A stretch of 64,000 nt of DNA from Candidatus Jordarchaeales archaeon. Its GTDB lineage: Archaea; Asgardarchaeota; Jordiarchaeia; Jordiarchaeales; Freyrarchaeaceae. The position numbers and the translations under genes are program-made. Of this stretch, positions 1 through 64,000 are shown in pieces (positions within the stretch are counted from its first letter, which is position 1; each line of letters starts with the position of its first letter). Location: NCBI GenBank assembly GCA_038889235.1, contig JAWAHN010000001.1, positions 908,852 through 972,851 on the forward strand, read 5' to 3'. The notes beneath the pieces are model-generated. The model had not been told where the DNA came from and did not search any database. It saw only the letters and a list, made by a program, of their open reading frames with translations.

Positions 1-66
1 ACGACGGCGGTTACACTCTCAGAGAGGGGCACGCAAACGTCATGGTTGCGGGACATTCTGGTTTAG
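1..66 (+). other. window-edge stretch, possible 3' end of a gene
   Basis: A plus-strand frame is open from the left edge and closes with TAG at 64-66, giving about 21 codons. The minus strand is also open across this stretch, from an ATG near position 57 to the edge. Neither frame is long enough to recognise. It may be the tail of a gene converging on RaSEA, or plain intergenic sequence. Confidence 0.2.
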
Positions 67-69
67 TCT

Positions 70-1119
70 CTAGTGTGCTATTAGCTCGTCTTGACAGTAA
101 AGTTTCCATTCTAACTTGCATTGGCAATCGACAATTTCTAGTTGCCTGACATCCTGGGTTACTGAGAAATGTCTTAAAGCCGCATCCACCTGCCTGTCAC
201 ACGCTCCGCAGTTATGTGGCCCTCTGGGGCGACCTGAAGCTGTAGGAGTACAAATTATCGTGGTTTTCGTTTTTCCATGTATGTCGAGTATTATCTTTGT
301 CAAAGACCAAAGCCACGGGGGTCTGTATTCTCCTCTTTCCCATAGGAGTTCCAAGAATGTTCCTTTATGCACAGTGCAGGGGTTTAGCGATACGACGTCA
401 ACCCCCATTTTCGACAAATGCATGATGGATTTCTCTGTGTCGATCACGGCTTCAACCTCTTTTAAGAACGGGGGTTTAACCAAGAGATAAACTTTGACCC
501 TAACTCCTAGACTCTTCAACGTTTGCAGAGCAGAGTTGAAGTCTTCAAGAGTAAAACCCTTATTCATAAGCGCTCTGATATTGTCGTTCACGGTTTCTAG
601 CCCTATAGCTACGGTCAACGTTTTTCCTTCGAGAGCTTTAACCGAGTTACTTATTGTTTCTTCCCTTACGAATTCAGGCCGAGTTTCAACTATTACTTCC
701 TCTATTTTGTCTTCTTTAGAAATAATGCGAAATATTTCATTTCTCACTTGTTCAGGAACTTCCCTTTCATCGAAGAAACTTCCAGACGTGAATATTTTGA
801 CACTTACGGGAGGGGTTAGAGGCACTATTTTTTCGTAAGCCGCTTTGAACTGTTTTATGAGGAAGTCGGGTGGTAGGGGGGAGCGCGCGCCGTCGTATAT
901 GTAGCCGCACATGGCGCAACCACCGGACGTAATAGCCCAATGGCACCCCAACGTTGGCAGGATAACTACAAGGGCATGACCTGGTTTTTCGAGGACGCGA
1001 TCTGGCTCCACCCAAAACCTCGGAGCCACTGCGTCAATTGATTTCCTGGATGAAAGGTGCTCTTCTCTTAACCTAGAGGAGTAGTGCGAAACGATATTGC
1101 TTATGTTTTTAACGTTCAT
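70..1119 (-). CDS. raSEA: archaeosine synthase radical SAM subunit RaSEA
   Basis: Radical SAM partner of ArcS; the two convert the preQ0-lysine intermediate at position 15 of archaeal tRNA to archaeosine. The 349-residue length fits the family. Cys59, Cys68 and Cys71 lie in the family-type pattern GCxWAxxxGGCxMCGY (spacing C-x8-C-x2-C), expected to hold the 4Fe-4S/SAM cluster. The ATG start follows a GAGGGAC SD and overlaps the end of arcS by 11 nt, so the pair is co-transcribed and probably co-translated. The C-terminal Cys-rich tail (CGACDRQ, DCQCK) is also typical. The assignment rests on recognised family motifs. Confidence 0.9.
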   Translation of the reverse strand: MNVKNISNIVSHYSSRLREEHLSSRKSIDAVAPRFWVEPDRVLEKPGHALVVILPTLGCHWAITSGGCAMCGYIYDGARSPLPPDFLIKQFKAAYEKIVPLTPPVSVKIFTSGSFFDEREVPEQVRNEIFRIISKEDKIEEVIVETRPEFVREETISNSVKALEGKTLTVAIGLETVNDNIRALMNKGFTLEDFNSALQTLKSLGVRVKVYLLVKPPFLKEVEAVIDTEKSIMHLSKMGVDVVSLNPCTVHKGTFLELLWERGEYRPPWLWSLTKIILDIHGKTKTTIICTPTASGRPRGPHNCGACDRQVDAALRHFSVTQDVRQLEIVDCQCKLEWKLYCQDELIAH

Positions 1120-3061
1120 TAGAGTCCCTCTTTTTAGTGAATTTTAGCTTTACAGCTACGCCGCGGCTAAGCTTAAGCATTTCTTCCCCATTTAGAACGG
1201 CTTCACCGATACCAATTAACTCTTTGGACGAGCTTACAACAAAGACTATATCGCCGGGCCTTATTTGAGGATCGGCGTCTTCCACCCCGGGAACCATCAC
1301 CGATGAACCTTTAACGTATTCGCCCTTGAATATAACCCAGTGGCTGAAATGTGCAAGCCGCTTCCCCCCCTCAAGTGTTGGTACAATGAACCCTGTTGAG
1401 GGAGATATACTAGCCAGTAAAATCCCTTTTTCGTAAAGAAGTTTTTCTTGTCCCGTCTTAACCATAGCGGACTCGGAAAGCAACATTTCTCCTGCCCCAA
1501 GTCCAAATTGGTAGTCTGCTGTTTTCTTGAAAACTTCCTTTAAGTAGTCTATTTCTCCTTGGTTTTGTGAAAAGCGTGAAAGAATCTTCTTTAAAGAAGA
1601 CAACGAAGAAGAACTGGTAAGGTCTCCTTCCACTTCTGTGTATATTATGTCCCTTCCAGCTAGTTCGCCTGCCTTTTTACAGGCTTGCAGGTATCCACCG
1701 TCAAGGTGCGCTACTACTGGACAGTCGTCAGGAAATTTGTTTAAGTAATTTGCAATGCACTCTGCGGTGATTCTTATCTCTTCTTGATCCCAGTCTCCGG
1801 TCACTGGGACATCGTAGTGTGCTGCTGGGTACACTTCTTCGAGTTCCCGCGGAACTAGTCCAAGGGGGGACGTCACTATGCCTTCACATACCCCTTTAAC
1901 TCCCGACTCAGTTATAATTTTCCTGAAAAGTCTGTGGGACGGCGAGCGAGAATAAGGTTTTCTCGCAGAGCAAGGTAGGAGGAGAACGAGGGTAACATTT
2001 TTCGGGGGCGTATAGCGCGCAGCCACTCTGCTTCTGAAGCGGGAAATAGATGGCCTATTGTAGGATTCAGGTCCTATGCAGTAAACTTTGCCTTTGCCGG
2101 AGACAGGAGTATACTTTTCCAGCATAGAGTAAGCAGTTTTGTCAGATATTCTGAGAATTGCTGCTAGCTCTGGTAAGTAGTGACAGGCCTCCTCTACACC
2201 TTCGCGGAGCCGCGACTGTTTAATTAGGAAAGAAGCTTTTCTAAGCAAATTTAACGCTGATAGAATATTGTGGTTAAAAAGAAGTTGACGTCTCTCCTCG
2301 CTGCTTAACAAGGAGTCTTTTAGGTGGAGACAAGCTTCACAGAGACATGGTAGGTCGCCTATCGAACTGAGCGGATACCACTCGCCTCCGAAAAAATAGA
2401 GATTTTTTATGGTTGAATCGATAATGGCTGAGACGTCGAAAAGATCAACCCCCAGGTATACTAGGTGAAGGTAGTATGAGGGAGGGATTTTTCCTGGAGC
2501 ATATAAAAGTGCGTTGGGGCCTATAGTGTAGTTGATTTCATTAAGGAAAGAGACTAAAACTCTGGGGTTGCGGAGAATATCTTCCAGTCCTTTTAGAACA
2601 TAGATGGGAAATTCTAGTTTACTCATCTCTGAGAGAAGCATGCTCCTAAGAGACTTATCTTGGAGGTAGTAAAGGGGAGCAGCTATTGGAAGACTGCTGG
2701 CAATTTTTCTTACCGTTTTCATGCTTTCAATAAGCTCGTCAAGTAGGGCGACTGTTAAATCGCGCAAGTGGGTGATCATTGGAGTTGAAACCAAGAGAAT
2801 GTCAGCTTTTAAACTCAGCCCGTAGTTTAGGGACTCCTCTGCACCAAAAATTAAAGGGCTTGGAATTGGAACAATCTTGATTTTTCCTTCAACGTTAGGT
2901 AACGCTTCTCTCTCGTGGATAGCAACAACTTCTAGTTGAGGAGGTGGATTAAAAGATCCTACGGTGAAGTTGAAAACTAAATTTGGAGTACTAAAAACTT
3001 TTGAGCCCACTTTGACGCGGGTAATTCTTCCAGGACCGTCGTGGCGAAGCACTTCAAACAA
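1109..3061 (-). CDS. arcS: archaeosine synthase ArcS (TgtA2-type)
   Basis: Adds lysine to preQ0-modified tRNA, the step before RaSEA cleavage in archaeosine synthesis. The 650-residue protein has a degenerate TGT-like N-terminal half, a central segment with PCSARKPYSRSPSHR near residues 360-380 that is diagnostic of ArcS, and a C-terminal PUA RNA-binding domain around residues 570-645 (RPGDIVFVV...GIGEAVLNGEEM). The TTG start follows AGGTGATC. It is directly upstream of, and overlaps, RaSEA, the usual genomic pairing. TgtA itself is not in the window. Confidence 0.9.
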   Translation of the reverse strand: MFEVLRHDGPGRITRVKVGSKVFSTPNLVFNFTVGSFNPPPQLEVVAIHEREALPNVEGKIKIVPIPSPLIFGAEESLNYGLSLKADILLVSTPMITHLRDLTVALLDELIESMKTVRKIASSLPIAAPLYYLQDKSLRSMLLSEMSKLEFPIYVLKGLEDILRNPRVLVSFLNEINYTIGPNALLYAPGKIPPSYYLHLVYLGVDLFDVSAIIDSTIKNLYFFGGEWYPLSSIGDLPCLCEACLHLKDSLLSSEERRQLLFNHNILSALNLLRKASFLIKQSRLREGVEEACHYLPELAAILRISDKTAYSMLEKYTPVSGKGKVYCIGPESYNRPSISRFRSRVAARYTPPKNVTLVLLLPCSARKPYSRSPSHRLFRKIITESGVKGVCEGIVTSPLGLVPRELEEVYPAAHYDVPVTGDWDQEEIRITAECIANYLNKFPDDCPVVAHLDGGYLQACKKAGELAGRDIIYTEVEGDLTSSSSLSSLKKILSRFSQNQGEIDYLKEVFKKTADYQFGLGAGEMLLSESAMVKTGQEKLLYEKGILLASISPSTGFIVPTLEGGKRLAHFSHWVIFKGEYVKGSSVMVPGVEDADPQIRPGDIVFVVSSSKELIGIGEAVLNGEEMLKLSRGVAVKLKFTKKRDSNER

Positions 3062-3087
3062 AACAGATCACCTATTACCGAGTTTAA

Positions 3088-3711
3088 TTAATAAACGCCT
3101 AACAGCTCTTTTATGAAGCGCCCTATTGCAAGGTTAGAAAACTCATCTGAGATTTGAAGGGTGATGGGGAATCTTTCAGAGGAGGGGCGTGAACTCAGTA
3201 AGCTGTGAAGATAGCGGAGAAAGGCGTAGTACTTAGTTCGCCTTATGGAGCTCCATGTTTTTTTGTTAACTGATTTTCTGGCAGATTTAATGGTGTAACT
3301 GAAAAATGAAAGGCCTCCTAGCTTTAAAGCTGTGACAGCAGCCATTAAAAGCGCTATGGAGGCAAATAGCTTGCCGGTCCTAGAGGGGGTGGAGGAGGCT
3401 TTTTGATAGCCTTCAAGAAAGCATTTTAGCGCTTCTCTGAAATGTCCTCCAGCAAAAAGACAGTCGCCTGCCTTAATGTAGAGCGCAGCCGCCCTGATGT
3501 GCATTCCTTCACTCTCGAGGAAAGAGGCGCACAGAAGTAAGAGTGGGAGGCAAACTTGATGATCATTTGTCACGTCTACTGACAAAACAAAATTTAGTAT
3601 TGTCCCTAAGGCGTCTATAGCTTCAGTATACATGCTTGCGAGCCTCTTGCCACCACTTTTTTCCTTGAAAGTAAACATGTAGTTTTCTAAGGTTCGTACT
3701 GCTGCCTCCAA
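3088..3711 (-). CDS. hypothetical helical (TPR-like) protein
   Basis: Not recognised. From the proposed TTG start (SD AGAGGTG seven bases upstream) the product has about 207 residues and is almost wholly helical. The central segment (AALYIKAGDCLFAGGHFREALKCFLEGYQKA, split here as motif AALYIKAGDCLF then HFREALKCFLEGY) resembles a tetratricopeptide unit. A longer reading up to 3933 would overlap the divergent nuclease gene and is unlikely. It lies upstream of arcS, 26 bases from its start, on the same strand, so it may head the archaeosine operon, but a role in tRNA modification is only inferred from position. Confidence 0.6.
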   Translation of the reverse strand: MEAAVRTLENYMFTFKEKSGGKRLASMYTEAIDALGTILNFVLSVDVTNDHQVCLPLLLLCASFLESEGMHIRAAALYIKAGDCLFAGGHFREALKCFLEGYQKASSTPSRTGKLFASIALLMAAVTALKLGGLSFFSYTIKSARKSVNKKTWSSIRRTKYYAFLRYLHSLLSSRPSSERFPITLQISDEFSNLAIGRFIKELLGVY

Positions 3712-3810
3712 GAAGGTGCACCTCTTCTCAAGCCGGGTTCCTGAGTTATGGGGCAGAGGAGTGGTTACATTTATAGTTAGCGAGATTTCCCTAGGATTGC
3801 AGGTGAAAGA

Positions 3811-4845
3811 GTGGCTGAGTTTTTTGGTTGGAAAGCTTCCGTAACAAGTTCTAAGGCAGTCATCTTGGGTAAGGAGGTTATATGCGACGGACATGAAAAC
3901 GGATACAAAGTGAGAATAGTTACTCACGCTCATTCAGATCATACATGCAGTTTAAAGGAGAGTGTTAGGAAGTGCGACCTCGTTATTTCGACTAAGGAAA
4001 CGAAAGATATACTGATGGCTTTGGGGAGGAGGGAGGCGAAGCTTCTAGTGTCAGCTAATGGCGGCGACACCATAAAGTATGGAGAAGAAAAGATTAAGCT
4101 TATCCCCGTGGAGCATATTCTAGGAACGGTACAGGTGCTCGTCGAGAGAGAGGATGGAACACGGTGCCTTTATAGCAGTGACTTCAAACTCCATGGCGCG
4201 CCGACAGTTAATTGTGACGTTTTAGTCCTCGACTCGACTTACGGTTCACCTGACTACATAAGACCCGACTTAAATGAAGTCTACGACGCACTCCTCACTA
4301 TAGTTGAGGATCACTTGGCTAAAGGAAGGCCGGTTCATGTTTTTGGATTTGTGGGAAAGCTCCAAGACGCAATGGCCTTTCTTAGAGAGAGCAAAGTGGA
4401 TGCTCCTTTCATAGTCTCACCCAGAATGTACAGGGTGTCAAAGGTCTATGAGAAATATGGATTCGACTTAGGTGAATTCTATTCTTCAGAGGGGGTCATA
4501 GGGGGAAAAATATTGGAAAAAGGAGAGACACACGTCGCATTTTTCACACCTTTCGAGAAACATCGTTCAAACATAGACTGCGTGCACGTAGAGTTGACAG
4601 GATGGCTCTTTAGAACGCCATACATCAGAAAAGGGGAAAATAAGTACATAGTTGCACTTAGTGGGCACGCTGACTTCAACCAATTAATACAATATGTTGA
4701 AAGGTGTAGGCCAAAATACGTAATAACAGATAACTCGCGTGGAGGTCAAGCCGAGAAATTAGCCAAGGAAATAGAGAAGAGGTTGGGAATATACGCTAGT
4801 CCCTCTCCACTGAAAAACACTAAAAAGCTAGTTCTCGACAACTAA
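3811..4845 (+). CDS. metallo-beta-lactamase fold exonuclease-like protein
   Basis: 344-residue protein of the beta-lactamase-fold RNA/DNA nuclease group (COG1236/SNM1-like). Visible metal motifs are THAHSDH near residue 46, a mid-domain VEH, the SSDFKLHG block carrying the bridging Asp, and ALSGHADFNQL near residue 285, a beta-CASP-type C-terminal His. The substrate could be RNA 3' ends or DNA crosslink intermediates and cannot be decided here. The GTG start follows CAGGTGAAA. It is divergent from the helical gene, with its promoter in the short space between. Confidence 0.75.
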   Translation: MAEFFGWKASVTSSKAVILGKEVICDGHENGYKVRIVTHAHSDHTCSLKESVRKCDLVISTKETKDILMALGRREAKLLVSANGGDTIKYGEEKIKLIPVEHILGTVQVLVEREDGTRCLYSSDFKLHGAPTVNCDVLVLDSTYGSPDYIRPDLNEVYDALLTIVEDHLAKGRPVHVFGFVGKLQDAMAFLRESKVDAPFIVSPRMYRVSKVYEKYGFDLGEFYSSEGVIGGKILEKGETHVAFFTPFEKHRSNIDCVHVELTGWLFRTPYIRKGENKYIVALSGHADFNQLIQYVERCRPKYVITDNSRGGQAEKLAKEIEKRLGIYASPSPLKNTKKLVLDN

Positions 4846-4957
4846 GACCTTCTTGCTTTTCTAGGTTTAAAGCCAGTGAACTATAGGACAATGTGAAGAA
4901 TATCGTGAAAGAGACGCAAAGAAATGTATAGGAACTTTTGAAAAGAAGCTGGCGCTA

Positions 4958-7336
4958 TTACGGGTATACGTTAAGATTGTAGCGTCGTCGCTCTAAGAAC
5001 TCTTCTCTTTTAGCATCATTCCACGTTCCTTTGACTCCTTGCAAGTATCCTGTAATACGGGAGTATATCTCGGCTTTCTGGCTACCACACTTTGGACACT
5101 TAAACTCAAGCAACTCTTTAACCGAGTCAAAGTGAGTGTTTCTCCAATCTATTCTGCCTTGTGAGCGGCAATCGGGGCATATCCATATGTCCACCGTAAA
5201 GTCGAAGTATGCGGTCAGCGTGTTTCGAGCGATCTTAACTATGAATTTCCATAAAGCGTAAGGATCCGGGTATACATCATTGAGGAATATGTGTTGGAGG
5301 AAGCCGCCTCCAAGCAAGGGGGCGAACATCGCTTCTTTCTTTATCCGCTCATCCAAGGGGATGTCCGCGTCCACTGGCTGATGCACCGAGTTTGTGAGGT
5401 ACACGTTTGGATATTTACCCCTAAGGTAAGGTCTTACTTCCGGGTAGCGCTCATAAAGTATTCTTGCAAGCTTGCCAGCCGCAGATTCTGCAGGTGTCCG
5501 TGTGACCTCAAATATGAGGCCTGTTTCTTCCGACCACTCTTTTGCCAACTCATTCATGAACTTCAAGATCTTAACAGCGAACTTCAACCCCTCTTCATGC
5601 CAAAGCGGATATCCTGTTACAATTTCTACGGTTTCAGCGAACCCTATAGTTCCTATCAATAGCTCTCTTTCCTCGGGAACAATCATGTCCTTTCCATTCG
5701 GCCTTTTAACGTTATACAACGGGGCTAAACCGAGGCGTTTAATACGCTTGACAACTTCGTACCTGTAAAGCAGACTAGGAACCGTTATCTCGTTTATTAT
5801 CCTTCCAAAGTCCTCGAAGAATGCGTCTTCATCCTTCCCCATAGTCCGCGCAGCCGAGGCGACAGGGTTCGGCGTGTCCATCTGTATGGCACCGTAGACG
5901 GCATTTCCAGTAATGTATTCCTCAACTTGCTCTGGTGTTTTGGCACCCCAGGTGTGGGAGCAACATGAAACGCAGCCGCCGATGATTTTTTTCCTCCAGT
6001 TAAGGTAATTGACGAAGTATGGTAAACCGTACTTCGCAGCTAACCTAGCGGCCCAAATGTAGGCTTCTTCAAATTCTGGTTTCATCCACTCTTCTCTAAG
6101 TTCGATGTTAAGCTTGGGATAGTTGAACGGTTTACCGTACCGGTCACCGTAATACATGACTTTCATGAATTCTACGAAGTAGGTTTTCACTTCGTCAACA
6201 AAGTCACCGTAAACGTATTTTTCGCTTGTCTTACCTCCTGGGAGAATTACCGGCTCGTTCATAAACTCTTTCTTTATGCCGGGTCCTATGTCTATTGATG
6301 TGAAGGGGACTTGGCCGCCTCTTGCAACATATTGTTGTGTGGCGATGTATGGAGTGTGCTGGCAGGCTTGTTCAACTTCACGTTTTGCTACACGTTTCAA
6401 AACGTAGGCCACAATGGCTTCTATAATCTCTCTCGGAACTTGGCTAAACTTCTGATAAAGTTCATCAGTTAAGCCTAAAGCGGGTTGGTTCATTTCTGCA
6501 ACAAATTGTGCGGCACTCTTTAATGCTTCCTCTTGCTTGAGTCCCCTGAGGTACCAAGCTATACCTTCCATCCAATTGTGGAATCCTTGACCCCCAGACA
6601 TGTTGCTTTGCCACGTCGCTAACCATATAGCTGCATGGTTAACAAATACTGCCAAGTGTTTTGGTGGACCAGCACTTGAAGAGTGCATTCCTCTTAAGCC
6701 GTCGGGCTCCAGTCCTTGAACAATGAACAGGCGGGGATCCCACGACGCACAGTAGTCTCTTATACTCGTGTACTCCCTGTCTTTATGGTAGTTATCGCCA
6801 TTCAAGTGAGCATCTGCAATGTTAGTGTCAAACACTAATTTTTTCCCACTAGGAACGGTTACTTCCAAGTGTCCTGGCAAAGTTAGGTATGTATGTTCGG
6901 TCATTACACGGTCATAAACGACTTTGGCAATAGTTTCAGGGTTTATTTGTAGGTTAGCGTTCCAAGTGTGCTGCAGCGGGTTAAGGATCATTTCGTTCAG
7001 GTCATAAATAGGTATACCTATCCTAGTGTAGCGTTTTCTGGCTTCTATAAGACCCATTTCAGCCAGGACGGAGCAGCACATTTCCCGTATCATTGGGCCT
7101 GAAAGCCACTGAATGTTCGCTGAGATTATGCGCTTAACGACATTCTTAGCTACTTCAGAAGCAACCTCCCTGCTGACACCAGCCTCCTTAACGAGACTGT
7201 CAATTATTTTTCTAACGTCAAAAGGCTCTATCATTCCTCGGTTTGTTCTAACTGCAGGCATCAACGAGCTCCAGAAAGTTTCATCAGTTCTTTCTTCTTT
7301 CACATTCTCTTCACTATGATTGAGGGCGGGCTTCAC
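4958..7336 (-). CDS. nrdD: anaerobic ribonucleoside-triphosphate reductase, class III
   Basis: Reduces ribonucleotides to deoxyribonucleotides using a glycyl radical. Domains in order: an N-terminal ATP-cone (about residues 25-115; TNRGMIEPFDVRKIIDSLV), a large ten-stranded barrel, a C-terminal zinc site (CPDC near residue 708 and CPKC near residue 743), and the glycyl radical loop RITGYLQGVKGTWNDAK near residue 760. Length of about 790 residues is normal. The GTG start at 7336 follows AGGTGAT. The upstream thioredoxin-like gene ends 6 bases before, so the two form an operon. The activase NrdG is not seen in the window. Confidence 0.95.
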   Translation of the reverse strand: MKPALNHSEENVKEERTDETFWSSLMPAVRTNRGMIEPFDVRKIIDSLVKEAGVSREVASEVAKNVVKRIISANIQWLSGPMIREMCCSVLAEMGLIEARKRYTRIGIPIYDLNEMILNPLQHTWNANLQINPETIAKVVYDRVMTEHTYLTLPGHLEVTVPSGKKLVFDTNIADAHLNGDNYHKDREYTSIRDYCASWDPRLFIVQGLEPDGLRGMHSSSAGPPKHLAVFVNHAAIWLATWQSNMSGGQGFHNWMEGIAWYLRGLKQEEALKSAAQFVAEMNQPALGLTDELYQKFSQVPREIIEAIVAYVLKRVAKREVEQACQHTPYIATQQYVARGGQVPFTSIDIGPGIKKEFMNEPVILPGGKTSEKYVYGDFVDEVKTYFVEFMKVMYYGDRYGKPFNYPKLNIELREEWMKPEFEEAYIWAARLAAKYGLPYFVNYLNWRKKIIGGCVSCCSHTWGAKTPEQVEEYITGNAVYGAIQMDTPNPVASAARTMGKDEDAFFEDFGRIINEITVPSLLYRYEVVKRIKRLGLAPLYNVKRPNGKDMIVPEERELLIGTIGFAETVEIVTGYPLWHEEGLKFAVKILKFMNELAKEWSEETGLIFEVTRTPAESAAGKLARILYERYPEVRPYLRGKYPNVYLTNSVHQPVDADIPLDERIKKEAMFAPLLGGGFLQHIFLNDVYPDPYALWKFIVKIARNTLTAYFDFTVDIWICPDCRSQGRIDWRNTHFDSVKELLEFKCPKCGSQKAEIYSRITGYLQGVKGTWNDAKREEFLERRRYNLNVYP

Positions 7337-7341
7337 AAAAA

Positions 7342-7629
7342 TCACCTTTCCATTATATTCATCAACATATTCTTCAGCTCTTCATAAGACACAGGTTCCC
7401 CGAGAACCAGAGCTTTCATATCATCATCTCTAACAGCGACAATAGTTGGCGTGCTTACAACGTAAATTTGATTCTTGAGCAATTCGAATTCAAGCTCCTC
7501 CGAAAGTTCTTTAACATCTACTATCTCAAATGGGATCTTAAGCTCCTCACAGACCTTCTCAGCCGACTTTTTTGCTACAGGACAGTTCGGGCAGTTTTCT
7601 TGCGTAAAAACAATAAGCTTTCTTATCAT
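7342..7629 (-). CDS. thioredoxin/glutaredoxin-like protein, NrdH-type partner
   Basis: About 95 residues with the redox motif NCPNCP (CPNC) after an initial beta strand (RKLIVFTQE) and a cis-Pro loop VSTPTIV near residue 65, so a compact thioredoxin fold. Its place directly in front of nrdD suggests it supplies electrons to, or regulates, the reductase (inference). The ATG at 7629 is preceded by a GGGGG stretch; upstream TTG alternatives exist. The promoter region holds a tandem T-rich repeat listed separately. Confidence 0.8.
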   Translation of the reverse strand: MIRKLIVFTQENCPNCPVAKKSAEKVCEELKIPFEIVDVKELSEELEFELLKNQIYVVSTPTIVAVRDDDMKALVLGEPVSYEELKNMLMNIMER

Positions 7630-7665
7630 TGCATTCAAAACCCCCAAGAAGGGGCCAAGCACTGG

Positions 7666-7697
7666 CATTTTTTACATTTTTCATTTTTTACATTTTT
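7666..7697 (-). repeat. two tandem copies of a 16-bp T-rich repeat upstream of the nrd operon
   Basis: CATTTTTTACATTTTT occurs twice, exactly head to tail (7666-7681 and 7682-7697). On the minus strand it lies 37-68 bases in front of the thioredoxin-like start, just downstream of a TATA-like TTTATAC at about 7700-7706. This position around the transcription start fits an operator or leader element for the nrd operon, but simple low-complexity sequence is also possible. Confidence 0.4.
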
Positions 7698-7829
7698 TGT
7701 ATAAACATGAGAAAACATGCCTTTAAAATGTTGTCTAACTTAAGAATTGCCACCATTTTTTATTGCACATTCGCTTCTTATCCGGTAAAATGAAGATAGA
7801 ACTATAAAGTATAGGTTTCCTAGAGGGGC

Positions 7830-8429
7830 TCACACCAACTCCGTTTTTTCTCCTTTAAAATATTTGGCTACTACGTACATTTCGGCACTCTGCTTTCTGG
7901 ATGCAGCCGGTTTTGTAGTGTAAACTTTCCGGAAGAGGCGGCGAACCTCGTTGAGTAGCACGTCGTACTCAGCGCCCTGAAAAACCTTCAGAACCATGTT
8001 TCCCCCCTCCCTTAGGAATCTTTTGGCAATGTACAAACTTGCCCTGGCAAGTTCTATCTGGCGCTCATGATCTAGACTCCATATTCCACTTACCTTGGGT
8101 GAGCAGTCGCTCAGAACTAGATCTACTTTATTAGTTACCTCCGAAATTTTGCGTAAAGTTTCCTCATTCTGAATATCGCCTCTTATGAAAACCACGCCGT
8201 TCATGTGTTCTATGTCTGATATATCGACTCCGATTATTACTCCCTCGTTTCCCAAGTGTTCTTTTGCCACCTGGAGCCAACCTCCAGGAGAGCAGCAAAG
8301 GTCTAGTACTGATTTGACGTTTTCAAAAATGCCAAATTTGGAGGCAATCTCTTTTAGCTTGTAGGCTGCCCTAGAGCGGTAGCCCTCCTTACGAGCTTTA
8401 AAGTAATAGTAGTCCTTTCTTCTGCTCAA
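7830..8429 (-). CDS. rlmE: 23S rRNA 2'-O-methyltransferase RlmE/FtsJ family
   Basis: 199-residue SAM-dependent methyltransferase. The FtsJ N-terminal signature DYYFKARKEGYRSRAAYKL is followed by motif I VLDLCCSPGGWLQVA near residue 43, an acidic IIGVDISD, and LVLSDCSPKVSG carrying the catalytic Asp. K-D-K-E residues (Lys near 26, the Asp of SDCSP, Lys of MVLKVFQG, Glu of QSAEMYVVAKY) appear present. TTG start behind GGAGAATC. It stands alone, divergent from the coiled-coil gene. Confidence 0.9.
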   Translation of the reverse strand: MSRRKDYYYFKARKEGYRSRAAYKLKEIASKFGIFENVKSVLDLCCSPGGWLQVAKEHLGNEGVIIGVDISDIEHMNGVVFIRGDIQNEETLRKISEVTNKVDLVLSDCSPKVSGIWSLDHERQIELARASLYIAKRFLREGGNMVLKVFQGAEYDVLLNEVRRLFRKVYTTKPAASRKQSAEMYVVAKYFKGEKTELV

Positions 8430-8516
8430 GATTCTCCAACCTTCCTCCGTGTAAACTTTTAAAGAGCAAGTGCATTTAGAAGTTTCTCCAAGTGTGAAAG
8501 AAAATTTTTAGATGGG

Positions 8517-9392
8517 TTGTGTTCAGATTGGAGTGGTGGTGATTTCTGCTTGGAGGAAGAGTTCTACAAGGCTAAGATTTCAGAGCTTGAGGAAAGAAGG
8601 CTCAGCTTACAAGAGGAGCTTAGCAGACTTAGGAGACACGCTGAGAAGTACAAAGAAATCAGGGACGGGAAGAATAGCGAGGTGAAATCAATAGTCCAAT
8701 CGCTGAAAAAAATTAGGGAGGAAAGGAGAGGGAAAGTTGAAGAGCTAAGGCGACTCAAAGAGAGGCTAAGGGGAATTAAGAGCGAGTTTTTGGGGGCAGT
8801 TGAGGAGAGGAAGGCTATAAAAGTTTGGGATGCCTCCTATGAGGAGCAGATTAAGCAGAGGATTGAAAGTCTTGAGTGGAAGATTCAAACAGTACCTCTT
8901 CCAGTTGAGGAAGAAAAAAGGATTGTAACTGAGGTAGCCAAGCTTGAAGAGACCATACTAGAGATGGAGGAAAACAGGAAGAAATATGAGAAGATTACTA
9001 AGCGCATTGATGCATTGACCGAGGAAAGAAAACATCTTATTGCAAGGATAGAGGAATTGAAAGACGAATTAACTAAGATAGATGAAGAGATTAAGGCGTT
9101 GGAAGAAAAGCTTAATGCGGCTAAGGAGGAGGCAGACAGAGCTCACAAGAACTACATGGAGCTTTTCGAGAAGATAATTGGAAAAGAAAACGAGTTAGAG
9201 CGTGTTACTGAGGAAGAGAACATTTTCAGAAGACGGTATTTGAAGCTTGTTGAAAAAATGAGGAAGGAGAAAGAAAAAGAGAGGGAGACGATCCTGAAGA
9301 AGAAGGCGTCTGAAATTATGGAGAGGTTTAAGAAAGGAGAAAAAGTTAACATAAACGAACTAAGAATCGCATTACTTGGTGATGAGACTTAA
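8517..9392 (+). CDS. archaeal coiled-coil protein (COG1340-like)
   Basis: 291 residues, almost entirely charged coiled coil rich in Glu, Lys and Arg, with no membrane segments. This composition and length match the archaeal uncharacterised coiled-coil family COG1340. No catalytic motif is visible. The TTG start is the first in frame; a nearby ATG at 8512 is out of frame. The gene ends directly against the queD stop, which is convergent. A structural or scaffolding role is likely but unproven. Confidence 0.75.
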   Translation: MCSDWSGGDFCLEEEFYKAKISELEERRLSLQEELSRLRRHAEKYKEIRDGKNSEVKSIVQSLKKIREERRGKVEELRRLKERLRGIKSEFLGAVEERKAIKVWDASYEEQIKQRIESLEWKIQTVPLPVEEEKRIVTEVAKLEETILEMEENRKKYEKITKRIDALTEERKHLIARIEELKDELTKIDEEIKALEEKLNAAKEEADRAHKNYMELFEKIIGKENELERVTEEENIFRRRYLKLVEKMRKEKEKERETILKKKASEIMERFKKGEKVNINELRIALLGDET

Positions 9393-9857
9393 TTATTCCT
9401 CAAACGAGGCGATCGCGCCTTCGGCTTCCTCGACGGAAACCTTGAGACGTATATTGGTTGGTAAAACAGCTTTCAGTTCGTAGTAAAGGTACTCTGCTAT
9501 TTTTTCGGCTGTTGTAGCTTCTACTGGCAGAAAGGCAACGTCACTTTTCGGGAAGACGTATTTTCGGTCGCTTAAAAAAACGTGAACTTCGTTCCCTTCC
9601 TCTTTAAGATTTAACCCCTTTGCTTTAATTGGAATTAGCACACGGTGATCCAAGTGTTCACAAACAGACTTAACTGCATGTTTTACTGTGAAGAAGTCCA
9701 CCACCATTTGGTTCTCGTCCAAAGAACTAGATGAAGCTTCCACGTGAACCTTATAGTTGTGACCATGTAAACGAGAACATTTTTCGTGTGAAAGTAAAAA
9801 GTGAGCCGCTGAGAAGACTAAATCAGCTCTTTCAACAGCAACCCTATATGGCAACAT
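9393..9857 (-). CDS. queD: 6-carboxytetrahydropterin synthase
   Basis: PTPS-fold enzyme making the CPH4 precursor of preQ0 for archaeosine. Zinc-binding residues are in FSAAHFLL (His near 18) and CSRLHGHNYKVHVE (the HGH pair near 32-34, with catalytic Cys near 28). DHRVLIP near residue 90 and the C-terminal VEATTAEKIAEYLYYEL with its conserved Glu are also typical. 154 residues. The ATG start follows GGAGGTG. It lies downstream of DUF366 and queE in one minus-strand cluster and serves the same pathway as ArcS/RaSEA. Confidence 0.92.
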   Translation of the reverse strand: MLPYRVAVERADLVFSAAHFLLSHEKCSRLHGHNYKVHVEASSSSLDENQMVVDFFTVKHAVKSVCEHLDHRVLIPIKAKGLNLKEEGNEVHVFLSDRKYVFPKSDVAFLPVEATTAEKIAEYLYYELKAVLPTNIRLKVSVEEAEGAIASFEE

Positions 9858-9875
9858 TTGACACCTCCATTGTTT

Positions 9876-10505
9876 TTAGAAGGTTCTAGATTTTGCGATG
9901 TCTCCTTCTATGTCTAAAATTTCAGACCGATATTTTCTAGCGAGGGAGACCGCAAAGTCTTCAATCTCCTCTCTTCTAAAACCTAGGTCTAAGAGAGATG
10001 CTATCTTAATACCCGGAGGCCCACCTTTAGAAGATACATTAAAGGCAAAATGTATTTTTCCCGATGCGGGGGAAACTGTTGCTACACCTACATTAAGCTT
10101 ACCATCATTGAAATAAAAGTCTGTACCCTTACGCTTCAAACGTAAATTATGTGTTTCTTCAACAAGTTCTTTGAAGAGAAACGCAAGTATTCTCAAACGG
10201 TGGTACATGAGGCGCAGCGAGGGGGGCTGTTGGTCGAAGTGCTCAATTATGAAGCTCACCGCTTCATCTGCACATATGACCGGGGTTCCTTTAGATCCTT
10301 CACGAAGGAAGTCCTTTACGTCCACGAGTTCTGAGGCTTCAACGTGAAGGGGGCCATTAAAGATAACTATTGAGTCACCTTGCAAGCCGAAGACTTTAAG
10401 AGACCATAGGGGCGCGATTTCTCTTCCGGTGTAGGGTAGCTTGTAAGTGAAGGGTAGGAGAGCTATCTTTAGGGGCTCTTTCTCGACTATCCTCAATTCT
10501 AACAT
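9876..10505 (-). CDS. DUF366 family protein
   Basis: 209-residue protein recognised as the archaeal DUF366 (COG2029) family from its start (IALLPFTYKLPYTGREIAPLW) and its C-terminal GGPPGIKIASLLDLGF block. Function is unknown. It sits between queE and queD with short spacing, so a link to deazapurine or pterin metabolism is suggested by context only. ATG start behind GGTGGGGTTT. No signal peptide or membrane segment is visible. Confidence 0.7.
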   Translation of the reverse strand: MLELRIVEKEPLKIALLPFTYKLPYTGREIAPLWSLKVFGLQGDSIVIFNGPLHVEASELVDVKDFLREGSKGTPVICADEAVSFIIEHFDQQPPSLRLMYHRLRILAFLFKELVEETHNLRLKRKGTDFYFNDGKLNVGVATVSPASGKIHFAFNVSSKGGPPGIKIASLLDLGFRREEIEDFAVSLARKYRSEILDIEGDIAKSRTF

Positions 10506-10520
10506 GGGTAAACCCCACCA

Positions 10521-11374
10521 TTACAGTATGCCCAGCATTTTATGGACTTGCAGTGATATCGAAACGTTTTCGCTTCCCAAGTAACGTGCAGCCAGCTCGG
10601 TAAATTTGCAAAGTTGTTGAAAGCTTGGAGGAAGGTAACCGTCCTTCGGAGTTACTGGTTGAATACACACTGGGCACTCTAATTTAGAAAGTTCACGTGA
10701 GTACCATTCAATGTTTTCCGTTTTGGTGTTTGAAGTAACTACTATTTTAGCGAAAACAGCCACCCCACTGTCTGAGAGAATTTTTATTGTTTTAAGCTCC
10801 AGTTCGACGAGCTCTTTCCAGTTTTTTGCAGCGTTAGCGGATTCATCTTTAATGTCGCAACAGCAGTAGTCTATTAGGCTGGCAATTCTAGCTGCAGCTT
10901 CAGGAATTGAGCCATTAGTTTCGAGATATAATTTGAAACCCGCATCCTTAATAGCTTCTGCGGTTGAACGCAGGAATTCTGGTTGGAATAACGGCTCCCC
11001 ACCTGTCAGGGAAACGGCGTGGACATCTGGTGAGCGAAGATTACAAACCCATTCGACTACGAAGCGTGAATCCACGGGGTTCTTGAAGTTGAAAACCTCA
11101 CCCGTTGGTGTAACTACTCTCAAGTAGGTAGGGTTGGGCTGTACGGCGTGGGGGGTTTTGCGTTAGTTCATAAGTCGCACCACCCACACCCTTTACTTCC
11201 AAAGGCTCCGAGACCTATATTGCATCCTGAAAAACGGACAATTCGACGGCATTAAAGCCTATATCGTCCGCCGCCCGTAATTTGAGCCCCTTACGCTTCC
11301 GCCTTCACCTTTACCCCTTCCCCGACTAGGAAGGATTGGTAGGAAGAGAATATCTCGTAGACCCACCCGCTCAT
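10521..11374 (-). CDS. queE: 7-carboxy-7-deazaguanine synthase, interrupted by short insertions
   Basis: Radical SAM enzyme converting CPH4 to CDG in the preQ0/archaeosine pathway. The C-terminal 200 residues (10521-11123) are intact: TPTGEVFNFKNPVDS, SLTGGEPLFQPEF, LYLETNGSIP. The N-terminal part is recognisable upstream but broken: MSGWVYEIFSSYQ from an ATG at 11374, then GEGGSVRGSNYGRRTI in another frame, then IVRFSGCNIG and GCGWCD. Removing 26 nt (11310-11335), 19 nt (11243-11261), 24 nt (11192-11215) and about 26 nt (around 11150-11175) gives one 252-residue frame with a proper CxxxCxxC. The first two together total 45 nt, a multiple of three. A decayed gene is the main alternative. See findings. 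Confidence 0.75.
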
Positions 11375-11503
11375 GGTCACACCGTCCTTTTCCTTCTATG
11401 CCTGTTCTTAAATTATTACTCTAGAAATGAGTTGGATGGGAAAACCATTAAAATTTCTTAACCTTTTCGTTTAGATGTGCCAAGTGAGGTAAAAAGGGGG
11501 AAG

Positions 11504-11929
11504 TTGTTCGAATTGTCACTAATGAGACTTTTGATACCCAAAGTAGAAGTGAACGTTTGCAATGTGCGTTCAGTCGAACAATCGATAAGAAAGGCTGAAA
11601 GAGGTTTAGCAGGATACTTTGAAACGACAGCTGTGGTGTTAATGCACAAGGAGGATATGAAAAAGATTGGTGTGAAGAGCGGAGACAAAGTTAAAGTTTC
11701 TTCGAATTACGGAGCGGTTATCGTCAAAGTGTATGAGACTGACGAAACAAAGCCGGGATTAGTTTTGATGCCCAACGGCCCTTGGTTTAACACAATTAGC
11801 GGAGGAGACATACAGGTGACCTGGGGGGAACACTACTACTTAGTTAGGGCGACCGTGGAGGCGACGAGCAAGGAGGAAACGAAACTAGAGGACATAGAGA
11901 GAGATCTTTTCGGAGAGGGTGGAAAATGA
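11504..11929 (+). CDS. fwdD: formylmethanofuran dehydrogenase subunit D (molybdopterin dinucleotide-binding)
   Basis: Binds the molybdopterin (or tungstopterin) guanine dinucleotide together with FwdB. The six-stranded barrel signature is visible: CNVRSVEQSIRKAERG at the start, then VVLMHKEDMKKIGVKSGDKVKVSSNYG and PGLVLMPNGPWFN. Start is uncertain: the frame opens at GTG 11477, but an SD-like AAAAGGGGG favours TTG 11504 or 11513; ATG 11522 is also possible. It overlaps fwdA by 4 nt (ATGA), so the genes are translationally coupled. Confidence 0.85.
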   Translation: MFELSLMRLLIPKVEVNVCNVRSVEQSIRKAERGLAGYFETTAVVLMHKEDMKKIGVKSGDKVKVSSNYGAVIVKVYETDETKPGLVLMPNGPWFNTISGGDIQVTWGEHYYLVRATVEATSKEETKLEDIERDLFGEGGK

Positions 11930-13482
11930 CTGAGCTAATTTTAAAGAATGGCATAGTGTTCGACCCAATTAATGGTGTTGAAGGAGAAAAAATGGATGTT
12001 ATGGTCAAAAACGGCGTCATAGTGGAGCAAGTCAACGAAAGGGAGTGTAAAGTTTTAGATGTAAAGGGCATGACTGTGGTGCCAGGGGGTATAGATTGCA
12101 ATGCGCATATAGCGTCTCAAATACTAAACATTGCGAGAATGACCGGAGTAAGAATGCCACTCCCGAGGGATCTTGGAGAAGATTATTTGAGGGCGGGTTA
12201 TACATTCGTAGTTGAGGCGGGACTACCATTCTCAAAGGTTCTTCATGCACACATTGTATTGGAGAACGTGCATTCTCTGGACAAGGCATGCATCCTGCTT
12301 CTTGACTCAAACTGGTTTATGGCAGGATTCGCCGCGGAGGGAAACTATGACGCGGCCGTGTCGGCTATAGCATGGCTACTAAGAGTAACTAGGACTTATG
12401 GGGTTGAGTTGGTCAACCCACTAAGCTTAGAGGTTTGGGCGTGGAAGAGAGAGTGGAAAGGTGCTATGGAAAAGGTAAAACACTTGGACATAAGCCCCTT
12501 GGAGTACACCAAGTTTGTTTCGTTAGCGCTTAAGAGACTTAACATTTCGAGTCCACTCTACCTGCACCCTGACGGCGCTGGACGCAAAGGGGGATGTGAA
12601 GACGCAATCGAAATATTAAACGGACTTAAAGAGTGTGGGAGAATACATTTAACACATGCCCAGTTTTACACGCTTGGAAGTGACGGGGAACTACATGCCG
12701 AGAAACTTGCCAGGTACCTAGATTCCAATAGTGACCTAGATGCCGATGTTGGATGTGCCACTGTTGGCGCTGGAACCTTTGCCGCCCATGATGCATACTT
12801 TACAAAAAACGTCTCCGAAAAGCTACACGTCTTGGAGCAAATAGAAGTTGAGGGCATCGCTACTTTAACGAAAACGAAGAGGGATCTGTGGGAAAAGTTT
12901 TGGGAAGCTGGTCTAATTCTTCTACTTGCTGTTAATAATCACTCAAAAATCCAGCTTTCAATGGATGTTCCTTTTTGCGGCTTACCACTAGACTATTCTT
13001 CAATAGCGGCATGGTTAGTAAGTAAAGCAGCAAGAAAATCCGTCAATAGCACGGAGAGGATGCTTCAAATGGACGAGCTGAAACTTCAAGAATTGTTTAC
13101 TATGACCAGAAGCGCGCCGGCATTGTCATTAGGGCTAGGCAAGAAGGGACGATTAACGGTGGGAGCTGATGCAGATATAGCAGTTTACGATTTTGATCCG
13201 GAGACCATGGATCCAAGCAGAGACTATGAGAGGTTTGCACGGGCTCTTTCAAGAGCCGCATACACCATAAAAGGAGGCGAAATCGTCGTTAAAAATGGAG
13301 AAATCGTGAATAAGGTTAAGGGGAGAACCTTCTGGGTTAACTGTAAAGTGGGAAAACCTCCAGAGGAAGTTCTCACTACTATGGAAAGGTACCTTTCATT
13401 CAATCCCAGACAGATGGAAGAAATAGGCAGGGTTTTGAGTGGAAGCTATTGCAGCGTTGAGGGTGGTGTAAGCCATGTCTAA
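11926..13482 (+). CDS. fwdA: formylmethanofuran dehydrogenase subunit A, divergent amidohydrolase
   Basis: Amidohydrolase-fold subunit that in Fwd complexes condenses formate with methanofuran at a dizinc site. The 518 residues keep the fold: GGIDCNAHIAS near residue 57, NPLSLEVWAWKREWKG with the candidate carboxylated Lys, GRIHLTHAQFYTLG, and SMDVPFCGLPLDYSS near 350. The usual HxH after the first strand reads N-A-H here, and the usual TDHPNGGPF reads MDVPFCGLP. At least one canonical zinc ligand is therefore replaced, so the substrate or metal content may differ. ATG behind GAGAGGGTGG; overlaps both neighbours. Confidence 0.85.
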   Translation: MTELILKNGIVFDPINGVEGEKMDVMVKNGVIVEQVNERECKVLDVKGMTVVPGGIDCNAHIASQILNIARMTGVRMPLPRDLGEDYLRAGYTFVVEAGLPFSKVLHAHIVLENVHSLDKACILLLDSNWFMAGFAAEGNYDAAVSAIAWLLRVTRTYGVELVNPLSLEVWAWKREWKGAMEKVKHLDISPLEYTKFVSLALKRLNISSPLYLHPDGAGRKGGCEDAIEILNGLKECGRIHLTHAQFYTLGSDGELHAEKLARYLDSNSDLDADVGCATVGAGTFAAHDAYFTKNVSEKLHVLEQIEVEGIATLTKTKRDLWEKFWEAGLILLLAVNNHSKIQLSMDVPFCGLPLDYSSIAAWLVSKAARKSVNSTERMLQMDELKLQELFTMTRSAPALSLGLGKKGRLTVGADADIAVYDFDPETMDPSRDYERFARALSRAAYTIKGGEIVVKNGEIVNKVKGRTFWVNCKVGKPPEEVLTTMERYLSFNPRQMEEIGRVLSGSYCSVEGGVSHV

Positions 13483-13945
13483 ACTTAATGCTTATCAGGT
13501 CTATAAAATGCTACCAGGGACTAACTGTCAAAAGTGCGGGGAGCCCAACTGCATGGTTTTCGCCGTGAAGCTTCTAAAAGGTGAGAAAAAGCCGGAGGAT
13601 TGCCCGCCTTTAGTGGGAGATGAAAAATATAAAGATAAATTCCAGAAGCTAAAGGAAATATTTCAGCCTAAGGATGCTGTAGCAGAAACGGGACTCATAA
13701 TACACTTCGAAAAATGCACTGGCTGTGGAAACTGCGTTGTAGGATGTCCCGCAATAGCAGCAGAGTGCCCTCTTATAGGGAGTGGTAAGGGAGAAATTAG
13801 GGATAATGTGGTTTTTAGAGTGGAGAACGGTAAGATAAAAGTGGTTGACCTTACGAAGTGTAGAAGGTATGGGCCGATAAAAACTTGCCGAGTATGTGAA
13901 ATGTACTGTTTCAGCGGTGCGATAGAGTTGAGAACTGTAGCTTGA
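13475..13945 (+). CDS. iron-sulfur protein of the Fwd complex
   Basis: 156 residues. The N-terminal CxxCxxxxC domain (NCQKCGEPNCMVFAVKLLKGE) resembles the 4Fe-4S domain of the CdhE/AcsC family. It is followed by a ferredoxin-like segment with CTGCGNCVVGCP (near 75) and CRRYGPIKTCRVCEMYC (near 130), enough cysteines for two further clusters. It lies between fwdA (8-nt overlap) and fwdB, so it most likely carries electrons to or from FwdB in place of separate FwdF/FwdG proteins. ATG start behind GAGGGTGG. FwdC is not seen in the cluster. Confidence 0.8.
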   Translation: MSKLNAYQVYKMLPGTNCQKCGEPNCMVFAVKLLKGEKKPEDCPPLVGDEKYKDKFQKLKEIFQPKDAVAETGLIIHFEKCTGCGNCVVGCPAIAAECPLIGSGKGEIRDNVVFRVENGKIKVVDLTKCRRYGPIKTCRVCEMYCFSGAIELRTVA

Positions 13946-13965
13946 AAACCAGAGGGTGAAAATCC

Positions 13966-15267
13966 TTGAGAGTTAGGACCGTGTGTACAGGATGCAGCCT
14001 CCTTTGCGACGACATTGTAGTTGACGTAGAAGGGGAGAAAGTAGTTTCTACTTTCAACCTTTGTGGGCATGGTGAAGAAAAGGTTCTGAGGGCTCGCAGC
14101 GAGGATCGGTTGCTAAAGCCATTCATAAGGGACGCAGATAAATTTAGAGAAGTTTCTCTTGATGAAGCAGCTGAAAAGGCGGCCGAAATAATGCTAGAAG
14201 CCGAAAGACCAGTTCTTTGGGGTTGGAGCTCCTCGTCGATAGAAGCACAGATAGCGGGTATAGAGCTGGCGCACGAAATTAGAGGAGTTATCGACAATAC
14301 AGGATCCCTTTGCCATGGAGCTACATGGTTTGTTGCCTCAGAAAGCGGGTTAGCAACAGCCACCCTAGGGGAAGTGATGAACAGAGCAGATGTGGTTGTT
14401 TATTGGGGAAGTGATCCAGGTCATTCGCATCCACGCCACTTGAGCCGCTACAGCCTTCTTCCTAGAGGAATTTACACGCAAAGTGGCTACGAACAGAGAC
14501 GCGTCTACGTCTTTGATATAAGGAGAACGAGAGTGGGAAAAGTTGCGAACGTCTTAGTGGAAGTAGAACCAAATAAAGACTACGAGCTGATAGTAGCAAT
14601 GCGCCTTATTTTGAGGGGAAAAAAGATTCAGCGGAGCAGCGTTGCAGGTGTTCCAGTTAAAACTCTTGAGAGGATCCTTCAGGAGTGGAAGGAGAGGAGT
14701 TTTGGCGCAGTTTTCTATGGTATGGGGTTATTGGCAAGCCGGGGTAAGTATCGGAATTTAGAGGCACTTTTCAGATTAGTATGGGACTTAAATGATTACA
14801 CACGCTTTGTAGCTTTGCCCATGGCTGGACATTTTAACGCCACTGGGTTCAACCACACAGCGGCGTGGATTACAGGACACCCTTCGGGAGTGGACTTCAG
14901 TAAAGGTGAACCTTACCATAACCCTGGGGAAACAACTTTTGCCGAAATGCTTCAAAGGGGCGAGATTGACGCTGCTCTAATAGTGGGTTCTAATCCAATG
15001 GCAAGCTTCCCAGTTAAACTCGCAAAGAAACTCGCCCGCATACCGCTAATAGTCGTCGACTGTTTCAAAACACTCACAGTGAAATATGCCACAGTGGCGA
15101 TCCCCGCAGCTATAACAGGAGTGGAAACTGGGGGTGTAGCTTACAGGTTGGACTCTGTGCCAATAATCTTAAAGGAATTCCTTAAACCTCCTGAAGGTGT
15201 ACGTGGTGACGCAGAGATCATTCGGCTTATAACTGAAAAAGTTAGGGAAAAGAAGAGGTTAAAGTGA
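13966..15267 (+). CDS. fwdB: formylmethanofuran dehydrogenase subunit B, catalytic
   Basis: Molybdo/tungstopterin oxidoreductase reducing CO2 to formate (or the reverse). An N-terminal 4Fe-4S site reads CTGCSLLCDD plus Cys33 (NLCGHG). The metal-ligand Cys followed by His is at GSLCHGAT near residue 112, a Cys rather than a selenocysteine form. MAGHFNATGFNHTAAW, HPSGVDFSKG and HNPGET match the FwdB core. The 433-residue length is typical. TTG start behind GAGGGTGA. With D, A and the Fe-S protein it forms one operon. Confidence 0.92.
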   Translation: MRVRTVCTGCSLLCDDIVVDVEGEKVVSTFNLCGHGEEKVLRARSEDRLLKPFIRDADKFREVSLDEAAEKAAEIMLEAERPVLWGWSSSSIEAQIAGIELAHEIRGVIDNTGSLCHGATWFVASESGLATATLGEVMNRADVVVYWGSDPGHSHPRHLSRYSLLPRGIYTQSGYEQRRVYVFDIRRTRVGKVANVLVEVEPNKDYELIVAMRLILRGKKIQRSSVAGVPVKTLERILQEWKERSFGAVFYGMGLLASRGKYRNLEALFRLVWDLNDYTRFVALPMAGHFNATGFNHTAAWITGHPSGVDFSKGEPYHNPGETTFAEMLQRGEIDAALIVGSNPMASFPVKLAKKLARIPLIVVDCFKTLTVKYATVAIPAAITGVETGGVAYRLDSVPIILKEFLKPPEGVRGDAEIIRLITEKVREKKRLK

Positions 15268-15807
15268 GACCACCAGGAATTTTACCGTTAAGAAAGGATT
15301 GAAGGAAACGTGGCGCCTTAAAACACGTATGCCGTGATAATCTGGAGAGAAGAGAGCGAGAACCCCCACGTTCCGTCCGTAGAGAGATATGAGAAGCTGG
15401 GATAATTGCTTTAACTCTTCGGTTTGCCGTGCGAGAAGGCCGCGTGCACGTGACATATATGATGTGAACATTAAGTTGCCGAGGAAAATTAGCAAAATAA
15501 ACGCAACAGCTACTGAAGACAGCAAGGGAAAAATTATGGATGGAACGAGGGGGTAAATGATGGCAAGAATAAATGATGCGTAAATTATAAACAAAAGTAA
15601 GCGGAGAGGTGGGCTGCTTCTGTAAAAGTTCTGTATATTCTTTAACTCTTTCATAATTAGTTTGAGCTTACGGTGATCCACGTGTTGCCTTAAAAAGTTG
15701 TAGGATCGCTGAGTCAGCAGGATACTGGAAAAAACGGGAGGCCTAAGCGACGAAAAAGCATCCAATTCTTCTATTATTCGCCTTATGAAGGCAGCTTCTT
15801 CACTCAT
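15259..15807 (-). CDS. hypothetical membrane protein
   Basis: About 182 residues with two adjacent hydrophobic segments near residues 60-108 (LRLLLFIIYASFILAIIYPL and SIIFPLLSSVAVAFILLIFL), flanked by charged cytoplasmic regions. No enzyme motif is recognised. The start at the internal ATG 15807 (MSEEAAF) is preferred; the frame is open to 15831. It ends 9 nt inside the fwdB stop region (convergent). Function unknown. Confidence 0.5.
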   Translation of the reverse strand: MSEEAAFIRRIIEELDAFSSLRPPVFSSILLTQRSYNFLRQHVDHRKLKLIMKELKNIQNFYRSSPPLRLLLFIIYASFILAIIYPLVPSIIFPLLSSVAVAFILLIFLGNLMFTSYMSRARGLLARQTEELKQLSQLLISLYGRNVGVLALFSPDYHGIRVLRRHVSFNPFLTVKFLVVSL

Positions 15808-15839
15808 TTTTCTCACTCGTATAAACATCACCGATGCGA

Positions 15840-16361
15840 TTATTTTTCTGAAAAGGCCTCTAGATATTCTAAGGCTAGTCTCTTATAAGTTTCCACACCA
15901 GCCTTTATCGCTTCAACAGTTTCAGGAGGCAAAGTTTTCTTAACTTGCGCCGGTGCGCCAACTATGAGACTGTTTGGAGGAAATTCTTTTCCTTCAGTAA
16001 TTACAGATCCTGCCCCGACTATGGAACATGGACCTATCTTAGCTTTGTTGAGTATTATACTCCCCATGCCTATTATTGTGTTGCTTCCTATCATGCAACC
16101 ATGTAGGACTGAGTTGTGGCCGACTACAACGTTGTCGCCTATATAACAGGGGCTGCCTGGATCCGCATGAATAGTCACGTTGTCTTGTATGTTTGTCCCT
16201 TCCCCGATCTCTATTAGTTCAAGGTCTCCACGTATAACAGCGCCAAACCATATGCTAGCATTTCTCGCTATCCTAACGTTTCCTATTATGGTAGCATTGG
16301 GAGCGACAAAAACCGTCGGATCAAGCTGGGGTTTTTTCCCTCTGAAGGAATAAATGGGCAT
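15840..16361 (-). CDS. gamma-carbonic anhydrase-like hexapeptide-repeat protein
   Basis: Left-handed beta-helix protein of the CamH/YrdA/PaaY group: repeated [I/V]G-x4 units (VFVAPNATIIGNVRIARNAS), zinc-type His in NVTIHADPG and VVGHNSVLHGC. About 173 residues. The start MPIYSF at 16361 is chosen because a GGAGGGTG SD sits just upstream. Catalytic carbonic anhydrase activity is plausible and would fit a CO2-using Fwd enzyme nearby, but many family members act on other substrates. Confidence 0.8.
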   Translation of the reverse strand: MPIYSFRGKKPQLDPTVFVAPNATIIGNVRIARNASIWFGAVIRGDLELIEIGEGTNIQDNVTIHADPGSPCYIGDNVVVGHNSVLHGCMIGSNTIIGMGSIILNKAKIGPCSIVGAGSVITEGKEFPPNSLIVGAPAQVKKTLPPETVEAIKAGVETYKRLALEYLEAFSEK

Positions 16362-16411
16362 CTTTACACCCTCCATGGTGCAGGACGCGTTTAACACATT
16401 TAAGGGGGACA

Positions 16412-17254
16412 CTAATTGACGTTTTTCGTCTTCTTGAGGTAGTCGCTTATGGAGGTCAAAGTGGCACCCTTATCTTCTAGGAAGGTCAGTATGCTGCGAA
16501 GCAGGTATATGTTTTCCTGTATTTGACTCGCGGAAAGCCTGCAATTTGACGAAATCCTGTATGCAAGATGCCACGTGTGTGTTGCTATCACAAGTAATCC
16601 ACCGTCATCGTTTTCCAGATAAGCACCCAGTATTCCTTTGAACTCATCTATGCTTCTTCTCCCTTCATGCAAGGGCCAAGTGTAAAGTGACGCTTTCCTT
16701 TCCCCCAGAGGGTAAATTGGTAGTGGGATTTCGATGACCCTACGCCCAATAAGGTACGGGTGGGGGGGCTTAGAAGTCTCTAGTTGAATGGATGAATCGT
16801 ATTTGTAATCTAGTCGTTCCAATAATTCGGCTATATCGAGAGGCACGGACAAGTACGGTGCTCTGAAGCCTACCGGCCTCACACCAATTATTTTCGTTAT
16901 AGTTTCAGTCGCTTTCCTTAGAATAGCTAATTTTTTACGCGGTGGTATGAGAACGCCAGTATATTTTCCGGAAAGGTCTTCATGATCCATTCCGTGGCAA
17001 CCAATTTCGTTCTTCACTATCATGTCGATGAGAGACTCTTCCTGAGACTTTATGTGCTTGAGCGCCCTAGCTTCGATAAAAAAAGTCGCTTTAATGCCTG
17101 TTTCTTCCAAAAGGTTGGCTAGTGCCTTCAACCCTTTGATTGTACAGTCGAAACTAGGTTTGCATGTTGGAGCGTAACTGGCTGCCTTTACCTTCTTGTC
17201 TACGGGGACTGGATAGTCGCGGTCTAGGTCCACCGTGAAGGCAACGAAGGTCAT
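16412..17254 (-). CDS. polysaccharide deacetylase-family protein
   Basis: 280-residue NodB-type (CE4) fold. Motifs: FTVDLDRDYP near the start (catalytic Asp and metal site), GCHGMDHEDLSG (HxxxH-like metal ligands), and GFRAPYLS (Arg of motif 3). A late His appears in VIATHTWHLAY. Substrates could be a surface glycan or another acylated or amide compound. The ATG at 17254 follows a GGGGGAC SD; the frame extends to 17326 without support. It ends about 50 nt upstream of the hexapeptide gene on the same strand. Confidence 0.75.
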   Translation of the reverse strand: MTFVAFTVDLDRDYPVPVDKKVKAASYAPTCKPSFDCTIKGLKALANLLEETGIKATFFIEARALKHIKSQEESLIDMIVKNEIGCHGMDHEDLSGKYTGVLIPPRKKLAILRKATETITKIIGVRPVGFRAPYLSVPLDIAELLERLDYKYDSSIQLETSKPPHPYLIGRRVIEIPLPIYPLGERKASLYTWPLHEGRRSIDEFKGILGAYLENDDGGLLVIATHTWHLAYRISSNCRLSASQIQENIYLLRSILTFLEDKGATLTSISDYLKKTKNVN

Positions 17255-17404
17255 ATTTGTCCCCCTGATGAGTTCTCCAGAAAACGAATATTTTTGAACA
17301 TTTAAATCGATTATACTGAACACCAACTTAAACGGGATCTGGGCGACGAGCGTACTCTTATAAACAAAACAGTCATAGTGACACTTAGAGAGGAGGTTTA
17401 AGTC

Positions 17405-18262
17405 TTGGTAGCAAAGATCATTGATGGACGCGCTATAGCAGCCGAAATTAGAAAGCAGGTAGCTGAGGAAGCCAGACTACTTTGGGATCAATACGGCGTG
17501 CAACCAGGGTTAGCAGCAATTCTAGTGGGCAACGATCCCGCTTCGGAGGTTTACGTTGGACTGAAGCAAAAGGCTTGCGAGGAGGTCACGTTTGCTTTTA
17601 GGAAAATCTCGCTTCCAAGTGGGGTGAGCGAAGAAGATGTAATCGAACATATTCAGAAACTTAACAATGACGATAGGATTCACGGAGTAATAGTTCAGCT
17701 TCCGCTACCACCACACTTGAACGAGAACAAAATAATATCGGCGCTTTCCCCCGAAAAGGACGTGGATGGACTCCACCCACTTAACATAGGACGCCTGCTA
17801 ATAGGAGACGAAGGAATTACCCCATGCACACCCACGGGAATAATAACTCTTCTAGAAAAAGAGGGAATTAGCCTGAGGGGGAAACACGTAGTTATAGTGA
17901 ATAGAAGTAAGATAGTGGGTAGGCCTCTGATGGTTATGATGATAAATAGAGATGCGACTGTTACTGTTTGCCACTCTAAAACCGTGAATCTTGAAAAGCA
18001 TACTAGAGCGGCAGACATCTTAATTGTTGCTGTAGGGAAACCTAAGTTTATCTCAGAAGACATGGTGAAAGACGGGGCTATTGTCGTGGACGTAGGAATT
18101 AACAGAGTTGAAGGCCGAATAGTTGGCGACGTAGATTTCGAGAGGGTTAAAGAGAAGGCCGCAGCAATAACACCGGTTCCCGGCGGTGTAGGACCGATGA
18201 CTGTGGCCATGCTTTTGAAGAACGTACTTAAAGCTGCTAAGAATAGCGTGAAAAGAGGCTGA
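17405..18262 (+). CDS. folD: methylenetetrahydrofolate dehydrogenase/cyclohydrolase
   Basis: Interconverts methylene-, methenyl- and formyl-tetrahydrofolate. Key FolD blocks are present: YVGLKQKACEE with the catalytic Lys near residue 52, GVIVQLPLPPHL, the Rossmann segment VVIVNRSKIVGRPL, and the signature PVPGGVGPMTVAML near 260. 285 residues. TTG start behind AGGAGGTTT. Placed 13 nt before purH: a one-carbon plus purine operon. FolD is patchy in archaea, so bacterial ancestry is possible. Confidence 0.95.
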   Translation: MVAKIIDGRAIAAEIRKQVAEEARLLWDQYGVQPGLAAILVGNDPASEVYVGLKQKACEEVTFAFRKISLPSGVSEEDVIEHIQKLNNDDRIHGVIVQLPLPPHLNENKIISALSPEKDVDGLHPLNIGRLLIGDEGITPCTPTGIITLLEKEGISLRGKHVVIVNRSKIVGRPLMVMMINRDATVTVCHSKTVNLEKHTRAADILIVAVGKPKFISEDMVKDGAIVVDVGINRVEGRIVGDVDFERVKEKAAAITPVPGGVGPMTVAMLLKNVLKAAKNSVKRG

Positions 18263-18275
18263 GGAGGTTTTGATA

Positions 18276-19808
18276 ATGAAAGTTAAACGTGCACTTATAA
18301 GTGTCTGGAATAAGGAGGGAGTATATAGAGTAGCTAAGAGGCTTCACGAATTAGGTGTAGAAATAATTGCGACAGAAGGAACAGCCAGAGCTCTTGAAGG
18401 GTTGCCTGTGAAAAAGATATCTGAAATTACAGGGTTTGCTGATGTTCTAGATGGCAGAGTTAAGAGTCTACATCCTTACATTTATACAGCTATTTTAGCG
18501 AGAGAAAGAGAAAAGGACCTAGCTCAGCTTAGAGAAATGGGCGTAGAACCTATAGACCTTGTGATTGTTAACCTTTACCCATTCAAAGAAGTGGCGGCGA
18601 AAAGTGAAAGCGTGGAATTACTCGTGGAGAACATAGATATTGGAGGAGTAAGCCTAGTTAGAGCGGCAGCGAAAAACTTTGAAAGAGTTGCTGTCGTCGT
18701 CGACCCAAACGATTACGACCTAATTCTCCACGAGCTGGAAACTTATGGTGAGATTCGGGAGGAAACTAGAAGGAGGCTGGCCGTAAAAGCATTTGCTTAC
18801 ACTTCAGATTACGATGAAACGATAATGCAAACACTCGCAAACAAGATTTTAGAGAGGAAAGAGTTCCCAGACGTGTTCACATTGAAATTTGTCAAGGTTC
18901 AAGAGTTAAGATACGGTGAAAATCCTCATCAGAGTGCTGCCCTTTACAGAGAAATAGGCTCTACACATACTGGAGTAGTCGATGCTGTGCAACTTCATGG
19001 AAAGATGCTGTCTTTTAACAACATTCTCGACCTAAATGCTGCTATTGAGGTGGTAAGAGAGTTTTCAAGACCTATGGCCGTAGTGATTAAGCATACAAAC
19101 CCGTGCGGTGCGGCAATCGGAGAAACCATACGTGACGCATACGTTAAAGCCAGAGAAAGCGACCCAGTGTCAGCGTATGGAAGCATAGTCGGTTTAAACT
19201 GCGAAGTGGACTTGGAGACGGCGAAAGAGTTGACGTCAACATTCGTTGAAGCTGTCGTAGCCCCCAATTACACTGCTGAGGCTTTAGGGGAACTTAGGAG
19301 GAAGGAGGGGTTGAGAGTGCTCATGCTTCCCAGCCTCAAAAAACGCACTGCGGGAATCGATTTTAGGAAGGTGACTGGAGGACTCCTCGTTCAAAACGAG
19401 GATCTAATAGAAGAAGACGCTTCAACCTTTAAGGTGGTTAGCAGTAGAGAGCCTACGGAAAAAGAGTGGCAAGACGCCTTGTTTGGGTGGAAAATAGTTA
19501 AGCATGTGAAATCGAATGCAATAGTAGTCTCTAACAAAGAGTGGATCGTGGGAGTAGGGGCGGGGCAGACGAGCAGGATAGACGCGGCGAAAATCGCCCT
19601 CGAAAAGGCGGGCGAGAGGGCGAGAGGAGGAGTACTTGCATCCGACGGTTTCATCCCATTCAGGGACACTGTCGACGAAGCAGCAAGAGCCGGGGTAACT
19701 TGCATCATACAGCCTGGAGGCTCGAAGAGGGATAACGAAGTCATAGAAGCAGCAAATGAACACGGTATTGCAATGATACACACTGGAATAAGACATTTCA
19801 AGCACTAA
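18276..19808 (+). CDS. purH: bifunctional AICAR transformylase/IMP cyclohydrolase
   Basis: Last two steps of IMP synthesis using formyl-tetrahydrofolate. N-terminal IMP cyclohydrolase (MGS-like) domain: ISVWNKEG, ATEGTARAL, DVLDGRVKSLHP. C-terminal transformylase: RYGENPHQSAALY, the catalytic VIKHTNPCGAA near residue 270, and SDGFIPFRDTVDEAA. 510 residues. ATG at 18276 with an AGGAGG eight bases upstream. Most archaea use PurP/PurO instead, so with FolD this suggests a folate-type pathway, perhaps acquired from bacteria. Confidence 0.95.
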   Translation: MKVKRALISVWNKEGVYRVAKRLHELGVEIIATEGTARALEGLPVKKISEITGFADVLDGRVKSLHPYIYTAILAREREKDLAQLREMGVEPIDLVIVNLYPFKEVAAKSESVELLVENIDIGGVSLVRAAAKNFERVAVVVDPNDYDLILHELETYGEIREETRRRLAVKAFAYTSDYDETIMQTLANKILERKEFPDVFTLKFVKVQELRYGENPHQSAALYREIGSTHTGVVDAVQLHGKMLSFNNILDLNAAIEVVREFSRPMAVVIKHTNPCGAAIGETIRDAYVKARESDPVSAYGSIVGLNCEVDLETAKELTSTFVEAVVAPNYTAEALGELRRKEGLRVLMLPSLKKRTAGIDFRKVTGGLLVQNEDLIEEDASTFKVVSSREPTEKEWQDALFGWKIVKHVKSNAIVVSNKEWIVGVGAGQTSRIDAAKIALEKAGERARGGVLASDGFIPFRDTVDEAARAGVTCIIQPGGSKRDNEVIEAANEHGIAMIHTGIRHFKH

Positions 19809-19834
19809 GGCATTGTTCTCAAAAGAGGGGGAGG

Positions 19835-21010
19835 ATGCGCGCTCCACTTGAAGGGATTACTGTATTAGACTTAACTAGGCTTCTCCCGGGGCCTTTCTGC
19901 TCGATGATTCTAGGGGACTTAGGGGCGGACGTTATAAAAATAGAGCCCGTTGGAGTAGGTGACTGGACTAGATGGGTTCCCCCATTTGTCAAAAATGAGA
20001 GCGCCATCTTTCTTTCTGTAAATAGAAATAAAAGAAGCATGACGCTGAACCTGAGAAGCGAAGAGGGACTCGAGATATTTTACAAGATGGTTGAGAAGAG
20101 TGACGTCATACTTGAGGGGTTTAGGCCCGGCATAACTAAAAAGCTCAGAATAGACTACGAGACTGTGAGGGAAATTAACCCCCGGATAATTTACTGCTCC
20201 ATTTCCGGCTTCGGTCAAAGTGGTCCTTATGCCGGAAAGAGCGGACATGACATCAATTACATAGGCATAGGAGGAATACTAGCCTTAACAGGTCTGAGAA
20301 ACGAGACGCCCGTAGTCCCAGGGGTGCCTATAGCGGATCTAGCTGGCGGAATGGCTGGAGTATTCGGCATACTAGCAGCCCTTATCCTTAGGGAGAAAAC
20401 TGGTGTAGGGATATACATTGATGTTTCAATGCTGGATGTTATTGTCTCGTGGCTTTCTATTTACGCCGGTATTTATCTTATCGGGGGTCTTAACATTAGT
20501 AGAGGAAGCAACATTTTAGCAGGAGCCATCGGAAGTTACGGTGTTTTTAAAACCAGGGACGGAAGGTACCTTACGCTTGGAATACTGGAAGAACATTTCT
20601 GGAAGAATTTCTGCAAGGCTGTGGAAAGACCAGACCTTGAAAATTACCCCTATCTTTTGATTGAAAAAGGAGAAGAACTGCACAAAATAATACAAGAGAT
20701 AATTGAAGGTAGGACGCTCGAAGAGTGGCTCAAAGTTTTCGAGGAAAACGACGTACCATGCGGTCCGGTTAATGAAATATGCCAAGTTTTCCTTGATCCG
20801 CAGGTTTTGCACCGCGAAATGGTAGTCGAAGTAGAACATCCTAGAGCAGGAAAAATTAAACAAGTAAGATTTCCATTAAAGTTTTCCGAGGAGTGGTGTA
20901 TGATAAGAAGGCCGCCACCTATGCTAGGAGAACACACGGAGGAAATCCTAAAGGAGCTGGGGTATAGTGTGGAAGAAATAGGAGAACTTAGGAGGAAAGG
21001 AGTAATCTAA
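19835..21010 (+). CDS. family III CoA-transferase (CaiB/BaiF)
   Basis: 391-residue CoA-transferase or acyl-CoA racemase relative. N-terminal signature LEGITVLDLTRLLPGPFCSMILGDLGADVIKIE is diagnostic. The catalytic Asp is expected in SGHDINYIGIGG near residue 147. The C-terminal EENDVPCGPVNEI and the final GEHTEEILKELGY are typical. Substrate cannot be read from sequence. ATG behind GGGGGAGG. Follows purH in the same direction but has no obvious link to purine synthesis. Confidence 0.88.
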   Translation: MRAPLEGITVLDLTRLLPGPFCSMILGDLGADVIKIEPVGVGDWTRWVPPFVKNESAIFLSVNRNKRSMTLNLRSEEGLEIFYKMVEKSDVILEGFRPGITKKLRIDYETVREINPRIIYCSISGFGQSGPYAGKSGHDINYIGIGGILALTGLRNETPVVPGVPIADLAGGMAGVFGILAALILREKTGVGIYIDVSMLDVIVSWLSIYAGIYLIGGLNISRGSNILAGAIGSYGVFKTRDGRYLTLGILEEHFWKNFCKAVERPDLENYPYLLIEKGEELHKIIQEIIEGRTLEEWLKVFEENDVPCGPVNEICQVFLDPQVLHREMVVEVEHPRAGKIKQVRFPLKFSEEWCMIRRPPPMLGEHTEEILKELGYSVEEIGELRRKGVI

Positions 21011-21036
21011 AGGTCGCCGTCCTCAGGTGATGTGTT

Positions 21037-22020
21037 GTGAAGGCTGGGTCTGAGACTACGCTTATTCCGCCAAACGTGGCATTCATCCTAAAAAGGCAGA
21101 AATACCAGCTTGTTGGGAGGCATTCTGCTGTTAAACGCTGCCACTGGTTTTATAAGGCATTAACAGGAAGAGGCTACTGCTATAAGCAAGAATGGTATAA
21201 TATTAAATCGCACAGATGCCTTCAAATGACGCCTTGCGCTATTTTTTGCACAAATCGATGTATACCTTGCTGGCGTTTAGAACCAGGAGATTTGGGCATT
21301 GAATGGGATCAAATGGCCATATTGAAGGAGGAAGTCGACGACCCAAAGGAGATAGTAGATGGGTGCATTGAAGCACAACGAAGAATACTCACAGGGTTTA
21401 ACCCAGCACACCATCCGTTAGTAAGCGAAAAAAGGTGGAAAGAGGCTCTTGAACCTAAACATGCAGCTATAAGTTTAGCAGGCGAGCCAACACTTTACCC
21501 CAAAATAGGTGAATTAATAGAAGAGTTCCATAGAAGGGGAATGACCACGTTCCTCGTGACGAATGGGACATTGCCTGACAGGCTGGCTGAAATAGAGGAG
21601 CCCACCCAACTTTATCTCACGTTATACGCTCCATCGGAGGAGATTTATAAGAAAGTTTGCAGGCCCTTTTTGAGCGACGCATGGAATAGAGTCATTGAGA
21701 GTCTGACGTTAATAAGGAGTTTTAGTTGTCCCACCGTAGTGAGACTCACCTTAGTTAAAGGGTTAAACTTCGTGGATCCTGAAGGCTACGCGAAGCTCAT
21801 AGAATTAGCTGAGCCAACTTATGTTGAGTGCAAGAGCTACACTTCGGTAGGATTATCCCTTAGAAGGGGGCTTAACAGTAGCAATATGGTTGGGATCGAT
21901 GAGCTGAGACCATTCGCGGAAAAAATAGGTGAGATTTTAGGGTACAATGTTATAGGAGAGTCCGCCCCCAGTAAAGTCATACTCCTAAGTAAACTAAGCA
22001 AGCCCATAAAAGTAGCTTAG
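21037..22020 (+). CDS. taw1: tRNA 4-demethylwyosine synthase
   Basis: Radical SAM enzyme (TYW1/Taw1) that uses pyruvate to form the tricyclic wyosine base at G37 of tRNA-Phe. Visible: RHSAVKRCHWFYKAL near the start, QMTPCAIFCTNRCIPCWR with the SAM-cluster cysteines near 65-80, and LAGEPTLYPKIGELI. A second set of N-terminal cysteines (RCHW, GYC, RCL) could hold the extra cluster known in Taw1. 327 residues. GTG start behind CAGGTGATG. Confidence 0.93.
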   Translation: MKAGSETTLIPPNVAFILKRQKYQLVGRHSAVKRCHWFYKALTGRGYCYKQEWYNIKSHRCLQMTPCAIFCTNRCIPCWRLEPGDLGIEWDQMAILKEEVDDPKEIVDGCIEAQRRILTGFNPAHHPLVSEKRWKEALEPKHAAISLAGEPTLYPKIGELIEEFHRRGMTTFLVTNGTLPDRLAEIEEPTQLYLTLYAPSEEIYKKVCRPFLSDAWNRVIESLTLIRSFSCPTVVRLTLVKGLNFVDPEGYAKLIELAEPTYVECKSYTSVGLSLRRGLNSSNMVGIDELRPFAEKIGEILGYNVIGESAPSKVILLSKLSKPIKVA

Positions 22021-22105
22021 CTACGTGTTTTCGAGAAGTGAAGGCAACTTTTAAGTGCTGCTTAGCCTTTCCGGTATGCTGAAAGCAGGCGAGGAGAGAC
22101 CACGC

Positions 22106-22750
22106 ATGCGTAGTTTTAAAAACATCATTCTTGAAATAATAGAAGAGTTAGACGAACGGGATAAGATCAGGGAAAAAGTTTTGTCCCTTTCGAGAGAAGT
22201 TATAAGATACGCTGGCTTTGCCATAAGAGCAATGCACAGGGGGGAACTGAGAGACGCCGAAGAAAAACTGAAAATGGCAGAGGAACTCTTAAGGGAAGCA
22301 GTAACAGCTACAGCGAGGTGCGAGGAATACGTCTATAAGGGATTTATGACGACGGCTTTTCAAGAATATGTCGAGGCGCGCCTTCTCCATGCGTTTATCA
22401 CCGGTAGGGAACTTCCTTCACCGCGTGAACTAGGGGTTCCTAGCATCCCGTACCTAATGGCGCTGGGAGACTTTGTCGGCGAGCTAAGGCGCAATGCACT
22501 GATATGCATGAAAGATGGAAAATTCGAGGATGCAGAGAAAGCACTTGAGTTGATGGAAGAAGTGTATATGAACATGATGCTTATTGATTATCCTGAAATG
22601 TCATCTTTGGGGTTTAGGCAAAAATGCGACTTCGCCCGCAGCCTCCTGGAGAGAACTAGAGCGGAGTTACTTCTCGTGTCGCAAGAAGCTAAACTAGCGG
22701 AAATGATAGAAAGACTCTTGAAAGAAAGGGATGAGAAACATGAGGTTTAA
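22106..22750 (+). CDS. translin-like helical protein
   Basis: About 214 residues, all helical. The segment EKVLSLSREVIRYAGFAIRAMHRGE plus the C-terminal YPEMSSLGFRQKCDFARSLLERTRAELLL match the translin family of nucleic-acid-binding ring proteins. ATG at 22106 follows GAGGAGA; an earlier ATG at 22076 is possible. It overlaps sepS by 11 nt, so the two are translationally coupled. A role in tRNA-dependent cysteine formation is inferred only from this coupling; methanogens use a helical adaptor (SepCysE) with SepRS, but relatedness cannot be judged here. Confidence 0.75.
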   Translation: MRSFKNIILEIIEELDERDKIREKVLSLSREVIRYAGFAIRAMHRGELRDAEEKLKMAEELLREAVTATARCEEYVYKGFMTTAFQEYVEARLLHAFITGRELPSPRELGVPSIPYLMALGDFVGELRRNALICMKDGKFEDAEKALELMEEVYMNMMLIDYPEMSSLGFRQKCDFARSLLERTRAELLLVSQEAKLAEMIERLLKERDEKHEV

Positions 22751-24299
22751 CGTGAAAGAGATACTGAAAAAAGCTGAAGAGGATTACGAGGAAGCATGGC
22801 TTGAGTCACGTAAACTCCTTAGGATCGATGGAAGATATTTTAAGCTTAAATCTCCCGGAAGAAGCAACGAGGTAATGGATTTCGTAGAAGAAGTTAGAAA
22901 AGCGCTCGTGGAAATGGGTTTTGAAGAGGTCATTCTACCCGTAATTGTCGATGAGAGTGAAGTCCGTAAAGAGTATGGACCAGAAGCAACAGTCATCCTG
23001 GACAGAGTCTTTTACTTGGCTGGACTACCTAGACCCGACATAGGTCTGAGCAAGGAGCATATCGAACAAATCAAGAAAATAGTTCCCTCATTCAACGATT
23101 TTGAAAAAATGCAGAGAATACTTAGAAGCTACAAGAAAGGAGAAATAGAGGCGGACGATCTAATCGAAACTATGGTTAAAGAGTTAGGGATAAGCGAAGG
23201 AGACGCGGCGAGGATAATAGATAGCGTTTTTCATGAATTCAAGAAACTTACGCCCACTCCGTCGCCTCTCACTCTCAGGTCGCACATGACGGCTTTATGG
23301 TTCCCAGTTCTTAGTGCGATTTACAAATACAAATGGAGAGAGCCGCCCGTTCAACTCTTCACCGTGGGATTGAAGTTTAGGAGAGAACAAAAGATAGATC
23401 CAACACACCTTTACGCTTCGTACACTGCGTCGTTTGTCATAATGGCGGAAGAGATAAGCCTGGAAGATGGTAAAAGCGTTATCCAAGAATTCCTAAAGAA
23501 GCTTGGTTTCACGGAGGCAAAATTTAAACTTAAGGCTACGACTTCAAAGTATTATGCTCCTCAAACCGAGTTTGAAGTCTTCATACAACACCCGAAAACC
23601 GGAGATTGGATAGAGGTTGGAGACTGCGGTTTCTATTCTCCTGTAAGCCTCGCAAAGTACGACATAGATATTCCAGTATTCAATGCGGGATTTGGTATAG
23701 AAAGGTTCGTCATGATAAAAACCGGGGAGGAAGATGTAAGGAGGCTCAGTTATCCCTACTTCTACAGGAAGGACGTTTACTCTGACGAAGAAATAGCGGA
23801 AGGGATACGATATGCGGAAGTGCCGGAAACAAAGCTTGGCGAAGAAATAATGGATGCGATAATAAGGGTAGCTGAAGCAAACAAGGACGCGGAAGCTCCA
23901 TGCAGGTTCATCGCTTGGAGTGGAGAAACAAGCAAAGGAAAACTAACAGTAGTTGTCTTCGAAAACGAGGAAGGAGTCAAACTATTAGGCCCAGCCGCAT
24001 TAAACGTAATATGTGTTCACGACGGAAACGTTTTAGGGCTTCCACCATCTGAAACAAGGGGGACTATGACCAAGTTGAGGTACCTAGACGGGGTGGCCGC
24101 GCTATTCGCTAAGAGAATTGAGAAAGAAGTCCTAGAGGAAGGTAAGCGTGAAATAACCATGAAAGTGAGAATGGTGAAGAAACCTTCAGACGTCAACATA
24201 TACTTAAATGAAAGAGTTAGGCGTTATATTTCGTCAAAGAATAAAAAGATAGACATCAGAGGACCTGTATTCGTGAGTCTAGCGGCGTCACTAGAATAA
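22740..24299 (+). CDS. sepS: O-phosphoserine--tRNA(Cys) ligase (SepRS)
   Basis: Charges tRNA-Cys with phosphoserine, which SepCysS then converts to Cys; used by methanogens and some uncultured archaea instead of, or beside, CysRS. Class II synthetase blocks: LRSHMTALWFPVL (motif 1 region), TVGLKFRREQKIDPTHLYASY (split here as TVGLKFRREQ and DPTHLYASY; motif 2) and NAGFGIERFVMI (motif 3) near residue 320. About 519 residues, the family length. ATG 22740 is preferred within the overlap; ATG 22731 is also in frame. SepCysS is not in the window. Confidence 0.93.
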   Translation: MRFNVKEILKKAEEDYEEAWLESRKLLRIDGRYFKLKSPGRSNEVMDFVEEVRKALVEMGFEEVILPVIVDESEVRKEYGPEATVILDRVFYLAGLPRPDIGLSKEHIEQIKKIVPSFNDFEKMQRILRSYKKGEIEADDLIETMVKELGISEGDAARIIDSVFHEFKKLTPTPSPLTLRSHMTALWFPVLSAIYKYKWREPPVQLFTVGLKFRREQKIDPTHLYASYTASFVIMAEEISLEDGKSVIQEFLKKLGFTEAKFKLKATTSKYYAPQTEFEVFIQHPKTGDWIEVGDCGFYSPVSLAKYDIDIPVFNAGFGIERFVMIKTGEEDVRRLSYPYFYRKDVYSDEEIAEGIRYAEVPETKLGEEIMDAIIRVAEANKDAEAPCRFIAWSGETSKGKLTVVVFENEEGVKLLGPAALNVICVHDGNVLGLPPSETRGTMTKLRYLDGVAALFAKRIEKEVLEEGKREITMKVRMVKKPSDVNIYLNERVRRYISSKNKKIDIRGPVFVSLAASLE

Positions 24300-24320
24300 G
24301 GTACAGAAGGTGTAGTGGGC

Positions 24321-24992
24321 TTGAACGAAGAGCTGTGGTTCACTTTACTTGAAATAGCTTTAATGGGAGGATGTGAAGGAGCTGTCGACGTTTCATCGAC
24401 GCGACTCGCAAGTAAGCTTAAGGTTAGCCAGCAAACTGCTGCTAGGCGATTGAAACAGCTAGAAAAAGAGGGGCTCATAGTTAGGGAGATATCGACTAGG
24501 GGGCAAAATGTCAGAGTTACTGATGAAGGTGTAAGGAGGCTTTTCGAAGTTTATGTTGGGCTCAAGAGAATTTTCGAGGAAAAAGTTAAGACGATTAAGA
24601 TAAAGGGTGAAGTATTCAGTGGAATGAAGGAAGGAAGGTACTACGTGTCAATTGAAGGGTATAGGAAAAGGTTCGAGGAGAAGCTAGGGTTCACACCTTA
24701 CCCAGGCACTTTGAACCTGAAGCTGAAATCGTATCATGACATGCAAGCGAGGAAGCTTCTAGAGGCTTATCCGGGAATAGTTATAGAGGAGTTCGAGGAG
24801 GGGGGGAGGACCTTCGGGAAAGTTAAGTGCTTTAAAGCCTTGATTGAAAACAAAATTGAGGGAAGTGTCTTACTGATTAATCGTACGCATTACGGAGAGG
24901 ACGTTATAGAAGTTATTTCCCCGGTATTCCTTAGGGAAGCTCTCAACGTAAAGGACGGGGACAGTGTAATGGTTTGCGTGTTCCTCGAGTGA
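24321..24992 (+). CDS. ribK: CTP-dependent riboflavin kinase with N-terminal winged helix
   Basis: Makes FMN from riboflavin using CTP. The N-terminal HTH (about residues 1-75; LKVSQQTAARRLKQLEKEGLI) may autoregulate. The C-terminal RibK barrel has GEVFSGMKEGRYYVSIEGY, GFTPYPGTLNLKL and a final HYGEDVIEVISPVFLREALN. About 223 residues. TTG 24321 behind AAGGTG. The HTH-RibK fusion is known from archaea. It is followed by ribL 19 nt downstream, giving a flavin cofactor operon. Confidence 0.92.
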   Translation: MNEELWFTLLEIALMGGCEGAVDVSSTRLASKLKVSQQTAARRLKQLEKEGLIVREISTRGQNVRVTDEGVRRLFEVYVGLKRIFEEKVKTIKIKGEVFSGMKEGRYYVSIEGYRKRFEEKLGFTPYPGTLNLKLKSYHDMQARKLLEAYPGIVIEEFEEGGRTFGKVKCFKALIENKIEGSVLLINRTHYGEDVIEVISPVFLREALNVKDGDSVMVCVFLE

Positions 24993-25010
24993 ACTACTGG
25001 AGGCGAGAAC

Positions 25011-25463
25011 TTGAAGAAAGTGATGGTTTTCGGGACCTTTGACATACTGCATGCAGGGCACTTAAAGTTCCTTGAGGAGGCAAAGAAGCTTGGAGGAGAA
25101 GGGGCGAGGCTCGTCGTGGTAGTAGCTAGAGATTCCACTGTGTGTAAAGTGCGTGGCAGACCCCCGATATTCAGCGAGGAGGACAGGAGAAGATTAATAG
25201 AGGGATTGAAGCCCGTCGACAAAGCGATTTTAGGCTACGAAGGAGACGACATGCTTAAAGTGGTCGAAGAGGAGAAGCCTGACGTCATAGTGCTCGGATA
25301 CGACCAGAGGAAAAACACTGAAGAGTTCATAAATGAACTAAGAAGTAGAGGAATTAACGCTGAGGTTTACAGGCTTCCAAAATACGGGGAGTCAAACAGT
25401 TCGAGCATAATAATCAAGAGAATAGTTGAAATGGTCAAAAAGTTTGGTGAGCGAGAAGGCTAA
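25011..25463 (+). CDS. ribL: FAD synthetase (FMN adenylyltransferase)
   Basis: Nucleotidyltransferase converting FMN to FAD. The HxGH-type motif reads GTFDILHAGHLKFLEEAK near residue 10, and the C-terminal ISSTxR-like motif reads SNSSSIIIKRIVE. 150 residues, the archaeal RibL size. TTG start behind GGAGGCGAGAAC. Its end overlaps the convergent dphB stop by 4 nt. Pairing with ribK gives both steps from riboflavin to FAD. Confidence 0.92.
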   Translation: MKKVMVFGTFDILHAGHLKFLEEAKKLGGEGARLVVVVARDSTVCKVRGRPPIFSEEDRRRLIEGLKPVDKAILGYEGDDMLKVVEEEKPDVIVLGYDQRKNTEEFINELRSRGINAEVYRLPKYGESNSSSIIIKRIVEMVKKFGEREG

Positions 25464-26248
25464 GGAGGCAAAGGGGCGGCAGCCAGAAGTTGTAAAGCCT
25501 CCCTTTCCTTGAAGTGAAGCGAACCAGTAACTATCAAGACATGAGGGGGAGGGCCAAAGTCGAACTTTATGAGATTTTGAGGAAAGTCTGCCTTGATAGT
25601 GGGATTCTCGGACCCAACTCTCGCTACGCCAACCATCAAGGTGTCCTTTAGTAGAGGTTTTTGGGGGGCTACTTTTCGCTCCAGTTCAAGCAGGATAAGT
25701 ACAGCTTCGTTTATAGTCATAAATCGCTTTTCATCAGCCTTAATATCAAGAAAGACTAACGTGTGTAGTCCACGCTCTAAATTCTCTTTTATAACCAGGT
25801 ACGGGGTTTCAGGGAAGTATTTCTCCTCTGGGAAAGGTATGGTTACCGATTTACCGAACTTGTAATTCTCCAGTCCACATATGCTTGGAGCGGCTGAGTG
25901 TATTGATACACCGTGAACGACGCGGGTTTTTATTCCAAGTCTTTCAGCTTCAAGTCTAAGGGCGATGTGTGTCGTGGCTATCATAGGATCTCCAGGGACG
26001 AGTAAAGCAATTCTCTTCCCTTTTGCGCGCGAAAGTAATTTTGAGGCATTTTCCTCAAGGTCTTTTCGCGTAAGAAGCTGCACTTCCTTACCAATCAAAG
26101 TTTCTAGTGCATCTTTAGTTAGTCCACCCATGAAACTAGTGTACGTTTCAAGGTAAACTTCTTCAGCAGAGCGGGCAGCGTTTAACCCTTTAACCGTTAT
26201 ATCCGTGGCGTCCCATAAACCTAGACCTATGAAGACAAGCTCACCCAA
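25460..26248 (-). CDS. dphB: diphthine synthase
   Basis: SAM-dependent methyltransferase (tetrapyrrole methylase fold) methylating the modified His of elongation factor 2. Motifs: LVFIGLGLWDATDITVKGL, VPGDPMIATTH near residue 95, GVSIHSAAPSICGLENYKFG. About 262 residues. The TTG at 26248 is chosen because a GGTGGAGG SD lies 5 bases upstream; the open frame runs to 26275. It starts 23 nt downstream of the mtnA-type stop on the same strand. Confidence 0.92.
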   Translation of the reverse strand: MGELVFIGLGLWDATDITVKGLNAARSAEEVYLETYTSFMGGLTKDALETLIGKEVQLLTRKDLEENASKLLSRAKGKRIALLVPGDPMIATTHIALRLEAERLGIKTRVVHGVSIHSAAPSICGLENYKFGKSVTIPFPEEKYFPETPYLVIKENLERGLHTLVFLDIKADEKRFMTINEAVLILLELERKVAPQKPLLKDTLMVGVARVGSENPTIKADFPQNLIKFDFGPPPHVLIVTGSLHFKEREALQLLAAAPLPP

Positions 26249-26271
26249 CTTAACCTCCACCTTCAAAAGGT

Positions 26272-27351
26272 TCAAACGCTGATTTGCCCCGGTTTGAATA
26301 TACCCTTCTCGGTAACGATAGAAGTGATGTACTTCGCAGGAGTTATATCGAACGCAGGGTTCCTTATTTCAACATCGTAGTGTATTCTTATGTAAGTGGA
26401 CTCCCCTGATTTGGGGTTATATCCCTTCACGTGAGTTACTTCTTCTGAGGGGCGTTCTTCTATTTTTAAGGGAGAACCCGTAAGGTCTATTGTGGTGGTT
26501 GGTGCTGCGACTATGAAGGGAACGTTGCTTTCGTACGCTGCGACTGCAAGCATATACGTCCCTATCTTGTTCACTACGTCTCCATTTGGGAGTATGCGGT
26601 CTGCACCCACCAAGACGACGTCTACTTCGCCTCTATGAATATAGTAGCCTGCAGCAGAATCAACTACTAGGCAGTGGGGGATTCCTTCCTGCGACAACTC
26701 CCAGCAGGTAAGCCGGCCTTGTAACCAAGGCCGAGTTTCTGTTGCGTAGACAAAAATGTTTTTTCCTTGTGCGTGCGCAAAGCGAACTATACTAAGTGCA
26801 GTTCCGTAGTCCACCGTTCCCAACGCGCCAGGATTACAATGGACTAGAATTCTTGCTCCTTTAGGTATTAGGCGACTTCCCAACTCCCCTATTTTTTTGC
26901 ATGCCTCAACGTTTTCCTGCGCGATTTTTCTTGCCTCACTAAGAACAGCTTGTGCTATGGCATCCGAGGAGTTCAGTTCTTCACATGCGCATAAAACGCG
27001 GGTGAGCATATTCTTCATGTCCACGGCGGTCGGCCTAGTAGCGAGGAAGCGGGCAGCTGACTTACTGAGGAGAGCTTTCAGTTCGCTTGGGGGGGCGGAA
27101 ACGTTTTGAAGAGCAACTTGAGCTAAACCGTAACATGCAGCCACCCCTATGGCTGGAGCTCCTCTAACTTTCATCGTTCTTATAGCGTCAACGACTTCAT
27201 CAACGCTTTGCGCTCTGTAAATTGAAAACTCAAATGGAAGCTTTGTCTGATCGATCATGCATACCGAGTCACCTTCCATCCAGACGGTTTGGAACTCTTT
27301 CACTTCACCGCCGACTCTAACCTTCACGTTTATCAACCTCACGCTGTCCAT
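26272..27351 (-). CDS. mtnA: S-methyl-5-thioribose-1-phosphate isomerase-like (aIF2B-fold) protein
   Basis: 359-residue sugar-phosphate isomerase of the eIF2B-alpha fold. MRTMKVRGAPAIGVAACYGL is the MtnA signature. The catalytic Cys lies in ILVHCNPGALGTVDYGTAL and the catalytic Asp in VLVGADRILPNGDVVNKIGTY (given here as VGADRILPNGDVVNKIGT). It may act in methionine salvage or on ribose-1,5-bisphosphate; MtnA-type residues favour the former. ATG 27351; an upstream TTG at 27381 follows GAAGC but adds no conserved sequence. Confidence 0.88.
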   Translation of the reverse strand: MDSVRLINVKVRVGGEVKEFQTVWMEGDSVCMIDQTKLPFEFSIYRAQSVDEVVDAIRTMKVRGAPAIGVAACYGLAQVALQNVSAPPSELKALLSKSAARFLATRPTAVDMKNMLTRVLCACEELNSSDAIAQAVLSEARKIAQENVEACKKIGELGSRLIPKGARILVHCNPGALGTVDYGTALSIVRFAHAQGKNIFVYATETRPWLQGRLTCWELSQEGIPHCLVVDSAAGYYIHRGEVDVVLVGADRILPNGDVVNKIGTYMLAVAAYESNVPFIVAAPTTTIDLTGSPLKIEERPSEEVTHVKGYNPKSGESTYIRIHYDVEIRNPAFDITPAKYITSIVTEKGIFKPGQISV

Positions 27352-27433
27352 GGCGAAAAAAGTTAGACTAATCACCTTCAAGCTTCAGAATTAACGTTAA
27401 CTGTGGCTCTACTAAAAATCTCACGGTGCTGCT

Positions 27434-27991
27434 TCACTTCTTGTAGGCAGAAATTAGGTCAATTTTCGTAATTATACCCACCACTTCTCCCTTGTCTACA
27501 ACTAGCACTGCAGGGTTCCCGCTCACTATAAGGTGGTGGACGACCTCGATACTTGTGAGTGGGTTAACTGTCGGGAAGCTTTCTTCCATTATTTCGCCAA
27601 CGGTCTTGTCGAATACGTCCTTCCCTTCTGAGAGGTACTTCATTATTGTGCTCTCGCTTATGCTGCCAACTAAACGCCCCTTGTCTATGACTGGTAGTTG
27701 CGAGATGCTGTTCTTTTCCATGAGACTAATGGCTGTTCGAACAGTTTCGTCAGATGAAACAGAAATAACTGGGGAGAACATTATGTCCCTAGCGCAGATC
27801 TTGTTTTTCTCAAACGCACTCAACGCATTAACTATTTTCCTGAGCGTTGATAGGCGTGGATCCACGGAGCCAGACTCTATCCTGGCAATCAGCGACTGGC
27901 TTACACCAGCCATCCTTGCTAGCTCTTCCTGAGTGATTCCTAGACGTTTCCTCGCCTGCTTAAGATCCTCTGGTGAGGGGAGATAAAACAT
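27434..27991 (-). CDS. XRE-type HTH transcriptional regulator with CBS domains
   Basis: About 185 residues. An N-terminal HTH (residues 3-60; LKQARKRLGITQEELARMAG) is followed by a pair of CBS domains (about 70-185; MFSPVISVSSDETVRTAISLM and GEIMEESFPTVNP), which normally sense adenosyl ligands. This architecture (COG3620-like) is common in archaea. ATG at 27991 behind GGGTGAT. It stands alone between mtnA and the divergent hypF; its targets are unknown. Confidence 0.85.
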   Translation of the reverse strand: MFYLPSPEDLKQARKRLGITQEELARMAGVSQSLIARIESGSVDPRLSTLRKIVNALSAFEKNKICARDIMFSPVISVSSDETVRTAISLMEKNSISQLPVIDKGRLVGSISESTIMKYLSEGKDVFDKTVGEIMEESFPTVNPLTSIEVVHHLIVSGNPAVLVVDKGEVVGIITKIDLISAYKK

Positions 27992-28165
27992 TGAAATCAC
28001 CCTAAAAGGTGGAGAAACAATTTTTGCCCCATAAAACATCCTAGAAAAAGTATAGGACTTCTTGTCACTTTTAATTTTTCCATAGTCCTGAAGGGGAAAT
28101 TTATAGGCGTAGAGACAAAGTGTTGATAGGAAACTTGGAACTTACGGTATTGGAAGGGACGCCGC

Positions 28166-30484
28166 GTGAAGAAGAGATGCGAAATAGTGTGCAGCGGAAT
28201 AGTTCAAGGAGTAGGTATGCGCCCGTTCGTCTACCGGCTAGCTGTCAAAAATAACCTTACGGGATACGTCTTAAACTTAGGAGACGCTGGGGTAAAAATA
28301 GTAGTTGAAGGAGAGGAACGTGACATAAGAAGTTTCTTAAAGGAACTTAGAATTAAGAAGCCGCCGCTTGCAAGATTTGAAAAAATAAGAGTTAAGTGGA
28401 GTAGAGTAAAGGGAGGGTTTGAAACATTCAAAATAGAGAAGAGTAGTAATGAGAGGGTGCTTGAGAGCTCTTATATACCTCCAGACGTGGCAATCTGCGA
28501 TAACTGTATACAGGACGTGCTAAACCCCAATGACAGGCATTATAGATACGCGTTTACATGTTGCGCGGACTGCGGTCCAAGGTATACGTCAATAATAGAG
28601 GTACCCTATGACAGAGAGAGAACAACGATGCGCGACTTCCCCCTATGCGATTATTGCATGGAGGAGTACACAAATCCAATGGACAGGAGGTATCACGCCC
28701 AAGGAATATGCTGCCCTCTCTGCGGCCCAAAAATTACACTTCACGCTAAAGGAGGCGAAATTATAGATTGTAAAGACCCTATAAGAGAGGCGGCTAAGCT
28801 AATAAACGAAGGAGCAATACTGGCCGTGAAAGGTATAGGTGGCAGCCACTTAGCAACACTCACAACAGACGACGAGTGTGTGCTTAAGCTAAGACAGAGA
28901 AAAAAAGACAGAAAGTACAAGCCTTTCGCCGTCATGTCCTTAAACCTTGACGAAGTGAGAAAGTATGCTGTGGTTAGCCGAAAAGAGGAGGAGGTCCTAA
29001 CCTCGTTCAGGCGGCCCATAGTGTTGCTAAAAAAGAGAGAGGATTTCCCACTTTCCGAGTGGATTAGCCCTGGACTGCATAACATAGGTGTAATGCTGCC
29101 TTATTCAGGGCTGCACGTACTGTTGTTGCAGGAAGTCGCAGACCCTGCAGTCATAATGACGAGCGGCAACGTATCAGGAAAACCTATAGCTGCAAACAAC
29201 GAAGAGATACTATCGCGCCTTAATGACATAGCAGACTACTTCTTACTTCACAACAGGGTGATATACCAGAGGTGTGACGACTCTGTAGTGAAAATAGTTG
29301 ACGGGAAAACTAAGCTGATACGCAGGTCTAGGGGCTTCGTGCCAGAGCCCATAGAAACGCCGGTTCCGTATAAAGGGAGTGGTATACTAGCTGTCGGGCC
29401 AGAACTAACGGTAACTGTAAGCGTTATGAAAGGTAACAGGTGTTATCCGAGCCAACATATAGGCGATGTTTCAGGAGACCTCGACATGATAGAGTTTCAC
29501 GAGAATGTCGTAGCTCACCTGTTAAAGCTTTTCAACGTGAAACCCGAAGCAATAGCGTGTGACCTGCACCCCCAATTCACGACAACCAGAATTGCTGAAG
29601 AGCTTGCTGAAAAGTGGCGGATTCCAGTGATAAGAGTTCAACATCATCAGGCTCACGCAGCGTCACTAAAAGCGGAGCACAAAGTGGATGAACCAATGGT
29701 ATGCATAGCGAGCGACGGCGTTGGCTATGGAGCGGACGGAACTATATGGGGAGGAGAAGTACTATTACTGCCAGATTATCTGACGAGCGAGAGGCGCGGG
29801 CACCTCATGCCCAACATCATGCCTGGAGGCGACCAAGCAACAAAATATCCTATAAGAATGGCAGCGTCCATCCTCAGTAAGGTTCTTTCAGACAGCGAGC
29901 TCAGGGAAATTCTGATCTCGAGGTATATTGACGGGTTTAAGTACGGTGAGAGAGAGGTCGAAGTTGTTTTGAAAATGATAAGAGATGGTAGGGGTAACCT
30001 CACGACGAGCACCGGACGCGTTCTGGACGCCATAGCCGCCCTACTCAGAATATGCATGGAGAAAACGTATCAAGGGGAGCCGGCGATGAGATTGGAAGCT
30101 GCAGCCGCCAAAGGAAAACCAACCTTGAAGATAGAGCCCAAAATACTTTACTCAAACGGAAAGTATGTACTGGACACCTCTCAAATTCTGTTCGACGTGT
30201 TACAAGCAATAGGGAAAGAAAAGGTTGAAAACATAGCGGCGTCTGCCCAGTACGCTATCGCGGTGGGACTAGCAGATATTGCGGTGAGCGTAGCTCAGGA
30301 TGAAGGAGTGAAAGTTGTCGGATTCACGGGGGGTGTAGCCTACAACGAAGCGATAACGAAAATAATAAGGAGATGTGTCGAGAAGAGCGGGCTAGTATTC
30401 GTACAACACTCAGTTGTACCCCCAGGCGACGCGGGGGTAAGCATAGGACAGGCGGTGGTTGCAGCGTGTGAACTGATGAACTAG
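28166..30484 (+). CDS. hypF: carbamoyltransferase HypF (NiFe hydrogenase maturation)
   Basis: Makes the thiocarboxamide on HypE that becomes the CN ligand of NiFe hydrogenases. Domains in order: acylphosphatase (1-90; IVQGVGMRPFVYRLA), zinc fingers (CDNC, CCADCGPRY, CDYC, CCPLCGP; 105-200), YrdC-like (205-390; KGIGGSHLA, MTSGNVSGKP) and Kae1-like C-terminus (400-772; VQHHQAHAASLKAEH, GFTGGVAYNEAI). Full length, so a working hydrogenase system is expected elsewhere. GTG start behind GAAGGGACG. Its stop overlaps the convergent unknown gene by 4 nt. Confidence 0.95.
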   Translation: MKKRCEIVCSGIVQGVGMRPFVYRLAVKNNLTGYVLNLGDAGVKIVVEGEERDIRSFLKELRIKKPPLARFEKIRVKWSRVKGGFETFKIEKSSNERVLESSYIPPDVAICDNCIQDVLNPNDRHYRYAFTCCADCGPRYTSIIEVPYDRERTTMRDFPLCDYCMEEYTNPMDRRYHAQGICCPLCGPKITLHAKGGEIIDCKDPIREAAKLINEGAILAVKGIGGSHLATLTTDDECVLKLRQRKKDRKYKPFAVMSLNLDEVRKYAVVSRKEEEVLTSFRRPIVLLKKREDFPLSEWISPGLHNIGVMLPYSGLHVLLLQEVADPAVIMTSGNVSGKPIAANNEEILSRLNDIADYFLLHNRVIYQRCDDSVVKIVDGKTKLIRRSRGFVPEPIETPVPYKGSGILAVGPELTVTVSVMKGNRCYPSQHIGDVSGDLDMIEFHENVVAHLLKLFNVKPEAIACDLHPQFTTTRIAEELAEKWRIPVIRVQHHQAHAASLKAEHKVDEPMVCIASDGVGYGADGTIWGGEVLLLPDYLTSERRGHLMPNIMPGGDQATKYPIRMAASILSKVLSDSELREILISRYIDGFKYGEREVEVVLKMIRDGRGNLTTSTGRVLDAIAALLRICMEKTYQGEPAMRLEAAAAKGKPTLKIEPKILYSNGKYVLDTSQILFDVLQAIGKEKVENIAASAQYAIAVGLADIAVSVAQDEGVKVVGFTGGVAYNEAITKIIRRCVEKSGLVFVQHSVVPPGDAGVSIGQAVVAACELMN

Positions 30485-30990
30485 GGTCCACTTATAATCA
30501 AAAATGGTCTGGCGTACTCTTCGACAAGTCTAACTAACTGTTCCTCTAGTTTCTTAACGTGTTCTCCACGCTCGCCATACTCCAGCCCGACTTTTTCGCG
30601 GTAGTCTGAGATGAGATTTGAAAGCTCTACGTACGGCGCTAGGTTTGGAGAGTCTATGAGCCCCACGTATCCCAAAAGGATCAACGTGTAAATGGATTTG
30701 ACGACATTCCTACATGCCTGCTCAAGCACACGTCTAAAGGCCCCCTTAGTGACACCGCTTTTCAAGCGAGGCTTCCTCCCCCTCGAGCTTCTAAGCGTCC
30801 TCAAAAATCCTTTAAGGGAATAGTGAGCTTTTTCTCCTATGTTTTCATCCAAGAGAAAGTGAATGACGAGGGTCTCAAACTGTATGCGTGTAAGGTTGGA
30901 GTTAAGTAGAAGACGCGAAACTATAGGGTCGCTGAGCAGGCGACGCAGGGACTCTCTTAACTCGTCCAACTCAGCATCTCCGGCGCTCAA
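30481..30990 (-). CDS. hypothetical helical protein
   Basis: 169 residues, not recognised. Mostly helical, with a basic segment (RTLRSSRGRKPRLKSG near residue 70) that could contact nucleic acid, followed by a helical stretch VVKSIYTLILLGYVGLI. TTG start behind GGTGGTTAGAG. It starts 2 nt past the end of the next upstream gene on the same strand, so it belongs to the origin-proximal operon that carries the shared 29-bp motif upstream of 31424. Confidence 0.5.
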   Translation of the reverse strand: MSAGDAELDELRESLRRLLSDPIVSRLLLNSNLTRIQFETLVIHFLLDENIGEKAHYSLKGFLRTLRSSRGRKPRLKSGVTKGAFRRVLEQACRNVVKSIYTLILLGYVGLIDSPNLAPYVELSNLISDYREKVGLEYGERGEHVKKLEEQLVRLVEEYARPFLIISGP

Positions 30991-30992
30991 CT

Positions 30993-31424
30993 CTAACCAC
31001 CCTCACTTTTCAGTTTGCTGAGTGCAGCGTACTGTTCCTCCAAAAGCTGGAATAAGCCAAGCTCCCTCAGCTCTGATTCATCAAACACCGTTTTCATTCT
31101 TTCCAGTATTGCAAGCCTGCAGAAGACTGTTGCACCACGCTCCCCAAACTTCTTCTTGAGCAGAGAAATGAAACTGCTGGGCAGTCTTACGTTAAAGTTC
31201 TGATCCAGCCGAGTTCTAGGGTCCTTCCTAACATACACTATCTTTTCCACCACTTGAACCGACTGCGACACTTTCTCCTTTTCAGTTACAGCTAAGGAAG
31301 GAAGGGAGGGCACATTTGTGGACGCCATGTTCCCGTCACGGCTCAAAGGTTCCTGGGAGGCGTGTTGCTGCACGAGTCGCTCCTGCTCCTTAACCTTCTT
31401 CGCAATATCCACAAGCCTCGTCAT
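30993..31424 (-). CDS. hypothetical protein, possible DNA-binding regulator
   Basis: About 143 residues. A charged, Gln/Ser-rich N-terminal half precedes a conserved-looking core DPRTRLDQNFNVRLPSSFIS then LLKKKFGERGATVFCRLAIL. The strand-like NVRLPSSF followed by two helices is reminiscent of ribbon-helix-helix proteins, but this is only an impression. ATG at 31424. A shared operator-like motif lies 21-49 bp upstream (31445-31473), which would suit an autoregulator. Confidence 0.5.
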   Translation of the reverse strand: MTRLVDIAKKVKEQERLVQQHASQEPLSRDGNMASTNVPSLPSLAVTEKEKVSQSVQVVEKIVYVRKDPRTRLDQNFNVRLPSSFISLLKKKFGERGATVFCRLAILERMKTVFDESELRELGLFQLLEEQYAALSKLKSEGG

Positions 31425-31444
31425 ATTATCACCGACATCGACAT

Positions 31445-31473
31445 CTGATATCAATATCTGAAACAGAAATCAG
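31445..31473 (-). promoter_or_regulatory. 29-bp operator-like motif, copy A
   Basis: On the minus strand the element begins CTGAT, has TTTCAGAT in the middle and ends GATATCAG, 29 bp in all. Two other copies of identical length lie at 32549-32577 and 33314-33342. It sits 21 bp in front of the ATG at 31424. The outer pentamers are inverted repeats, as in a dimeric repressor site; part of it may instead be promoter (TTTCAGATAT). Confidence 0.6.
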
Positions 31474-31474
31474 A

Positions 31475-32530
31475 TTACTCTGGGACCTCCTCGATGCGAG
31501 GCAGCGCCTCTATCAAGGCCCCGTCGATTATGGGGTTTCCACCTTCCTTGAACCTGTTAGCGGCAACAAACACTGCCTGATTGCAAAGCATGCGCAGGTC
31601 ACGCCCTATGCCCATCGACTTTCGCCTCAGAACCGGAATAGCATCTTCGGTGAACGGGTGTATCTCGAATGACGACTCGTCAAACTCCTTAAGGCGGCCA
31701 CTGGCCCAGTAAAGTCTCCTCCCTATGAACTCTCTAACACCCCGCTCGTCTAACGGCGCAAGCTCAATCTCCCAGCACCTATCGTAAAGGTGGGGAACAC
31801 CCTCCTTGAGACCTATAACATGAGTCTTCGTTCCGGTCAAAACAAGCATGCATATCATCTCGTCCTCATCGCCTTCCTCCGCGGAGCGCTTAATAGCTTC
31901 AAGCTCCCTTTCGTCGAGCTTCATCTTCTTAATCTTGAGGAACCGTCTAAACTCGTCTTCTTCTTCGAGCACAAACCTCTTCGCATCCTTCAGCGTCAGG
32001 TCTCCGATCTCTTTGACCTTAATGAAAACTTCAACATCGTTCTCGCCGAAATCATCTATGAATATCAAAGTAAGATATCTAGTCAAAAGATATCGAAGCA
32101 TGATATCATACTTAATAAGCAAGTAAATGTCCTCAGCGTTGGCCGAGCGGGGATACGGGATCCTGAGCTTCCTAGCTAGGACCTCGGCCATCTGCTTAAC
32201 GTAAAGCTTACTCTGGGAAACCATAACCGGGTAGAAGCGGTACTCAGGGTCGCCCTTCTTAGAGAGCTCCAACAAGTCCCCGTAGATCAACTCAAGAAGC
32301 GTCGTCTTACCCATCCCAGGGAACTCGCTAGTTATCAGTATGTGTCTTTCCCTAGACTTGATGTAATCATCAATTTCAACTATCACATCGTAGGGAGCCA
32401 CAAACAACTCAGGGTCGCTTAAACGCACACTCGAAAACGGGTTCCACCGCCACCCAAACAAAGAATAGTACGCATTCCTAACCTCGGCCACCGAAGGATA
32501 TACACGCCCAACAGCGCCGATACGTTCCAT
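31475..32530 (-). CDS. AAA+ ATPase, Orc/ExeA-like
   Basis: 351-residue ATPase. Walker A SEFPGMGKTTLLEL near residue 70, Walker B LTLIFIDDFGEN near 148, and a sensor-like VLTGTKTH near 228. The start YYSLFGWRWNPFSS resembles ExeA/TniB-type ATPases. A charged insertion (about 165-220) separates Walker B from sensor 1. ATG behind GGGGTGAGA. Beside an origin and orc1/cdc6 it could act in replication, partitioning or an integrated element; none is proven. Confidence 0.75.
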   Translation of the reverse strand: MERIGAVGRVYPSVAEVRNAYYSLFGWRWNPFSSVRLSDPELFVAPYDVIVEIDDYIKSRERHILITSEFPGMGKTTLLELIYGDLLELSKKGDPEYRFYPVMVSQSKLYVKQMAEVLARKLRIPYPRSANAEDIYLLIKYDIMLRYLLTRYLTLIFIDDFGENDVEVFIKVKEIGDLTLKDAKRFVLEEEDEFRRFLKIKKMKLDERELEAIKRSAEEGDEDEMICMLVLTGTKTHVIGLKEGVPHLYDRCWEIELAPLDERGVREFIGRRLYWASGRLKEFDESSFEIHPFTEDAIPVLRRKSMGIGRDLRMLCNQAVFVAANRFKEGGNPIIDGALIEALPRIEEVPE

Positions 32531-32548
32531 GAAATCTCACCCCGAAAC

Positions 32549-32577
32549 CTGATATCGAAATCTGAAAAAGATATCAG
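32549..32577 (-). promoter_or_regulatory. 29-bp operator-like motif, copy B
   Basis: Minus-strand reading starts CTGATATC, has TTTCAGATTT in the middle and ends GATATCAG; same length and outline as copies A and C. It lies 19 bp in front of the ATG of the AAA+ ATPase, directly upstream of its SD. Confidence 0.6.
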
Positions 32578-32877
32578 CACACAGACATCAACACCAAAAA
32601 GCGATATACGAAAACGAAGACAAAAATGATAGTAATACACACGTATTACGAGAAGAACACAACAAGAGGAAAGGTTAGCCCCAGGGACGACGGAGAACAA
32701 AGTAGCCTTGAAAGGCGTCACAAGCCGCTGAGGGAGCCGAGAGCCACGAAGAGTTTACAAAAAAGTATACCACAAGAACTAGGCTAAAGAAAAAGGCCAA
32801 GAAAGGAGGGGGATATAAACAAGGAACACCAAGGTATTACGTTAAAAATACGAGGAAAACATGATGGTTTCCAGGGA

Positions 32878-32901
32878 TTTTTGGAACACGTGTTCCAAAA
32901 A
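32878..32901. repeat. 24-bp perfect palindrome
   Basis: Core GGAACACGTGTTCC flanked by TTTTT and AAAAA. It lies 4 bp past the stop of the gene at 32906. Related imperfect copies (GGAACACATGTTCT) occur twice at 33587-33619. It could be a protein-binding site or a transcript end; the shared core with the other copies favours a binding site. Confidence 0.55.
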
Positions 32902-32905
32902 ACTC

Positions 32906-33256
32906 CTACTTCTTACTCTCCTTAAGTGAGGCGTAAAGGTTGAGAAGATCAATCCAAGACTTCAGGTAACCCTTAACAAAACCAGCCTTCTGAGGAACGT
33001 TTGCGAAAAATGTCTCAGCCAGAGATTCAAGGTACTTTGCAAACCCTCTCGCTTCCTCAGCCGAAATGCCATTCACGAGGACAGCTATCAAAGAAGACCT
33101 GCTGAGCCTTTCAAGGCCAACGAGCCAACCTTTCCAGGCGAGCTCAACCCACTTATCTTTAATTTGTGCCCCCTCCAGAGTGGTTCTTGCTATTTCAATG
33201 GCCTTCTTGCGGTCACCTTCAACCAGAGCTTTAGCAAGTTCCTCGATCGCACTCAA
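32906..33256 (-). CDS. hypothetical small helical protein
   Basis: About 116 residues from TTG 33256, preceded by GGTGGT. All helical, with an amphipathic core (EELAKALVEGDRKKAIEIA; WLVGLERLSRSSLIAVLV). No family recognised. The frame is open to 33310, but the added residues look like leader sequence. The 29-bp motif copy C lies about 58 bp upstream of the chosen start (4 bp upstream of the longest one). Confidence 0.5.
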   Translation of the reverse strand: MSAIEELAKALVEGDRKKAIEIARTTLEGAQIKDKWVELAWKGWLVGLERLSRSSLIAVLVNGISAEEARGFAKYLESLAETFFANVPQKAGFVKGYLKSWIDLLNLYASLKESKK

Positions 33257-33313
33257 AACGACCACCAACCTTGTAGAAAGTATTGAGACACAACTAATTA
33301 ATGTTTCCAATTG

Positions 33314-33342
33314 CTGATTATGAAATCAGAAATCAAAATCAG
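33314..33342 (-). promoter_or_regulatory. 29-bp operator-like motif, copy C
   Basis: Minus-strand reading begins CTGATTTT, has TTTCTGATTT in the middle and ends ATAATCAG, 29 bp. It is the most diverged of the three copies but keeps the length, both outer pentamers and the central TTTC.GAT. Confidence 0.5.
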
Positions 33343-33399
33343 ATATCATCATTAGGAATCGTGACCTCTGTACAGAAACCAGACAAGAAAGAGAGACCA

Positions 33400-33418
33400 C
33401 CCCTTCGTTTCAACTGCA
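33400..33418 (-). promoter_or_regulatory. origin recognition box (ORB)-like element 1
   Basis: Minus-strand TGCAGTTGAAACGAAGGGG. The GAAAC-AAGGGG core matches the archaeal ORB elements bound by Orc1/Cdc6. It has the same orientation as element 3 and is inverted relative to element 2. orc1/cdc6 starts 1.6 kb away. Confidence 0.65.
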
Positions 33419-33551
33419 AATAAGCCAGAAGCCGCTTAAGTGATCAAAAGAAACATATCTGAAAAAATTTATATACTTCAAACCCCCTCTTTTTTGGGGG
33501 AGAGTTTTACTTTTAAAGTTTAATTATTAAACTTTTCATAAGAGTTTTTGT

Positions 33552-33571
33552 CTCCACTGGAAACAAAGGGG
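33552..33571 (+). promoter_or_regulatory. origin recognition box (ORB)-like element 2
   Basis: CTCCACTGGAAACAAAGGGG is the closest of the three to the archaeal ORB consensus (TGGAAAC-AAGGGG), in plus orientation. It faces element 3 across the AT-rich segment at about 34130-34290. Confidence 0.75.
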
Positions 33572-33586
33572 TCTCTGAGTTTATTT

Positions 33587-33619
33587 GGAACACATGTTCT
33601 AGTTTGGAACACATGTTCT
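33587..33619. repeat. tandem 19-bp repeat containing a palindrome
   Basis: The unit TTTGGAACACATGTTCTA recurs with a 19-bp period; palindromic cores GGAACACATGTTCT lie at 33587-33600 and 33606-33619. The second copy runs into the stop codon of the gene at 33618. The core differs by only two bases from the palindrome at 32883-32896. Confidence 0.6.
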
Positions 33620-33974
33620 AAATATCCTCCTCTCCCGATATTACAAAAACGCGACACTTCACTATGTCTTTATACCTCCTGAAGAAGGCGTTGAAGATTG
33701 CTGCGTGCTCGTCTCGAACCAGTATCGCGCTGTCTCCTGCTCTCTCACAGTCGTATGTCTCTACGAGGCCTTTTTTCTCTTTCTTCATTACTTTTCCGTC
33801 TTTGTTCCTCCAGGTATATGTGTAGCCGAAGAGTTCCTTGAAGAATTTTATTCTACGTGGGTCGTTTGACATTCCTTCTTTCACGTCGTAGACGTATATC
33901 CTCAATTTTGCTCCCCTCTTTTGAGGGTATCTTTGTTTCTTAAAGTAAGCTTGTATTTCCAAGGTTTTCTTCAA
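33618..33974 (-). CDS. hypothetical protein
   Basis: 118 residues, basic and rich in aromatic residues (IQAYFKKQRYPQKRG; FGYTYTWRNKDGKVMKKEK), with a beta-rich C-terminus (CRVFVISGEEDI). Not recognised. TTG start; no good SD seen. Flanked by the tandem palindromes at its 3' end and by the GTTAAC-rich region and an ORB at its 5' side. The highly basic composition would suit a nucleic-acid binder. Confidence 0.45.
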   Translation of the reverse strand: MKKTLEIQAYFKKQRYPQKRGAKLRIYVYDVKEGMSNDPRRIKFFKELFGYTYTWRNKDGKVMKKEKKGLVETYDCERAGDSAILVRDEHAAIFNAFFRRYKDIVKCRVFVISGEEDI

Positions 33975-34461
33975 ATTAACATGTTAACAAAGTGTTAACG
34001 TGTTTACTTTCTCTGTTTGTGCTGAGGATTTTCTACATAAATGAAGCAAAAAATCGTGTGTTTAAGTTAACCCCTTTGTTTCAACTGCAGCAAAAAATCT
34101 TGGGACTTCCTTTCTTTATTTGACGTTAACAATTTTTGTTAATTTTCTTTTGCCAAAAACAGTGGAAAAAACTATTTTTTTACTTTTTTCAGGTAATTTT
34201 TTTCTTTATTGGTGTTAACGTTTGTTTTTTCGCCGTTTTTTTCTTTTTCGCTATTTTTCTTTCTTTTTGTCTTTTCTTGCTGTTCTTGGTTAACAAGTTA
34301 GTAGTGTTAACTTGTTTCACATTTTTGACTTTTAGCGTTAACTGAGGTTGGTGTGCTTTGTACCTGCTGCTTCCCGTAATAGATAAAGATATATATGTCG
34401 TATGCGGAGATTTAACTTGCCTCGTTTCCGGTGGAAGGCGCGCCAGTTGGGGGCCCTATTA
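33975..34461. other. putative replication origin core: AT-rich segment with ORB and GTTAAC cluster
   Basis: No gene. Contains ORB-like element 3 (34071-34090), eight GTTAAC palindromes (first bases 33983, 33994, 34066, 34125, 34214, 34289, 34306, 34337), and an extremely T-rich strand from about 34130 to 34290 suited to unwinding. A TATA-like AAAGATATATATG at about 34386-34397 can serve the winged-helix gene to the right. Together with ORB 1 and 2 and the nearby orc1/cdc6, it is the best origin candidate. Confidence 0.65.
34071..34090 (-). promoter_or_regulatory. origin recognition box (ORB)-like element 3
   Basis: Minus-strand CTGCAGTTGAAACAAAGGGG, nearly identical to element 1. It immediately follows a GTTAAC palindrome (34066-34071) and borders the T-rich segment. 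Confidence 0.65.
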
Positions 34462-34926
34462 GTGAGACGCTATAAGATAGAGATAGTTGATAGTGAACGC
34501 AATCTGAAGGCTACTTTAACTCTTGAGGGTGATGTGTCCCCCCAGCTGGCAGCATCTCTTGTGGAGGAGCTCTCCGAGAAGCTTTCTAGAGGTGAGATTG
34601 TAGAGGAGGTTCCTGAGGGCGGTGCGTCAGAGGCCGGTGCTGGGGTTTTCCCTGACCCTGAGAACCTTTCTATGAAGGATAAGTTTGAGCTTTTGTTGTT
34701 GAAGTATTTCCAATATGGGTGGTTTACCTCTACTGATGTCCATGAGCAGTTTACCCGTGTTTTTGGCAAGACTTCTTTGAGCGTGGTGTCTACGTACTTG
34801 GCGAGGCTTTACAGCGAAGGTTTCCTGGAACGTAAGGGGACAAAGAAGCAGTACTACTACCGGCTCAAGGAGAGCGTTAGGGTTAAAGCTGCTGGATTTG
34901 GTGAGCTTCTTCAGCTGCTCCCGTGA
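34462..34926 (+). CDS. winged-helix protein next to the origin
   Basis: About 154 residues from GTG 34462 (SD GGGGG eight bases upstream); ATG 34402 is open in the same frame but lies only about 10 bp from the TATA-like box. The N-terminal strand-rich part (YKIEIVDSERNLKATLTLEG) is followed by an acidic linker and a C-terminal winged helix (FELLLLKYFQYGWFTSTDVHEQF, given as KYFQYGWFTSTDVHEQF; then VVSTYLARLYSEGFLERKG). It may bind the GTTAAC cluster or the origin (inference). Confidence 0.65.
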   Translation: MRRYKIEIVDSERNLKATLTLEGDVSPQLAASLVEELSEKLSRGEIVEEVPEGGASEAGAGVFPDPENLSMKDKFELLLLKYFQYGWFTSTDVHEQFTRVFGKTSLSVVSTYLARLYSEGFLERKGTKKQYYYRLKESVRVKAAGFGELLQLLP

Positions 34927-35030
34927 GCTGTCCTTTTTTAAGCCTGTGTTTTTAGCGTAATATCAATGGATATATTTCTTGGCTGTCAAGCTTAATTCGC
35001 CTCTGCTTCTTGTGGAAGCGGGAGAAATGG

Positions 35031-36281
35031 GTGGTCTGCTTGGACGAGCGCCCTCTTGAGAAGCTGTTCGAAAGGTTTCTTTCGACCAAGATATTCAAGA
35101 ACCGTGACGTGTTAAGTCACACTTATGTGCCTGACGAGTTGCCTCACCGCGACGAGCAAATAGAGAAAGTTGGTTTGATTCTTGCCTCCGCTTTGAAGGG
35201 TGGGACGCCTTCGAACGTTTTCATATATGGTAAGACTGGTACTGGGAAGACTGCTGTTGTGCGGTTTGTCCTCAAGCACCTTGTAGCTAAGTGTCATGAG
35301 CTTAATGTGCCCGCCCCCATACCTGCATATCTTAACTGTAGGATTGTTAACACTAACTACCGGGTTTTGGCCCGGCTTTGCTCTTACCTTGGAGTTGAGG
35401 TTCCATTTACCGGTCTGCCCACCGATGAAGTCTACAACAGGTTTAGGGATGCTCTTGACAGCAGGGACGTGTTAATGATAATCGTGTTAGATGAGGTTGA
35501 ACGTTTGGTTGAAAGAGATGGAAGTAACGTTCTCTACGACCTGACCCGAATGAATCACACGGTTCTGAAACGGGCGCGCGTCAGTATAATAGGGATCACA
35601 AATGACCTGACGTTTAAGGACAACCTTGACCCCCGTGTGTTGAGCAGTTTGGGAGAGGAAGAGCTTGTATTCCCGCCTTACACCGCCGCTGAGCTTAGAG
35701 ACATTCTTTGGCAGAGGGCCCAGCTTGCCTTTAGGGAGGATGCTCTCGACGGTCCGGGTGTCATAAACTTGTGTGCTGCTATTGCCGCCAAGGAGCATGG
35801 GGACGCTCGCCGTGCCTTGGACCTTTTGAGGGTTGCAGGGGAGATAGCTGAACGTGAAGGGGCCGCAAAGGTCACAGAGGAGCACGTGAGGGCTGCTCAA
35901 CGTGTCATAGAGCGCGACCACCTAACAGAGGCGTTGAGGACTTTACCCATGCACTCTAAGCTCGTGCTTTACACTATTTTTGAACTGACTAGGCAGGGTA
36001 AGGGCAAGGCTAGGACGGGGGACATTTACAATTATTATTCGAGCATTTGCAAGCGCTCTAACATTGAGCCTTTAACTCAGAGGAGGGTTAGTAGCCTGAT
36101 AAACGAGCTCGACATGTTAGGGGTTATTGTGGCGCACCTTAAAAGCAGGGGACGTCATGGTCTGTCGAAAGAGGTAAGACTTAACGTTCCAGTTGGTCAA
36201 GTCAAACAGGTCTTGGAGGAAGACCCCCTCATAAAGAGGCTTGCGTCGCTGGGTGATTTATCTTCTTTTCTTCAAGCTTAG
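35031..36281 (+). CDS. orc1: Orc1/Cdc6 replication initiator
   Basis: AAA+ origin-binding initiator. Walker A YGKTGTGKTAVVRFV near residue 65, Walker B LMIIVLDEVERLV near 150, sensor 1 IGITNDLTF, sensor 2 region HGDARRALDLLRVAG, then the C-terminal winged helix (about 310-410; GKARTGDIYNYYSSIC, RRVSSLINELDMLGVIVAHL). About 416 residues. GTG 35031 is favoured by GGGAG; TTG 35010 is also open. The adjacent ORB-type sites support an origin here. Its stop overlaps the convergent PolD gene by 4 nt. Confidence 0.95.
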   Translation: MVCLDERPLEKLFERFLSTKIFKNRDVLSHTYVPDELPHRDEQIEKVGLILASALKGGTPSNVFIYGKTGTGKTAVVRFVLKHLVAKCHELNVPAPIPAYLNCRIVNTNYRVLARLCSYLGVEVPFTGLPTDEVYNRFRDALDSRDVLMIIVLDEVERLVERDGSNVLYDLTRMNHTVLKRARVSIIGITNDLTFKDNLDPRVLSSLGEEELVFPPYTAAELRDILWQRAQLAFREDALDGPGVINLCAAIAAKEHGDARRALDLLRVAGEIAEREGAAKVTEEHVRAAQRVIERDHLTEALRTLPMHSKLVLYTIFELTRQGKGKARTGDIYNYYSSICKRSNIEPLTQRRVSSLINELDMLGVIVAHLKSRGRHGLSKEVRLNVPVGQVKQVLEEDPLIKRLASLGDLSSFLQA

Positions 36282-37813
36282 TCGCCTGTAAAATCTAGCT
36301 GAGTTATTTTAAAGTCCTTGAGGTTTATTATGTAGGGCTTTCCGGGCGTTGGAACTAGTCCCATTGATTTCTGGTAGTTTGTTTGCTCCTGGAAGGTGCC
36401 TGCGTTTATCACGGTTACTCCCCGATATACATCTTGTCCGTTTACATGAATGTGTCCGCAGTGTAGTATGTCGGGTACTCGTTCAATTACTAGGAGGTCT
36501 AGTGGTTCGGGAGCTATAGGCGTTGATCCGTAGATTGGTGCTAAGTGTCTCCCTCTGAGAAGTTCGATCATGGCTTTCTCCGGGTGGTGCTGGTCTAGGG
36601 ACAATGCTGTTATCACGTCGTTTAACGAGTCTCCGTGGAAACACAGTACCTCGACACCATGTATTTTAAAGTGTGCTGGGTCTCCAAGCATTTCAACTCC
36701 TATTTCGTAAAGCGGTTCGCCGTACTCTTTTGGTATTGCCGGCTGGGGGAGTGCTTGTCTCGTCGCGTCGTGTCCGCCTGGTATAGCTATTATCTTCACG
36801 TGGTCCGGTACGTTTTCGAGGTATTTTGCTGCCATCTTGTACTGTGAATAAAGTTCCCTGACGACGAGTTCTTCTTCCTGATCCGGGTAGACTCCCACAC
36901 CATCGACTATGTCGCCGCCAATCACCAAATATTTGACTTGTCTGGCGAGAGCTCTGCTTTTCTCGTCACCTCTCTTCCCCTGCAGCCACTCCAGGAATCT
37001 TAAGAAGGGTTTTTCCATGAATTTCTTGCTGCCAAAGTGCGTGTCCGAGATGAAAACTGCTATCACAGGGTCTGCTGCCCTCCTAGGGGTGTGGTCAAAG
37101 GGTATGTCCGGCCAAAGTACGTTGTCTGCTACGACATACGATCCGTTGCTCTTACCTTCGACACAAATCACCTGGTCTAGCATCAAGTTTCGCACTTTTT
37201 CTGCCAAACTGCTTGGAACTAGGACACTTACTGCTCCTTCATCATCCTCTAGCTCTATTACCATGGAACGGTTGCGCGTCTTTGAAATCTCTTTGACTAT
37301 TCCTATTATTCTGACATCCCTGCCGCTCTTTCCAACCTCGCTAGTCTTGCACGCTCCTTTAATGTCGCCTCTTTTCAGAAGGAGGTTGCTAAGGCGCATA
37401 AACCTGTCTCTGAAATAGCTGACGAAGTCGTCTAGGGTCCCACCGGATCCTATAATGTGTGTTGGGTCCATCAGAACTTCGAATTCTTCATCTACATCTT
37501 TGGCTGTCACTGTTGGCTCTGGCTTTAGAGTTGGCTCTGGTTTTGAAACCGGTTGTGGTGTTGGTTCCTTATTGATTTTCTCGGCTTTGGCCGTCTTCGG
37601 CGCAGTTTCCTTACCGGTAGGCGTTATGAGTTTCTTCACGTCGTCTTCTGTTAGAACAAGTGTTCCAGTCATCTGCTTAACTCTGCTTATTACAGAAGAC
37701 GCTAAGTCCGAGTTGAGCGTCAATAAAATTTTTAACGCCCCAGGTGTGATCTGCACTCCTGCCTCTAATAGTTCTTTAACTGTTTTCTTCGCAGCCTGCA
37801 ATGTGCTCGTCAA
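36278..37813 (-). CDS. polB: DNA polymerase D small subunit (DP1), 3'-5' exonuclease
   Basis: 511 residues. N-terminal helical segment and Pro/Thr-rich linker (about 85-115), OB-fold (about 160-230), then the Mre11-like phosphoesterase: FISDTHFGSKKF near 255, GGDIVDGVG, IPGGHDATRQ, CFHGDSLND and HCGHIHVNGQD. Metal ligands appear intact, so proofreading activity is expected. The usual GNHD reads GGHD here, as in PolD. TTG start behind GGCGGGGGC. The large subunit is not in the window. Confidence 0.95.
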   Translation of the reverse strand: MTSTLQAAKKTVKELLEAGVQITPGALKILLTLNSDLASSVISRVKQMTGTLVLTEDDVKKLITPTGKETAPKTAKAEKINKEPTPQPVSKPEPTLKPEPTVTAKDVDEEFEVLMDPTHIIGSGGTLDDFVSYFRDRFMRLSNLLLKRGDIKGACKTSEVGKSGRDVRIIGIVKEISKTRNRSMVIELEDDEGAVSVLVPSSLAEKVRNLMLDQVICVEGKSNGSYVVADNVLWPDIPFDHTPRRAADPVIAVFISDTHFGSKKFMEKPFLRFLEWLQGKRGDEKSRALARQVKYLVIGGDIVDGVGVYPDQEEELVVRELYSQYKMAAKYLENVPDHVKIIAIPGGHDATRQALPQPAIPKEYGEPLYEIGVEMLGDPAHFKIHGVEVLCFHGDSLNDVITALSLDQHHPEKAMIELLRGRHLAPIYGSTPIAPEPLDLLVIERVPDILHCGHIHVNGQDVYRGVTVINAGTFQEQTNYQKSMGLVPTPGKPYIINLKDFKITQLDFTGD

Positions 37814-38071
37814 AGCCCCCGCCCAGCTTAACCTCCTAGATCGGCGTGCTATAAATCTTTGTATATTCCTTCCCAGAATGGGAGACTTTCATTCCAACGC
37901 AGCGTATGTACTTTGTTTATGACTTTGGTCTATTCTCCTTGTTTTTAGATGGTTTGAAAATATTGTTTGACATTTGTGGGTCGCATAAAAAATATATAAT
38001 GTCTGTAAGTATGATGTTTTCGAATAGAACTATTGAATGATGTGTGGAACTCGGTAAAGGGGGTTCAGTGT

Positions 38072-39052
38072 GTGTCTAAGATAGAGATTAGGAAGCTTCA
38101 GAAAACTGGGGGAAGCACGTTTCTTTTAAGTCTTCCCAAAGATTGGATTAAGCGCATGGGTTTAAAGCAGGGGGATCTTGTAGCAGTAATAGAAAGAGGT
38201 GATGGCTCCCTTCTTGTCGACCCACGTTACTCTGAAAGGGAAAGAGTTAAGGTGGCTGTCATTGACATAGAATCAAGCCCAGATTTCACGAGAGAAATAA
38301 CTGCTAACTTTCTTTATGGTTACGACGTTATGAGGATTCGTTCGAAGAATGGAATCACACCAGAGCAAAGGGAAGCAATTAAGCGCTCGCTTCAGCAGCT
38401 TGTCGGTGTTGAGATAGTGGAGGAGAGCGCCAAAGAAATCACTTTACAGTGCTTGCTATCTCCTTCGGCTCTTTCGTTGAAGAAGACTATAAAGAGGACT
38501 TATCTAATCGCTGCTAGAATGCAAGAGGATGCTGTCACTGCGATAAAAGACAAGGATCTCGATTTGGCTGAGAGCGTTGTAGTGAGAGACGAAGACATAG
38601 ACAGACTTTACTTTCTAATGGTTAGGCAACTTCGCTCAGCGATAATGGAACCGAATTTAGCGGAAAGAATGGGAATCAGCCCAATAGAGTGCTTGGACTA
38701 TCGCGTTGCAGTTAAGAGCATAGAATCCATGGCGGACTACTCTGTTAAGATAGCAGAACAAGTTCACCTTATGCTTAACGTTAATGTGTCAGACAAAGTG
38801 ATTGAAAGCATTTTAAAGATAAATCGCATAGCACACGAAATGCACTCTAACGCTATAGAGGCGCTCGTTAGGAAGGATGGTGTGCTCGCTGCCAAAACCA
38901 TTGCGATGAAGCCCCAACGCAACCAAGCTGTAGAAGAGGCATATAAGATTCTTGCAGGCGAACCTGTCGAGGTTTCTATTCCCCTCAGTACAGTAATAGA
39001 TATGTTAGACCGCATCTCTGAGTGCGGCGTCGACATAGCGGACTTAGCATAA
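38072..39052 (+). CDS. PhoU-like phosphate regulator with AbrB/SpoVT domain
   Basis: 326 residues. N-terminal AbrB-type DNA-binding domain (RKLQKTGGSTFLLSLPKDWI, given as QKTGGSTFLLSLPKDWI; GLKQGDLVAVIE), then two three-helix PhoU repeats (about 110-320; RDEDIDRLYFLMVRQL). This fusion is common in archaea. GTG 38072 follows GGGGGTTCAG. A TATA-like AAAAAATATATAATG at about 37986-38000 gives a promoter in the gap shared with polB. Confidence 0.85.
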   Translation: MSKIEIRKLQKTGGSTFLLSLPKDWIKRMGLKQGDLVAVIERGDGSLLVDPRYSERERVKVAVIDIESSPDFTREITANFLYGYDVMRIRSKNGITPEQREAIKRSLQQLVGVEIVEESAKEITLQCLLSPSALSLKKTIKRTYLIAARMQEDAVTAIKDKDLDLAESVVVRDEDIDRLYFLMVRQLRSAIMEPNLAERMGISPIECLDYRVAVKSIESMADYSVKIAEQVHLMLNVNVSDKVIESILKINRIAHEMHSNAIEALVRKDGVLAAKTIAMKPQRNQAVEEAYKILAGEPVEVSIPLSTVIDMLDRISECGVDIADLA

Positions 39053-39105
39053 TTAACCCTTCCTTCTCAGACAAGCATTTTCACGCGAAAAAGGAGGGAA
39101 ACATT

Positions 39106-39969
39106 ATGAAATCTATTGATGAAATGGCTCGTGAAATACAGTCGCGCTTTAAAATAGTTGGCAGACTGGAAGAATTGAAAAAAGCGTTAGCGGCCAAACT
39201 AGCATCACGCCACATTCTAATAGAAGGAGAAGTGGGTGTTGGAAAGACAACTCTAGCTGATGCCATTGCCAAGTATTTCAACCAGCCTATGTACCGTGTC
39301 GATGGGGACGAGAGATACACTGAGGCCAAACTAACAGGGTGGTTTGATCCTCCAGCAGTGATGAAATATGGGTATACAAAGGACGCCTTCATCCCAGGGC
39401 CTCTAACTCTCGCAATGCTCGAAGGAGGAATCCTCTTCATAAACGAGATAAACAGGTTGAGTGAATCTACGCAGAACGTTCTTCTCCCTGTTATGGACGA
39501 GGGCAGACTTGGAATACCAAAAATCGGTGAGATCACAGCGAAAGACGGCTTCCTAATTATAGCAACACAGAACCCGCTCGAGCACGTCGGCGTGACAGCT
39601 CTAAGTGAAGCATTGAGAGATAGGTTCTGCTGGATACGCATTGACTACCAAAGCGAGGAGGAAGAAAGAGAAATAGTGGCGCTTAGATCCGGCTGCTCTA
39701 ACCCCGACATAATAAGGCTGGCAGTAAAGATAGTGAGAGCGACACGCACCCACGAAGACCTCCGAAGGGGCGCATCAGTTAGAGGCGCAATCGACATGGC
39801 ACGCATAATCTCGCGGTTTGACGATGGACAAATAAAATCAAAGGATCTTTGGGTCCAAGTCGCAATAATGGCTCTGGGCACACGCGTAGAGCTAGAAGAC
39901 GGCTCTGGCAGAACAGTCGAGGAGGTAATAAAAGAGATAGTTGAAGAATGCTTCGAGGATTTTCATTAA
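39106..39969 (+). CDS. MoxR-family AAA+ ATPase
   Basis: 287 residues. Walker A GEVGVGKTTLADAIA near residue 48, MoxR-specific GWFDPPAVMKYGYTKDAFIPGPL (given as DAFIPGPLTLAMLEGGILF), Walker B GILFINEINR, sensor 1 IATQNPLEH and the lid with RGASVRGAIDMAR. ATG 39106 behind GAGGGAAAC. It overlaps the VWA gene by 22 nt. MoxR/VWA pairs act as chaperone modules for metal or cofactor insertion; the client here is unknown. Confidence 0.9.
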   Translation: MKSIDEMAREIQSRFKIVGRLEELKKALAAKLASRHILIEGEVGVGKTTLADAIAKYFNQPMYRVDGDERYTEAKLTGWFDPPAVMKYGYTKDAFIPGPLTLAMLEGGILFINEINRLSESTQNVLLPVMDEGRLGIPKIGEITAKDGFLIIATQNPLEHVGVTALSEALRDRFCWIRIDYQSEEEEREIVALRSGCSNPDIIRLAVKIVRATRTHEDLRRGASVRGAIDMARIISRFDDGQIKSKDLWVQVAIMALGTRVELEDGSGRTVEEVIKEIVEECFEDFH

Positions 39970-41039
39970 AAGAGGAGGTTAAAACCTCCGATGAACAAAC
40001 GCGGGTGAACCCCTTCTCGGAATACGATCTCCTCATAGAGGAAATTTCTCTAGGCGTAGCTCCTCCATACGTATACGCTGAACTCGCAAAAAACCTCGAT
40101 TACGCTTCCACAAGGAAGGCGGCAGAGCTTGCTTTAAAATACGGCAACCTTTCCGCCATAAAGGGCCTTTCAAGAGTGAACCCTGTGGCTGTCTCTGACG
40201 CCCTCTCCTGCCCTGATGCCGCTCTCTTAATCGCTAGGCGTTTATCCCGCGGTGACGTTCAAAGTCCCGTGGAGCTTTACGCTTTATTGCGCGGGAACCT
40301 TAATCGCAAATACCGACAAATCTTCCGGAGACTAGCTAAGATCGCCATAATCAAGACTTCACTTAGAATAAGTGGGCGCGGACTCAGAGGCCCCTTAAGG
40401 AGAAGGGTTCCTTACTATCCGGGGCTATCCGAATTCGACGACGAGCTAATGATAGAATCTTTCATCGAGAAAGGATACCTTTCATACGAGGACATAGTTG
40501 GACTGGAACCCCGATCTCTGGCAAAATCAGGCGTGTTGATCTTTGACTCCAGTGGGAGCATGACTGAAGAAAAGCTCTTTAACGCAGCGCTTTCCACAGC
40601 GGTTCTAGCCTACAACATGCGAAATGAAGACTACGCAGTCATAGGGTTCGGTACGCGCGCCTTTACAATAAAAAGAATTGGTGAACGAAAAAGCATAGAC
40701 AAAGTGGTGGAAGAAATATTGGACATAAGTTCTATAGGGTACTCGAACATAAATGACGCTCTATCTGTCGGTTTGAAAGAACTGTCCAAAGTAAAGCACA
40801 GGGGGAGGCGGTGGGGTGTCCTAATAACCGACGGCGAATGGAATGTAGGAGGGGACCCGCTACCAATAGCAGCCAAATTCCCAACTTTACATGTCATAGC
40901 GACACCAAGCAAAGGAAAGATAGCAGAGCATGGACTAAAGACGTGCCGGGAGTTGGCTAAGGCAGGTAGAGGCCGTTTCATGGTCGTGAAAAGCTTTTCA
41001 GAGATCCCTCGCTTACTCGCAAAACTTCTTCTTTCCTAA
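39948..41039 (+). CDS. von Willebrand A domain protein, MoxR partner
   Basis: 363 residues. An N-terminal helical part precedes a basic hinge (ISGRGLRGPLRRRVPYYPG) and a VWA domain from about residue 195, with MIDAS motif DSSGSMTEE and later LITDGEWNVGGDP. Starts inside the MoxR gene, so the pair is coupled. Typical of the CoxE-like partners of MoxR ATPases. It ends 4 nt into the convergent LysR gene. Confidence 0.88.
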   Translation: MLRGFSLKEEVKTSDEQTRVNPFSEYDLLIEEISLGVAPPYVYAELAKNLDYASTRKAAELALKYGNLSAIKGLSRVNPVAVSDALSCPDAALLIARRLSRGDVQSPVELYALLRGNLNRKYRQIFRRLAKIAIIKTSLRISGRGLRGPLRRRVPYYPGLSEFDDELMIESFIEKGYLSYEDIVGLEPRSLAKSGVLIFDSSGSMTEEKLFNAALSTAVLAYNMRNEDYAVIGFGTRAFTIKRIGERKSIDKVVEEILDISSIGYSNINDALSVGLKELSKVKHRGRRWGVLITDGEWNVGGDPLPIAAKFPTLHVIATPSKGKIAEHGLKTCRELAKAGRGRFMVVKSFSEIPRLLAKLLLS

Positions 41040-41941
41040 CCTTTCTTCCACATTTCTGACGCGAACCTCCAAAACTCTTCTGCCATCGCAGCTAGCGGCC
41101 TCCTCTTATCTCTAACTAAGTACAACATGCGCTCGGCCTTCCACCCCTCCACCTCTATAATTTTGACGAGCCCCGCAGCCTCAGCTTTCCTAGCTGCTGT
41201 TTCTGACATTATTGTTATGCCAAGTCCTGCCGACACTGCATTTACCACCGCCTCAGTGCTTCCTACTTCTAGTGAGATCTTCAACTTGCCAGGGGGAACC
41301 CTCCGCAGTGTAAGGGCCTTCTCCGCTTCAGCACGCGTACCTGAAGTCTTACTTCTGAAGACGAAAGGATATTTTAAGCAGTCTTCTAAGGTGACTTTCT
41401 CCTTCCTCACAAGCTCATGCCCAACAGGACATACGAAAACTAGTTTTTCTTTCCCTATGGGTACTACATCAAACTCGTTAGTACTTCTATCGAAAAGGCT
41501 ACCCACAGCTGCTAGATCAACTTCTCCCTCAAGCAACTTCTTCAAAGCCTCACTGCTGTCCATCACTTCTATCTCAAAGCTAACCTTAGGTCTTACCTCC
41601 TTGAAGCGGGCCACCAGCCATGGAAGGATATGTTCCCCGGGAATAGTGCTTGCTGCAACCTTTATTTTCCCCTCTTTCTCCCTTGCCATCCACGTCAATT
41701 CCCTCTTAGCTTCCTCAACGATACTAAGTATCTTTTTCGCCTTCTCCAGTAAAATTTCTCCTTCCTTAGTTAACCTCACGGTCCTTTTGCTTCTATCAAA
41801 GAGAACCGCACCAAAAAACTTCTCAAGTGCCGCTATATGGTTACTTACAGTAGCCTGCGTGACCCCTAGCTCCCTAGCAGCCCTTAAAAATCCTCCCTTC
41901 TCTACGACTTCAATAAATGTTCTAAGATATTCTATCTTCAT
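41036..41941 (-). CDS. LysR-family transcriptional regulator
   Basis: 301 residues. N-terminal winged HTH (MKIEYLRTFIEVVEKGGFLRAAREL given as LRTFIEVVEKGGFLRAAREL, then VTQATVSNHIAALE) and a periplasmic-binding-like effector domain (KIKVAASTIPGEHILPWLVA). ATG 41941 behind GAGAGGG; the frame extends to 41971. Effector and targets are unknown. LysR proteins are bacterial in origin but known from many archaea, and base composition here matches the neighbours. Confidence 0.9.
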   Translation of the reverse strand: MKIEYLRTFIEVVEKGGFLRAARELGVTQATVSNHIAALEKFFGAVLFDRSKRTVRLTKEGEILLEKAKKILSIVEEAKRELTWMAREKEGKIKVAASTIPGEHILPWLVARFKEVRPKVSFEIEVMDSSEALKKLLEGEVDLAAVGSLFDRSTNEFDVVPIGKEKLVFVCPVGHELVRKEKVTLEDCLKYPFVFRSKTSGTRAEAEKALTLRRVPPGKLKISLEVGSTEAVVNAVSAGLGITIMSETAARKAEAAGLVKIIEVEGWKAERMLYLVRDKRRPLAAMAEEFWRFASEMWKKG

Positions 41942-42110
41942 TTTGTACGCCCTCTCGATTCCCCAAACCATCCCTAAAAATTTTTGACCAATACGCTAAA
42001 TTCAGGTAATATTTTGAATATCATAACTCTTTCTTTTTAATAATTTTTACGCAAATTTCGGAATAATCTTAACGAGCAAGAAAATCAAAAGTAAAATGAT
42101 TGGAAGTATT

Positions 42111-42248
42111 TGGTGCGGGGGGTGGGATTTGAACCCACGAACGCGTGCGCCCATACTGGTCTACGCGATGGGCTCCTGAGGCCCACCCCTATGGTCATCC
42201 ACGCCTTTGACTTTGCCTGCAGGACGCATCTGGCTTGGGTACCCCCGC
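42111..42248 (-). tRNA. tRNA-Leu(CAG) with three short insertions and encoded CCA
   Basis: Acceptor GCGGGGG pairs with CCCCCGC, the T arm is GTGGG-TTCAAAT-CCCAC, and the anticodon stem TGGGC/GCCCA encloses CTCAGGA, giving anticodon CAG (42176-42178). CCA is encoded (42111-42113). Without the CCA the gene is 135 nt. Removing 18 nt in the D loop (42212-42229), 16 nt at the end of the D stem (42188-42203) and 14 nt in the variable arm (42146-42159) gives an 87-nt tRNA with D stem CCC/GGG and variable stem CGCG/CGCG. No insertion is at the usual position 37/38. Confidence 0.88.
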
Positions 42249-42267
42249 CCAACAATCAAAATTCCAT

Positions 42268-43671
42268 TCATTTGGGTCTATTCGTGCAAACATTTTCCAC
42301 TATATACTCTGCAATCTGCTCGGCTTTTTGTTTAAGTTTTTCTGTTATGTACCCTTTAATAAATGCTTCTTCGAGCGCGTTCTTGTCTATGATTCTTAGA
42401 GTTCCGTCAGGAAGCTGCACAACGTCAATTTCTAGGTCCACATATCTTATTTTTCCAGGGTAAATTTCTATTGGGGTGTTTATGTTGTGAAATGCGCCCT
42501 TGAACTCCCCGTTTTTAGAGTAATATTCTGTTCTGAAGAACCACTCGCCTACCCTAACTCTAGTTATGCCGTAATCTCCTTCCTCTTTCGGAACGTTCAG
42601 TCCGTCATAATATCCCCCCTCAGTGAAGCTTCTCTTTACAACTATCTCCTGATCGTCCTTGTTTTGCAGTATTTTTCCGTGAAGAAACAATACTTTACCG
42701 TCAAGTTTTATGTGCTCAAAGCGCACTTTGCTCCCGTTTTTTAAAGAATCGCTGATAGTCATTTTTTGAAGCGTTTCTTTGATCTCACTTCGCAGCTCTG
42801 GATGCTTTGAAATAAGATTTTCAGCAAAATCGACTAGAAGTGCAACATCGCTCCCCAGTGACTTGTAGAAGTGGTGCCCGTCTATTGTTGGCGTAACGCT
42901 CCCTCTTATTTCGTCCAGTTGTTTTTTTGCGCTTGCGGGGAACTCAGCGATAACGGTTTCGTCGCCTTCCCTAATAAGTGTCGGCTCGTCTACGTTCTCT
43001 GAAAGAGAAATTATTTTCTTCAATTCTTCCCCTATTTCTTCTACTTCTTTTGTAATAAGTGAAAGGTCCGCTTTCCCCGCCGCCGTCCTGAAGATTATGC
43101 CTACCCCAGCAGGTTTCATTTTGTTACCAATCCGGTAGAGCACATTGCGTATATCTCTATCTTTAATTTTATTGCTCACCCCTACATGTCCACTGGAAGT
43201 CAGCACCACGTACTTTCCAGCAATAGCTATCTCCCCAGTCGCCTGTGGTCGCGGATCCACTTCACATATCCTTAGAAGCTGTATTTCCCCTTCTTCTTTA
43301 CAGCTCCCCTTCACAGGAAGCTTCAGACATCCTATATCAGCGATTGCTCTATCTCCACGCTTACCAATTATGCGGCCAACATAGATGGCGTTTAAGTTGA
43401 CTTTAGCTTTACGGATAATGACGTCTTCTAATTCCTCTCTAATTATGTTGACGACCCTTTCCAAGGGTTTTTTCTCACCTGTTATGACCACTCCCTGCCT
43501 GTTCTTTGTGTCGAAAACTTCTACATCTGGAGGTTCCATTGTCCTCTCGATTTTCAGCCTTTCAGCCAACACCGATGAACTTTGGGTGATCGATAAGCCA
43601 TGTTTTAGGAAAAGCTTAGAGAGCGCCGTAGTATAGATTCCTCTAACTCTAACCTGAATTTTTTCTTCCAA
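42268..43671 (-). CDS. fau-1: ribonuclease FAU-1 family protein
   Basis: 467-residue RNA-binding/RNase E/G-like archaeal protein. An S1-like N-terminus (QVRVRGIYTTALSKLFLKHG) precedes an RNase E/G-related core (NAIYVGRIIGKRGDRAIADIG, given as YVGRIIGKRGDRAIADIG; RTAAGKADLSLI) and a C-terminal DUF402 domain (VGEWFFRTEYYSKNGEFKG; YVDLEIDVVQLPDG). TTG 43671 has a GAGGTG SD; an upstream open extension has none. It begins 105 nt downstream of the UPF0147 stop. Confidence 0.85.
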   Translation of the reverse strand: MEEKIQVRVRGIYTTALSKLFLKHGLSITQSSSVLAERLKIERTMEPPDVEVFDTKNRQGVVITGEKKPLERVVNIIREELEDVIIRKAKVNLNAIYVGRIIGKRGDRAIADIGCLKLPVKGSCKEEGEIQLLRICEVDPRPQATGEIAIAGKYVVLTSSGHVGVSNKIKDRDIRNVLYRIGNKMKPAGVGIIFRTAAGKADLSLITKEVEEIGEELKKIISLSENVDEPTLIREGDETVIAEFPASAKKQLDEIRGSVTPTIDGHHFYKSLGSDVALLVDFAENLISKHPELRSEIKETLQKMTISDSLKNGSKVRFEHIKLDGKVLFLHGKILQNKDDQEIVVKRSFTEGGYYDGLNVPKEEGDYGITRVRVGEWFFRTEYYSKNGEFKGAFHNINTPIEIYPGKIRYVDLEIDVVQLPDGTLRIIDKNALEEAFIKGYITEKLKQKAEQIAEYIVENVCTNRPK

Positions 43672-43776
43672 TGCAAAACACCTCTTATCACGTCGTCTTA
43701 AAAGAAAAGAAGGTAACACCGGGGATAATTGCTTGATTAAACCAGCTAAGGTTCTTTTCTTTTCGTTATCCTTCAC

Positions 43777-44040
43777 TTACTCATCTCTTATTGTTTCCAG
43801 AATGGACACCGCGCTCCATATCTTTGTCCTACTGTGTAGAGGGCAATTTGGATCTTGAGACGCCTCCTCAAGTATAGATATCGCGTTTGATGCTTTAACT
43901 GCGGGCGTGTACTTAGGTTCTTTAAGTGCTTCTATTGCCTCGTTTGCTGCTCTTCTAATGTTCCTTGGAGTAGTCGTATCCTCGGATATTTGTTTCAAGA
44001 TAGCTATTGCCTGATTCATTTTTTCAAGGGCGTTGCTCAA
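43777..44040 (-). CDS. UPF0147 family protein
   Basis: 87-residue small helical archaeal protein. AIAILKQISEDTTTPRNIRRAA and ISILEEASQDPNCPLHSRTKIW (given as EEASQDPNCPLHSRTKIW) are the UPF0147 signatures. Function unknown. TTG 44040 is chosen for its GGGGGGC SD; the internal ATG is an alternative. It is upstream of fau-1 on the same strand. Confidence 0.8.
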   Translation of the reverse strand: MSNALEKMNQAIAILKQISEDTTTPRNIRRAANEAIEALKEPKYTPAVKASNAISILEEASQDPNCPLHSRTKIWSAVSILETIRDE

Positions 44041-44233
44041 GATAAGCCCCCCTTGAAATCGATGCATGTTTTAATTCCTAGTTGGGTGTGTTTTTAAAGG
44101 CTTTTTACTCTCATATTACCGAGCCAAGCTTTTTTACCTTACGCTTTCAGATAACTGTTGAACGCTTTATCCCTAAAAACATTTATTTTCATACATCTAC
44201 TTAAGGTCAATACGTAGATTAATATCTTGTTCG

Positions 44234-44584
44234 GTGAACCCTTTGGAGTCTGAAAATTTACAGAAAATGGTTGACATGTTAAGGCGAGGGGCCACGCTCC
44301 TCTCTAAAGCTTGCCCTGCCTGCAGCTCCCCCTTGTTTAAGATAGGCGGGAAAATATGGTGTCCGACTTGTGAGAAGCAAGTTGTTGTTGTTAAAGAGGG
44401 GGAGCCTCTGCCGTCGGAGTTGAGCAGCCTGCTACTTTCAAGTCTAGCTAACACGATTTACGAGAAGCTCAGAGAGGTTGAAGGTCGCATTAAGGGAGCT
44501 GAAGATGTAGGCGAGCTGCAGGAGGCATTAAGGCTTGCAGTAGGCTTGCTAGAGGTTTTGGAAAGAATAAAGCGGTTAACATGA
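44234..44584 (+). CDS. zinc-ribbon protein, Sjogren/scleroderma autoantigen 1 family
   Basis: 116 residues. After an N-terminal helix (MVDMLRRGATLLSKACPAC) there is one zinc ribbon CPAC...CPTC (residues 27-45) and a C-terminal helical tail. This is the archaeal form of the human p27/SSSCA1 family, whose role is unclear. GTG start with no strong SD, perhaps short-leadered. It overlaps the convergent hef stop by 9 nt. Confidence 0.8.
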   Translation: MNPLESENLQKMVDMLRRGATLLSKACPACSSPLFKIGGKIWCPTCEKQVVVVKEGEPLPSELSSLLLSSLANTIYEKLREVEGRIKGAEDVGELQEALRLAVGLLEVLERIKRLT

Positions 44585-46843
44585 GTCCTCTCCACGGTAC
44601 TCTGCGCGGAGAACTTCTTTTATCTTCTTAGCTTTCCTCTCTCCTATGCCTTGGACGCTCATAAGCTCCTTTTCGTCGGCGGTATAAACGCGCTCCACGC
44701 TTTTAAATTTTTGAAGCAGTCTCTTAGCTAGAATGTAGTCTATGCCTGGCAAGGCAGCTACAATGTGTTCCTGCAACTCTTTTAATGTTGCAGGCTTCTT
44801 AACACCTATCCGTATTCCTTTCCTTCCCTCTTCTTTCTCCCTTCGTGCAATAGTCTTTATCACTTCAGCTGTCTCCTTGGCGTTTTGAGTCCAAAAGATA
44901 GGTATCTTAAAGTCAAGTGCTATGCTCACTAGTGCTCCTCTAATCGCTTCAGGGTTTACCCCTCTTCGCTCATACAAATTTCCTCCTTCTATTATTAACA
45001 GGGGTGACTCGTACGTTCTCGAGAGCTCGACTAGTTGCTTAAACAATCGCTGGTCTATGATCGACTGAACGAAGTCAGCATCAGTCTTACGCTCTACACC
45101 GACCCTCTCCGAAATAACGTAGTCTCCCACGTCTAGCTTTGTCAGGACAACTTCGACACCAAGCCTAGCTAGTTCCTGAACGACAGCGTTCCCTCCTTCC
45201 CTAACATCTGCGTATACAATCAACTTGTCTCCTCTCGGAATATACTCCTCCAGGCTAACTTGTTGGTTGACTCCTCTTCCGCCTTCTACATTAACTCTCT
45301 TTTTCTCCAAGCTCTTTATGATTCCGCGCATGTTCTCCTCCTTCCACTTAACCGACCAATAATATTTCTCGTCCATGGTTCCCTTAGTGATAAGGAAGAC
45401 CACTTTACCTGGCCTCCTTCTTCCCGTTCTTCCTTTTCTCTGTACGAACCTCACCGCACTAGGGGTAATATCGTAGAAGACCACTAAATCGCACTCGCTG
45501 ACATCAACGCCTTCTTCAGCCACACTGGTGGCAACCAGCACTTTGAACTCCCCCCTCCTAAATTTTTCAATTACTTCCGCTTGCTGTTTTTGGGTAAGCC
45601 CCGAAGATCCCCCCCTCTTACCCTGACCAATTATTTTATCAGCGCTAATTTCGTTCTCGCGGAGAGCTTTTAATAACTCGTTAACAGTACTTCTAAACTG
45701 CGTGAACACGATAACCCTAGACTCGGGCTTTCTACAAAGCTGGCTTCTAATTATGTTGATAAGAGCTCCTCTCTTGGGGTGTGTTACTCCGCGGGAAATC
45801 ATGTTTTCCGTTTCTTTCTCAACAGAAAGAACTAAGGGGTCCTCGAGAATGTTTCTTAAACCCTTACCCCCCCTTAGCAGCGCCCTCTCCCTTAGTTGTT
45901 CAAAGTATTTTTTAAAAGCCTCAAGTCCTTGTGTTTCCAATATTTCGAGGGCGTGGGCGAGCCTTATAGCTCCGGAAACCGCTACCAAGCACGCGTAATC
46001 TTTTTCGTCCTTATTCTCTTTTCTCAAAAGGGTGCTTTGAATCTCTATAAGTTCTTTTCTAGTCCATCTTTTCTTTCTCGCATTAACATAGCCTGCATCT
46101 TTTAAAACACTTAGATTTTTTCTAATAACCTCCTCCAACTTCTCCTTTATACGCAAAAACTCTTCCGGAAGCTTCACTTCGACCCATTCTACTTCAATCG
46201 TCTTAACGTAGGGTGCTACGTCGGGGCTTCTCTCCGTTCGCGCCTCCACTTGCTTTATACCTAAAACCCTACAAATTTCTAATAATTTTTCTTTCTGAGA
46301 CCCGGGAGATGCTGTGAGTCCTAATATAAGCGGCTTCCTTGCTCTTCTCATATATTCCTCAGCTATGAACGTGTAGGGGTAATCTCCCACGGCTCTATGT
46401 GCCTCATCGAAAACTAATAGAACCCAGTCTAGGCAGTTTACACGTCCTGCTATCAAATCATTCCTAACAACTTGTGGAGTTGCTAAGACAACTTTCGCCT
46501 CCAACCATATCCTTTCTCTCTCCCCTGGCGCGTTTTCCCCGGTGCATACCCTTATCTCATTTTCGGGTATATTCAGAGCTTTCTTGAAGGTCTCTGCGTG
46601 TTGGATGACAAGAGGCCTTGTAGGTGCTAAAACGACGACCTTCCCCCATTCATACATCAACAGCCTTTCCGCCGCCACCATTATTGCAATAATCGTTTTA
46701 CCTAATCCGGTCGGAAGCACCACTAGCGTGTTCCCTTTCAAAGCTTTAGAAACTATGTTCCTCTGATATTCCCTAAGCTCAATGCTTCCTTCCTTAATAA
46801 GAGGGTGTACCAGCATCCCTGGCCCGCTCAAAGGTCTACTCAT
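44576..46843 (-). CDS. hef: Hef: SF2 helicase/XPF-family nuclease
   Basis: 755-residue fork-processing enzyme. Helicase motifs: VLPTGLGKTIIAIMVA (I), LAPTRPLV (Ia), VFDEAHRA (II), LGLTASPGS (III), VIVFTQFRS (IV), VATSVAEEGVDVSECDLV (V) and FVQRKGRTGR (VI). The ERCC4 nuclease has VGVERKTDADF near residue 605, followed by two HhH motifs (HIVAALPGIDYILAKRLL; LMSVQGIGERKAKKI). Both activities look intact, as in euryarchaeal Hef. ATG behind GGTGGGGGA. Confidence 0.95.
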   Translation of the reverse strand: MSRPLSGPGMLVHPLIKEGSIELREYQRNIVSKALKGNTLVVLPTGLGKTIIAIMVAAERLLMYEWGKVVVLAPTRPLVIQHAETFKKALNIPENEIRVCTGENAPGERERIWLEAKVVLATPQVVRNDLIAGRVNCLDWVLLVFDEAHRAVGDYPYTFIAEEYMRRARKPLILGLTASPGSQKEKLLEICRVLGIKQVEARTERSPDVAPYVKTIEVEWVEVKLPEEFLRIKEKLEEVIRKNLSVLKDAGYVNARKKRWTRKELIEIQSTLLRKENKDEKDYACLVAVSGAIRLAHALEILETQGLEAFKKYFEQLRERALLRGGKGLRNILEDPLVLSVEKETENMISRGVTHPKRGALINIIRSQLCRKPESRVIVFTQFRSTVNELLKALRENEISADKIIGQGKRGGSSGLTQKQQAEVIEKFRRGEFKVLVATSVAEEGVDVSECDLVVFYDITPSAVRFVQRKGRTGRRRPGKVVFLITKGTMDEKYYWSVKWKEENMRGIIKSLEKKRVNVEGGRGVNQQVSLEEYIPRGDKLIVYADVREGGNAVVQELARLGVEVVLTKLDVGDYVISERVGVERKTDADFVQSIIDQRLFKQLVELSRTYESPLLIIEGGNLYERRGVNPEAIRGALVSIALDFKIPIFWTQNAKETAEVIKTIARREKEEGRKGIRIGVKKPATLKELQEHIVAALPGIDYILAKRLLQKFKSVERVYTADEKELMSVQGIGERKAKKIKEVLRAEYRGEDSC

Positions 46844-47011
46844 CTGTCCCCCACCAGGCTCCTAAAAGTATCTTCCAGTGTTCAACGTTATTTTCCCTAA
46901 AACATCTACGTGCTTTCCCAGTCATATCTAGTTATAAATCTGCGTCGCTTCATTAAAACTAATCGATCCCCCCTAAAAGTGCTAAACCCGTTTATCCTCC
47001 TGGGTGGAATC

Positions 47012-47368
47012 ATGGAGTTAACTGCAATAAGTCAAGGTCGTGAATGCTTTTCAGGTATCCAGTGTGAATTGTACGAACTAACTGTCCCCGGAGACCTAGT
47101 AGGCAAACTGGTCATTGATGGTGCTGCGAGAATTGTAGGGATAGTGCGAAGTGTTAAGCTCACGTTACCCCCCGCAAAAATCGAGATAGTGGTTAAAGGG
47201 CTCGACGTTGAATTCTCGGTGGATGTTTCTAATGTTAGTGCTGTTGGTGGTGTTGTTCAATTAAAATCTATTGCCAAGGAAGCCGAACCATTGGAAATAA
47301 GAGACGCCCAAAGGTTGAGGAAAGAGCTTATAGAAGAAATACGGGCAATGATCTCAAACATATCCTAA
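47012..47368 (+). CDS. hypothetical small protein
   Basis: 118 residues from ATG 47012 (SD GGGTGGA). Beta-rich first half (LYELTVPGDLVGKLVIDGAA; AKIEIVVKGLDVEFSVD) and a helical tail (AQRLRKELIEEIRAMIS). Not recognised. An upstream extension to 46910 lacks support. It overlaps the convergent PAPS-reductase-family stop by 4 nt. Confidence 0.55.
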   Translation: MELTAISQGRECFSGIQCELYELTVPGDLVGKLVIDGAARIVGIVRSVKLTLPPAKIEIVVKGLDVEFSVDVSNVSAVGGVVQLKSIAKEAEPLEIRDAQRLRKELIEEIRAMISNIS

Positions 47369-49254
47369 GCCCCACTTTCCCTGACGGACGGACTTTCGTT
47401 GGCGTAGATCGCAGTGCACCTGACATCCATACACTTAGAACAATGAATGCACCTGTCTTCTAGAATCCACGCCATCCCCCAGTTAATCAGGATAGCTTGT
47501 CTCTTACAAGTTGAAACGCACTCACCACAACCCACACACCTTAACGCCTTCACCATAACTTGAGAAATGTAACGCTTCATTTTTCTAGCAGCTTCTTCTG
47601 AAGAACTATAAGCAGCAAACTCACCGTTTGCACGAACACGTACCCCTCCTTCTTTACACACTACGACGACCTCCCCTCCTTCCACGCTGGCCTCTCCTAC
47701 AATGTTAGCGATGTTTTTAAGTCGGTCGATAGGCGCTGGAAGGTTAAAATGCCCGTAAATTGCAGCTCTCCCCTCCTCCTTTTCTTCCCGGTCTACGTGG
47801 CATGTGATTTTTCTTCCTCCAGCTGGCCTCTCTACGGGGATCTTTACCCCTAGTTGTTCAGCTAAGTCCATGTAGCCTTTAGGCAGCTTCTTCCACCTCC
47901 AGAAACCATACCGCACCCATTCTTCAGGGTATCCATAACGTTTCCTCCACTCCTCAAGCACGCCTACTAGCATGTTATAGAGCTCACCATGTTTCTCCTT
48001 AAGTATCTCTATCTCGTAGAGCTTGCTTGCTGGACAAGTCCAACAGCCTATCCTGTTGAACCCTTCCTCGTATAAGGGATTGTACGCGACCCCTTCCCTG
48101 AAAATATAGAGCCAAACGTGTAGCGCCGTCCAGTTCTTTATGGGGTATGCCGCTATTTGCCCAGGAACCCACGGGTTAATGCTAATTTTAGGCTCCTTGT
48201 ACCTGGCTTCAGACTCGTAACTTCTCTGTCCAATGAACGTGAGACACCCTTCAGGAAAATTCTCTTTAATCAGCCTCGTCATGGGTCCCAGCTTTATTCC
48301 CTTGCAGCAGTGACGGTAATCTCTTCCTGGAGGGCCAAACTCCTCTACAAGCTTCCAAAAAACTTCTTTGTCAACTTTTTCTTCTAGGAGATCAAGTCCA
48401 AGCTCTCTAACTAATCTCTCCGTATAAGCTACGGTTTCAGGAAATTCGACACCCGTGTCGACAAATAAAACCTTGAAGTTTTCCCCCAACGCTTTCCTAA
48501 CGAGTAGGAGAGTAGCCAGTGAATCTTTTCCTCCCGAAAACGCCACGGTAACCGGTCTCTTATAAGTCCTGGCTACGTTTCTTATGAAGCGTATTGCTTT
48601 TTCCTCAAACTTGTTTAAAACTTCCTCATTGGCTTTAACAGCGTCACTCCACGTTCCCTTACTCGTTTCCGCCACTTCTGGTGCAATACCTCTCTCCCTT
48701 ATCTTTACCGCCAACCCCCTTTCTCGAGTTAGCATTTCTCTACCCGACTTCTTCGCCACTCCAACAGCGAAAACGCACCCGTCTGGATCGACGACGACTA
48801 CGTTATCTCCAACTTTAATCTCGGGGTCGCAATCTAAAACTCCGGGGCCGAGGAGATTAGCGCTTCCTCGCAGTATACTTTCAGCTGCCTTCTTGTCGGA
48901 ACAAACCCATTTGCTTCCTCCTTGCTGAAATATTATGCGTCCTCCAGCCAATCTGGGCAAGAATTCCCAGTCGAATTTAAAGACGTTAAACCTTAAGGCT
49001 CCGAGGATGCTTCCACCTACTATTATTTCATCCATTTGGTCCAAGTAGGGTACCTTATTGAGCACTACACATCCGTTGCATTTTAAGTCAACTCCAAATT
49101 GGCTCTTCACCGTTCTCCGCAAAACTTCTATCTCCCTTCTAAAGGCGGGCCTAACGTCACCAGGAGGGGAAATATCAATACTCGCTCCCCTTTCTCCACA
49201 TGTCGAACATTTGTCATCCAATAGCGGAACGTCACAATTCATGCACCAGGACAA
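47365..49254 (-). CDS. PAPS reductase-family PP-loop protein with zinc ribbon, PUA and ferredoxin domains
   Basis: About 629 residues. N-terminal CMNCDVPLLDDKCSTCGERG zinc ribbon, a PUA-like segment near 150-195, PP-loop ATPase with SGGKDSLATLLLV near residue 245 and CCKGIKLGPMTRL, then C-terminal CVGCGECVSTC and CIHCSKC 4Fe-4S motifs. This multi-domain form occurs in archaea. It may act in sulfur transfer or tRNA thiolation rather than sulfate reduction (inference). TTG 49254 behind TTAGGAG; GTG 49290 is open upstream. Confidence 0.8.
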   Translation of the reverse strand: MSWCMNCDVPLLDDKCSTCGERGASIDISPPGDVRPAFRREIEVLRRTVKSQFGVDLKCNGCVVLNKVPYLDQMDEIIVGGSILGALRFNVFKFDWEFLPRLAGGRIIFQQGGSKWVCSDKKAAESILRGSANLLGPGVLDCDPEIKVGDNVVVVDPDGCVFAVGVAKKSGREMLTRERGLAVKIRERGIAPEVAETSKGTWSDAVKANEEVLNKFEEKAIRFIRNVARTYKRPVTVAFSGGKDSLATLLLVRKALGENFKVLFVDTGVEFPETVAYTERLVRELGLDLLEEKVDKEVFWKLVEEFGPPGRDYRHCCKGIKLGPMTRLIKENFPEGCLTFIGQRSYESEARYKEPKISINPWVPGQIAAYPIKNWTALHVWLYIFREGVAYNPLYEEGFNRIGCWTCPASKLYEIEILKEKHGELYNMLVGVLEEWRKRYGYPEEWVRYGFWRWKKLPKGYMDLAEQLGVKIPVERPAGGRKITCHVDREEKEEGRAAIYGHFNLPAPIDRLKNIANIVGEASVEGGEVVVVCKEGGVRVRANGEFAAYSSSEEAARKMKRYISQVMVKALRCVGCGECVSTCKRQAILINWGMAWILEDRCIHCSKCMDVRCTAIYANESPSVRESGA

Positions 49255-49373
49255 TTTAACTACTCCTAAGTAGACCCCCAACGCAGCCACCCAAATTAGT
49301 GTTGAAAATTCCAGCAGTCCCTTAGCTGAATGGTGGAAGAAAAAGTGTGGAATTGTAAAAATTAAATAATTCT

Positions 49374-49787
49374 TTACTTTTCAAGCTCTTTCTCTATTAG
49401 TTCAGCGTAATCCTCTGCGCTCAGTAAGTTTTCTTTTTCCTCGTCGAGGTTGGAGGCCTCGATTACAACCATCCAACCCTCACCATACGGATCACTGTTA
49501 ATCATTTCTGGCGAGTCCTCTAATGCATTGTTAACCTCTATAATTGTACCACTAACTGGTGCATAAATCTCTGCTACCGCCTTAACCGACTCGATGGTTC
49601 CAAGTTCATCTCCTTGGCTTACTTTGTCACCAACCTCGGGCAACTCCACGTAAACTATCTCTTTCAGCTGTTTTTGAGCGTAGTCCGTAATGCCTACACG
49701 CACCTTTCCGTTTTCTATCTTAGCCCATTGATGTGTTTCACTGTAAAGCAGGTTGTCCGGTACTAAAACGTCGCCTACTTTAACCAT
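49374..49787 (-). CDS. gcvH: glycine cleavage system H protein
   Basis: Lipoyl carrier, 137 residues. The lipoylation site Lys lies in GTIESVKAVAEIYAPVSG near residue 65. NEALE-type NNALEDSPEMINSDPYGEGW matches the family. ATG behind TAGGAGG. No GcvT or GcvP in the window; H proteins also serve in lipoate transfer. It is divergent from coaD. Confidence 0.95.
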   Translation of the reverse strand: MVKVGDVLVPDNLLYSETHQWAKIENGKVRVGITDYAQKQLKEIVYVELPEVGDKVSQGDELGTIESVKAVAEIYAPVSGTIIEVNNALEDSPEMINSDPYGEGWMVVIEASNLDEEKENLLSAEDYAELIEKELEK

Positions 49788-49982
49788 GTGTTTTCCTCCT
49801 AAAATCCTTTCAATAGTTCCTCAAGGAAGTTGCTTCATAAAGCTTTCGTTTTACAATCCCATTAAATCTCTGAGACCTTTCACTCCTTAAGAAAAACTAA
49901 ACCGTTTTAGTCGTCTTATAGGGGAAGAGCATTTAAGCCGTCTTTGTATCTAACTTTTTGGAGACTTAGAAGGAGGGCTATT

Positions 49983-50483
49983 TTGCCGTACCCCTTCAAA
50001 CTTGTCGGCGTCTCTGGAACTTTTGATAAACTTCACAAAGGACACAAAGTCTTATTACTCAAGGCTCTAGAGGTAGGCGAGCGGGTGATCGTCGGCTTAA
50101 CGTCCGACGAAATGTGCTCTAAGAAGCTTTTTTCGGAAAAAATTGATCCTTTCGAGGTAAGGCGCGCAAATCTAGAACGTTTTTTCGAGGAGAACGGCTC
50201 CCTTTCTAGGGTTGAAATCATCACGCTTAATGATCCTTACGGACCAGCCATAGAGGACTCTGGGCTAGAAGCTATAGTCGCAGGCGAAGACGTAGCTTGG
50301 CGTGTTGAGGAGATAAACCGTATTCGTGAGAGAAAGGGACTCCCCCCTCTGAAACTTATAGTAGTAGAATTGGTGAAAGCGTGTGATGGTGAGCGTATAA
50401 GCAGCACTAGAATAAGAAAAGGAGAAATAGATAGAGAAGGCCGCCTTTTAAGTACCAAGACCGTTTCTGAAGCAGAAAGGTGA
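49983..50483 (+). CDS. coaD: phosphopantetheine adenylyltransferase, archaeal type
   Basis: Penultimate step of CoA synthesis. GVSGTFDKLHKGHKVLLLKA carries the HxGH-type motif (here HKGH) near residue 18, and GERISSTRIRKGEI the ISSTxR motif near 140. About 166 residues. TTG 49983 behind GAAGGAGGG; an earlier start at 49944 is open but unsupported. The archaeal CoaD form is distinct from the bacterial one. Confidence 0.92.
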   Translation: MPYPFKLVGVSGTFDKLHKGHKVLLLKALEVGERVIVGLTSDEMCSKKLFSEKIDPFEVRRANLERFFEENGSLSRVEIITLNDPYGPAIEDSGLEAIVAGEDVAWRVEEINRIRERKGLPPLKLIVVELVKACDGERISSTRIRKGEIDREGRLLSTKTVSEAER

Positions 50484-50588
50484 GGCGTCTTTTCGGGATT
50501 AATTTCCACAATTTTTTTATCGCATCCTCCCTTCTAAGTCTCCTTGAAGGCGTCGTGCAGTGACCGCTGAAAAGAGGAGGGTTGATGG

Positions 50589-52124
50589 TTGTCTCTCTTG
50601 TCTAGAGAACTTCGAGAGGTCGAATTCAAGGTCCTCCACTTTCTGGCTAAACGTGGAGCAAGGACGACGATCAAAGACATAATTGCAGGAACAGGTGTTG
50701 AATATGCTGCACTTGTAAAATCTTTAGCCTGGCTTGAGGATAAGGGTCTGGTCTCTGTCGAGTCAACAACAGTGGAATATGTGTCCTTAACAGATGAAGG
50801 TAAGCATTACGCTCTCTCTGGGCTCCCGGAAAGGGTCCTCCTGAACTTCCTTGTAAGTAAAGGTGGTGAAGCAACTCTGAAAGATGTTTTGGATGCAAAC
50901 ATTCTACCTACTCACATCGTTAATGTCGCTATCGGGTGGGCGCGACGCAAGGGGTGGATCACTATCTCCAAGTCAGAAGTAAGTGATGAAACGGTTATCA
51001 AAGCTTTACCCCCCTCGCCTGTAAGGGGCGAAGACGAGCGTCTTTTAGAATTCTTAAGGGAGAAAGGCAGAGTAAAACGTTCAGACATACCTAAAGAACT
51101 TGACTCCGCTGTGGACACGCTTTACAAGCGCAACCTGCTCGAGAAGGGCGTCGAAAGTGAGGTTTTTGCTCAAATAACAAGTGAGGGTATCAAAGTTTTG
51201 GAAAGCGGTGTTGAGGTCGATGAAGGAATAAGTCTGCTGACCCCGGATCTTATAAGGACGCAAGCTTGGAAAACTGTTAAGTTGAAAAGGTTTAACGTCG
51301 AAGCCCCGGTGAAACCTGCTTATCCGGGAAAAGTACACCCATTAATTCAGTTAATCAACGAGATAAGAGAAATCTTCCTAAATATGGGGTTCGAAGAGAT
51401 CAGAGGCCCCCTTGTGGAATCTGCTTTTTGGAACTTTGATGCCTTGTTCACACCCCAGGATCACCCGGCTCGTGAGATGCATGATACTTTCTACCTTAAG
51501 ACCCCCTCCACTGCTAAACTGCCGGACGAAGACCTAGTTTACAAAGTAGCAAAAACTCATGAGAACGGTTGGGAAACCGGTTCAAGGGGGTGGAGGTATT
51601 CCTGGAACGCTGAACTGGCTCAACGTGCTATTCTAAGAACGCACACGACAGCAACTACTATACGCTATCTTGCTGAACACAGGACTTATCCCGCGAGAGT
51701 TTTCTCCGTGGACAGAGTTTACAGGAACGAGAGAGTTGATTATAAGCACCTCGCAGAATTCCACCAAATAGAGGGGATAATCGTCGACAAGAACGCGACA
51801 CTAAGAGACCTCATGGGCGTACTGAGGGAATTCTACTGGAAGCTCGGCTTCAAGAAAGTTCAATTCTGGCCAAGCTTCTTCCCATACACTGAGCCATCAA
51901 TCCAATCCACGGTCTACGTGGAAGAGTACAAGTCTTGGGTGGAGCTTTGCGGTGCAGGAATATTTAGGCCTGAAGTAACAGTTCCTCTTGGAGTTAAAGT
52001 CCCCGTTTTAGCCTGGGGCGGAGGTTTTGAAAGGATCGCTATGATTAGACTAGGACTAGACGACATAAGGGACCTATATAGGAACTCATTGAAGTGGTTA
52101 AGGCAAACCCCGTCGATGCTCTAA
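50589..52124 (+). CDS. pheS: phenylalanine--tRNA ligase alpha subunit
   Basis: 511 residues. N-terminal winged-helix repeats (about 1-190; RTTIKDIIAGTGVEYAALVKSL) typical of archaeal/eukaryotic PheS, then the class II core: HPLIQLINEIREIFLNMGF, DALFTPQDHPAREMHDTFY (motif 2 region; given as TPQDHPAREMHDTFY), VYRNERVDYKHLAEFHQIEG and GGGFERIAMIRLG (motif 3). TTG start behind AGAGGAGGG. Followed by pheT after 15 nt, a co-expressed pair. Confidence 0.95.
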   Translation: MSLLSRELREVEFKVLHFLAKRGARTTIKDIIAGTGVEYAALVKSLAWLEDKGLVSVESTTVEYVSLTDEGKHYALSGLPERVLLNFLVSKGGEATLKDVLDANILPTHIVNVAIGWARRKGWITISKSEVSDETVIKALPPSPVRGEDERLLEFLREKGRVKRSDIPKELDSAVDTLYKRNLLEKGVESEVFAQITSEGIKVLESGVEVDEGISLLTPDLIRTQAWKTVKLKRFNVEAPVKPAYPGKVHPLIQLINEIREIFLNMGFEEIRGPLVESAFWNFDALFTPQDHPAREMHDTFYLKTPSTAKLPDEDLVYKVAKTHENGWETGSRGWRYSWNAELAQRAILRTHTTATTIRYLAEHRTYPARVFSVDRVYRNERVDYKHLAEFHQIEGIIVDKNATLRDLMGVLREFYWKLGFKKVQFWPSFFPYTEPSIQSTVYVEEYKSWVELCGAGIFRPEVTVPLGVKVPVLAWGGGFERIAMIRLGLDDIRDLYRNSLKWLRQTPSML

Positions 52125-52139
52125 AGGGAGGTATGTCCT

Positions 52140-53804
52140 GTGCCCACTCTTGTGCTTAAAGTAAAAAGGATGAGCGAGCTTCTCGGGCGCGAGGTTACCG
52201 CTAAAGAGCTTGAGCAGATTGTTCCTTGGCTCGGAGTGGACATAGAGTCCGTCGGCAGCGACTATGTTAAAATAGAGTATAACCCAAACAGGCCAGACTT
52301 CTCGAGCCAGGAAGGTGTCGCTAGGGCTTTAAGGGGTTTCATGGAAATAGAGACAGGTCTTCCCAATTACGCTGTTAATCCTGGCTCTACAGTCTTAAAA
52401 GTTGATCCGTCTGTTCTTCCAGTAAGGCGCTGGATAGTTTCTGGGATTGTTCGTGGGCTCAAGCTAGATGAAGAACGCATTAGCGAAATTATAGAAATGG
52501 AAGAAGCGCTTGACTGGGCTATAGGCAGAAACAGGGCGATATCGTCCATAGGGCTCCACAATCTTGATGCGGTTAAGCCCCCCTTCAAGTACCACGCGGT
52601 ACATCCTGACGAAATTCGTTTTGTCCCGTTAGACATGGACACAGAATTGTCACTTAGAGAAATACTAAAAATTCATCCAAAGGGAATAGCATATCGCCAT
52701 ATTCTGGAAGGTGCTGAGCGTTACCCTATAATCACTGACCGTGATGGTAACGTCCTTTCATTCCCCCCCATCATAAATGGGGTCCTAACGCGCGTCACAG
52801 AAAACACAAAGAACCTCTTTATAGAAATAACTGGTACGCGCTTGGATGCTGTCTCTGCAGCTCTAAACATTTTCATGACGTCACTTGCAGAGATGGGTGG
52901 CCGTCTAGAGTCCGTAAGGGTTGAGTATCCCGACAGAGTGCTAGTCACCCCAGATCTTTCTCCTTCAAGATGGAAGTTGAACCTCAAAAATGCAAACAAG
53001 CTTTTAGGGTTAAAGTTGAAGCCTGAAGAAGCAGCCAGGTGTTTAGAAAAAATGCGTCTAGGTGTAGAGTGTATAGGCGAGGAGCTTTCAGTGCTTGTTC
53101 CTGCCTATCGTTACGACATAATGCATGAAGTTGACTTGATAGAGGAGATTGCCATAGGCTACGGCTACTTTAACCTAGAACCAACACTTCCAGGCACGGC
53201 TTCTATAGCCGTAGAAAATCCTGTTCAGAAAATCGCAAACAAAGTACGGATGATAATGATTGGTTTTGGCTTCATAGAAGTAGTTAACTTCACACTGGCC
53301 AACTACAAGGAGCACTTCGAATACATGTTGCTTGAAGGCAACCCAGTCAGAATTCTTAATCCTGTAAGCGCTGAGTACAATATACTACGTTCATCGCTCC
53401 TTCCCTGTCTCTTAAAAGTGTTCGCTAACAACAGACATGAGCTCTTTCCGCAGAAAATTTTCGAAATAGGAGACGTTATCGTGTTAGACGAAACCGCTGA
53501 AACGGGAGCCAAGCGCATGTTGCACCTCGCTGGGGCGATAACACACAGTGAAGCCAATTTCACGGAAATCAAATCTGTGGCTGAAGGCATGCTTAGGGAA
53601 ATAGGCGTCCGCAACTATCTATTCACCGCCGTGGACCATCCCAGCTTCATCCCTGGAAGATGCGCCGAAGTGAAGATAGAAGGGCGTCCTATAGGAGTTG
53701 TCGGGGAAATTCATCCAAAAGTATTAAATAACTTTGAACTTGAATATCCTGTAGCTGCATTTGAATATGACCTGCAATTCCTATTAGAGCGTGATAGACC
53801 ATGA
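52140..53804 (+). CDS. pheT: phenylalanine--tRNA ligase beta subunit
   Basis: 554-residue archaeal-type beta subunit: B1 fold LLGREVTAKELEQIVPWLGV, B3/4 editing domain (RNRAISSIGLHNLDAV; PINGVLT-like PPIINGVLTRVTENTKNLF), B5, then a catalytic-like domain (RILNPVSAEYNILRSSLLPCLL). GTG start behind GGGAGGTATG. It overlaps the isochorismatase gene by 4 nt. Confidence 0.95.
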   Translation: MPTLVLKVKRMSELLGREVTAKELEQIVPWLGVDIESVGSDYVKIEYNPNRPDFSSQEGVARALRGFMEIETGLPNYAVNPGSTVLKVDPSVLPVRRWIVSGIVRGLKLDEERISEIIEMEEALDWAIGRNRAISSIGLHNLDAVKPPFKYHAVHPDEIRFVPLDMDTELSLREILKIHPKGIAYRHILEGAERYPIITDRDGNVLSFPPIINGVLTRVTENTKNLFIEITGTRLDAVSAALNIFMTSLAEMGGRLESVRVEYPDRVLVTPDLSPSRWKLNLKNANKLLGLKLKPEEAARCLEKMRLGVECIGEELSVLVPAYRYDIMHEVDLIEEIAIGYGYFNLEPTLPGTASIAVENPVQKIANKVRMIMIGFGFIEVVNFTLANYKEHFEYMLLEGNPVRILNPVSAEYNILRSSLLPCLLKVFANNRHELFPQKIFEIGDVIVLDETAETGAKRMLHLAGAITHSEANFTEIKSVAEGMLREIGVRNYLFTAVDHPSFIPGRCAEVKIEGRPIGVVGEIHPKVLNNFELEYPVAAFEYDLQFLLERDRP

Positions 53805-54346
53805 GTAGCAAAGCGGTTCTGGTAATCGATATGCTGAAAGACTTCATAGAAAAGGGGGCAGTTCTAGAAGTTCCAAAGGGACGTGAAATTATCCCAAACA
53901 TAAAACGCTTAACAGACGAAGCAAGAAAGAGAGGAGTTCTAGTTATCTATGTTTGTGACAGCCACGATCCAAAGGACCCTGAGTTCTCAAAATGGCCGCC
54001 TCACGCTGTCGAAGGAACGAAAGGTGCGGAGGTTGTCGATCAGCTCAAACCGAAAGACGGCGATATCGTGGTTAGGAAGCTCAAATACGATGGATTCCTC
54101 GGAACCGCTCTAGACCTAGTGCTCAGGAGCAGAAAAATAGATTCACTGATAGTAACTGGTGTTTTGACAAACATCTGCGTACTATACACCGCATCAACAG
54201 CATCAATGTTGGGATATAACGTAACTGTCGTACGTGACTGTGTTGCGTCAACAAGCGACAAAGAGCACGAATGGGCCCTCCACCACATGGGGGACGTAAT
54301 CGGGATAAAAATCGCCAGCCTCGAAGAAGTACTTGCTTCCCTTTGA
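53801..54346 (+). CDS. isochorismatase/nicotinamidase-family cysteine hydrolase
   Basis: 181 residues. Catalytic triad expected as Asp of VIDMLKDF near residue 9, Lys of RKLKYDGF near 89, and Cys of VTGVLTNICVLYTA near 126, with the preceding cis-peptide. A nicotinamidase role (NAD salvage) is plausible but the substrate is not certain. Starts within the pheT stop (ATGA), so co-transcribed with pheST. Confidence 0.88.
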   Translation: MSSKAVLVIDMLKDFIEKGAVLEVPKGREIIPNIKRLTDEARKRGVLVIYVCDSHDPKDPEFSKWPPHAVEGTKGAEVVDQLKPKDGDIVVRKLKYDGFLGTALDLVLRSRKIDSLIVTGVLTNICVLYTASTASMLGYNVTVVRDCVASTSDKEHEWALHHMGDVIGIKIASLEEVLASL

Positions 54347-54508
54347 AAATTACGAAAAATTGGCTCTCTTCTTTTCACACCCCATTCTTTTCCGGGGCTT
54401 AATTAAAGATTTTTCCATATTTTTATAAGAAATATCGCAAAATATATCAAAATATTATTCATTCTCTTTAAAACGAAAAATTTTTATTGAGAATCCCTCC
54501 TATTCATG
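54347..54508. promoter_or_regulatory. AT-rich promoter region upstream of RNA candidate
   Basis: Strongly AT-rich, no gene. AAAAATTTTTATT at about 54476-54488 is TATA-like and lies about 26 nt before the predicted start of the structured RNA (about 54509). A T-rich run near 54411-54428 may end the pheST-isochorismatase transcript. Confidence 0.5.
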
Positions 54509-54640
54509 GTGAAAGGGTGGGTTGGACGGCGCAATAACCCCGGCTACTTTTGTCCCCCCATAATCTTTTATCCCCCCTCCCCCTCACGCCCAATTAAACC
54601 GGGGTTGTAAAGTCTCCGACCCACCCTTCCCAAAAACATT
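54509..54640 (+). ncRNA. candidate structured non-coding RNA
   Basis: GC-rich island in AT-rich DNA with two nested long-range helices: AAGGGTGGGTTGGA (54513-54526) with TCCGACCCACCCTT (54615-54628), pairing all 14 positions but one G-T wobble, and AACCCCGG (54536-54543) with CCGGGGTT (54599-54606), 8 of 8. A TATA-like box sits about 26 nt upstream and a pyrimidine-rich tract (about 54645-54668) follows. No open frame of note. It does not match tRNA, 5S or SRP RNA as far as I can tell. The apical loop has three C-runs; the complement has G-runs. Confidence 0.6.
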
Positions 54641-54707
54641 TACATGGTTCTTTTCTCTTCTCTTTTTATTGGAGAAGAACAAAACTGAGGACTGGAGATG
54701 AGTTTTT

Positions 54708-55860
54708 ATGTGGCGTGTTGTTCGCCCAGACTCGATTAACGTGTGGAACGATGAACAAGTCTTAAATAGGCTCAAACGTTACTACGAGGTTTTTAACGGC
54801 AGAAAGTTCGCTAAAATGATTATTGCAAGTAGGGTGGAAGTTGACGACGACCTTGAAGCTCCCACAAAGAAGCTTTGGGATCAACATAGAAAGGCTAGTG
54901 GAGTTTTTCGCCGCCTCCTTAAAGAAATAGACCAGGGCGACACGAAATTAAATAACTTAGACACTCCCAAGACGTCTTACCTAGATTTAAAGGTGGAGCT
55001 TGCAAAGCGAATATTAACAAACTGCCATTTTTGTGAAAGAAGATGTGGTGTAAATAGGCTGGCGGGGGAGCGGGGCTTTTGCCAGCTTGATGCTAAAGCA
55101 TATGTATCGTCAGCCTTCCTTCACCTCGGGGAAGAAGCTCCCTTGGTTCCTTCGGGCACAAACGCCAGAGGCCCCCTCTGGTGGTGCAATCTTTTTTAAC
55201 ATGTGCACTTTCAGGTGCGTCTTCTGCCAAAATCACGACATTTCAACTGTAATAGATGGCGTCGAAGTCGATGGAGAAAAACTGGCTAGTTTAGCACGCC
55301 ATTTAAAGAGGGAGGGGGCCCGAAACATAAACTATGTCGGCGGAGACCCGACGCCATCGTCATACGTAATTCTTGATGCTATAAGAATTCTTGCACGTAC
55401 AGGGACAAACATTGTTCAGCTATGGAACTCCAATTTCTACTGTAGCAAGGAGTTGATGACGCTGCTTTTCGACGTCATAGACTTCTGGCTTCCAGACTTC
55501 AAGTATGGCAACGATAATTGTGCAGAAACACTTTCAAAAGTTAGGAAGTACTTTGACGTAGTGTCTAGAAATCATAAGCTCGCATATGATGAAACCGTCG
55601 TAGAGGGTAGCTCGGGAATGATAATACGTCACCTAGTAATGCCTGGGCACATAGATTGTTGCACAAAGCCTATTCTAGAATGGATCGCTAAAAATACTCC
55701 ATTAGCCCTTGTTAATGTAATGGCACAGTACCATCCCGACTATCTTGTTCCAAGGAGTCCTGAATACAAGGACATAAACCGTAGGGTAACCGCCAGGGAA
55801 ATGAAGGAAGCCTATGATTACGCTGACGCACTAGGCCTATTGTGGAGGCCAGTTAGCTAA
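54708..55860 (+). CDS. COG1313-type radical SAM protein, interrupted by a 28-nt insertion
   Basis: PflA-like radical SAM protein. The first frame (54708 to stop at 55199) carries CHFCERRCGVNRLAGERGFC and HLGEEAPLVPSG; the second carries AIFFNMCTFRCVFCQNHDIS (CxxxCxxC cluster), INYVGGDPTPSSY and VMPGHIDCC to a stop at 55860. Removing 28 nt (55158-55185) joins them as LVPSGAIFFNMCTFRC. The inserted piece forms a hairpin with arms CCAGAGG/CCTCTGG. A one-base indel in the C5 run (55172-55176) would also restore the frame but leaves extra residues. ATG behind GAGATG. Substrate unknown. Confidence 0.75.
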
Positions 55861-55888
55861 TGGCCATGCCTTTTAACCTTTCCCTTGC

Positions 55889-56920
55889 TCACCACCACTT
55901 CGTCTCCCTGCACTCACCTATTACCGGTATTCTTTCACCGCAACGCGGGCATTTTCCGTCTTTCAAGTTGCACTTAAGCACCGTGAAACCGTATCTTCTG
56001 ATCACTCTTTCACCACAACTTGGACACAGTGTGTCTTCTCCCTCTCCCGGGATATTTCCCATGTAGACGTAGTGCAGTCCCTCTTTCATTGCTATCTCCC
56101 GTGCCCTGGCTACTGTCGAGGGCGGAGTTGGAGGAAGATCTGTTAACTTATAGTGGGGGAAGAATCTGGAAAAATGGACGGGTACATCGTCTCCAACATT
56201 TTCCTTAACCCACCTTGCAAACTCTCTAAACTCCTCCTCGCTGTCATTCAGTGTAGGTATTATCAGGTATGTTAGCTCCACGTGTATTTTCTCCTCCTTC
56301 ATGACTAGGATGGCGTCTAGTACTGGCTTAACCCCTGGCGCTTTACAAATTTTCTTGTAAAATTCATCTCTCATCGATTTGACATCAACGTTAGCGGCAT
56401 CTATGTACGGCGCAATATTCCTCAAGGGTTCCTCCATTATGTAGCCATTAGTCACAAGCACGTTCATTATTCCTCTCTCATGTGCAAGCTTCGCCACGTC
56501 AAAAACAAATTCGTACCAAATAAATGGTTCATTGTACGTGTACGCTATAGATCTGCTTCCGCTCCTCTCAGTACGCTTAACTATCTCTTCCGGCGAAAAA
56601 TCCCTAGTTAGACCGCTTTCAATAGAAACCTGCGAAATCTGCCAGTTCTGACAGTTTTGACAATGCAGGTTACAACCTACCGTTGAGATAGAGAATATGT
56701 TGCTTCCAGGGTAAAAATGGAAGAGTGGCTTCTTTTCTATTGGGTCTACGGCCATTGAAGAAACCGCACCATAAACCAGCGTGAACAACTTTCCTCCCCT
56801 ATTTTCGCGGACACCGCAGCCCCCTCGTTTGCCCTCTCTAATAACACAATTGTGGGGGCATAAACGACAAACTACTGTTCCATCGTCTTTAGGCTCGTAG
56901 AATAATGCTTCCTTTATCAT
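55889..56920 (-). CDS. amrS: AmmeMemoRadiSam system radical SAM enzyme
   Basis: 343 residues (COG1180). N-terminal CRLCPHNCVIREGKRGGCGVR, radical SAM cluster TVGCNLHCQNCQNWQIS near 73-85, AYTYNEPFIWYEFVFD, and a C-terminal zinc-ribbon-like tail (CPSCGERV ... CPRCGERI). This is the AmrS form, which usually occurs with AmrA and Memo; those are not in view. ATG 56920 behind AAGGTGACC. Adjacent to, but convergent with, the COG1313 gene. Confidence 0.88.
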   Translation of the reverse strand: MIKEALFYEPKDDGTVVCRLCPHNCVIREGKRGGCGVRENRGGKLFTLVYGAVSSMAVDPIEKKPLFHFYPGSNIFSISTVGCNLHCQNCQNWQISQVSIESGLTRDFSPEEIVKRTERSGSRSIAYTYNEPFIWYEFVFDVAKLAHERGIMNVLVTNGYIMEEPLRNIAPYIDAANVDVKSMRDEFYKKICKAPGVKPVLDAILVMKEEKIHVELTYLIIPTLNDSEEEFREFARWVKENVGDDVPVHFSRFFPHYKLTDLPPTPPSTVARAREIAMKEGLHYVYMGNIPGEGEDTLCPSCGERVIRRYGFTVLKCNLKDGKCPRCGERIPVIGECRETKWW

Positions 56921-57070
56921 TGAGGTCACCTTCTCCGCTTCACTTATGTTTGGAACAACAATGCACTCTAAGAAAATAATTATCCTTTGAAAGGAGAAAT
57001 CTCTTTTGGAATAAAACATTTTTATTAAGAGGAATTTTTAGTCTCCCAAAAGGAGAGGAAGGGGATTCAT

Positions 57071-57961
57071 TTGGGAACAACGAACGATACCGTGCTTGTT
57101 GCAGGGTCGGCTTCCCAACTGCTAGCAGTCAGAATAGCGCGCGCTCTTAAAGTGGAATTAGTACCTATGGCGTCTAAAACTTTTCCAGACGGAGAACTTT
57201 ACTTACGATTTCTCTCACCTCTCAATGGACGAAGAGTAATAATCGTCCAGTCAACTCCACCCCCCCAGAACTCAAATCTTCTCGAGCTCTTCTTCCTCAT
57301 CAACGCTGCAGTAGAGAAAGGTGCAGACGAAATCATTGCCGTGGTCCCATATTTGGCATACGCCCGGCAGGATAAAGAGTTCCTCCCCGGAGAAGCAGTA
57401 AGCGGGCGCTACATATGCCGTATGTTAAAGAACTGCGGTGCAGATATAGTTATAACAGTCAACATACACAGCAGAAGCATATTCGAAGGAATTGATTTGC
57501 CTTTTATAGACCTAGACGCATTCCCCTTAATAGCCGAGTACTTTGAGAAGACTCCTCTAAAGGACCCCTTAGTCCTAGCCCCTGACAAAGGAGCAGTAGA
57601 GGAAGGGTCGCTCATTGCAGAGAAGTTGGGCTGTTCTTTCGCCTTCTTGGAAAAGGAGAGGGACAGGTATACTGGAGAAATAGTCACTGCAGAAAAGCAG
57701 ATGGGTCTTAAAGGACGCGACGTGCTTATAGTTGATGATATCATAAGTACTGGTGGAACTATGGCTAACGCCGTCTCCATAGCTGTTAAACAGGGAGCGC
57801 GAAACGTTTACGTGGCCTGTGTTCATCCGCTGCTCGTTGGTGAAGCGCGTCTCAAGATTCTAAACGCTGGGGCGAGGGAAATAATCGGGACAGATAGTGT
57901 CCCAAGTGATGTAAGCATAATTTCTTTAGCACCATTAATCGTTGGTGCGTTAAAACGTTGA
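57071..57961 (+). CDS. prs: ribose-phosphate pyrophosphokinase
   Basis: Makes PRPP for nucleotides and cofactors. 296 residues with FPDGELYLRF, VVPYLAYARQDKEFLPGEAVS (given as PYLAYARQDKEFLPGEAVS) and the PRPP loop VLIVDDIISTGGTMANAV near residue 220. TTG start behind GAGAGGAAGGGG. The stop overlaps the TrmG10 start, so the two are coupled. Confidence 0.95.
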   Translation: MGTTNDTVLVAGSASQLLAVRIARALKVELVPMASKTFPDGELYLRFLSPLNGRRVIIVQSTPPPQNSNLLELFFLINAAVEKGADEIIAVVPYLAYARQDKEFLPGEAVSGRYICRMLKNCGADIVITVNIHSRSIFEGIDLPFIDLDAFPLIAEYFEKTPLKDPLVLAPDKGAVEEGSLIAEKLGCSFAFLEKERDRYTGEIVTAEKQMGLKGRDVLIVDDIISTGGTMANAVSIAVKQGARNVYVACVHPLLVGEARLKILNAGAREIIGTDSVPSDVSIISLAPLIVGALKR

Positions 57962-58986
57962 AGACCCGTTTCTTCTTCCTTCTATCAGGAGAAAACGAGA
58001 AATTGTCTCAGGGAGAGCTCAAGGCTATCTTAGAGGCTAGCGGCCTCCCGTTCAGCTTTTCAGCGTCGGGTCGAGTTGCCATAGTTGAAACAGACTATCG
58101 CGTTGCCCAGCTAATTCTAGAACGCTCTGCTATGTGCCATTACGGCTGCTTGCTTGTTGCAGAATCGCCCCCCTCGCTTAACCTATTATTCGACGCTCTT
58201 TCATCGTCCCCAATCAATTCCATAGTTTCACCCACTGACTCCTTCGCGGTTAGGGCGAAGCCCGTCAATCCACTCCCTTACGAAGTTGACACAATGCTTC
58301 TAGAAAGAACACTAGGTGAATTTGTGAAGAAGATGACAGATGCGCGGGTCAATCTGAAAAACCCGAATAAACTCTTAGTTTGTCTTTTAACTGAAAAAGA
58401 ATTTCTTTTTGGGTTATGCATTGGGCGCTCAGCTAGAAAAAGTTTTAGACTCCGTCCCACCCGTTATAGGCCATTCATGACTTCTTCGTCTATGTCTCCC
58501 TTCACTGCGAGAACTATGGTTAACTTGGCAAGGGCGTTAAGTGGCCACATACTTCTAGATCCTTTTTGTGGTAGTGGAAGTATACTTATAGAGGCAGCGT
58601 TAATTGGATGTCGGGTTGTAGGAGGAGACATAGACCCTAGAATGGTTCGCGGTGCAAAGGCAAACTTCAATTACTACCAAATAGATGGCGATTTGCTAAT
58701 AGGTGACGCTCGTTACCTCCCGTTCTCAAGCGTTGACAGAGTTGTAACAGATCCGCCTTATGGTCGTGCCGCGTCAACGAAAGGCGTGCCACTCGATGTT
58801 CTCCTCCAGCACTTCTTGTCGTCTATGAGCAGTGTTCTTAAAAAGGGAGGCTGGTTATGCATGGCATGCCCCTCGAACGTAAACGTAGAACGCTATATGG
58901 ATGTCCACGATTTTAAAATAGTGGAAACATATCAAGTGCGTGTTCACGGAGGTCTCACAAGAAAAATAGTTGTTTCGAAGAGGTGA
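57958..58986 (+). CDS. trmG10: tRNA (guanine(10)-N2)-dimethyltransferase
   Basis: 342 residues. N-terminal THUMP-like domain (about 50-155), then a Rossmann methyltransferase: LLDPFCGSGSILIEAALIG (motif I) near residue 200, GGDIDPRMVRGAK, and VVTDPPYGRAAST (motif IV, DPPY) near 262. TTG start within the prs stop. It is followed immediately by RNase Z, so a tRNA-maturation group. Confidence 0.92.
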   Translation: MKTRFFFLLSGENEKLSQGELKAILEASGLPFSFSASGRVAIVETDYRVAQLILERSAMCHYGCLLVAESPPSLNLLFDALSSSPINSIVSPTDSFAVRAKPVNPLPYEVDTMLLERTLGEFVKKMTDARVNLKNPNKLLVCLLTEKEFLFGLCIGRSARKSFRLRPTRYRPFMTSSSMSPFTARTMVNLARALSGHILLDPFCGSGSILIEAALIGCRVVGGDIDPRMVRGAKANFNYYQIDGDLLIGDARYLPFSSVDRVVTDPPYGRAASTKGVPLDVLLQHFLSSMSSVLKKGGWLCMACPSNVNVERYMDVHDFKIVETYQVRVHGGLTRKIVVSKR

Positions 58987-59970
58987 ATGTCCGCTTTGAC
59001 ACTGAAGATCGTTTTCCTAGGAACATCCGGCAGCATACCAACCTCTCAAAGAAACCTTCCTGCCGTGGCCGTCTGCCTCGATAGGGAAATCCTTCTTTTC
59101 GACTGCGCTGAAGGCACCCAGAGGCAAATGTTCATGGCTGGGTTAAGCATAAGCCGTATTTCGAAAATATTCATATCGCACTTGCACGGAGACCATGTAA
59201 TGGGCCTGCCAGGAATAATTCAAACGCTCTCTCTCATGGAAAGAGAGACACCATTAGACATATACGGACCCCTAGGCCTTTCCAATCTTATAAATTCTCT
59301 CGCAGAAAATCTCGCATTTTCCCCGTCTTTTGATATCAACGTTCACCAGGTTTCTCCAGGAAATCTTTTCGAGTCCTCCAAATATGTTGTTAAATGCGCG
59401 CAGGTTGATCACGGATCAATAGACGCTTACGCATATGCATTTGAAGAGAAACCAAAACCTGGAAAGTTCCACCCCGAAAAAGCAGTAATGTTAGGTGTAC
59501 CCATGGGTCCTCTCTGGAAGCAACTTCAAATGGGAAAACCTGTAACGCTTGAAAACGGCCGCGTGGTGGTTCCAGAAGAAGTTGTAGAGCCTTCGAAACC
59601 AGGAAGGAAGATAGTTTACTCTGGAGATACCGCCCCCTGTCAGGCACTCCTCGAACTAAGCAGCTTTGCTGATGTTCTGATCCACGAAAGCACCTTTGAT
59701 CACACGCTCGAGAGCAAAGCCAATGAAACAAAACACTCGACAAGCGTGCAGGCAGCAATGATAGCTCGTGAGGCAAAAGTTAACCTTCTAGTTCTAACGC
59801 ACATCAGTTCAAGGTATACGGACACAAGCCTACTACTCCAACAAGCAAAAGAAATTTTTCCGAACACTATAGTTGCCCAAGATTTCATGGAAGTGCTTAT
59901 TGACTCAAAAGGTACTGTCAAAGTCTCTCTAATCTCCGCTCAAACGAAAACCCTACAAAACACTATATAA
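58987..59970 (+). CDS. rnz: ribonuclease Z
   Basis: Cleaves tRNA 3' trailers. 327 residues. Zinc motif SHLHGDHVMGLPG near residue 60, FLGTSGSIPTSQRNLPA at the start, the exosite-like insert, VYSGDTAPC with the bridging Asp near 218, and LTHISSRY near 275. ATG start behind AGGTGA, directly after trmG10. The catalytic set is complete. Confidence 0.95.
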   Translation: MSALTLKIVFLGTSGSIPTSQRNLPAVAVCLDREILLFDCAEGTQRQMFMAGLSISRISKIFISHLHGDHVMGLPGIIQTLSLMERETPLDIYGPLGLSNLINSLAENLAFSPSFDINVHQVSPGNLFESSKYVVKCAQVDHGSIDAYAYAFEEKPKPGKFHPEKAVMLGVPMGPLWKQLQMGKPVTLENGRVVVPEEVVEPSKPGRKIVYSGDTAPCQALLELSSFADVLIHESTFDHTLESKANETKHSTSVQAAMIAREAKVNLLVLTHISSRYTDTSLLLQQAKEIFPNTIVAQDFMEVLIDSKGTVKVSLISAQTKTLQNTI

Positions 59971-60001
59971 CGAGCAGCTCGCTTCATGTTACTGAGATGG
60001 C

Positions 60002-60430
60002 TTACGCATCTGAGGGTGGTGCTGTCTCTTGTGGTTTTCCATCTATTGTGGGTGGGCAAAGCCACTCAACTAACTCGTTTATTTTGTTACTTATTATCGT
60101 CACTTTTATTGCTCCCATCGGCGACTCCCTTTCTGGGGCACAAAAGTGAAGTTTACCCACGTACGCCGCTTGTTTGTTTAGGTAAAATGTCAGCTCGTTT
60201 TCTCTAATATTCCTCTTTAGAACCCCCCTTGCCGCCTCCACTATGTATTGTTCACGCAATTTTTCATATATCTGTCGCAAGCTATCTATACCTTCAGCCT
60301 CACCCACCAGTCTTTCTTCATCCCCTTCTTTATAGGTCTGGTAATCAACGTTTAGAATGTTTTTTAATGCCCTAATCACTTTATCTGGGTCTTCTGTCGG
60401 TTTTAAAGGCGTTTCCACCCTTATTTTCAT
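60002..60430 (-). CDS. UPF0201 family protein
   Basis: 142 residues, archaeal UPF0201 (COG1325): VETPLKPTEDPDKVIRALKNI at the start (given as PLKPTEDPDKVIRALKNI), FYLNKQAAYVGKLHFC and ESPMGAIKVTI. Ribosomal-L5-like fold with no known role. ATG behind AGGAGG. It overlaps the UPF0200 gene by 50 nt in another frame, the usual pairing of these families. Confidence 0.85.
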   Translation of the reverse strand: MKIRVETPLKPTEDPDKVIRALKNILNVDYQTYKEGDEERLVGEAEGIDSLRQIYEKLREQYIVEAARGVLKRNIRENELTFYLNKQAAYVGKLHFCAPERESPMGAIKVTIISNKINELVEWLCPPTIDGKPQETAPPSDA

Positions 60431-60971
60431 CCATTATCCTCCTAAGAAGTTCTCTAATCCTCATCTTGAACTCTTCAATGTCCCCCTCATTAACTATCAT
60501 GTAGTCCGCTAATGCTAAAGCAGCTCCCAAGCCAACTCGCAGCTCTCTCTCGTCTCTCTCAACGAAGTGCTCTATACTTTTTGGGTCGTCTTCCCTTCCC
60601 CTCGAAGTCAACCTCTTTAAACGGGTTTTTGGTGAAGCATGAACACCTATTAACCTAAAGTCCGGGTAGTTTTCTCTAAATGTCTTAATTTCGGCTAAAC
60701 TTCTTACTCCTTCTACAACTACTATTTCGTTTTTCTCCGCGTTTATTTTCGGTATACATCTCCTTGCAATAGCGTCCTCCCCCTCTTCTTCTCTGATTTT
60801 AATCATGAGCATGCCTATGTTTTCTGGGGAGGGAGGGATCCCCCTCTTCCTTGCAACCTCACGTATAACATCTCCCATAGAGACTACCGGTATTCCCTCG
60901 CTTCTCGCTACCTCTGCTGCAACACTCTTTCCACTTCCAGGCATGCCTACTATGCCAATGACCTTCTTCAA
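60381..60971 (-). CDS. UPF0200 family P-loop kinase-like protein
   Basis: 196 residues. P-loop GIVGMPGSGKSVAAEVA at the N-terminus, then MGDVIREVARKRG and VVVEGVRSLAEI, as in dephospho-CoA or adenylate kinase-like proteins. TTG 60971 is chosen because GGTG lies 6 bases upstream; longer frames lack support. The true phosphoacceptor is unknown; dephospho-CoA kinase has been considered for archaeal relatives. Confidence 0.85.
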   Translation of the reverse strand: MKKVIGIVGMPGSGKSVAAEVARSEGIPVVSMGDVIREVARKRGIPPSPENIGMLMIKIREEEGEDAIARRCIPKINAEKNEIVVVEGVRSLAEIKTFRENYPDFRLIGVHASPKTRLKRLTSRGREDDPKSIEHFVERDERELRVGLGAALALADYMIVNEGDIEEFKMRIRELLRRIMDENKGGNAFKTDRRPR

Positions 60972-61002
60972 ATCTCCCACCCGGAGGAGTGCCCGAGCCT
61001 GA

Positions 61003-62136
61003 CTATATAAAAAGATATTCAGCACCTCCAGTTTTGCTCCGGGTTTTGAAAATTTCGCTCAAAACTTCTTCTATCAATTGCTGGTCTATTTTGTCTGCAT
61101 TTTTTATGATTGCCCTATGGAACGCAGTTTTAAGCAATTTCTCCTTTAAATCTCTTCCAGAGAACCCTTCAGTTATAGAGGCTATTTTGTCGAAGTCACA
61201 CTCAACTTTGAGGGGAATCTTCTTGGCGTACATCTCGAGAATCTGCCTTCTTTCCTCTAGCGATGGCAGCGTGAACTCGATTTCCTCCTCAAACCTGTTT
61301 CTAAGGGCCAAATCTAATAGCATTAAGTTGTTTGTGGCCCCGATGCACACAACACCCGGTGTAAGCTCCAGCTTATCCATCTCTGCCAGGAGGGCGTTAA
61401 CCACCTCAGTGACGTCGCCCCTTACACTTTGAAACCTTCTATCGAGCCCTATAGCATCTATCTCGTCTAAATATACGACACTTGGGGCTGCCTCTCTCGC
61501 TCTCCTGAAAAGCCTACTTATTTTACTCGCCGCATCACCTACGTGGGTGCCTATGAGTTCAGGCGATTTAACGAAGAAAAACTCTGCTCCAGCCTCATTA
61601 GCCAGTGCTTGTGCCGTCATCGTTTTTCCCGTTCCTGGAGGACCATAAAAGAGAATGATTCTAGGCGCCCAGTCACCAAAAGCTTCTGGGCTTTCTAAGT
61701 ACTTTTTTATGATCATGCACTTTTCTTTAGCCCTTTGTTGTCCGACAACATCCGCGAGTGTAATCTTGGGAAACCGCGTAGAGGGGCGTCTTTCCGCTTT
61801 CTTAATTACTTTAAATACAGTTTTATTGGTAATTTGCCCCTCACTAGGTGTCATGTCGACTATCTTGAAAGCGAAGTCTGGAAAAAGGGACCTATCAAAA
61901 AGCAGATCTCCCTTTTTGACGTATAATCCATCCCATTGTTCTCTGGCATACGCTTGGAATACCTCAGGATTATCCACAGTCAATATAGTCTCTTTGTCCT
62001 CTCCTATTTCCCTTAAAGGGTATCCTAAAGGTTCAAGTTCTACTAGTACTGCCTGTTTTATTCTCTCTTTGCTTTTCTTATGCTTTTTTAGACTTTTGTA
62101 GTATACTTTTTCCTTTTCTAATTCCTCATTAACCAA
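61003..62136 (-). CDS. single-domain AAA+ ATPase (COG1223-like)
   Basis: About 377 residues. A helical/beta N-terminal region (1-110) precedes one AAA module: LFYGPPGTGKTMTAQALANEA (given as FYGPPGTGKTMTAQALA; Walker A near 165), VVYLDEIDAIGLDRR (Walker B), IGATNN (sensor 1) and the arginine-finger region LRNRFEEEI. Resembles PAN/VCP-related hexamers but is shorter. TTG 62136 behind GGGTGA; follows dnaG closely. Confidence 0.85.
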   Translation of the reverse strand: MVNEELEKEKVYYKSLKKHKKSKERIKQAVLVELEPLGYPLREIGEDKETILTVDNPEVFQAYAREQWDGLYVKKGDLLFDRSLFPDFAFKIVDMTPSEGQITNKTVFKVIKKAERRPSTRFPKITLADVVGQQRAKEKCMIIKKYLESPEAFGDWAPRIILFYGPPGTGKTMTAQALANEAGAEFFFVKSPELIGTHVGDAASKISRLFRRAREAAPSVVYLDEIDAIGLDRRFQSVRGDVTEVVNALLAEMDKLELTPGVVCIGATNNLMLLDLALRNRFEEEIEFTLPSLEERRQILEMYAKKIPLKVECDFDKIASITEGFSGRDLKEKLLKTAFHRAIIKNADKIDQQLIEEVLSEIFKTRSKTGGAEYLFI

Positions 62137-62141
62137 GTACT

Positions 62142-63369
62142 TCACCCTTCTTGCTCCATCATTATTTCATTGAATTCCATCACTTTGAGCTCTGCCGGCC
62201 TTTTGACCACATTTTCCTGGCGAACCCCAACAATCCACCTAGCACCCTTTTCTTGCGAAATGTCAATAAGTCTCTGCGTAACTATCCCGTCGAGAACTAT
62301 GCCCCCGATTTTCTCATTAATGTTTCGAAGGTAATCTGCTAGCTCCGATACTTCGACTTCTGCTACCATGTTAAGGTTCTCTCCAAGTATCCTTGCCTTA
62401 CCAGTGTTGAAAATTGCTTTCGAGTGCTCAATCACTTCCTGCGGAACCCTGCTCACTTTCTTAACAACTTGTTGTACTTTCTTTTCTTCACGTTTCTTCA
62501 TTTGCTCTTGCTCGACTATTTGCTCGACGGGTACCTTGTTGTTCAATGCTTTCACTATCTCTTTGAAAGTAAGGTCTTCGACCTCACGGCCAGGGGGTGC
62601 TCTAGCAATATAATCTATGTCCGCGACCTGCAGTAACTCTTTCAAAATTAAGTCGCCGCCTCTGTCTCCATCCAGAAAAGCTGTTACTACTTTTTTCTTA
62701 CTCAGCTCGATTATCGTTTTCGGGATGCTGGTTCCCTCTACCGCTATGACGTTCTTGAAGCCGTGTTTTAACATATTAAGCACGTCAGCTCTACCTTCAA
62801 CTATGATGATTTCGTCTGACGAGTCTATTTCTGGGCCTGCGGGCAGCCCTTCTTTTCCATATTTGCATATCTCCGCCGTTCTTACCGCTTCAAGGACCTT
62901 GTTGACTATCTGTTCTGTCTCTGGGGAAACCTCCTCCGGCCACCTTCTTAGAATTTCAACGGCCCGCTCAATAATCCTCTTTCGTTTACTTTCTCTAACA
63001 TCCTCTATAGATTCAAATGTCACTTTAGCGCTGCATGGCCCTATTCTGTCAATAGTTTCGAGTGCCGCTGCAAGGATGGCTGTCTCAACTTTATCAAGAC
63101 TTGAAGGAACAATTATCTCCCCTATAGCTTTACCTCCATGATACTCAAGTTCTGCCTTTATACGCCCTATTCTCCCCGTGCGTTGAAGCTCTCTTAGATC
63201 CATGTCAGATCCGAGAAGCCCCTCCAATTTGCCTACGTGAGCCGCGACCGGCTCCACGTAATTGGCCGAATATTGCTCCTATGACATCGGGCTTCTCGAC
63301 AACACCATTTACCTCTATTTTTGCTTTTATAATGTATTTTATCGTGCCGATATCATTTCGATCAGCCAT
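62142..63369 (-). CDS. dnaG: DnaG-like primase, interrupted by a 34-nt insertion
   Basis: Archaeal DnaG (exosome-associated Toprim protein). The N-terminal exon starts at ATG 63369 with a GGAGGTGAT SD and reads [20 protein letters not shown] then IGAIFGQ; the rest in another frame reads [20 protein letters not shown]. Toprim motifs [10 protein letters not shown] and FLDGDRGGD are intact. The frames join exactly if 34 nt between AATT repeats (63226-63229 and 63260-63263) are removed, restoring the GAIFGQ-xEGLLG block. The insertion folds as a hairpin. Without removal the gene cannot be read from a conserved start. 397 residues after removal. Confidence 0.85.
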
Positions 63370-63486
63370 ATAAATATCACCTCCAATCTAATCAATAAAG
63401 TGGAAGCGGGAGGGCTTAACATCGAACTGATAAGTAAGTGTTGAAGAACACATTAATCCTCCAAATTTCCGGTTTTTGATTAGTTT

Positions 63487-63879
63487 TTAGAGTTCTTCAA
63501 ACAAGCTCTCCGTTTTAAAGTACATTTTGGCAAAGCCCTCCACGCATGGTGTTATGTACGTTCTCAGCCTCCTTATTTTCTCTCTAAAGTAAGTTGTTAA
63601 ATTGCTGGCGTCTATCATATAAGATAAGATTGTCGCTGCTAGTCTTTCTCCCTCTTTATCGAAGTCGGTCAGAATTATAACTTCTCTACCTCTGTTTCTC
63701 TCGACTATTTCGTGTATTTTTACACCCGAGATTGTTATTATTGGGCCTCTAAATCCTATCTTCCTCAGACTGTCTCTATCTTTTTTACCCTCAACTATAA
63801 GTGTAACTCCTCTCTCTGAGTATTCTTTTATCTCGTCCAAGATTTCTTTGAACATTTCTAAAGGGTCATTTTGGGTCAA
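63487..63879 (-). CDS. Toprim-domain protein, UPF0292 family
   Basis: About 130 residues with a single Toprim fold: VTLIVEGKKDRDSLRKIG (catalytic Glu) near residue 27 and IILTDFDKEGERLA (DxD) near 68. Matches the small archaeal UPF0292 group. Role unknown. TTG 63879 behind AGGAGAAGG; GTG 63885 is open. Upstream of, and in line with, dnaG across a 117-nt gap that holds the dnaG promoter or leader. Confidence 0.85.
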   Translation of the reverse strand: MTQNDPLEMFKEILDEIKEYSERGVTLIVEGKKDRDSLRKIGFRGPIITISGVKIHEIVERNRGREVIILTDFDKEGERLAATILSYMIDASNLTTYFREKIRRLRTYITPCVEGFAKMYFKTESLFEEL

Positions 63880-64000
63880 GGCCACCTTCTCCTGCTTCCT
63901 AGGTTGTATTTGTTAAGAGGTAAATGTTGCTGTCTTTTTACATTTTTGAAGAATATTTTTCTCGAATCGATTATTAAATATAGCGTTCTGAAATTAACCC

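Follow-up and report, generated by a model that had tools for sequence, protein, structure and literature searches.

Short segments interrupting four genes of the window

The DNA analysed here, called the window in the following, is a stretch of 64 kb (C1:908852-972851) from G000, a genome of 2.14 Mb in 8 contigs that belongs to the archaeal class Jordarchaeia (= Freyarchaeia). Four of its loci, queE, a tRNA-Leu(CAG) gene, a COG1313-type radical-SAM gene and archaeal dnaG, are interrupted by short segments that are very probably bulge-helix-bulge (BHB) introns. Their lengths are 26, 19 and 17 nt in queE, 28 nt in the radical-SAM gene, 34 nt in dnaG and 18, 16 and 16 nt in the tRNA gene, giving eight such introns in the window (Table 1). 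A first-pass annotation had reported insertions at the same four loci. All four do contain them, and eight of the nine reported segments are retained as introns.

Table 1. Genes and introns in the window, and introns found by survey elsewhere in the genome. The caret marks the predicted cut in bulges and the exon junction in proteins; central strands are separated by a slash.
Feature	Position	Strand	Length	Details
queE (7-carboxy-7-deazaguanine synthase)	10521..11374	-	263 aa spliced	ATG at 11374; four exons
queE intron A	11335-11310	-	26 nt	central TACC/GGTA; bulges AA^T and AA^G; joins YQ^GEG
queE intron B	11260-11242	-	19 nt	central CGAT/GTCG; bulges AT^A and AA^T; restores TIFVRFSGC
queE intron D	11173-11157	-	17 nt	central TGCG/CGCA; bulges AC^T and AA^A; restores WCD^TPHA
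tRNA-Leu(CAG) gene	42248-42111	-		encoded CCA; three introns; ARAGORN after excision
tRNA intron 1, D-loop	42212..42229	-	18 nt	bulges AG^A and AA^G
tRNA intron 2, between D stem and anticodon stem	42191..42206	-	16 nt	central GGTC/GACC; bulges AA^A and AT^A
tRNA intron 3, variable arm	42145..42160	-	16 nt	central GCGT/GCGC; bulges AG^A and AC^G
COG1313-type radical-SAM gene	54708..55860	+	374 aa spliced	two exons; Radical_SAM Pfam at 152-317
radical-SAM intron	55162..55189	+	28 nt	central GCAC/GTGC; 8-bp inner helix; bulges AA^A and AA^T; restores SG^TIFF
archaeal dnaG	62142..63369	-	397 aa spliced	two exons; NF003108 520.7 bits, cut-off 300
dnaG intron	63261-63228	-	34 nt	central GGCC/GGCA (3 pairs + GxA); bulges AA^T and AA^T; joins GAIFGQ^LEGLLG
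selD intron	C1:553441		31 nt	survey
leuC/homoaconitase family intron	C2:318687		29 nt	survey
HdrD/TfrB-like Fe-S protein intron	C1:565612		30 nt	survey
FAD-linked oxidase intron	C3:304889		27 nt (22 nt in G002)	survey

The BHB motif is cut between the second and the third base of each bulge (PMC2738675). Our scan looked for the 5' exon followed by a 4-nt central strand, two bulge bases, the cut, the third bulge base, an inner helix, a loop, the inner helix again, a second 4-nt central strand, two bulge bases and the second cut. At dnaG, the radical-SAM gene and queE intron A, the top match is exactly the segment whose removal restores the frame. The segments show 3-nt bulges, and predicted excision between their second and third bases brings back both the frame and the conserved residues. 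At all mRNA introns, the 5' exon pairs through its end with the 3' end of the intron to give a 4-bp central helix; in dnaG the outermost pair of this helix is a GxA mismatch, which we count against the BHB reading. The catalytic RNA core of group I and group II introns takes up at least 200 nt. The present elements, with 15-40 nt, do not belong to these classes, and Rfam gives no intron match in the 64-kb window.

Spliced QueE reads MSGWVYEIFSSYQGEGGSVRGSNYGRRTIFVRFSGCNIGLGAFGSKGCGWCDTPHA... Its matches are TIGR04508 and further QueE models, with scores under the respective cut-offs, as well as PDB 4njg. The 26-nt and 19-nt segments had been proposed before and are confirmed by their BHB match and their presence in the three congeners G001, G002 and G003. 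A copy listed earlier as uncertain is the 17-nt intron D, also found in the congeners. Intron D has almost no inner helix and represents a relaxed motif; QueE in the PDB has CDT at its junction, as the BHB geometry predicts. Longer open frames had suggested that congeners lack the queE introns, an idea that is wrong, as all three are present in each of them. The lengths of introns A/B/D are 26/19/17 nt in G000, 22/19/17 nt in G001, 22/18/16 nt in G002 and 22/19/15 nt in G003. These differences are not multiples of three, and the joined frame is identical in 4/4 species, so that only excision keeps the frame, an argument made for intron D (17/16/15).

The remaining queE segment, 24 nt long (11212-11189, minus strand), had also been taken for an insertion, and we reject it as an intron. 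It is in frame, free of stops and without BHB, measures exactly 24 nt in four species and encodes a conserved GLGAFGxxG (GLGTFGxxG in G002). It aligns with the long loop between the cluster cysteines of the solved B. multivorans QueE (4njg) and is read as coding sequence for an extended cluster loop. The cluster motif of the protein is C-x11-C-x2-C; the first-pass annotation had given CxxxCxxC for the excised gene. The NCBI model that matches QueE is named queE_Cx14CxxC.

For the radical-SAM gene, the orthologue is found in six other class members and the intron in seven species, with 28-32 nt. It is 28 nt long in both G000 and Jordarchaeum, with a change from G.U to G-C. The frame alone permits SGAIFF or SGTIFF at the junction, and the BHB geometry dictates SGTIFF. 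Four outside homologues have SGTIFF or SGTIFL, so the first-pass annotation had the length right and the boundary, SGAIFF, wrong. A search for this gene in viral contigs gave no match. In dnaG, the 34-nt segment was correctly delimited from the start: it is the top BHB match and has a counterpart of 31 nt in Candidatus Jordarchaeum sp. JNZ_1113, whose DnaG is 82% identical, an identity that places G000 in the Asgard class Jordarchaeia. The joined residue is Leu, as in Njordarchaeota records; most archaea have Thr, a further point against the BHB reading.

Neither the window as a whole nor the isolated pre-tRNA yields a tRNA with ARAGORN, and the only Rfam match of the unspliced tRNA-Leu locus is tmRNA-like with 21.6 bits. 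Excision of 18, 16 and 16 nt yields a normal tRNA-Leu(CAG) by ARAGORN. The insertions and the normal tRNA after their removal had thus been recognized properly; the 14-nt length given at that time had not. As the central helix of intron 2 spans the joint of intron 1 and forms only once intron 1 is out, these two introns are probably removed sequentially.

Introns elsewhere in the genome

A genome-wide search for further insertions, as proposed in the first-pass annotation, succeeds in its conservation-aware version, which finds four additional introns, and shows no excess over controls in its ab initio version. We surveyed 1.66 Mb of G000 (78%) against 1.1 Mb of the congener G002 and smaller pieces of the other genomes. 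The survey detects only introns conserved in the compared species and its count is a lower bound. In the first pass over 1.26 Mb, six conserved frame-joining candidates have a BHB score of at least 21 in both species in the true register, and zero when the 3' partner is displaced by 1 or 2 nt. A displacement of +/-3 nt preserves the frame and is therefore unusable as a control. The ab initio scan for BHB and frame switch (1.26 Mb) was compared with displaced controls, and its lack of excess is caused by false positives from gene boundaries and antisense frames. The lack of enrichment in lax genome-wide scans indicates that such introns are rare and can be recognized only when they are conserved.

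Several groups of candidates were set aside. The in-frame-stop class of the conserved scan was discarded, with controls giving equal numbers. Candidates gD, gE, gF and gH and the weaker matches x1-x5 were judged gene boundaries or chance, and non-triplet indels without BHB, when taken as an intron list, are nearly all gene boundaries.

Taken over the genome, there are at least nine protein-gene introns in seven genes, with up to three per gene (queE). Spliced SelD aligns without gaps across the junction NATSDVY^AKGA on a eukaryotic SelD homologue, spliced LeuC aligns without gaps on archaeal isopropylmalate isomerase (537 bits), and the FAD-binding domain of the FAD oxidase spans the junction. 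In a sample of 119 genomes of the phylum, selD is restricted to a short open frame of at most about 256 aa only in Jordarchaeia, a count that includes G001, matched only from residue 61; in the others the frame is open for 300-330 aa. The introns lie at codons of catalytic motifs, as in cbf5.

Conservation and pairing of the introns

We compared eight genomes of the class, four from the genus of G000 (family f1) and four from a second family of the same order (f2), all of them metagenome assemblies. Introns are found at the same sites in seven species for selD, seven for the radical-SAM gene, eight for leuC and four for the queE introns. For selD, the radical-SAM gene and leuC the site is identical in f1 and f2. 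The introns of leuC measure 29, 30, 33 or 40 nt and those of selD 30, 31 or 34 nt, and one frame is kept after excision; in f2, the 30-nt selD introns contain an in-frame TAA. Two introns are specific for f1. In the four f2 genomes, dnaG runs across the predicted junction without a break (GAIFGQ^TEGLLG), and it is uninterrupted in 46 other archaeal records as well; the f2 gene for the HdrD-like protein is uninterrupted at its junction (CGF^CRNECP). The queE genes of f2 are also disrupted at the site of intron D, for which the intron boundaries are defined in f1 only.

An apparent frameshift in a metagenome assembly frequently reflects an error or a pseudogene, which would favour gene decay or sequencing and assembly error as the origin of the segments. 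We consider this origin extremely improbable. The same sites are interrupted in independent assemblies, in 2-8 species and two families. Both exons of the host genes are under purifying selection with third-position-biased substitutions, and the frames are intact after excision in several species despite length changes that are not multiples of three. An intact second copy, which the first-pass annotation had named as a sign of decay, was looked for in the genome for queE, dnaG, selD and the radical-SAM gene, and none was found.

In 38 orthologous introns, 219 of the 227 cells (96.5%) are paired in the BHB register, where cells are the three inner central pairs and the first three inner pairs; orthologous introns are non-independent, and the choice of cut sites by BHB fit favours the register somewhat. 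Pairing drops to 25-45% when the strands are slid by 1-4 nt and to 37% (sd 3.0, maximum 47.6, 1000 trials) when strands of different introns are combined. Compensatory changes are not subject to the bias from choosing cut sites. They occur at 15 pair positions: five in selD, each with 7/7 paired, four in leuC, three in the HdrD-like gene, two in queE intron A and one in queE intron D. Conserved, covarying introns at identical sites in other species show that the insertions exceed chance.

G.U pairs are conserved in all species in selD (7/7), the HdrD-like gene (3/3) and queE intron B (4/4), which argues for pairing of RNA and not of DNA. This bears on DNA-level excision, in which the segments would be removed in a working copy of the genome. 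Such excision would explain the precise boundaries, and yet every assembly carries the segments, the G.U pairs fit RNA and the enzymes EndA and RtcB suffice; we give it hardly any credence.

All 76 bulges in the 38 introns begin with A, a feature that was not used as a criterion in finding them. The first A is also present in the three tRNA introns and the FAD-oxidase intron, giving 24/24 bulges at 12 independent sites. In structures of EndA-type enzymes, the first bulge base, an A, is held by pi-cation contacts (PMC12397907). Translational bypassing, with ribosomes hopping over the segments, was the other reading to be weighed, given short frame-breaking segments, some of them with hairpins and short terminal repeats. 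It is very unlikely in our view: the same type of element interrupts a tRNA, which is untranslated, base pairing connects the end of the exon with that of the intron in precise BHB geometry, with bulges that begin with A, and the cut sites set by this geometry yield the correct residue.

Splicing machinery and relation to known systems

The genome contains an RtcB gene and two genes for the tRNA splicing endonuclease EndA, machinery whose presence the first-pass annotation had proposed to check. The product of L001 is close to the catalytic subunit of Aeropyrum, with 3p1z as best match, and carries YEHGPGIDHAP and the conserved Lys of the Tyr/His/Lys motif. L002 is without the His at the catalytic motif and is read as the beta subunit. 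From these sequences we infer an (alpha beta)2 arrangement, including its assembly and specificity. This type of EndA can cut relaxed BHB motifs (PMC6379350), and hetero-oligomeric EndA has been linked to cbf5 splicing (PMC2738675).

We conclude with high confidence that mRNAs and a tRNA of this archaeon contain BHB introns of the archaeal type, for which EndA is most likely the cutting enzyme and RtcB the ligase. The mini-intron reading of the first-pass annotation is strongly supported by conserved BHB pairing, restoration of the frames and of the tRNA, and the genes for EndA and RtcB. In the precursor RNA, the last bases of the 5' exon and of the intron would form a 4-bp helix with a 3-nt bulge on either side. 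Each bulge would be cut between its second and third base by the heterotetrameric EndA, and RtcB would join the exons. The machinery for the multi-intron tRNAs of the class would then also splice at least seven protein mRNAs, one of them with three introns. We infer from the genomic data that cutting and joining take place in vivo.

Beyond that, there is a possibility, which we put forward tentatively and hold to be the less probable case, of a class-wide, general mRNA splicing by the tRNA machinery. Tens of genes would carry BHB mini-introns that are gained and lost at catalytic-motif codons, mostly of Fe-S, selenium and flavin enzymes. Protein output would depend on EndA and RtcB and could be regulated thereby. 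The introns described here offer a case, in relatives of eukaryotes, in which protein-based, non-spliceosomal splicing of multi-intron mRNAs can be tested, and the orthologues with and without introns provide material for studying intron gain and loss. As a warning for annotation, genes of this type are fragmented by gene callers: queE, dnaG and selD resemble pseudogenes, and ARAGORN misses the tRNA.

Segments missing from the protein are also known from the byp elements of yeast mitochondria and from T4 gene 60. There, the short segments are retained in the RNA and skipped by ribosomes between matching take-off and landing codons, a mechanism that accounts neither for the interrupted tRNA nor for the BHB structure. 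XBP1 has a short intron removed by non-spliceosomal mRNA splicing with ligation by RtcB. The splicing of XBP1 and HAC1 by IRE1 and RtcB is alike in being non-spliceosomal, but it uses another nuclease and RNA motif and is stress-regulated.

A crenarchaeal cbf5 pre-mRNA intron was reportedly described by Watanabe in 2002. This intron is the closest mRNA case, sharing the BHB structure, a cut predicted after the second base of the bulge, the position at a catalytic-residue codon and the hetero-oligomeric EndA (Yokobori 2009, PMC2738675). It is one intron in one gene and is limited to Desulfurococcales and Sulfolobales, whereas here at least seven unrelated genes of an Asgard archaeon are affected, with up to three introns each; none of them is cbf5, the hosts being queE, the radical-SAM gene, dnaG, selD, leuC, the HdrD-like gene and the FAD oxidase. 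As of 2009, no archaeal mRNA outside cbf5 had been confirmed as spliced by the tRNA endonuclease (PMC2738675). The earlier statement that cbf5 is the only known mRNA case agrees with this, and a search of open-access PubMed Central (no preprints) found nothing newer.

Archaeal tRNA introns, as in Thermoproteales and in Freyarchaeia and Atabeyarchaeia, are alike in their BHB structure, short length, non-canonical sites, several copies per gene and the presence of EndA and RtcB. For Freyarchaeia and Atabeyarchaeia, PMC11291895 gives 92-95% of tRNA genes with introns, often non-canonical and multiple, and its main text does not report introns in protein genes. The published introns of the class lie in tRNA genes, whereas those described here are in protein genes too. 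The kind of intron is known; its spread over many unrelated mRNAs, with several per gene and in Asgard archaea, is new with respect to open-access PubMed Central (no preprints).

Probable splicing order in tRNA-Leu and introns elsewhere in the genome

In tRNA-Leu, intron 2 forms its central helix with exon bases from either side of intron 1, and this predicted pairing implies that the two introns would be spliced in an ordered manner. Beyond the window, the same genome carries further protein-gene bulge-helix-bulge introns in selD (L204) and leuC (L238), as well as in the HdrD-like locus L246 and the FAD oxidase locus L199 (C3:304889).

QueE cluster motif

The unusual QueE cluster motif C-x11-C-x2-C is common to the genus, and an extended loop is also present in QueE of the sister family.

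Palindromic repeats

The near-perfect palindrome GGAACAYRTGTTC occurs three times inside 740 bp of mostly non-coding surroundings. With both strands and one mismatch counted, 7 matches are observed versus 0.17 expected, and the element is possibly an operator or an integration/replication site. The palindrome GTTAAC, found 26 times in the entire window, occurs eight times within a stretch of about 360 bp that is rich in A and T and apparently non-coding.

Window coordinates of the features discussed
Feature	Position	Strand
QueE motif segment	11189-11212	-
GGAACAYRTGTTC, copy 1	32883-32895	
GGAACAYRTGTTC, copy 2	33587-33599	
GGAACAYRTGTTC, copy 3	33606-33618	
GTTAAC cluster	33983-34337	
tRNA-Leu intron 2	42191-42206	-

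Follow-up and report, generated by a model that had tools for sequence, protein, structure and literature searches.

The tRNA-Leu(CAG) gene described here lies on the minus strand (42111-42248) of the window, i.e. the whole stretch of 64,000 nucleotides that was analyzed. The gene is 138 nt long and encodes a type II tRNA in which every paired element is present. Excision of 18, 16 and 16 nt, in total 50 nt, leaves a flawless 88-nt tRNA with an encoded CCA. Two of the introns are situated in the D arm, at positions 18/19 and 21/22, and the third one in the variable arm. The canonical position 37/38 carries no intron, since the anticodon loop CTCAGGA is unbroken. The gene is composed of the following parts:

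42230..42248, minus strand: exon 1, acceptor 5' strand to G18, GCGGGGGTACCCAAGCCAG; identical in four species
42212..42229, minus strand: intron 1, 18 nt, D loop at 18/19, ATGCGTCCTGCAGGCAAA
42207..42211, minus strand: exon 2, G19 to A21, GTCAA
42191..42206, minus strand: intron 2, 16 nt, position 21/22, start of the D-stem 3' strand, AGGCGTGGATGACCAT
42161..42190, minus strand: exon 3, D-stem 3' strand, anticodon arm with CAG, 5' part of the variable arm
42145..42160, minus strand: intron 3, 16 nt, variable arm after the GTAG loop, ACCAGTATGGGCGCAC
42111..42144, minus strand: exon 4, variable arm 3' strand, T arm, acceptor 3' strand, encoded CCA

The preliminary description had already recognized a type II tRNA-Leu(CAG) with all paired elements and three insertions outside position 37/38, which is borne out by the continuous anticodon loop, by the splicing script described below and by the recurrence of the inserts in three sister species. 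The three places were correctly given, but the inserts add up to 50 instead of 48 nt, because the one in the variable arm comprises 16 and not 14 nt, and the mature RNA has 88 nt with CCA instead of the proposed 87 nt. The middle insert, previously put at the end of the D stem, is more precisely located at 21/22. As stated earlier, this is the only tRNA of the window; no other was found there. An alternative D-loop reading, AGCC/../AGGCTAAG, was ruled out, because under the other reading Leu(GAG), which shares the first intron, requires no second intron. Upstream of the tRNA, on the same strand, a gene at 42268-43776 of the window encodes an RNase E/G-like plus DUF402 protein (FAU-1 type), for which only distant Bathyarchaeota matches with 36-37% identity were obtained.

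Splice motifs and blind recovery of the introns

In the bulge-helix-bulge (BHB) motifs of archaea, the exon bases before the 5' splice site pair with the intron bases before the 3' site. The corresponding central helix is formed by AGCC with GGCA at intron 1 (inner helix TGC/GCA), by GGTC with GACC at intron 2, and by GCGT with GCGC at intron 3 (inner helix CC/GG). The GGTC of intron 2 becomes whole only when intron 1 is gone and G18 is joined to G19. A 4-bp central helix between two 3-nt bulges was found, and it is complete in 13 of the 14 introns that this gene contains in four species, the exception being intron 1 of the window with three of four pairs, which forms all four in the sisters. 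Shuffled introns gave on average 0.4 full helices of 14 and none of 20,000 shuffles reached the observed value; these figures, like those for covariation below, are not strict probabilities, because the sequences are related and the motif itself partly guided the choice of registers. When the parsed sequences were inspected, no outer exon-exon helix adjacent to the bulges, as in the strict hBHBh' motif, was seen, which makes these motifs relaxed ones of the HBh' type.

Covariation was observed in two intron families. Across the Leu isoacceptors, all 32 cells of the 21/22 family pair, and two pairs are changed on both sides (C-G to U-A and U-A to C-G); 30 of 500 shuffles were as good, and sliding the partner lowered the pairing to at most 53%. 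Pairing is likewise complete in the variable-arm family (40 of 40 cells), where three sequences show one pair (C-G to U-A) changed on both sides; here 4 of 500 shuffles were as good and a slid partner reached at most 75%. Free-energy folding, either free or with the cloverleaf stems enforced, supports the splice motifs weakly: the central helix of intron 1 obtained a fair probability in some species only, those of introns 2 and 3 mostly failed, and an order of removal was not shown.

ARAGORN and Rfam at its gathering cut-off found no tRNA in the window, which is to be expected for a gene disrupted in this way, and the genome-wide tRNA search scored it with 26 bits, below the cut-off. The introns were recovered by a script that works from left to right, strips candidate introns with a BHB-like signature and rates the remainder as tRNA. 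It was run blind to the intron locations and with thresholds that had been relaxed once, since intron 2 with its weak inner helix escaped the first setting. The script yielded one good solution with three introns, the same as in the hand derivation, and a mature score of 86, compared to 86-88 for intact archaeal tRNAs and 63 for the runner-up parse. When the intron letters of the window gene were shuffled, none of 60 sequences regained this tRNA or matched the total score, however, the best one came to 78.0 versus 78.1, so that the test was only just passed for the window sequence alone. For a four-intron version from a sister species, the best mature score among 60 shuffles was 63 versus the observed 85. 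The argument is carried jointly by the four species and several isoacceptors. The proposal that the same process might also hit mRNAs found no support, since strict BHB motifs number 7 and 9 on the two strands of the window compared to 3-9 in shuffled sequences; one of the strongest matches is located, on the other strand, inside the intact coding frame 52140-53804.

Sister species, tRNA census and splicing enzymes

ESCRT-II (EAP30) proteins were found in 25 of the 29 genomes of the phylum and in the genome of the window (1.7e-17), while none of 14 control genomes gave a match over the cut-off, which identifies the phylum as Asgard archaea. The class is probably Jordarchaeia/Freyarchaeia. In our collection this order and class are represented by eight genomes, four in the genus of the window and four in a second family. 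The tRNA-Leu(CAG) gene and its three introns recur in all three congeners; across the four species, the exons are 91-99% and the introns 63-76% identical, and the intron lengths vary. Two of the congeners (G002 and G003, loci L032 and L033) harbor, as a fourth one, a 19-nt intron at T-loop position 58/59, which splits exon 4 and displays a full central helix of GTTC with GGAC or GAAC and the inner helix CCG/CGG. The initiator tRNA-Met of the window's genome (L013, around 1500-1600, on contig 5 of G000) also has a T-loop intron at this site, 24 nt in length. In another genome (G007, L034, 480-820), the 3' half of a tRNA-Leu(CAA) was seen, whose 5' half is absent from the roughly 150 nt upstream, pointing to a long intron, a split gene or a fragment.

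The tRNA census, which combined searches with individual genome stretches, revealed introns in 16 of the 17 resolved tRNA genes (94%) of the window's genome, 25 introns in all, with three each in Leu(CAG), Leu(UAG) and Asn(GUU); the count of 17 leaves out Val CAC, a Ser, a Pro-like and a Tyr-like gene and others, which the script did not parse. A second complete tRNA-Leu(CAG) gene, named in the preliminary description as a potential counter-argument, was not found in this 95%-complete genome. CUG codons are in use, with 142 among 12,797 codons. Introns inside the T arm were observed in the genes for Lys(CUU), Asn(GUU) and Gly(GCC) (L025, L019 and the plus strand of L008, G000), of which Asn(GUU) has two in the T arm and one in the D arm. 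The only intron-free tRNA that was resolved, Arg(CCG), is situated on a small contig of 5713 bp (L094, G000 contig 6) together with two tRNA 3'-end fragments lacking clear 5' halves; this contig is perhaps an integrated or foreign element. Moreover, a Leu-like T arm flanked by neither an acceptor nor a D arm (L027, 1501-1522, near 495,040 of G000 contig 2) may be an attachment-site remnant or one half of a split tRNA.

Two EndA-like genes and RtcB are encoded in the genome. The first EndA protein (alpha) matches best to crenarchaeal catalytic subunits (3p1z, 4.4e-47); it keeps the catalytic Tyr/His/Lys and carries the crenarchaea-specific loop, in which Lys-Pro-Lys lines up with K44-P45-R46 of Aeropyrum pernix 3p1z, according to the motif rule of PMC12397907. 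The second one (beta) lacks the catalytic His in the alignment. The alignments hence contain a catalytic alpha subunit with triad and loop lysine and a non-catalytic beta subunit, so that the pair is predicted to adopt the (alpha beta)2 arrangement with the crenarchaea-specific loop. This loop confers broad specificity on the (alpha beta)2 EndA of A. pernix (PMC6379350, PMC12397907). The two systems share the Tyr/His/Lys alpha subunit, the Lys-Pro-(Arg/Lys) loop and the His-less second subunit, but differ in that the host of the predicted heterotetramer is an Asgard archaeon; the loop is named for Crenarchaea.

Proposed processing and competing explanations

Taken together, the locus is very probably a working tRNA-Leu(CAG) gene of an Asgard archaeon with three relaxed BHB introns. 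The putative heterotetrameric (alpha beta)2 endonuclease would cut the transcript at each intron, RtcB would join the exons to the 88-nt tRNA, and we infer that this RNA is then used by the cell. Removal of intron 1 probably precedes that of intron 2, since the exon side of the intron 2 helix (G18 G19 U20 C20a) is whole only after this step. A comparable fixed order of removal has been reported for other archaea (PMC8450103).

That standard tRNA finders missed the gene would also fit to a degenerating tRNA pseudogene with accumulated small insertions. However, all stems and conserved bases are intact once the inserts are removed, the exons, unlike the drifting inserts, are conserved between four species, and the genome yielded no further tRNA-Leu(CAG), which makes such a decay very improbable. 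Even harder to believe is that the RNA functions as a tRNA without being spliced, its D and variable loops simply being enlarged. A long variable arm is natural in type II tRNAs, but the insert at 21/22 disrupts the D arm, insert lengths vary among the species, each insert includes a complement for a splice helix, and the extra T-loop insert in two sisters would hardly be tolerable in a working tRNA. Somewhat less remote, yet still unlikely, is that the introns are real but begin and end a few bases away from the assigned positions, or that only two of the three are excised and the variable-arm insert is kept as a long arm. In this regard, runner-up boundaries in the variable arm of the sisters score near the best ones; on the other hand, Leu(UAA) of the same genome has an intron-free variable arm, CCC-GTAG-GGG, which matches the spliced form, and the variable-arm helix covaries. 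The excision of all three introns thus stays the preferred explanation.

Relation to known multi-intron systems

In line with the preliminary description, the lineage does not belong to the Thermoproteales, but its view that such short introns at non-canonical sites would be unusual outside that group does not hold for this kind of archaeon. In the accessible part of PMC11291895, which concerns the same phylum and probably the same class, introns are reported for 92-95% of the tRNA genes of Freyarchaeia and Atabeyarchaeia, often at non-canonical sites and in more than half of the genes with several introns. The tRNA-Leu(CAG) finding is therefore genuine, but its kind has already been published; that part of the report describes no individual splice motifs, endonuclease or four-intron genes. 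Similarly short relaxed-BHB introns at many sites, with up to three per gene and some removed in a set order, occur in Thermoproteales such as Pyrobaculum (PMC4390854, PMC8450103, PMC4033280), which represent another phylum, whereas one tRNA gene contains four introns in two of the sister species analyzed here. Published statements give up to three introns per tRNA gene (PMC8450103, PMC4390854), and no archaeal tRNA gene with four introns was found in the literature that was searched, the supplementary table of PMC11291895 being outside of that search. The four-intron sister version is the least ordinary part of the finding. It is a tentative proposal, held at slightly below even confidence, that the number of introns in G002 and G003 exceeds the published three, that at least one splice helix requires the removal of another intron, and that five exons are assembled in a partly fixed order.

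Regarding annotation practice, both tRNA searches applied to the window overlooked the tRNA-Leu(CAG) gene. Among archaea, the Asgard group is the one most closely related to eukaryotes. For the question of how tRNA introns multiply, the genus offers this one gene from four species, with either three or four introns, as well as isoacceptors with one to three, hence gain, loss and co-variation of splice helices are directly traceable. Furthermore, the intron load is tied to a predicted endonuclease with the broad-specificity loop outside Crenarchaea.
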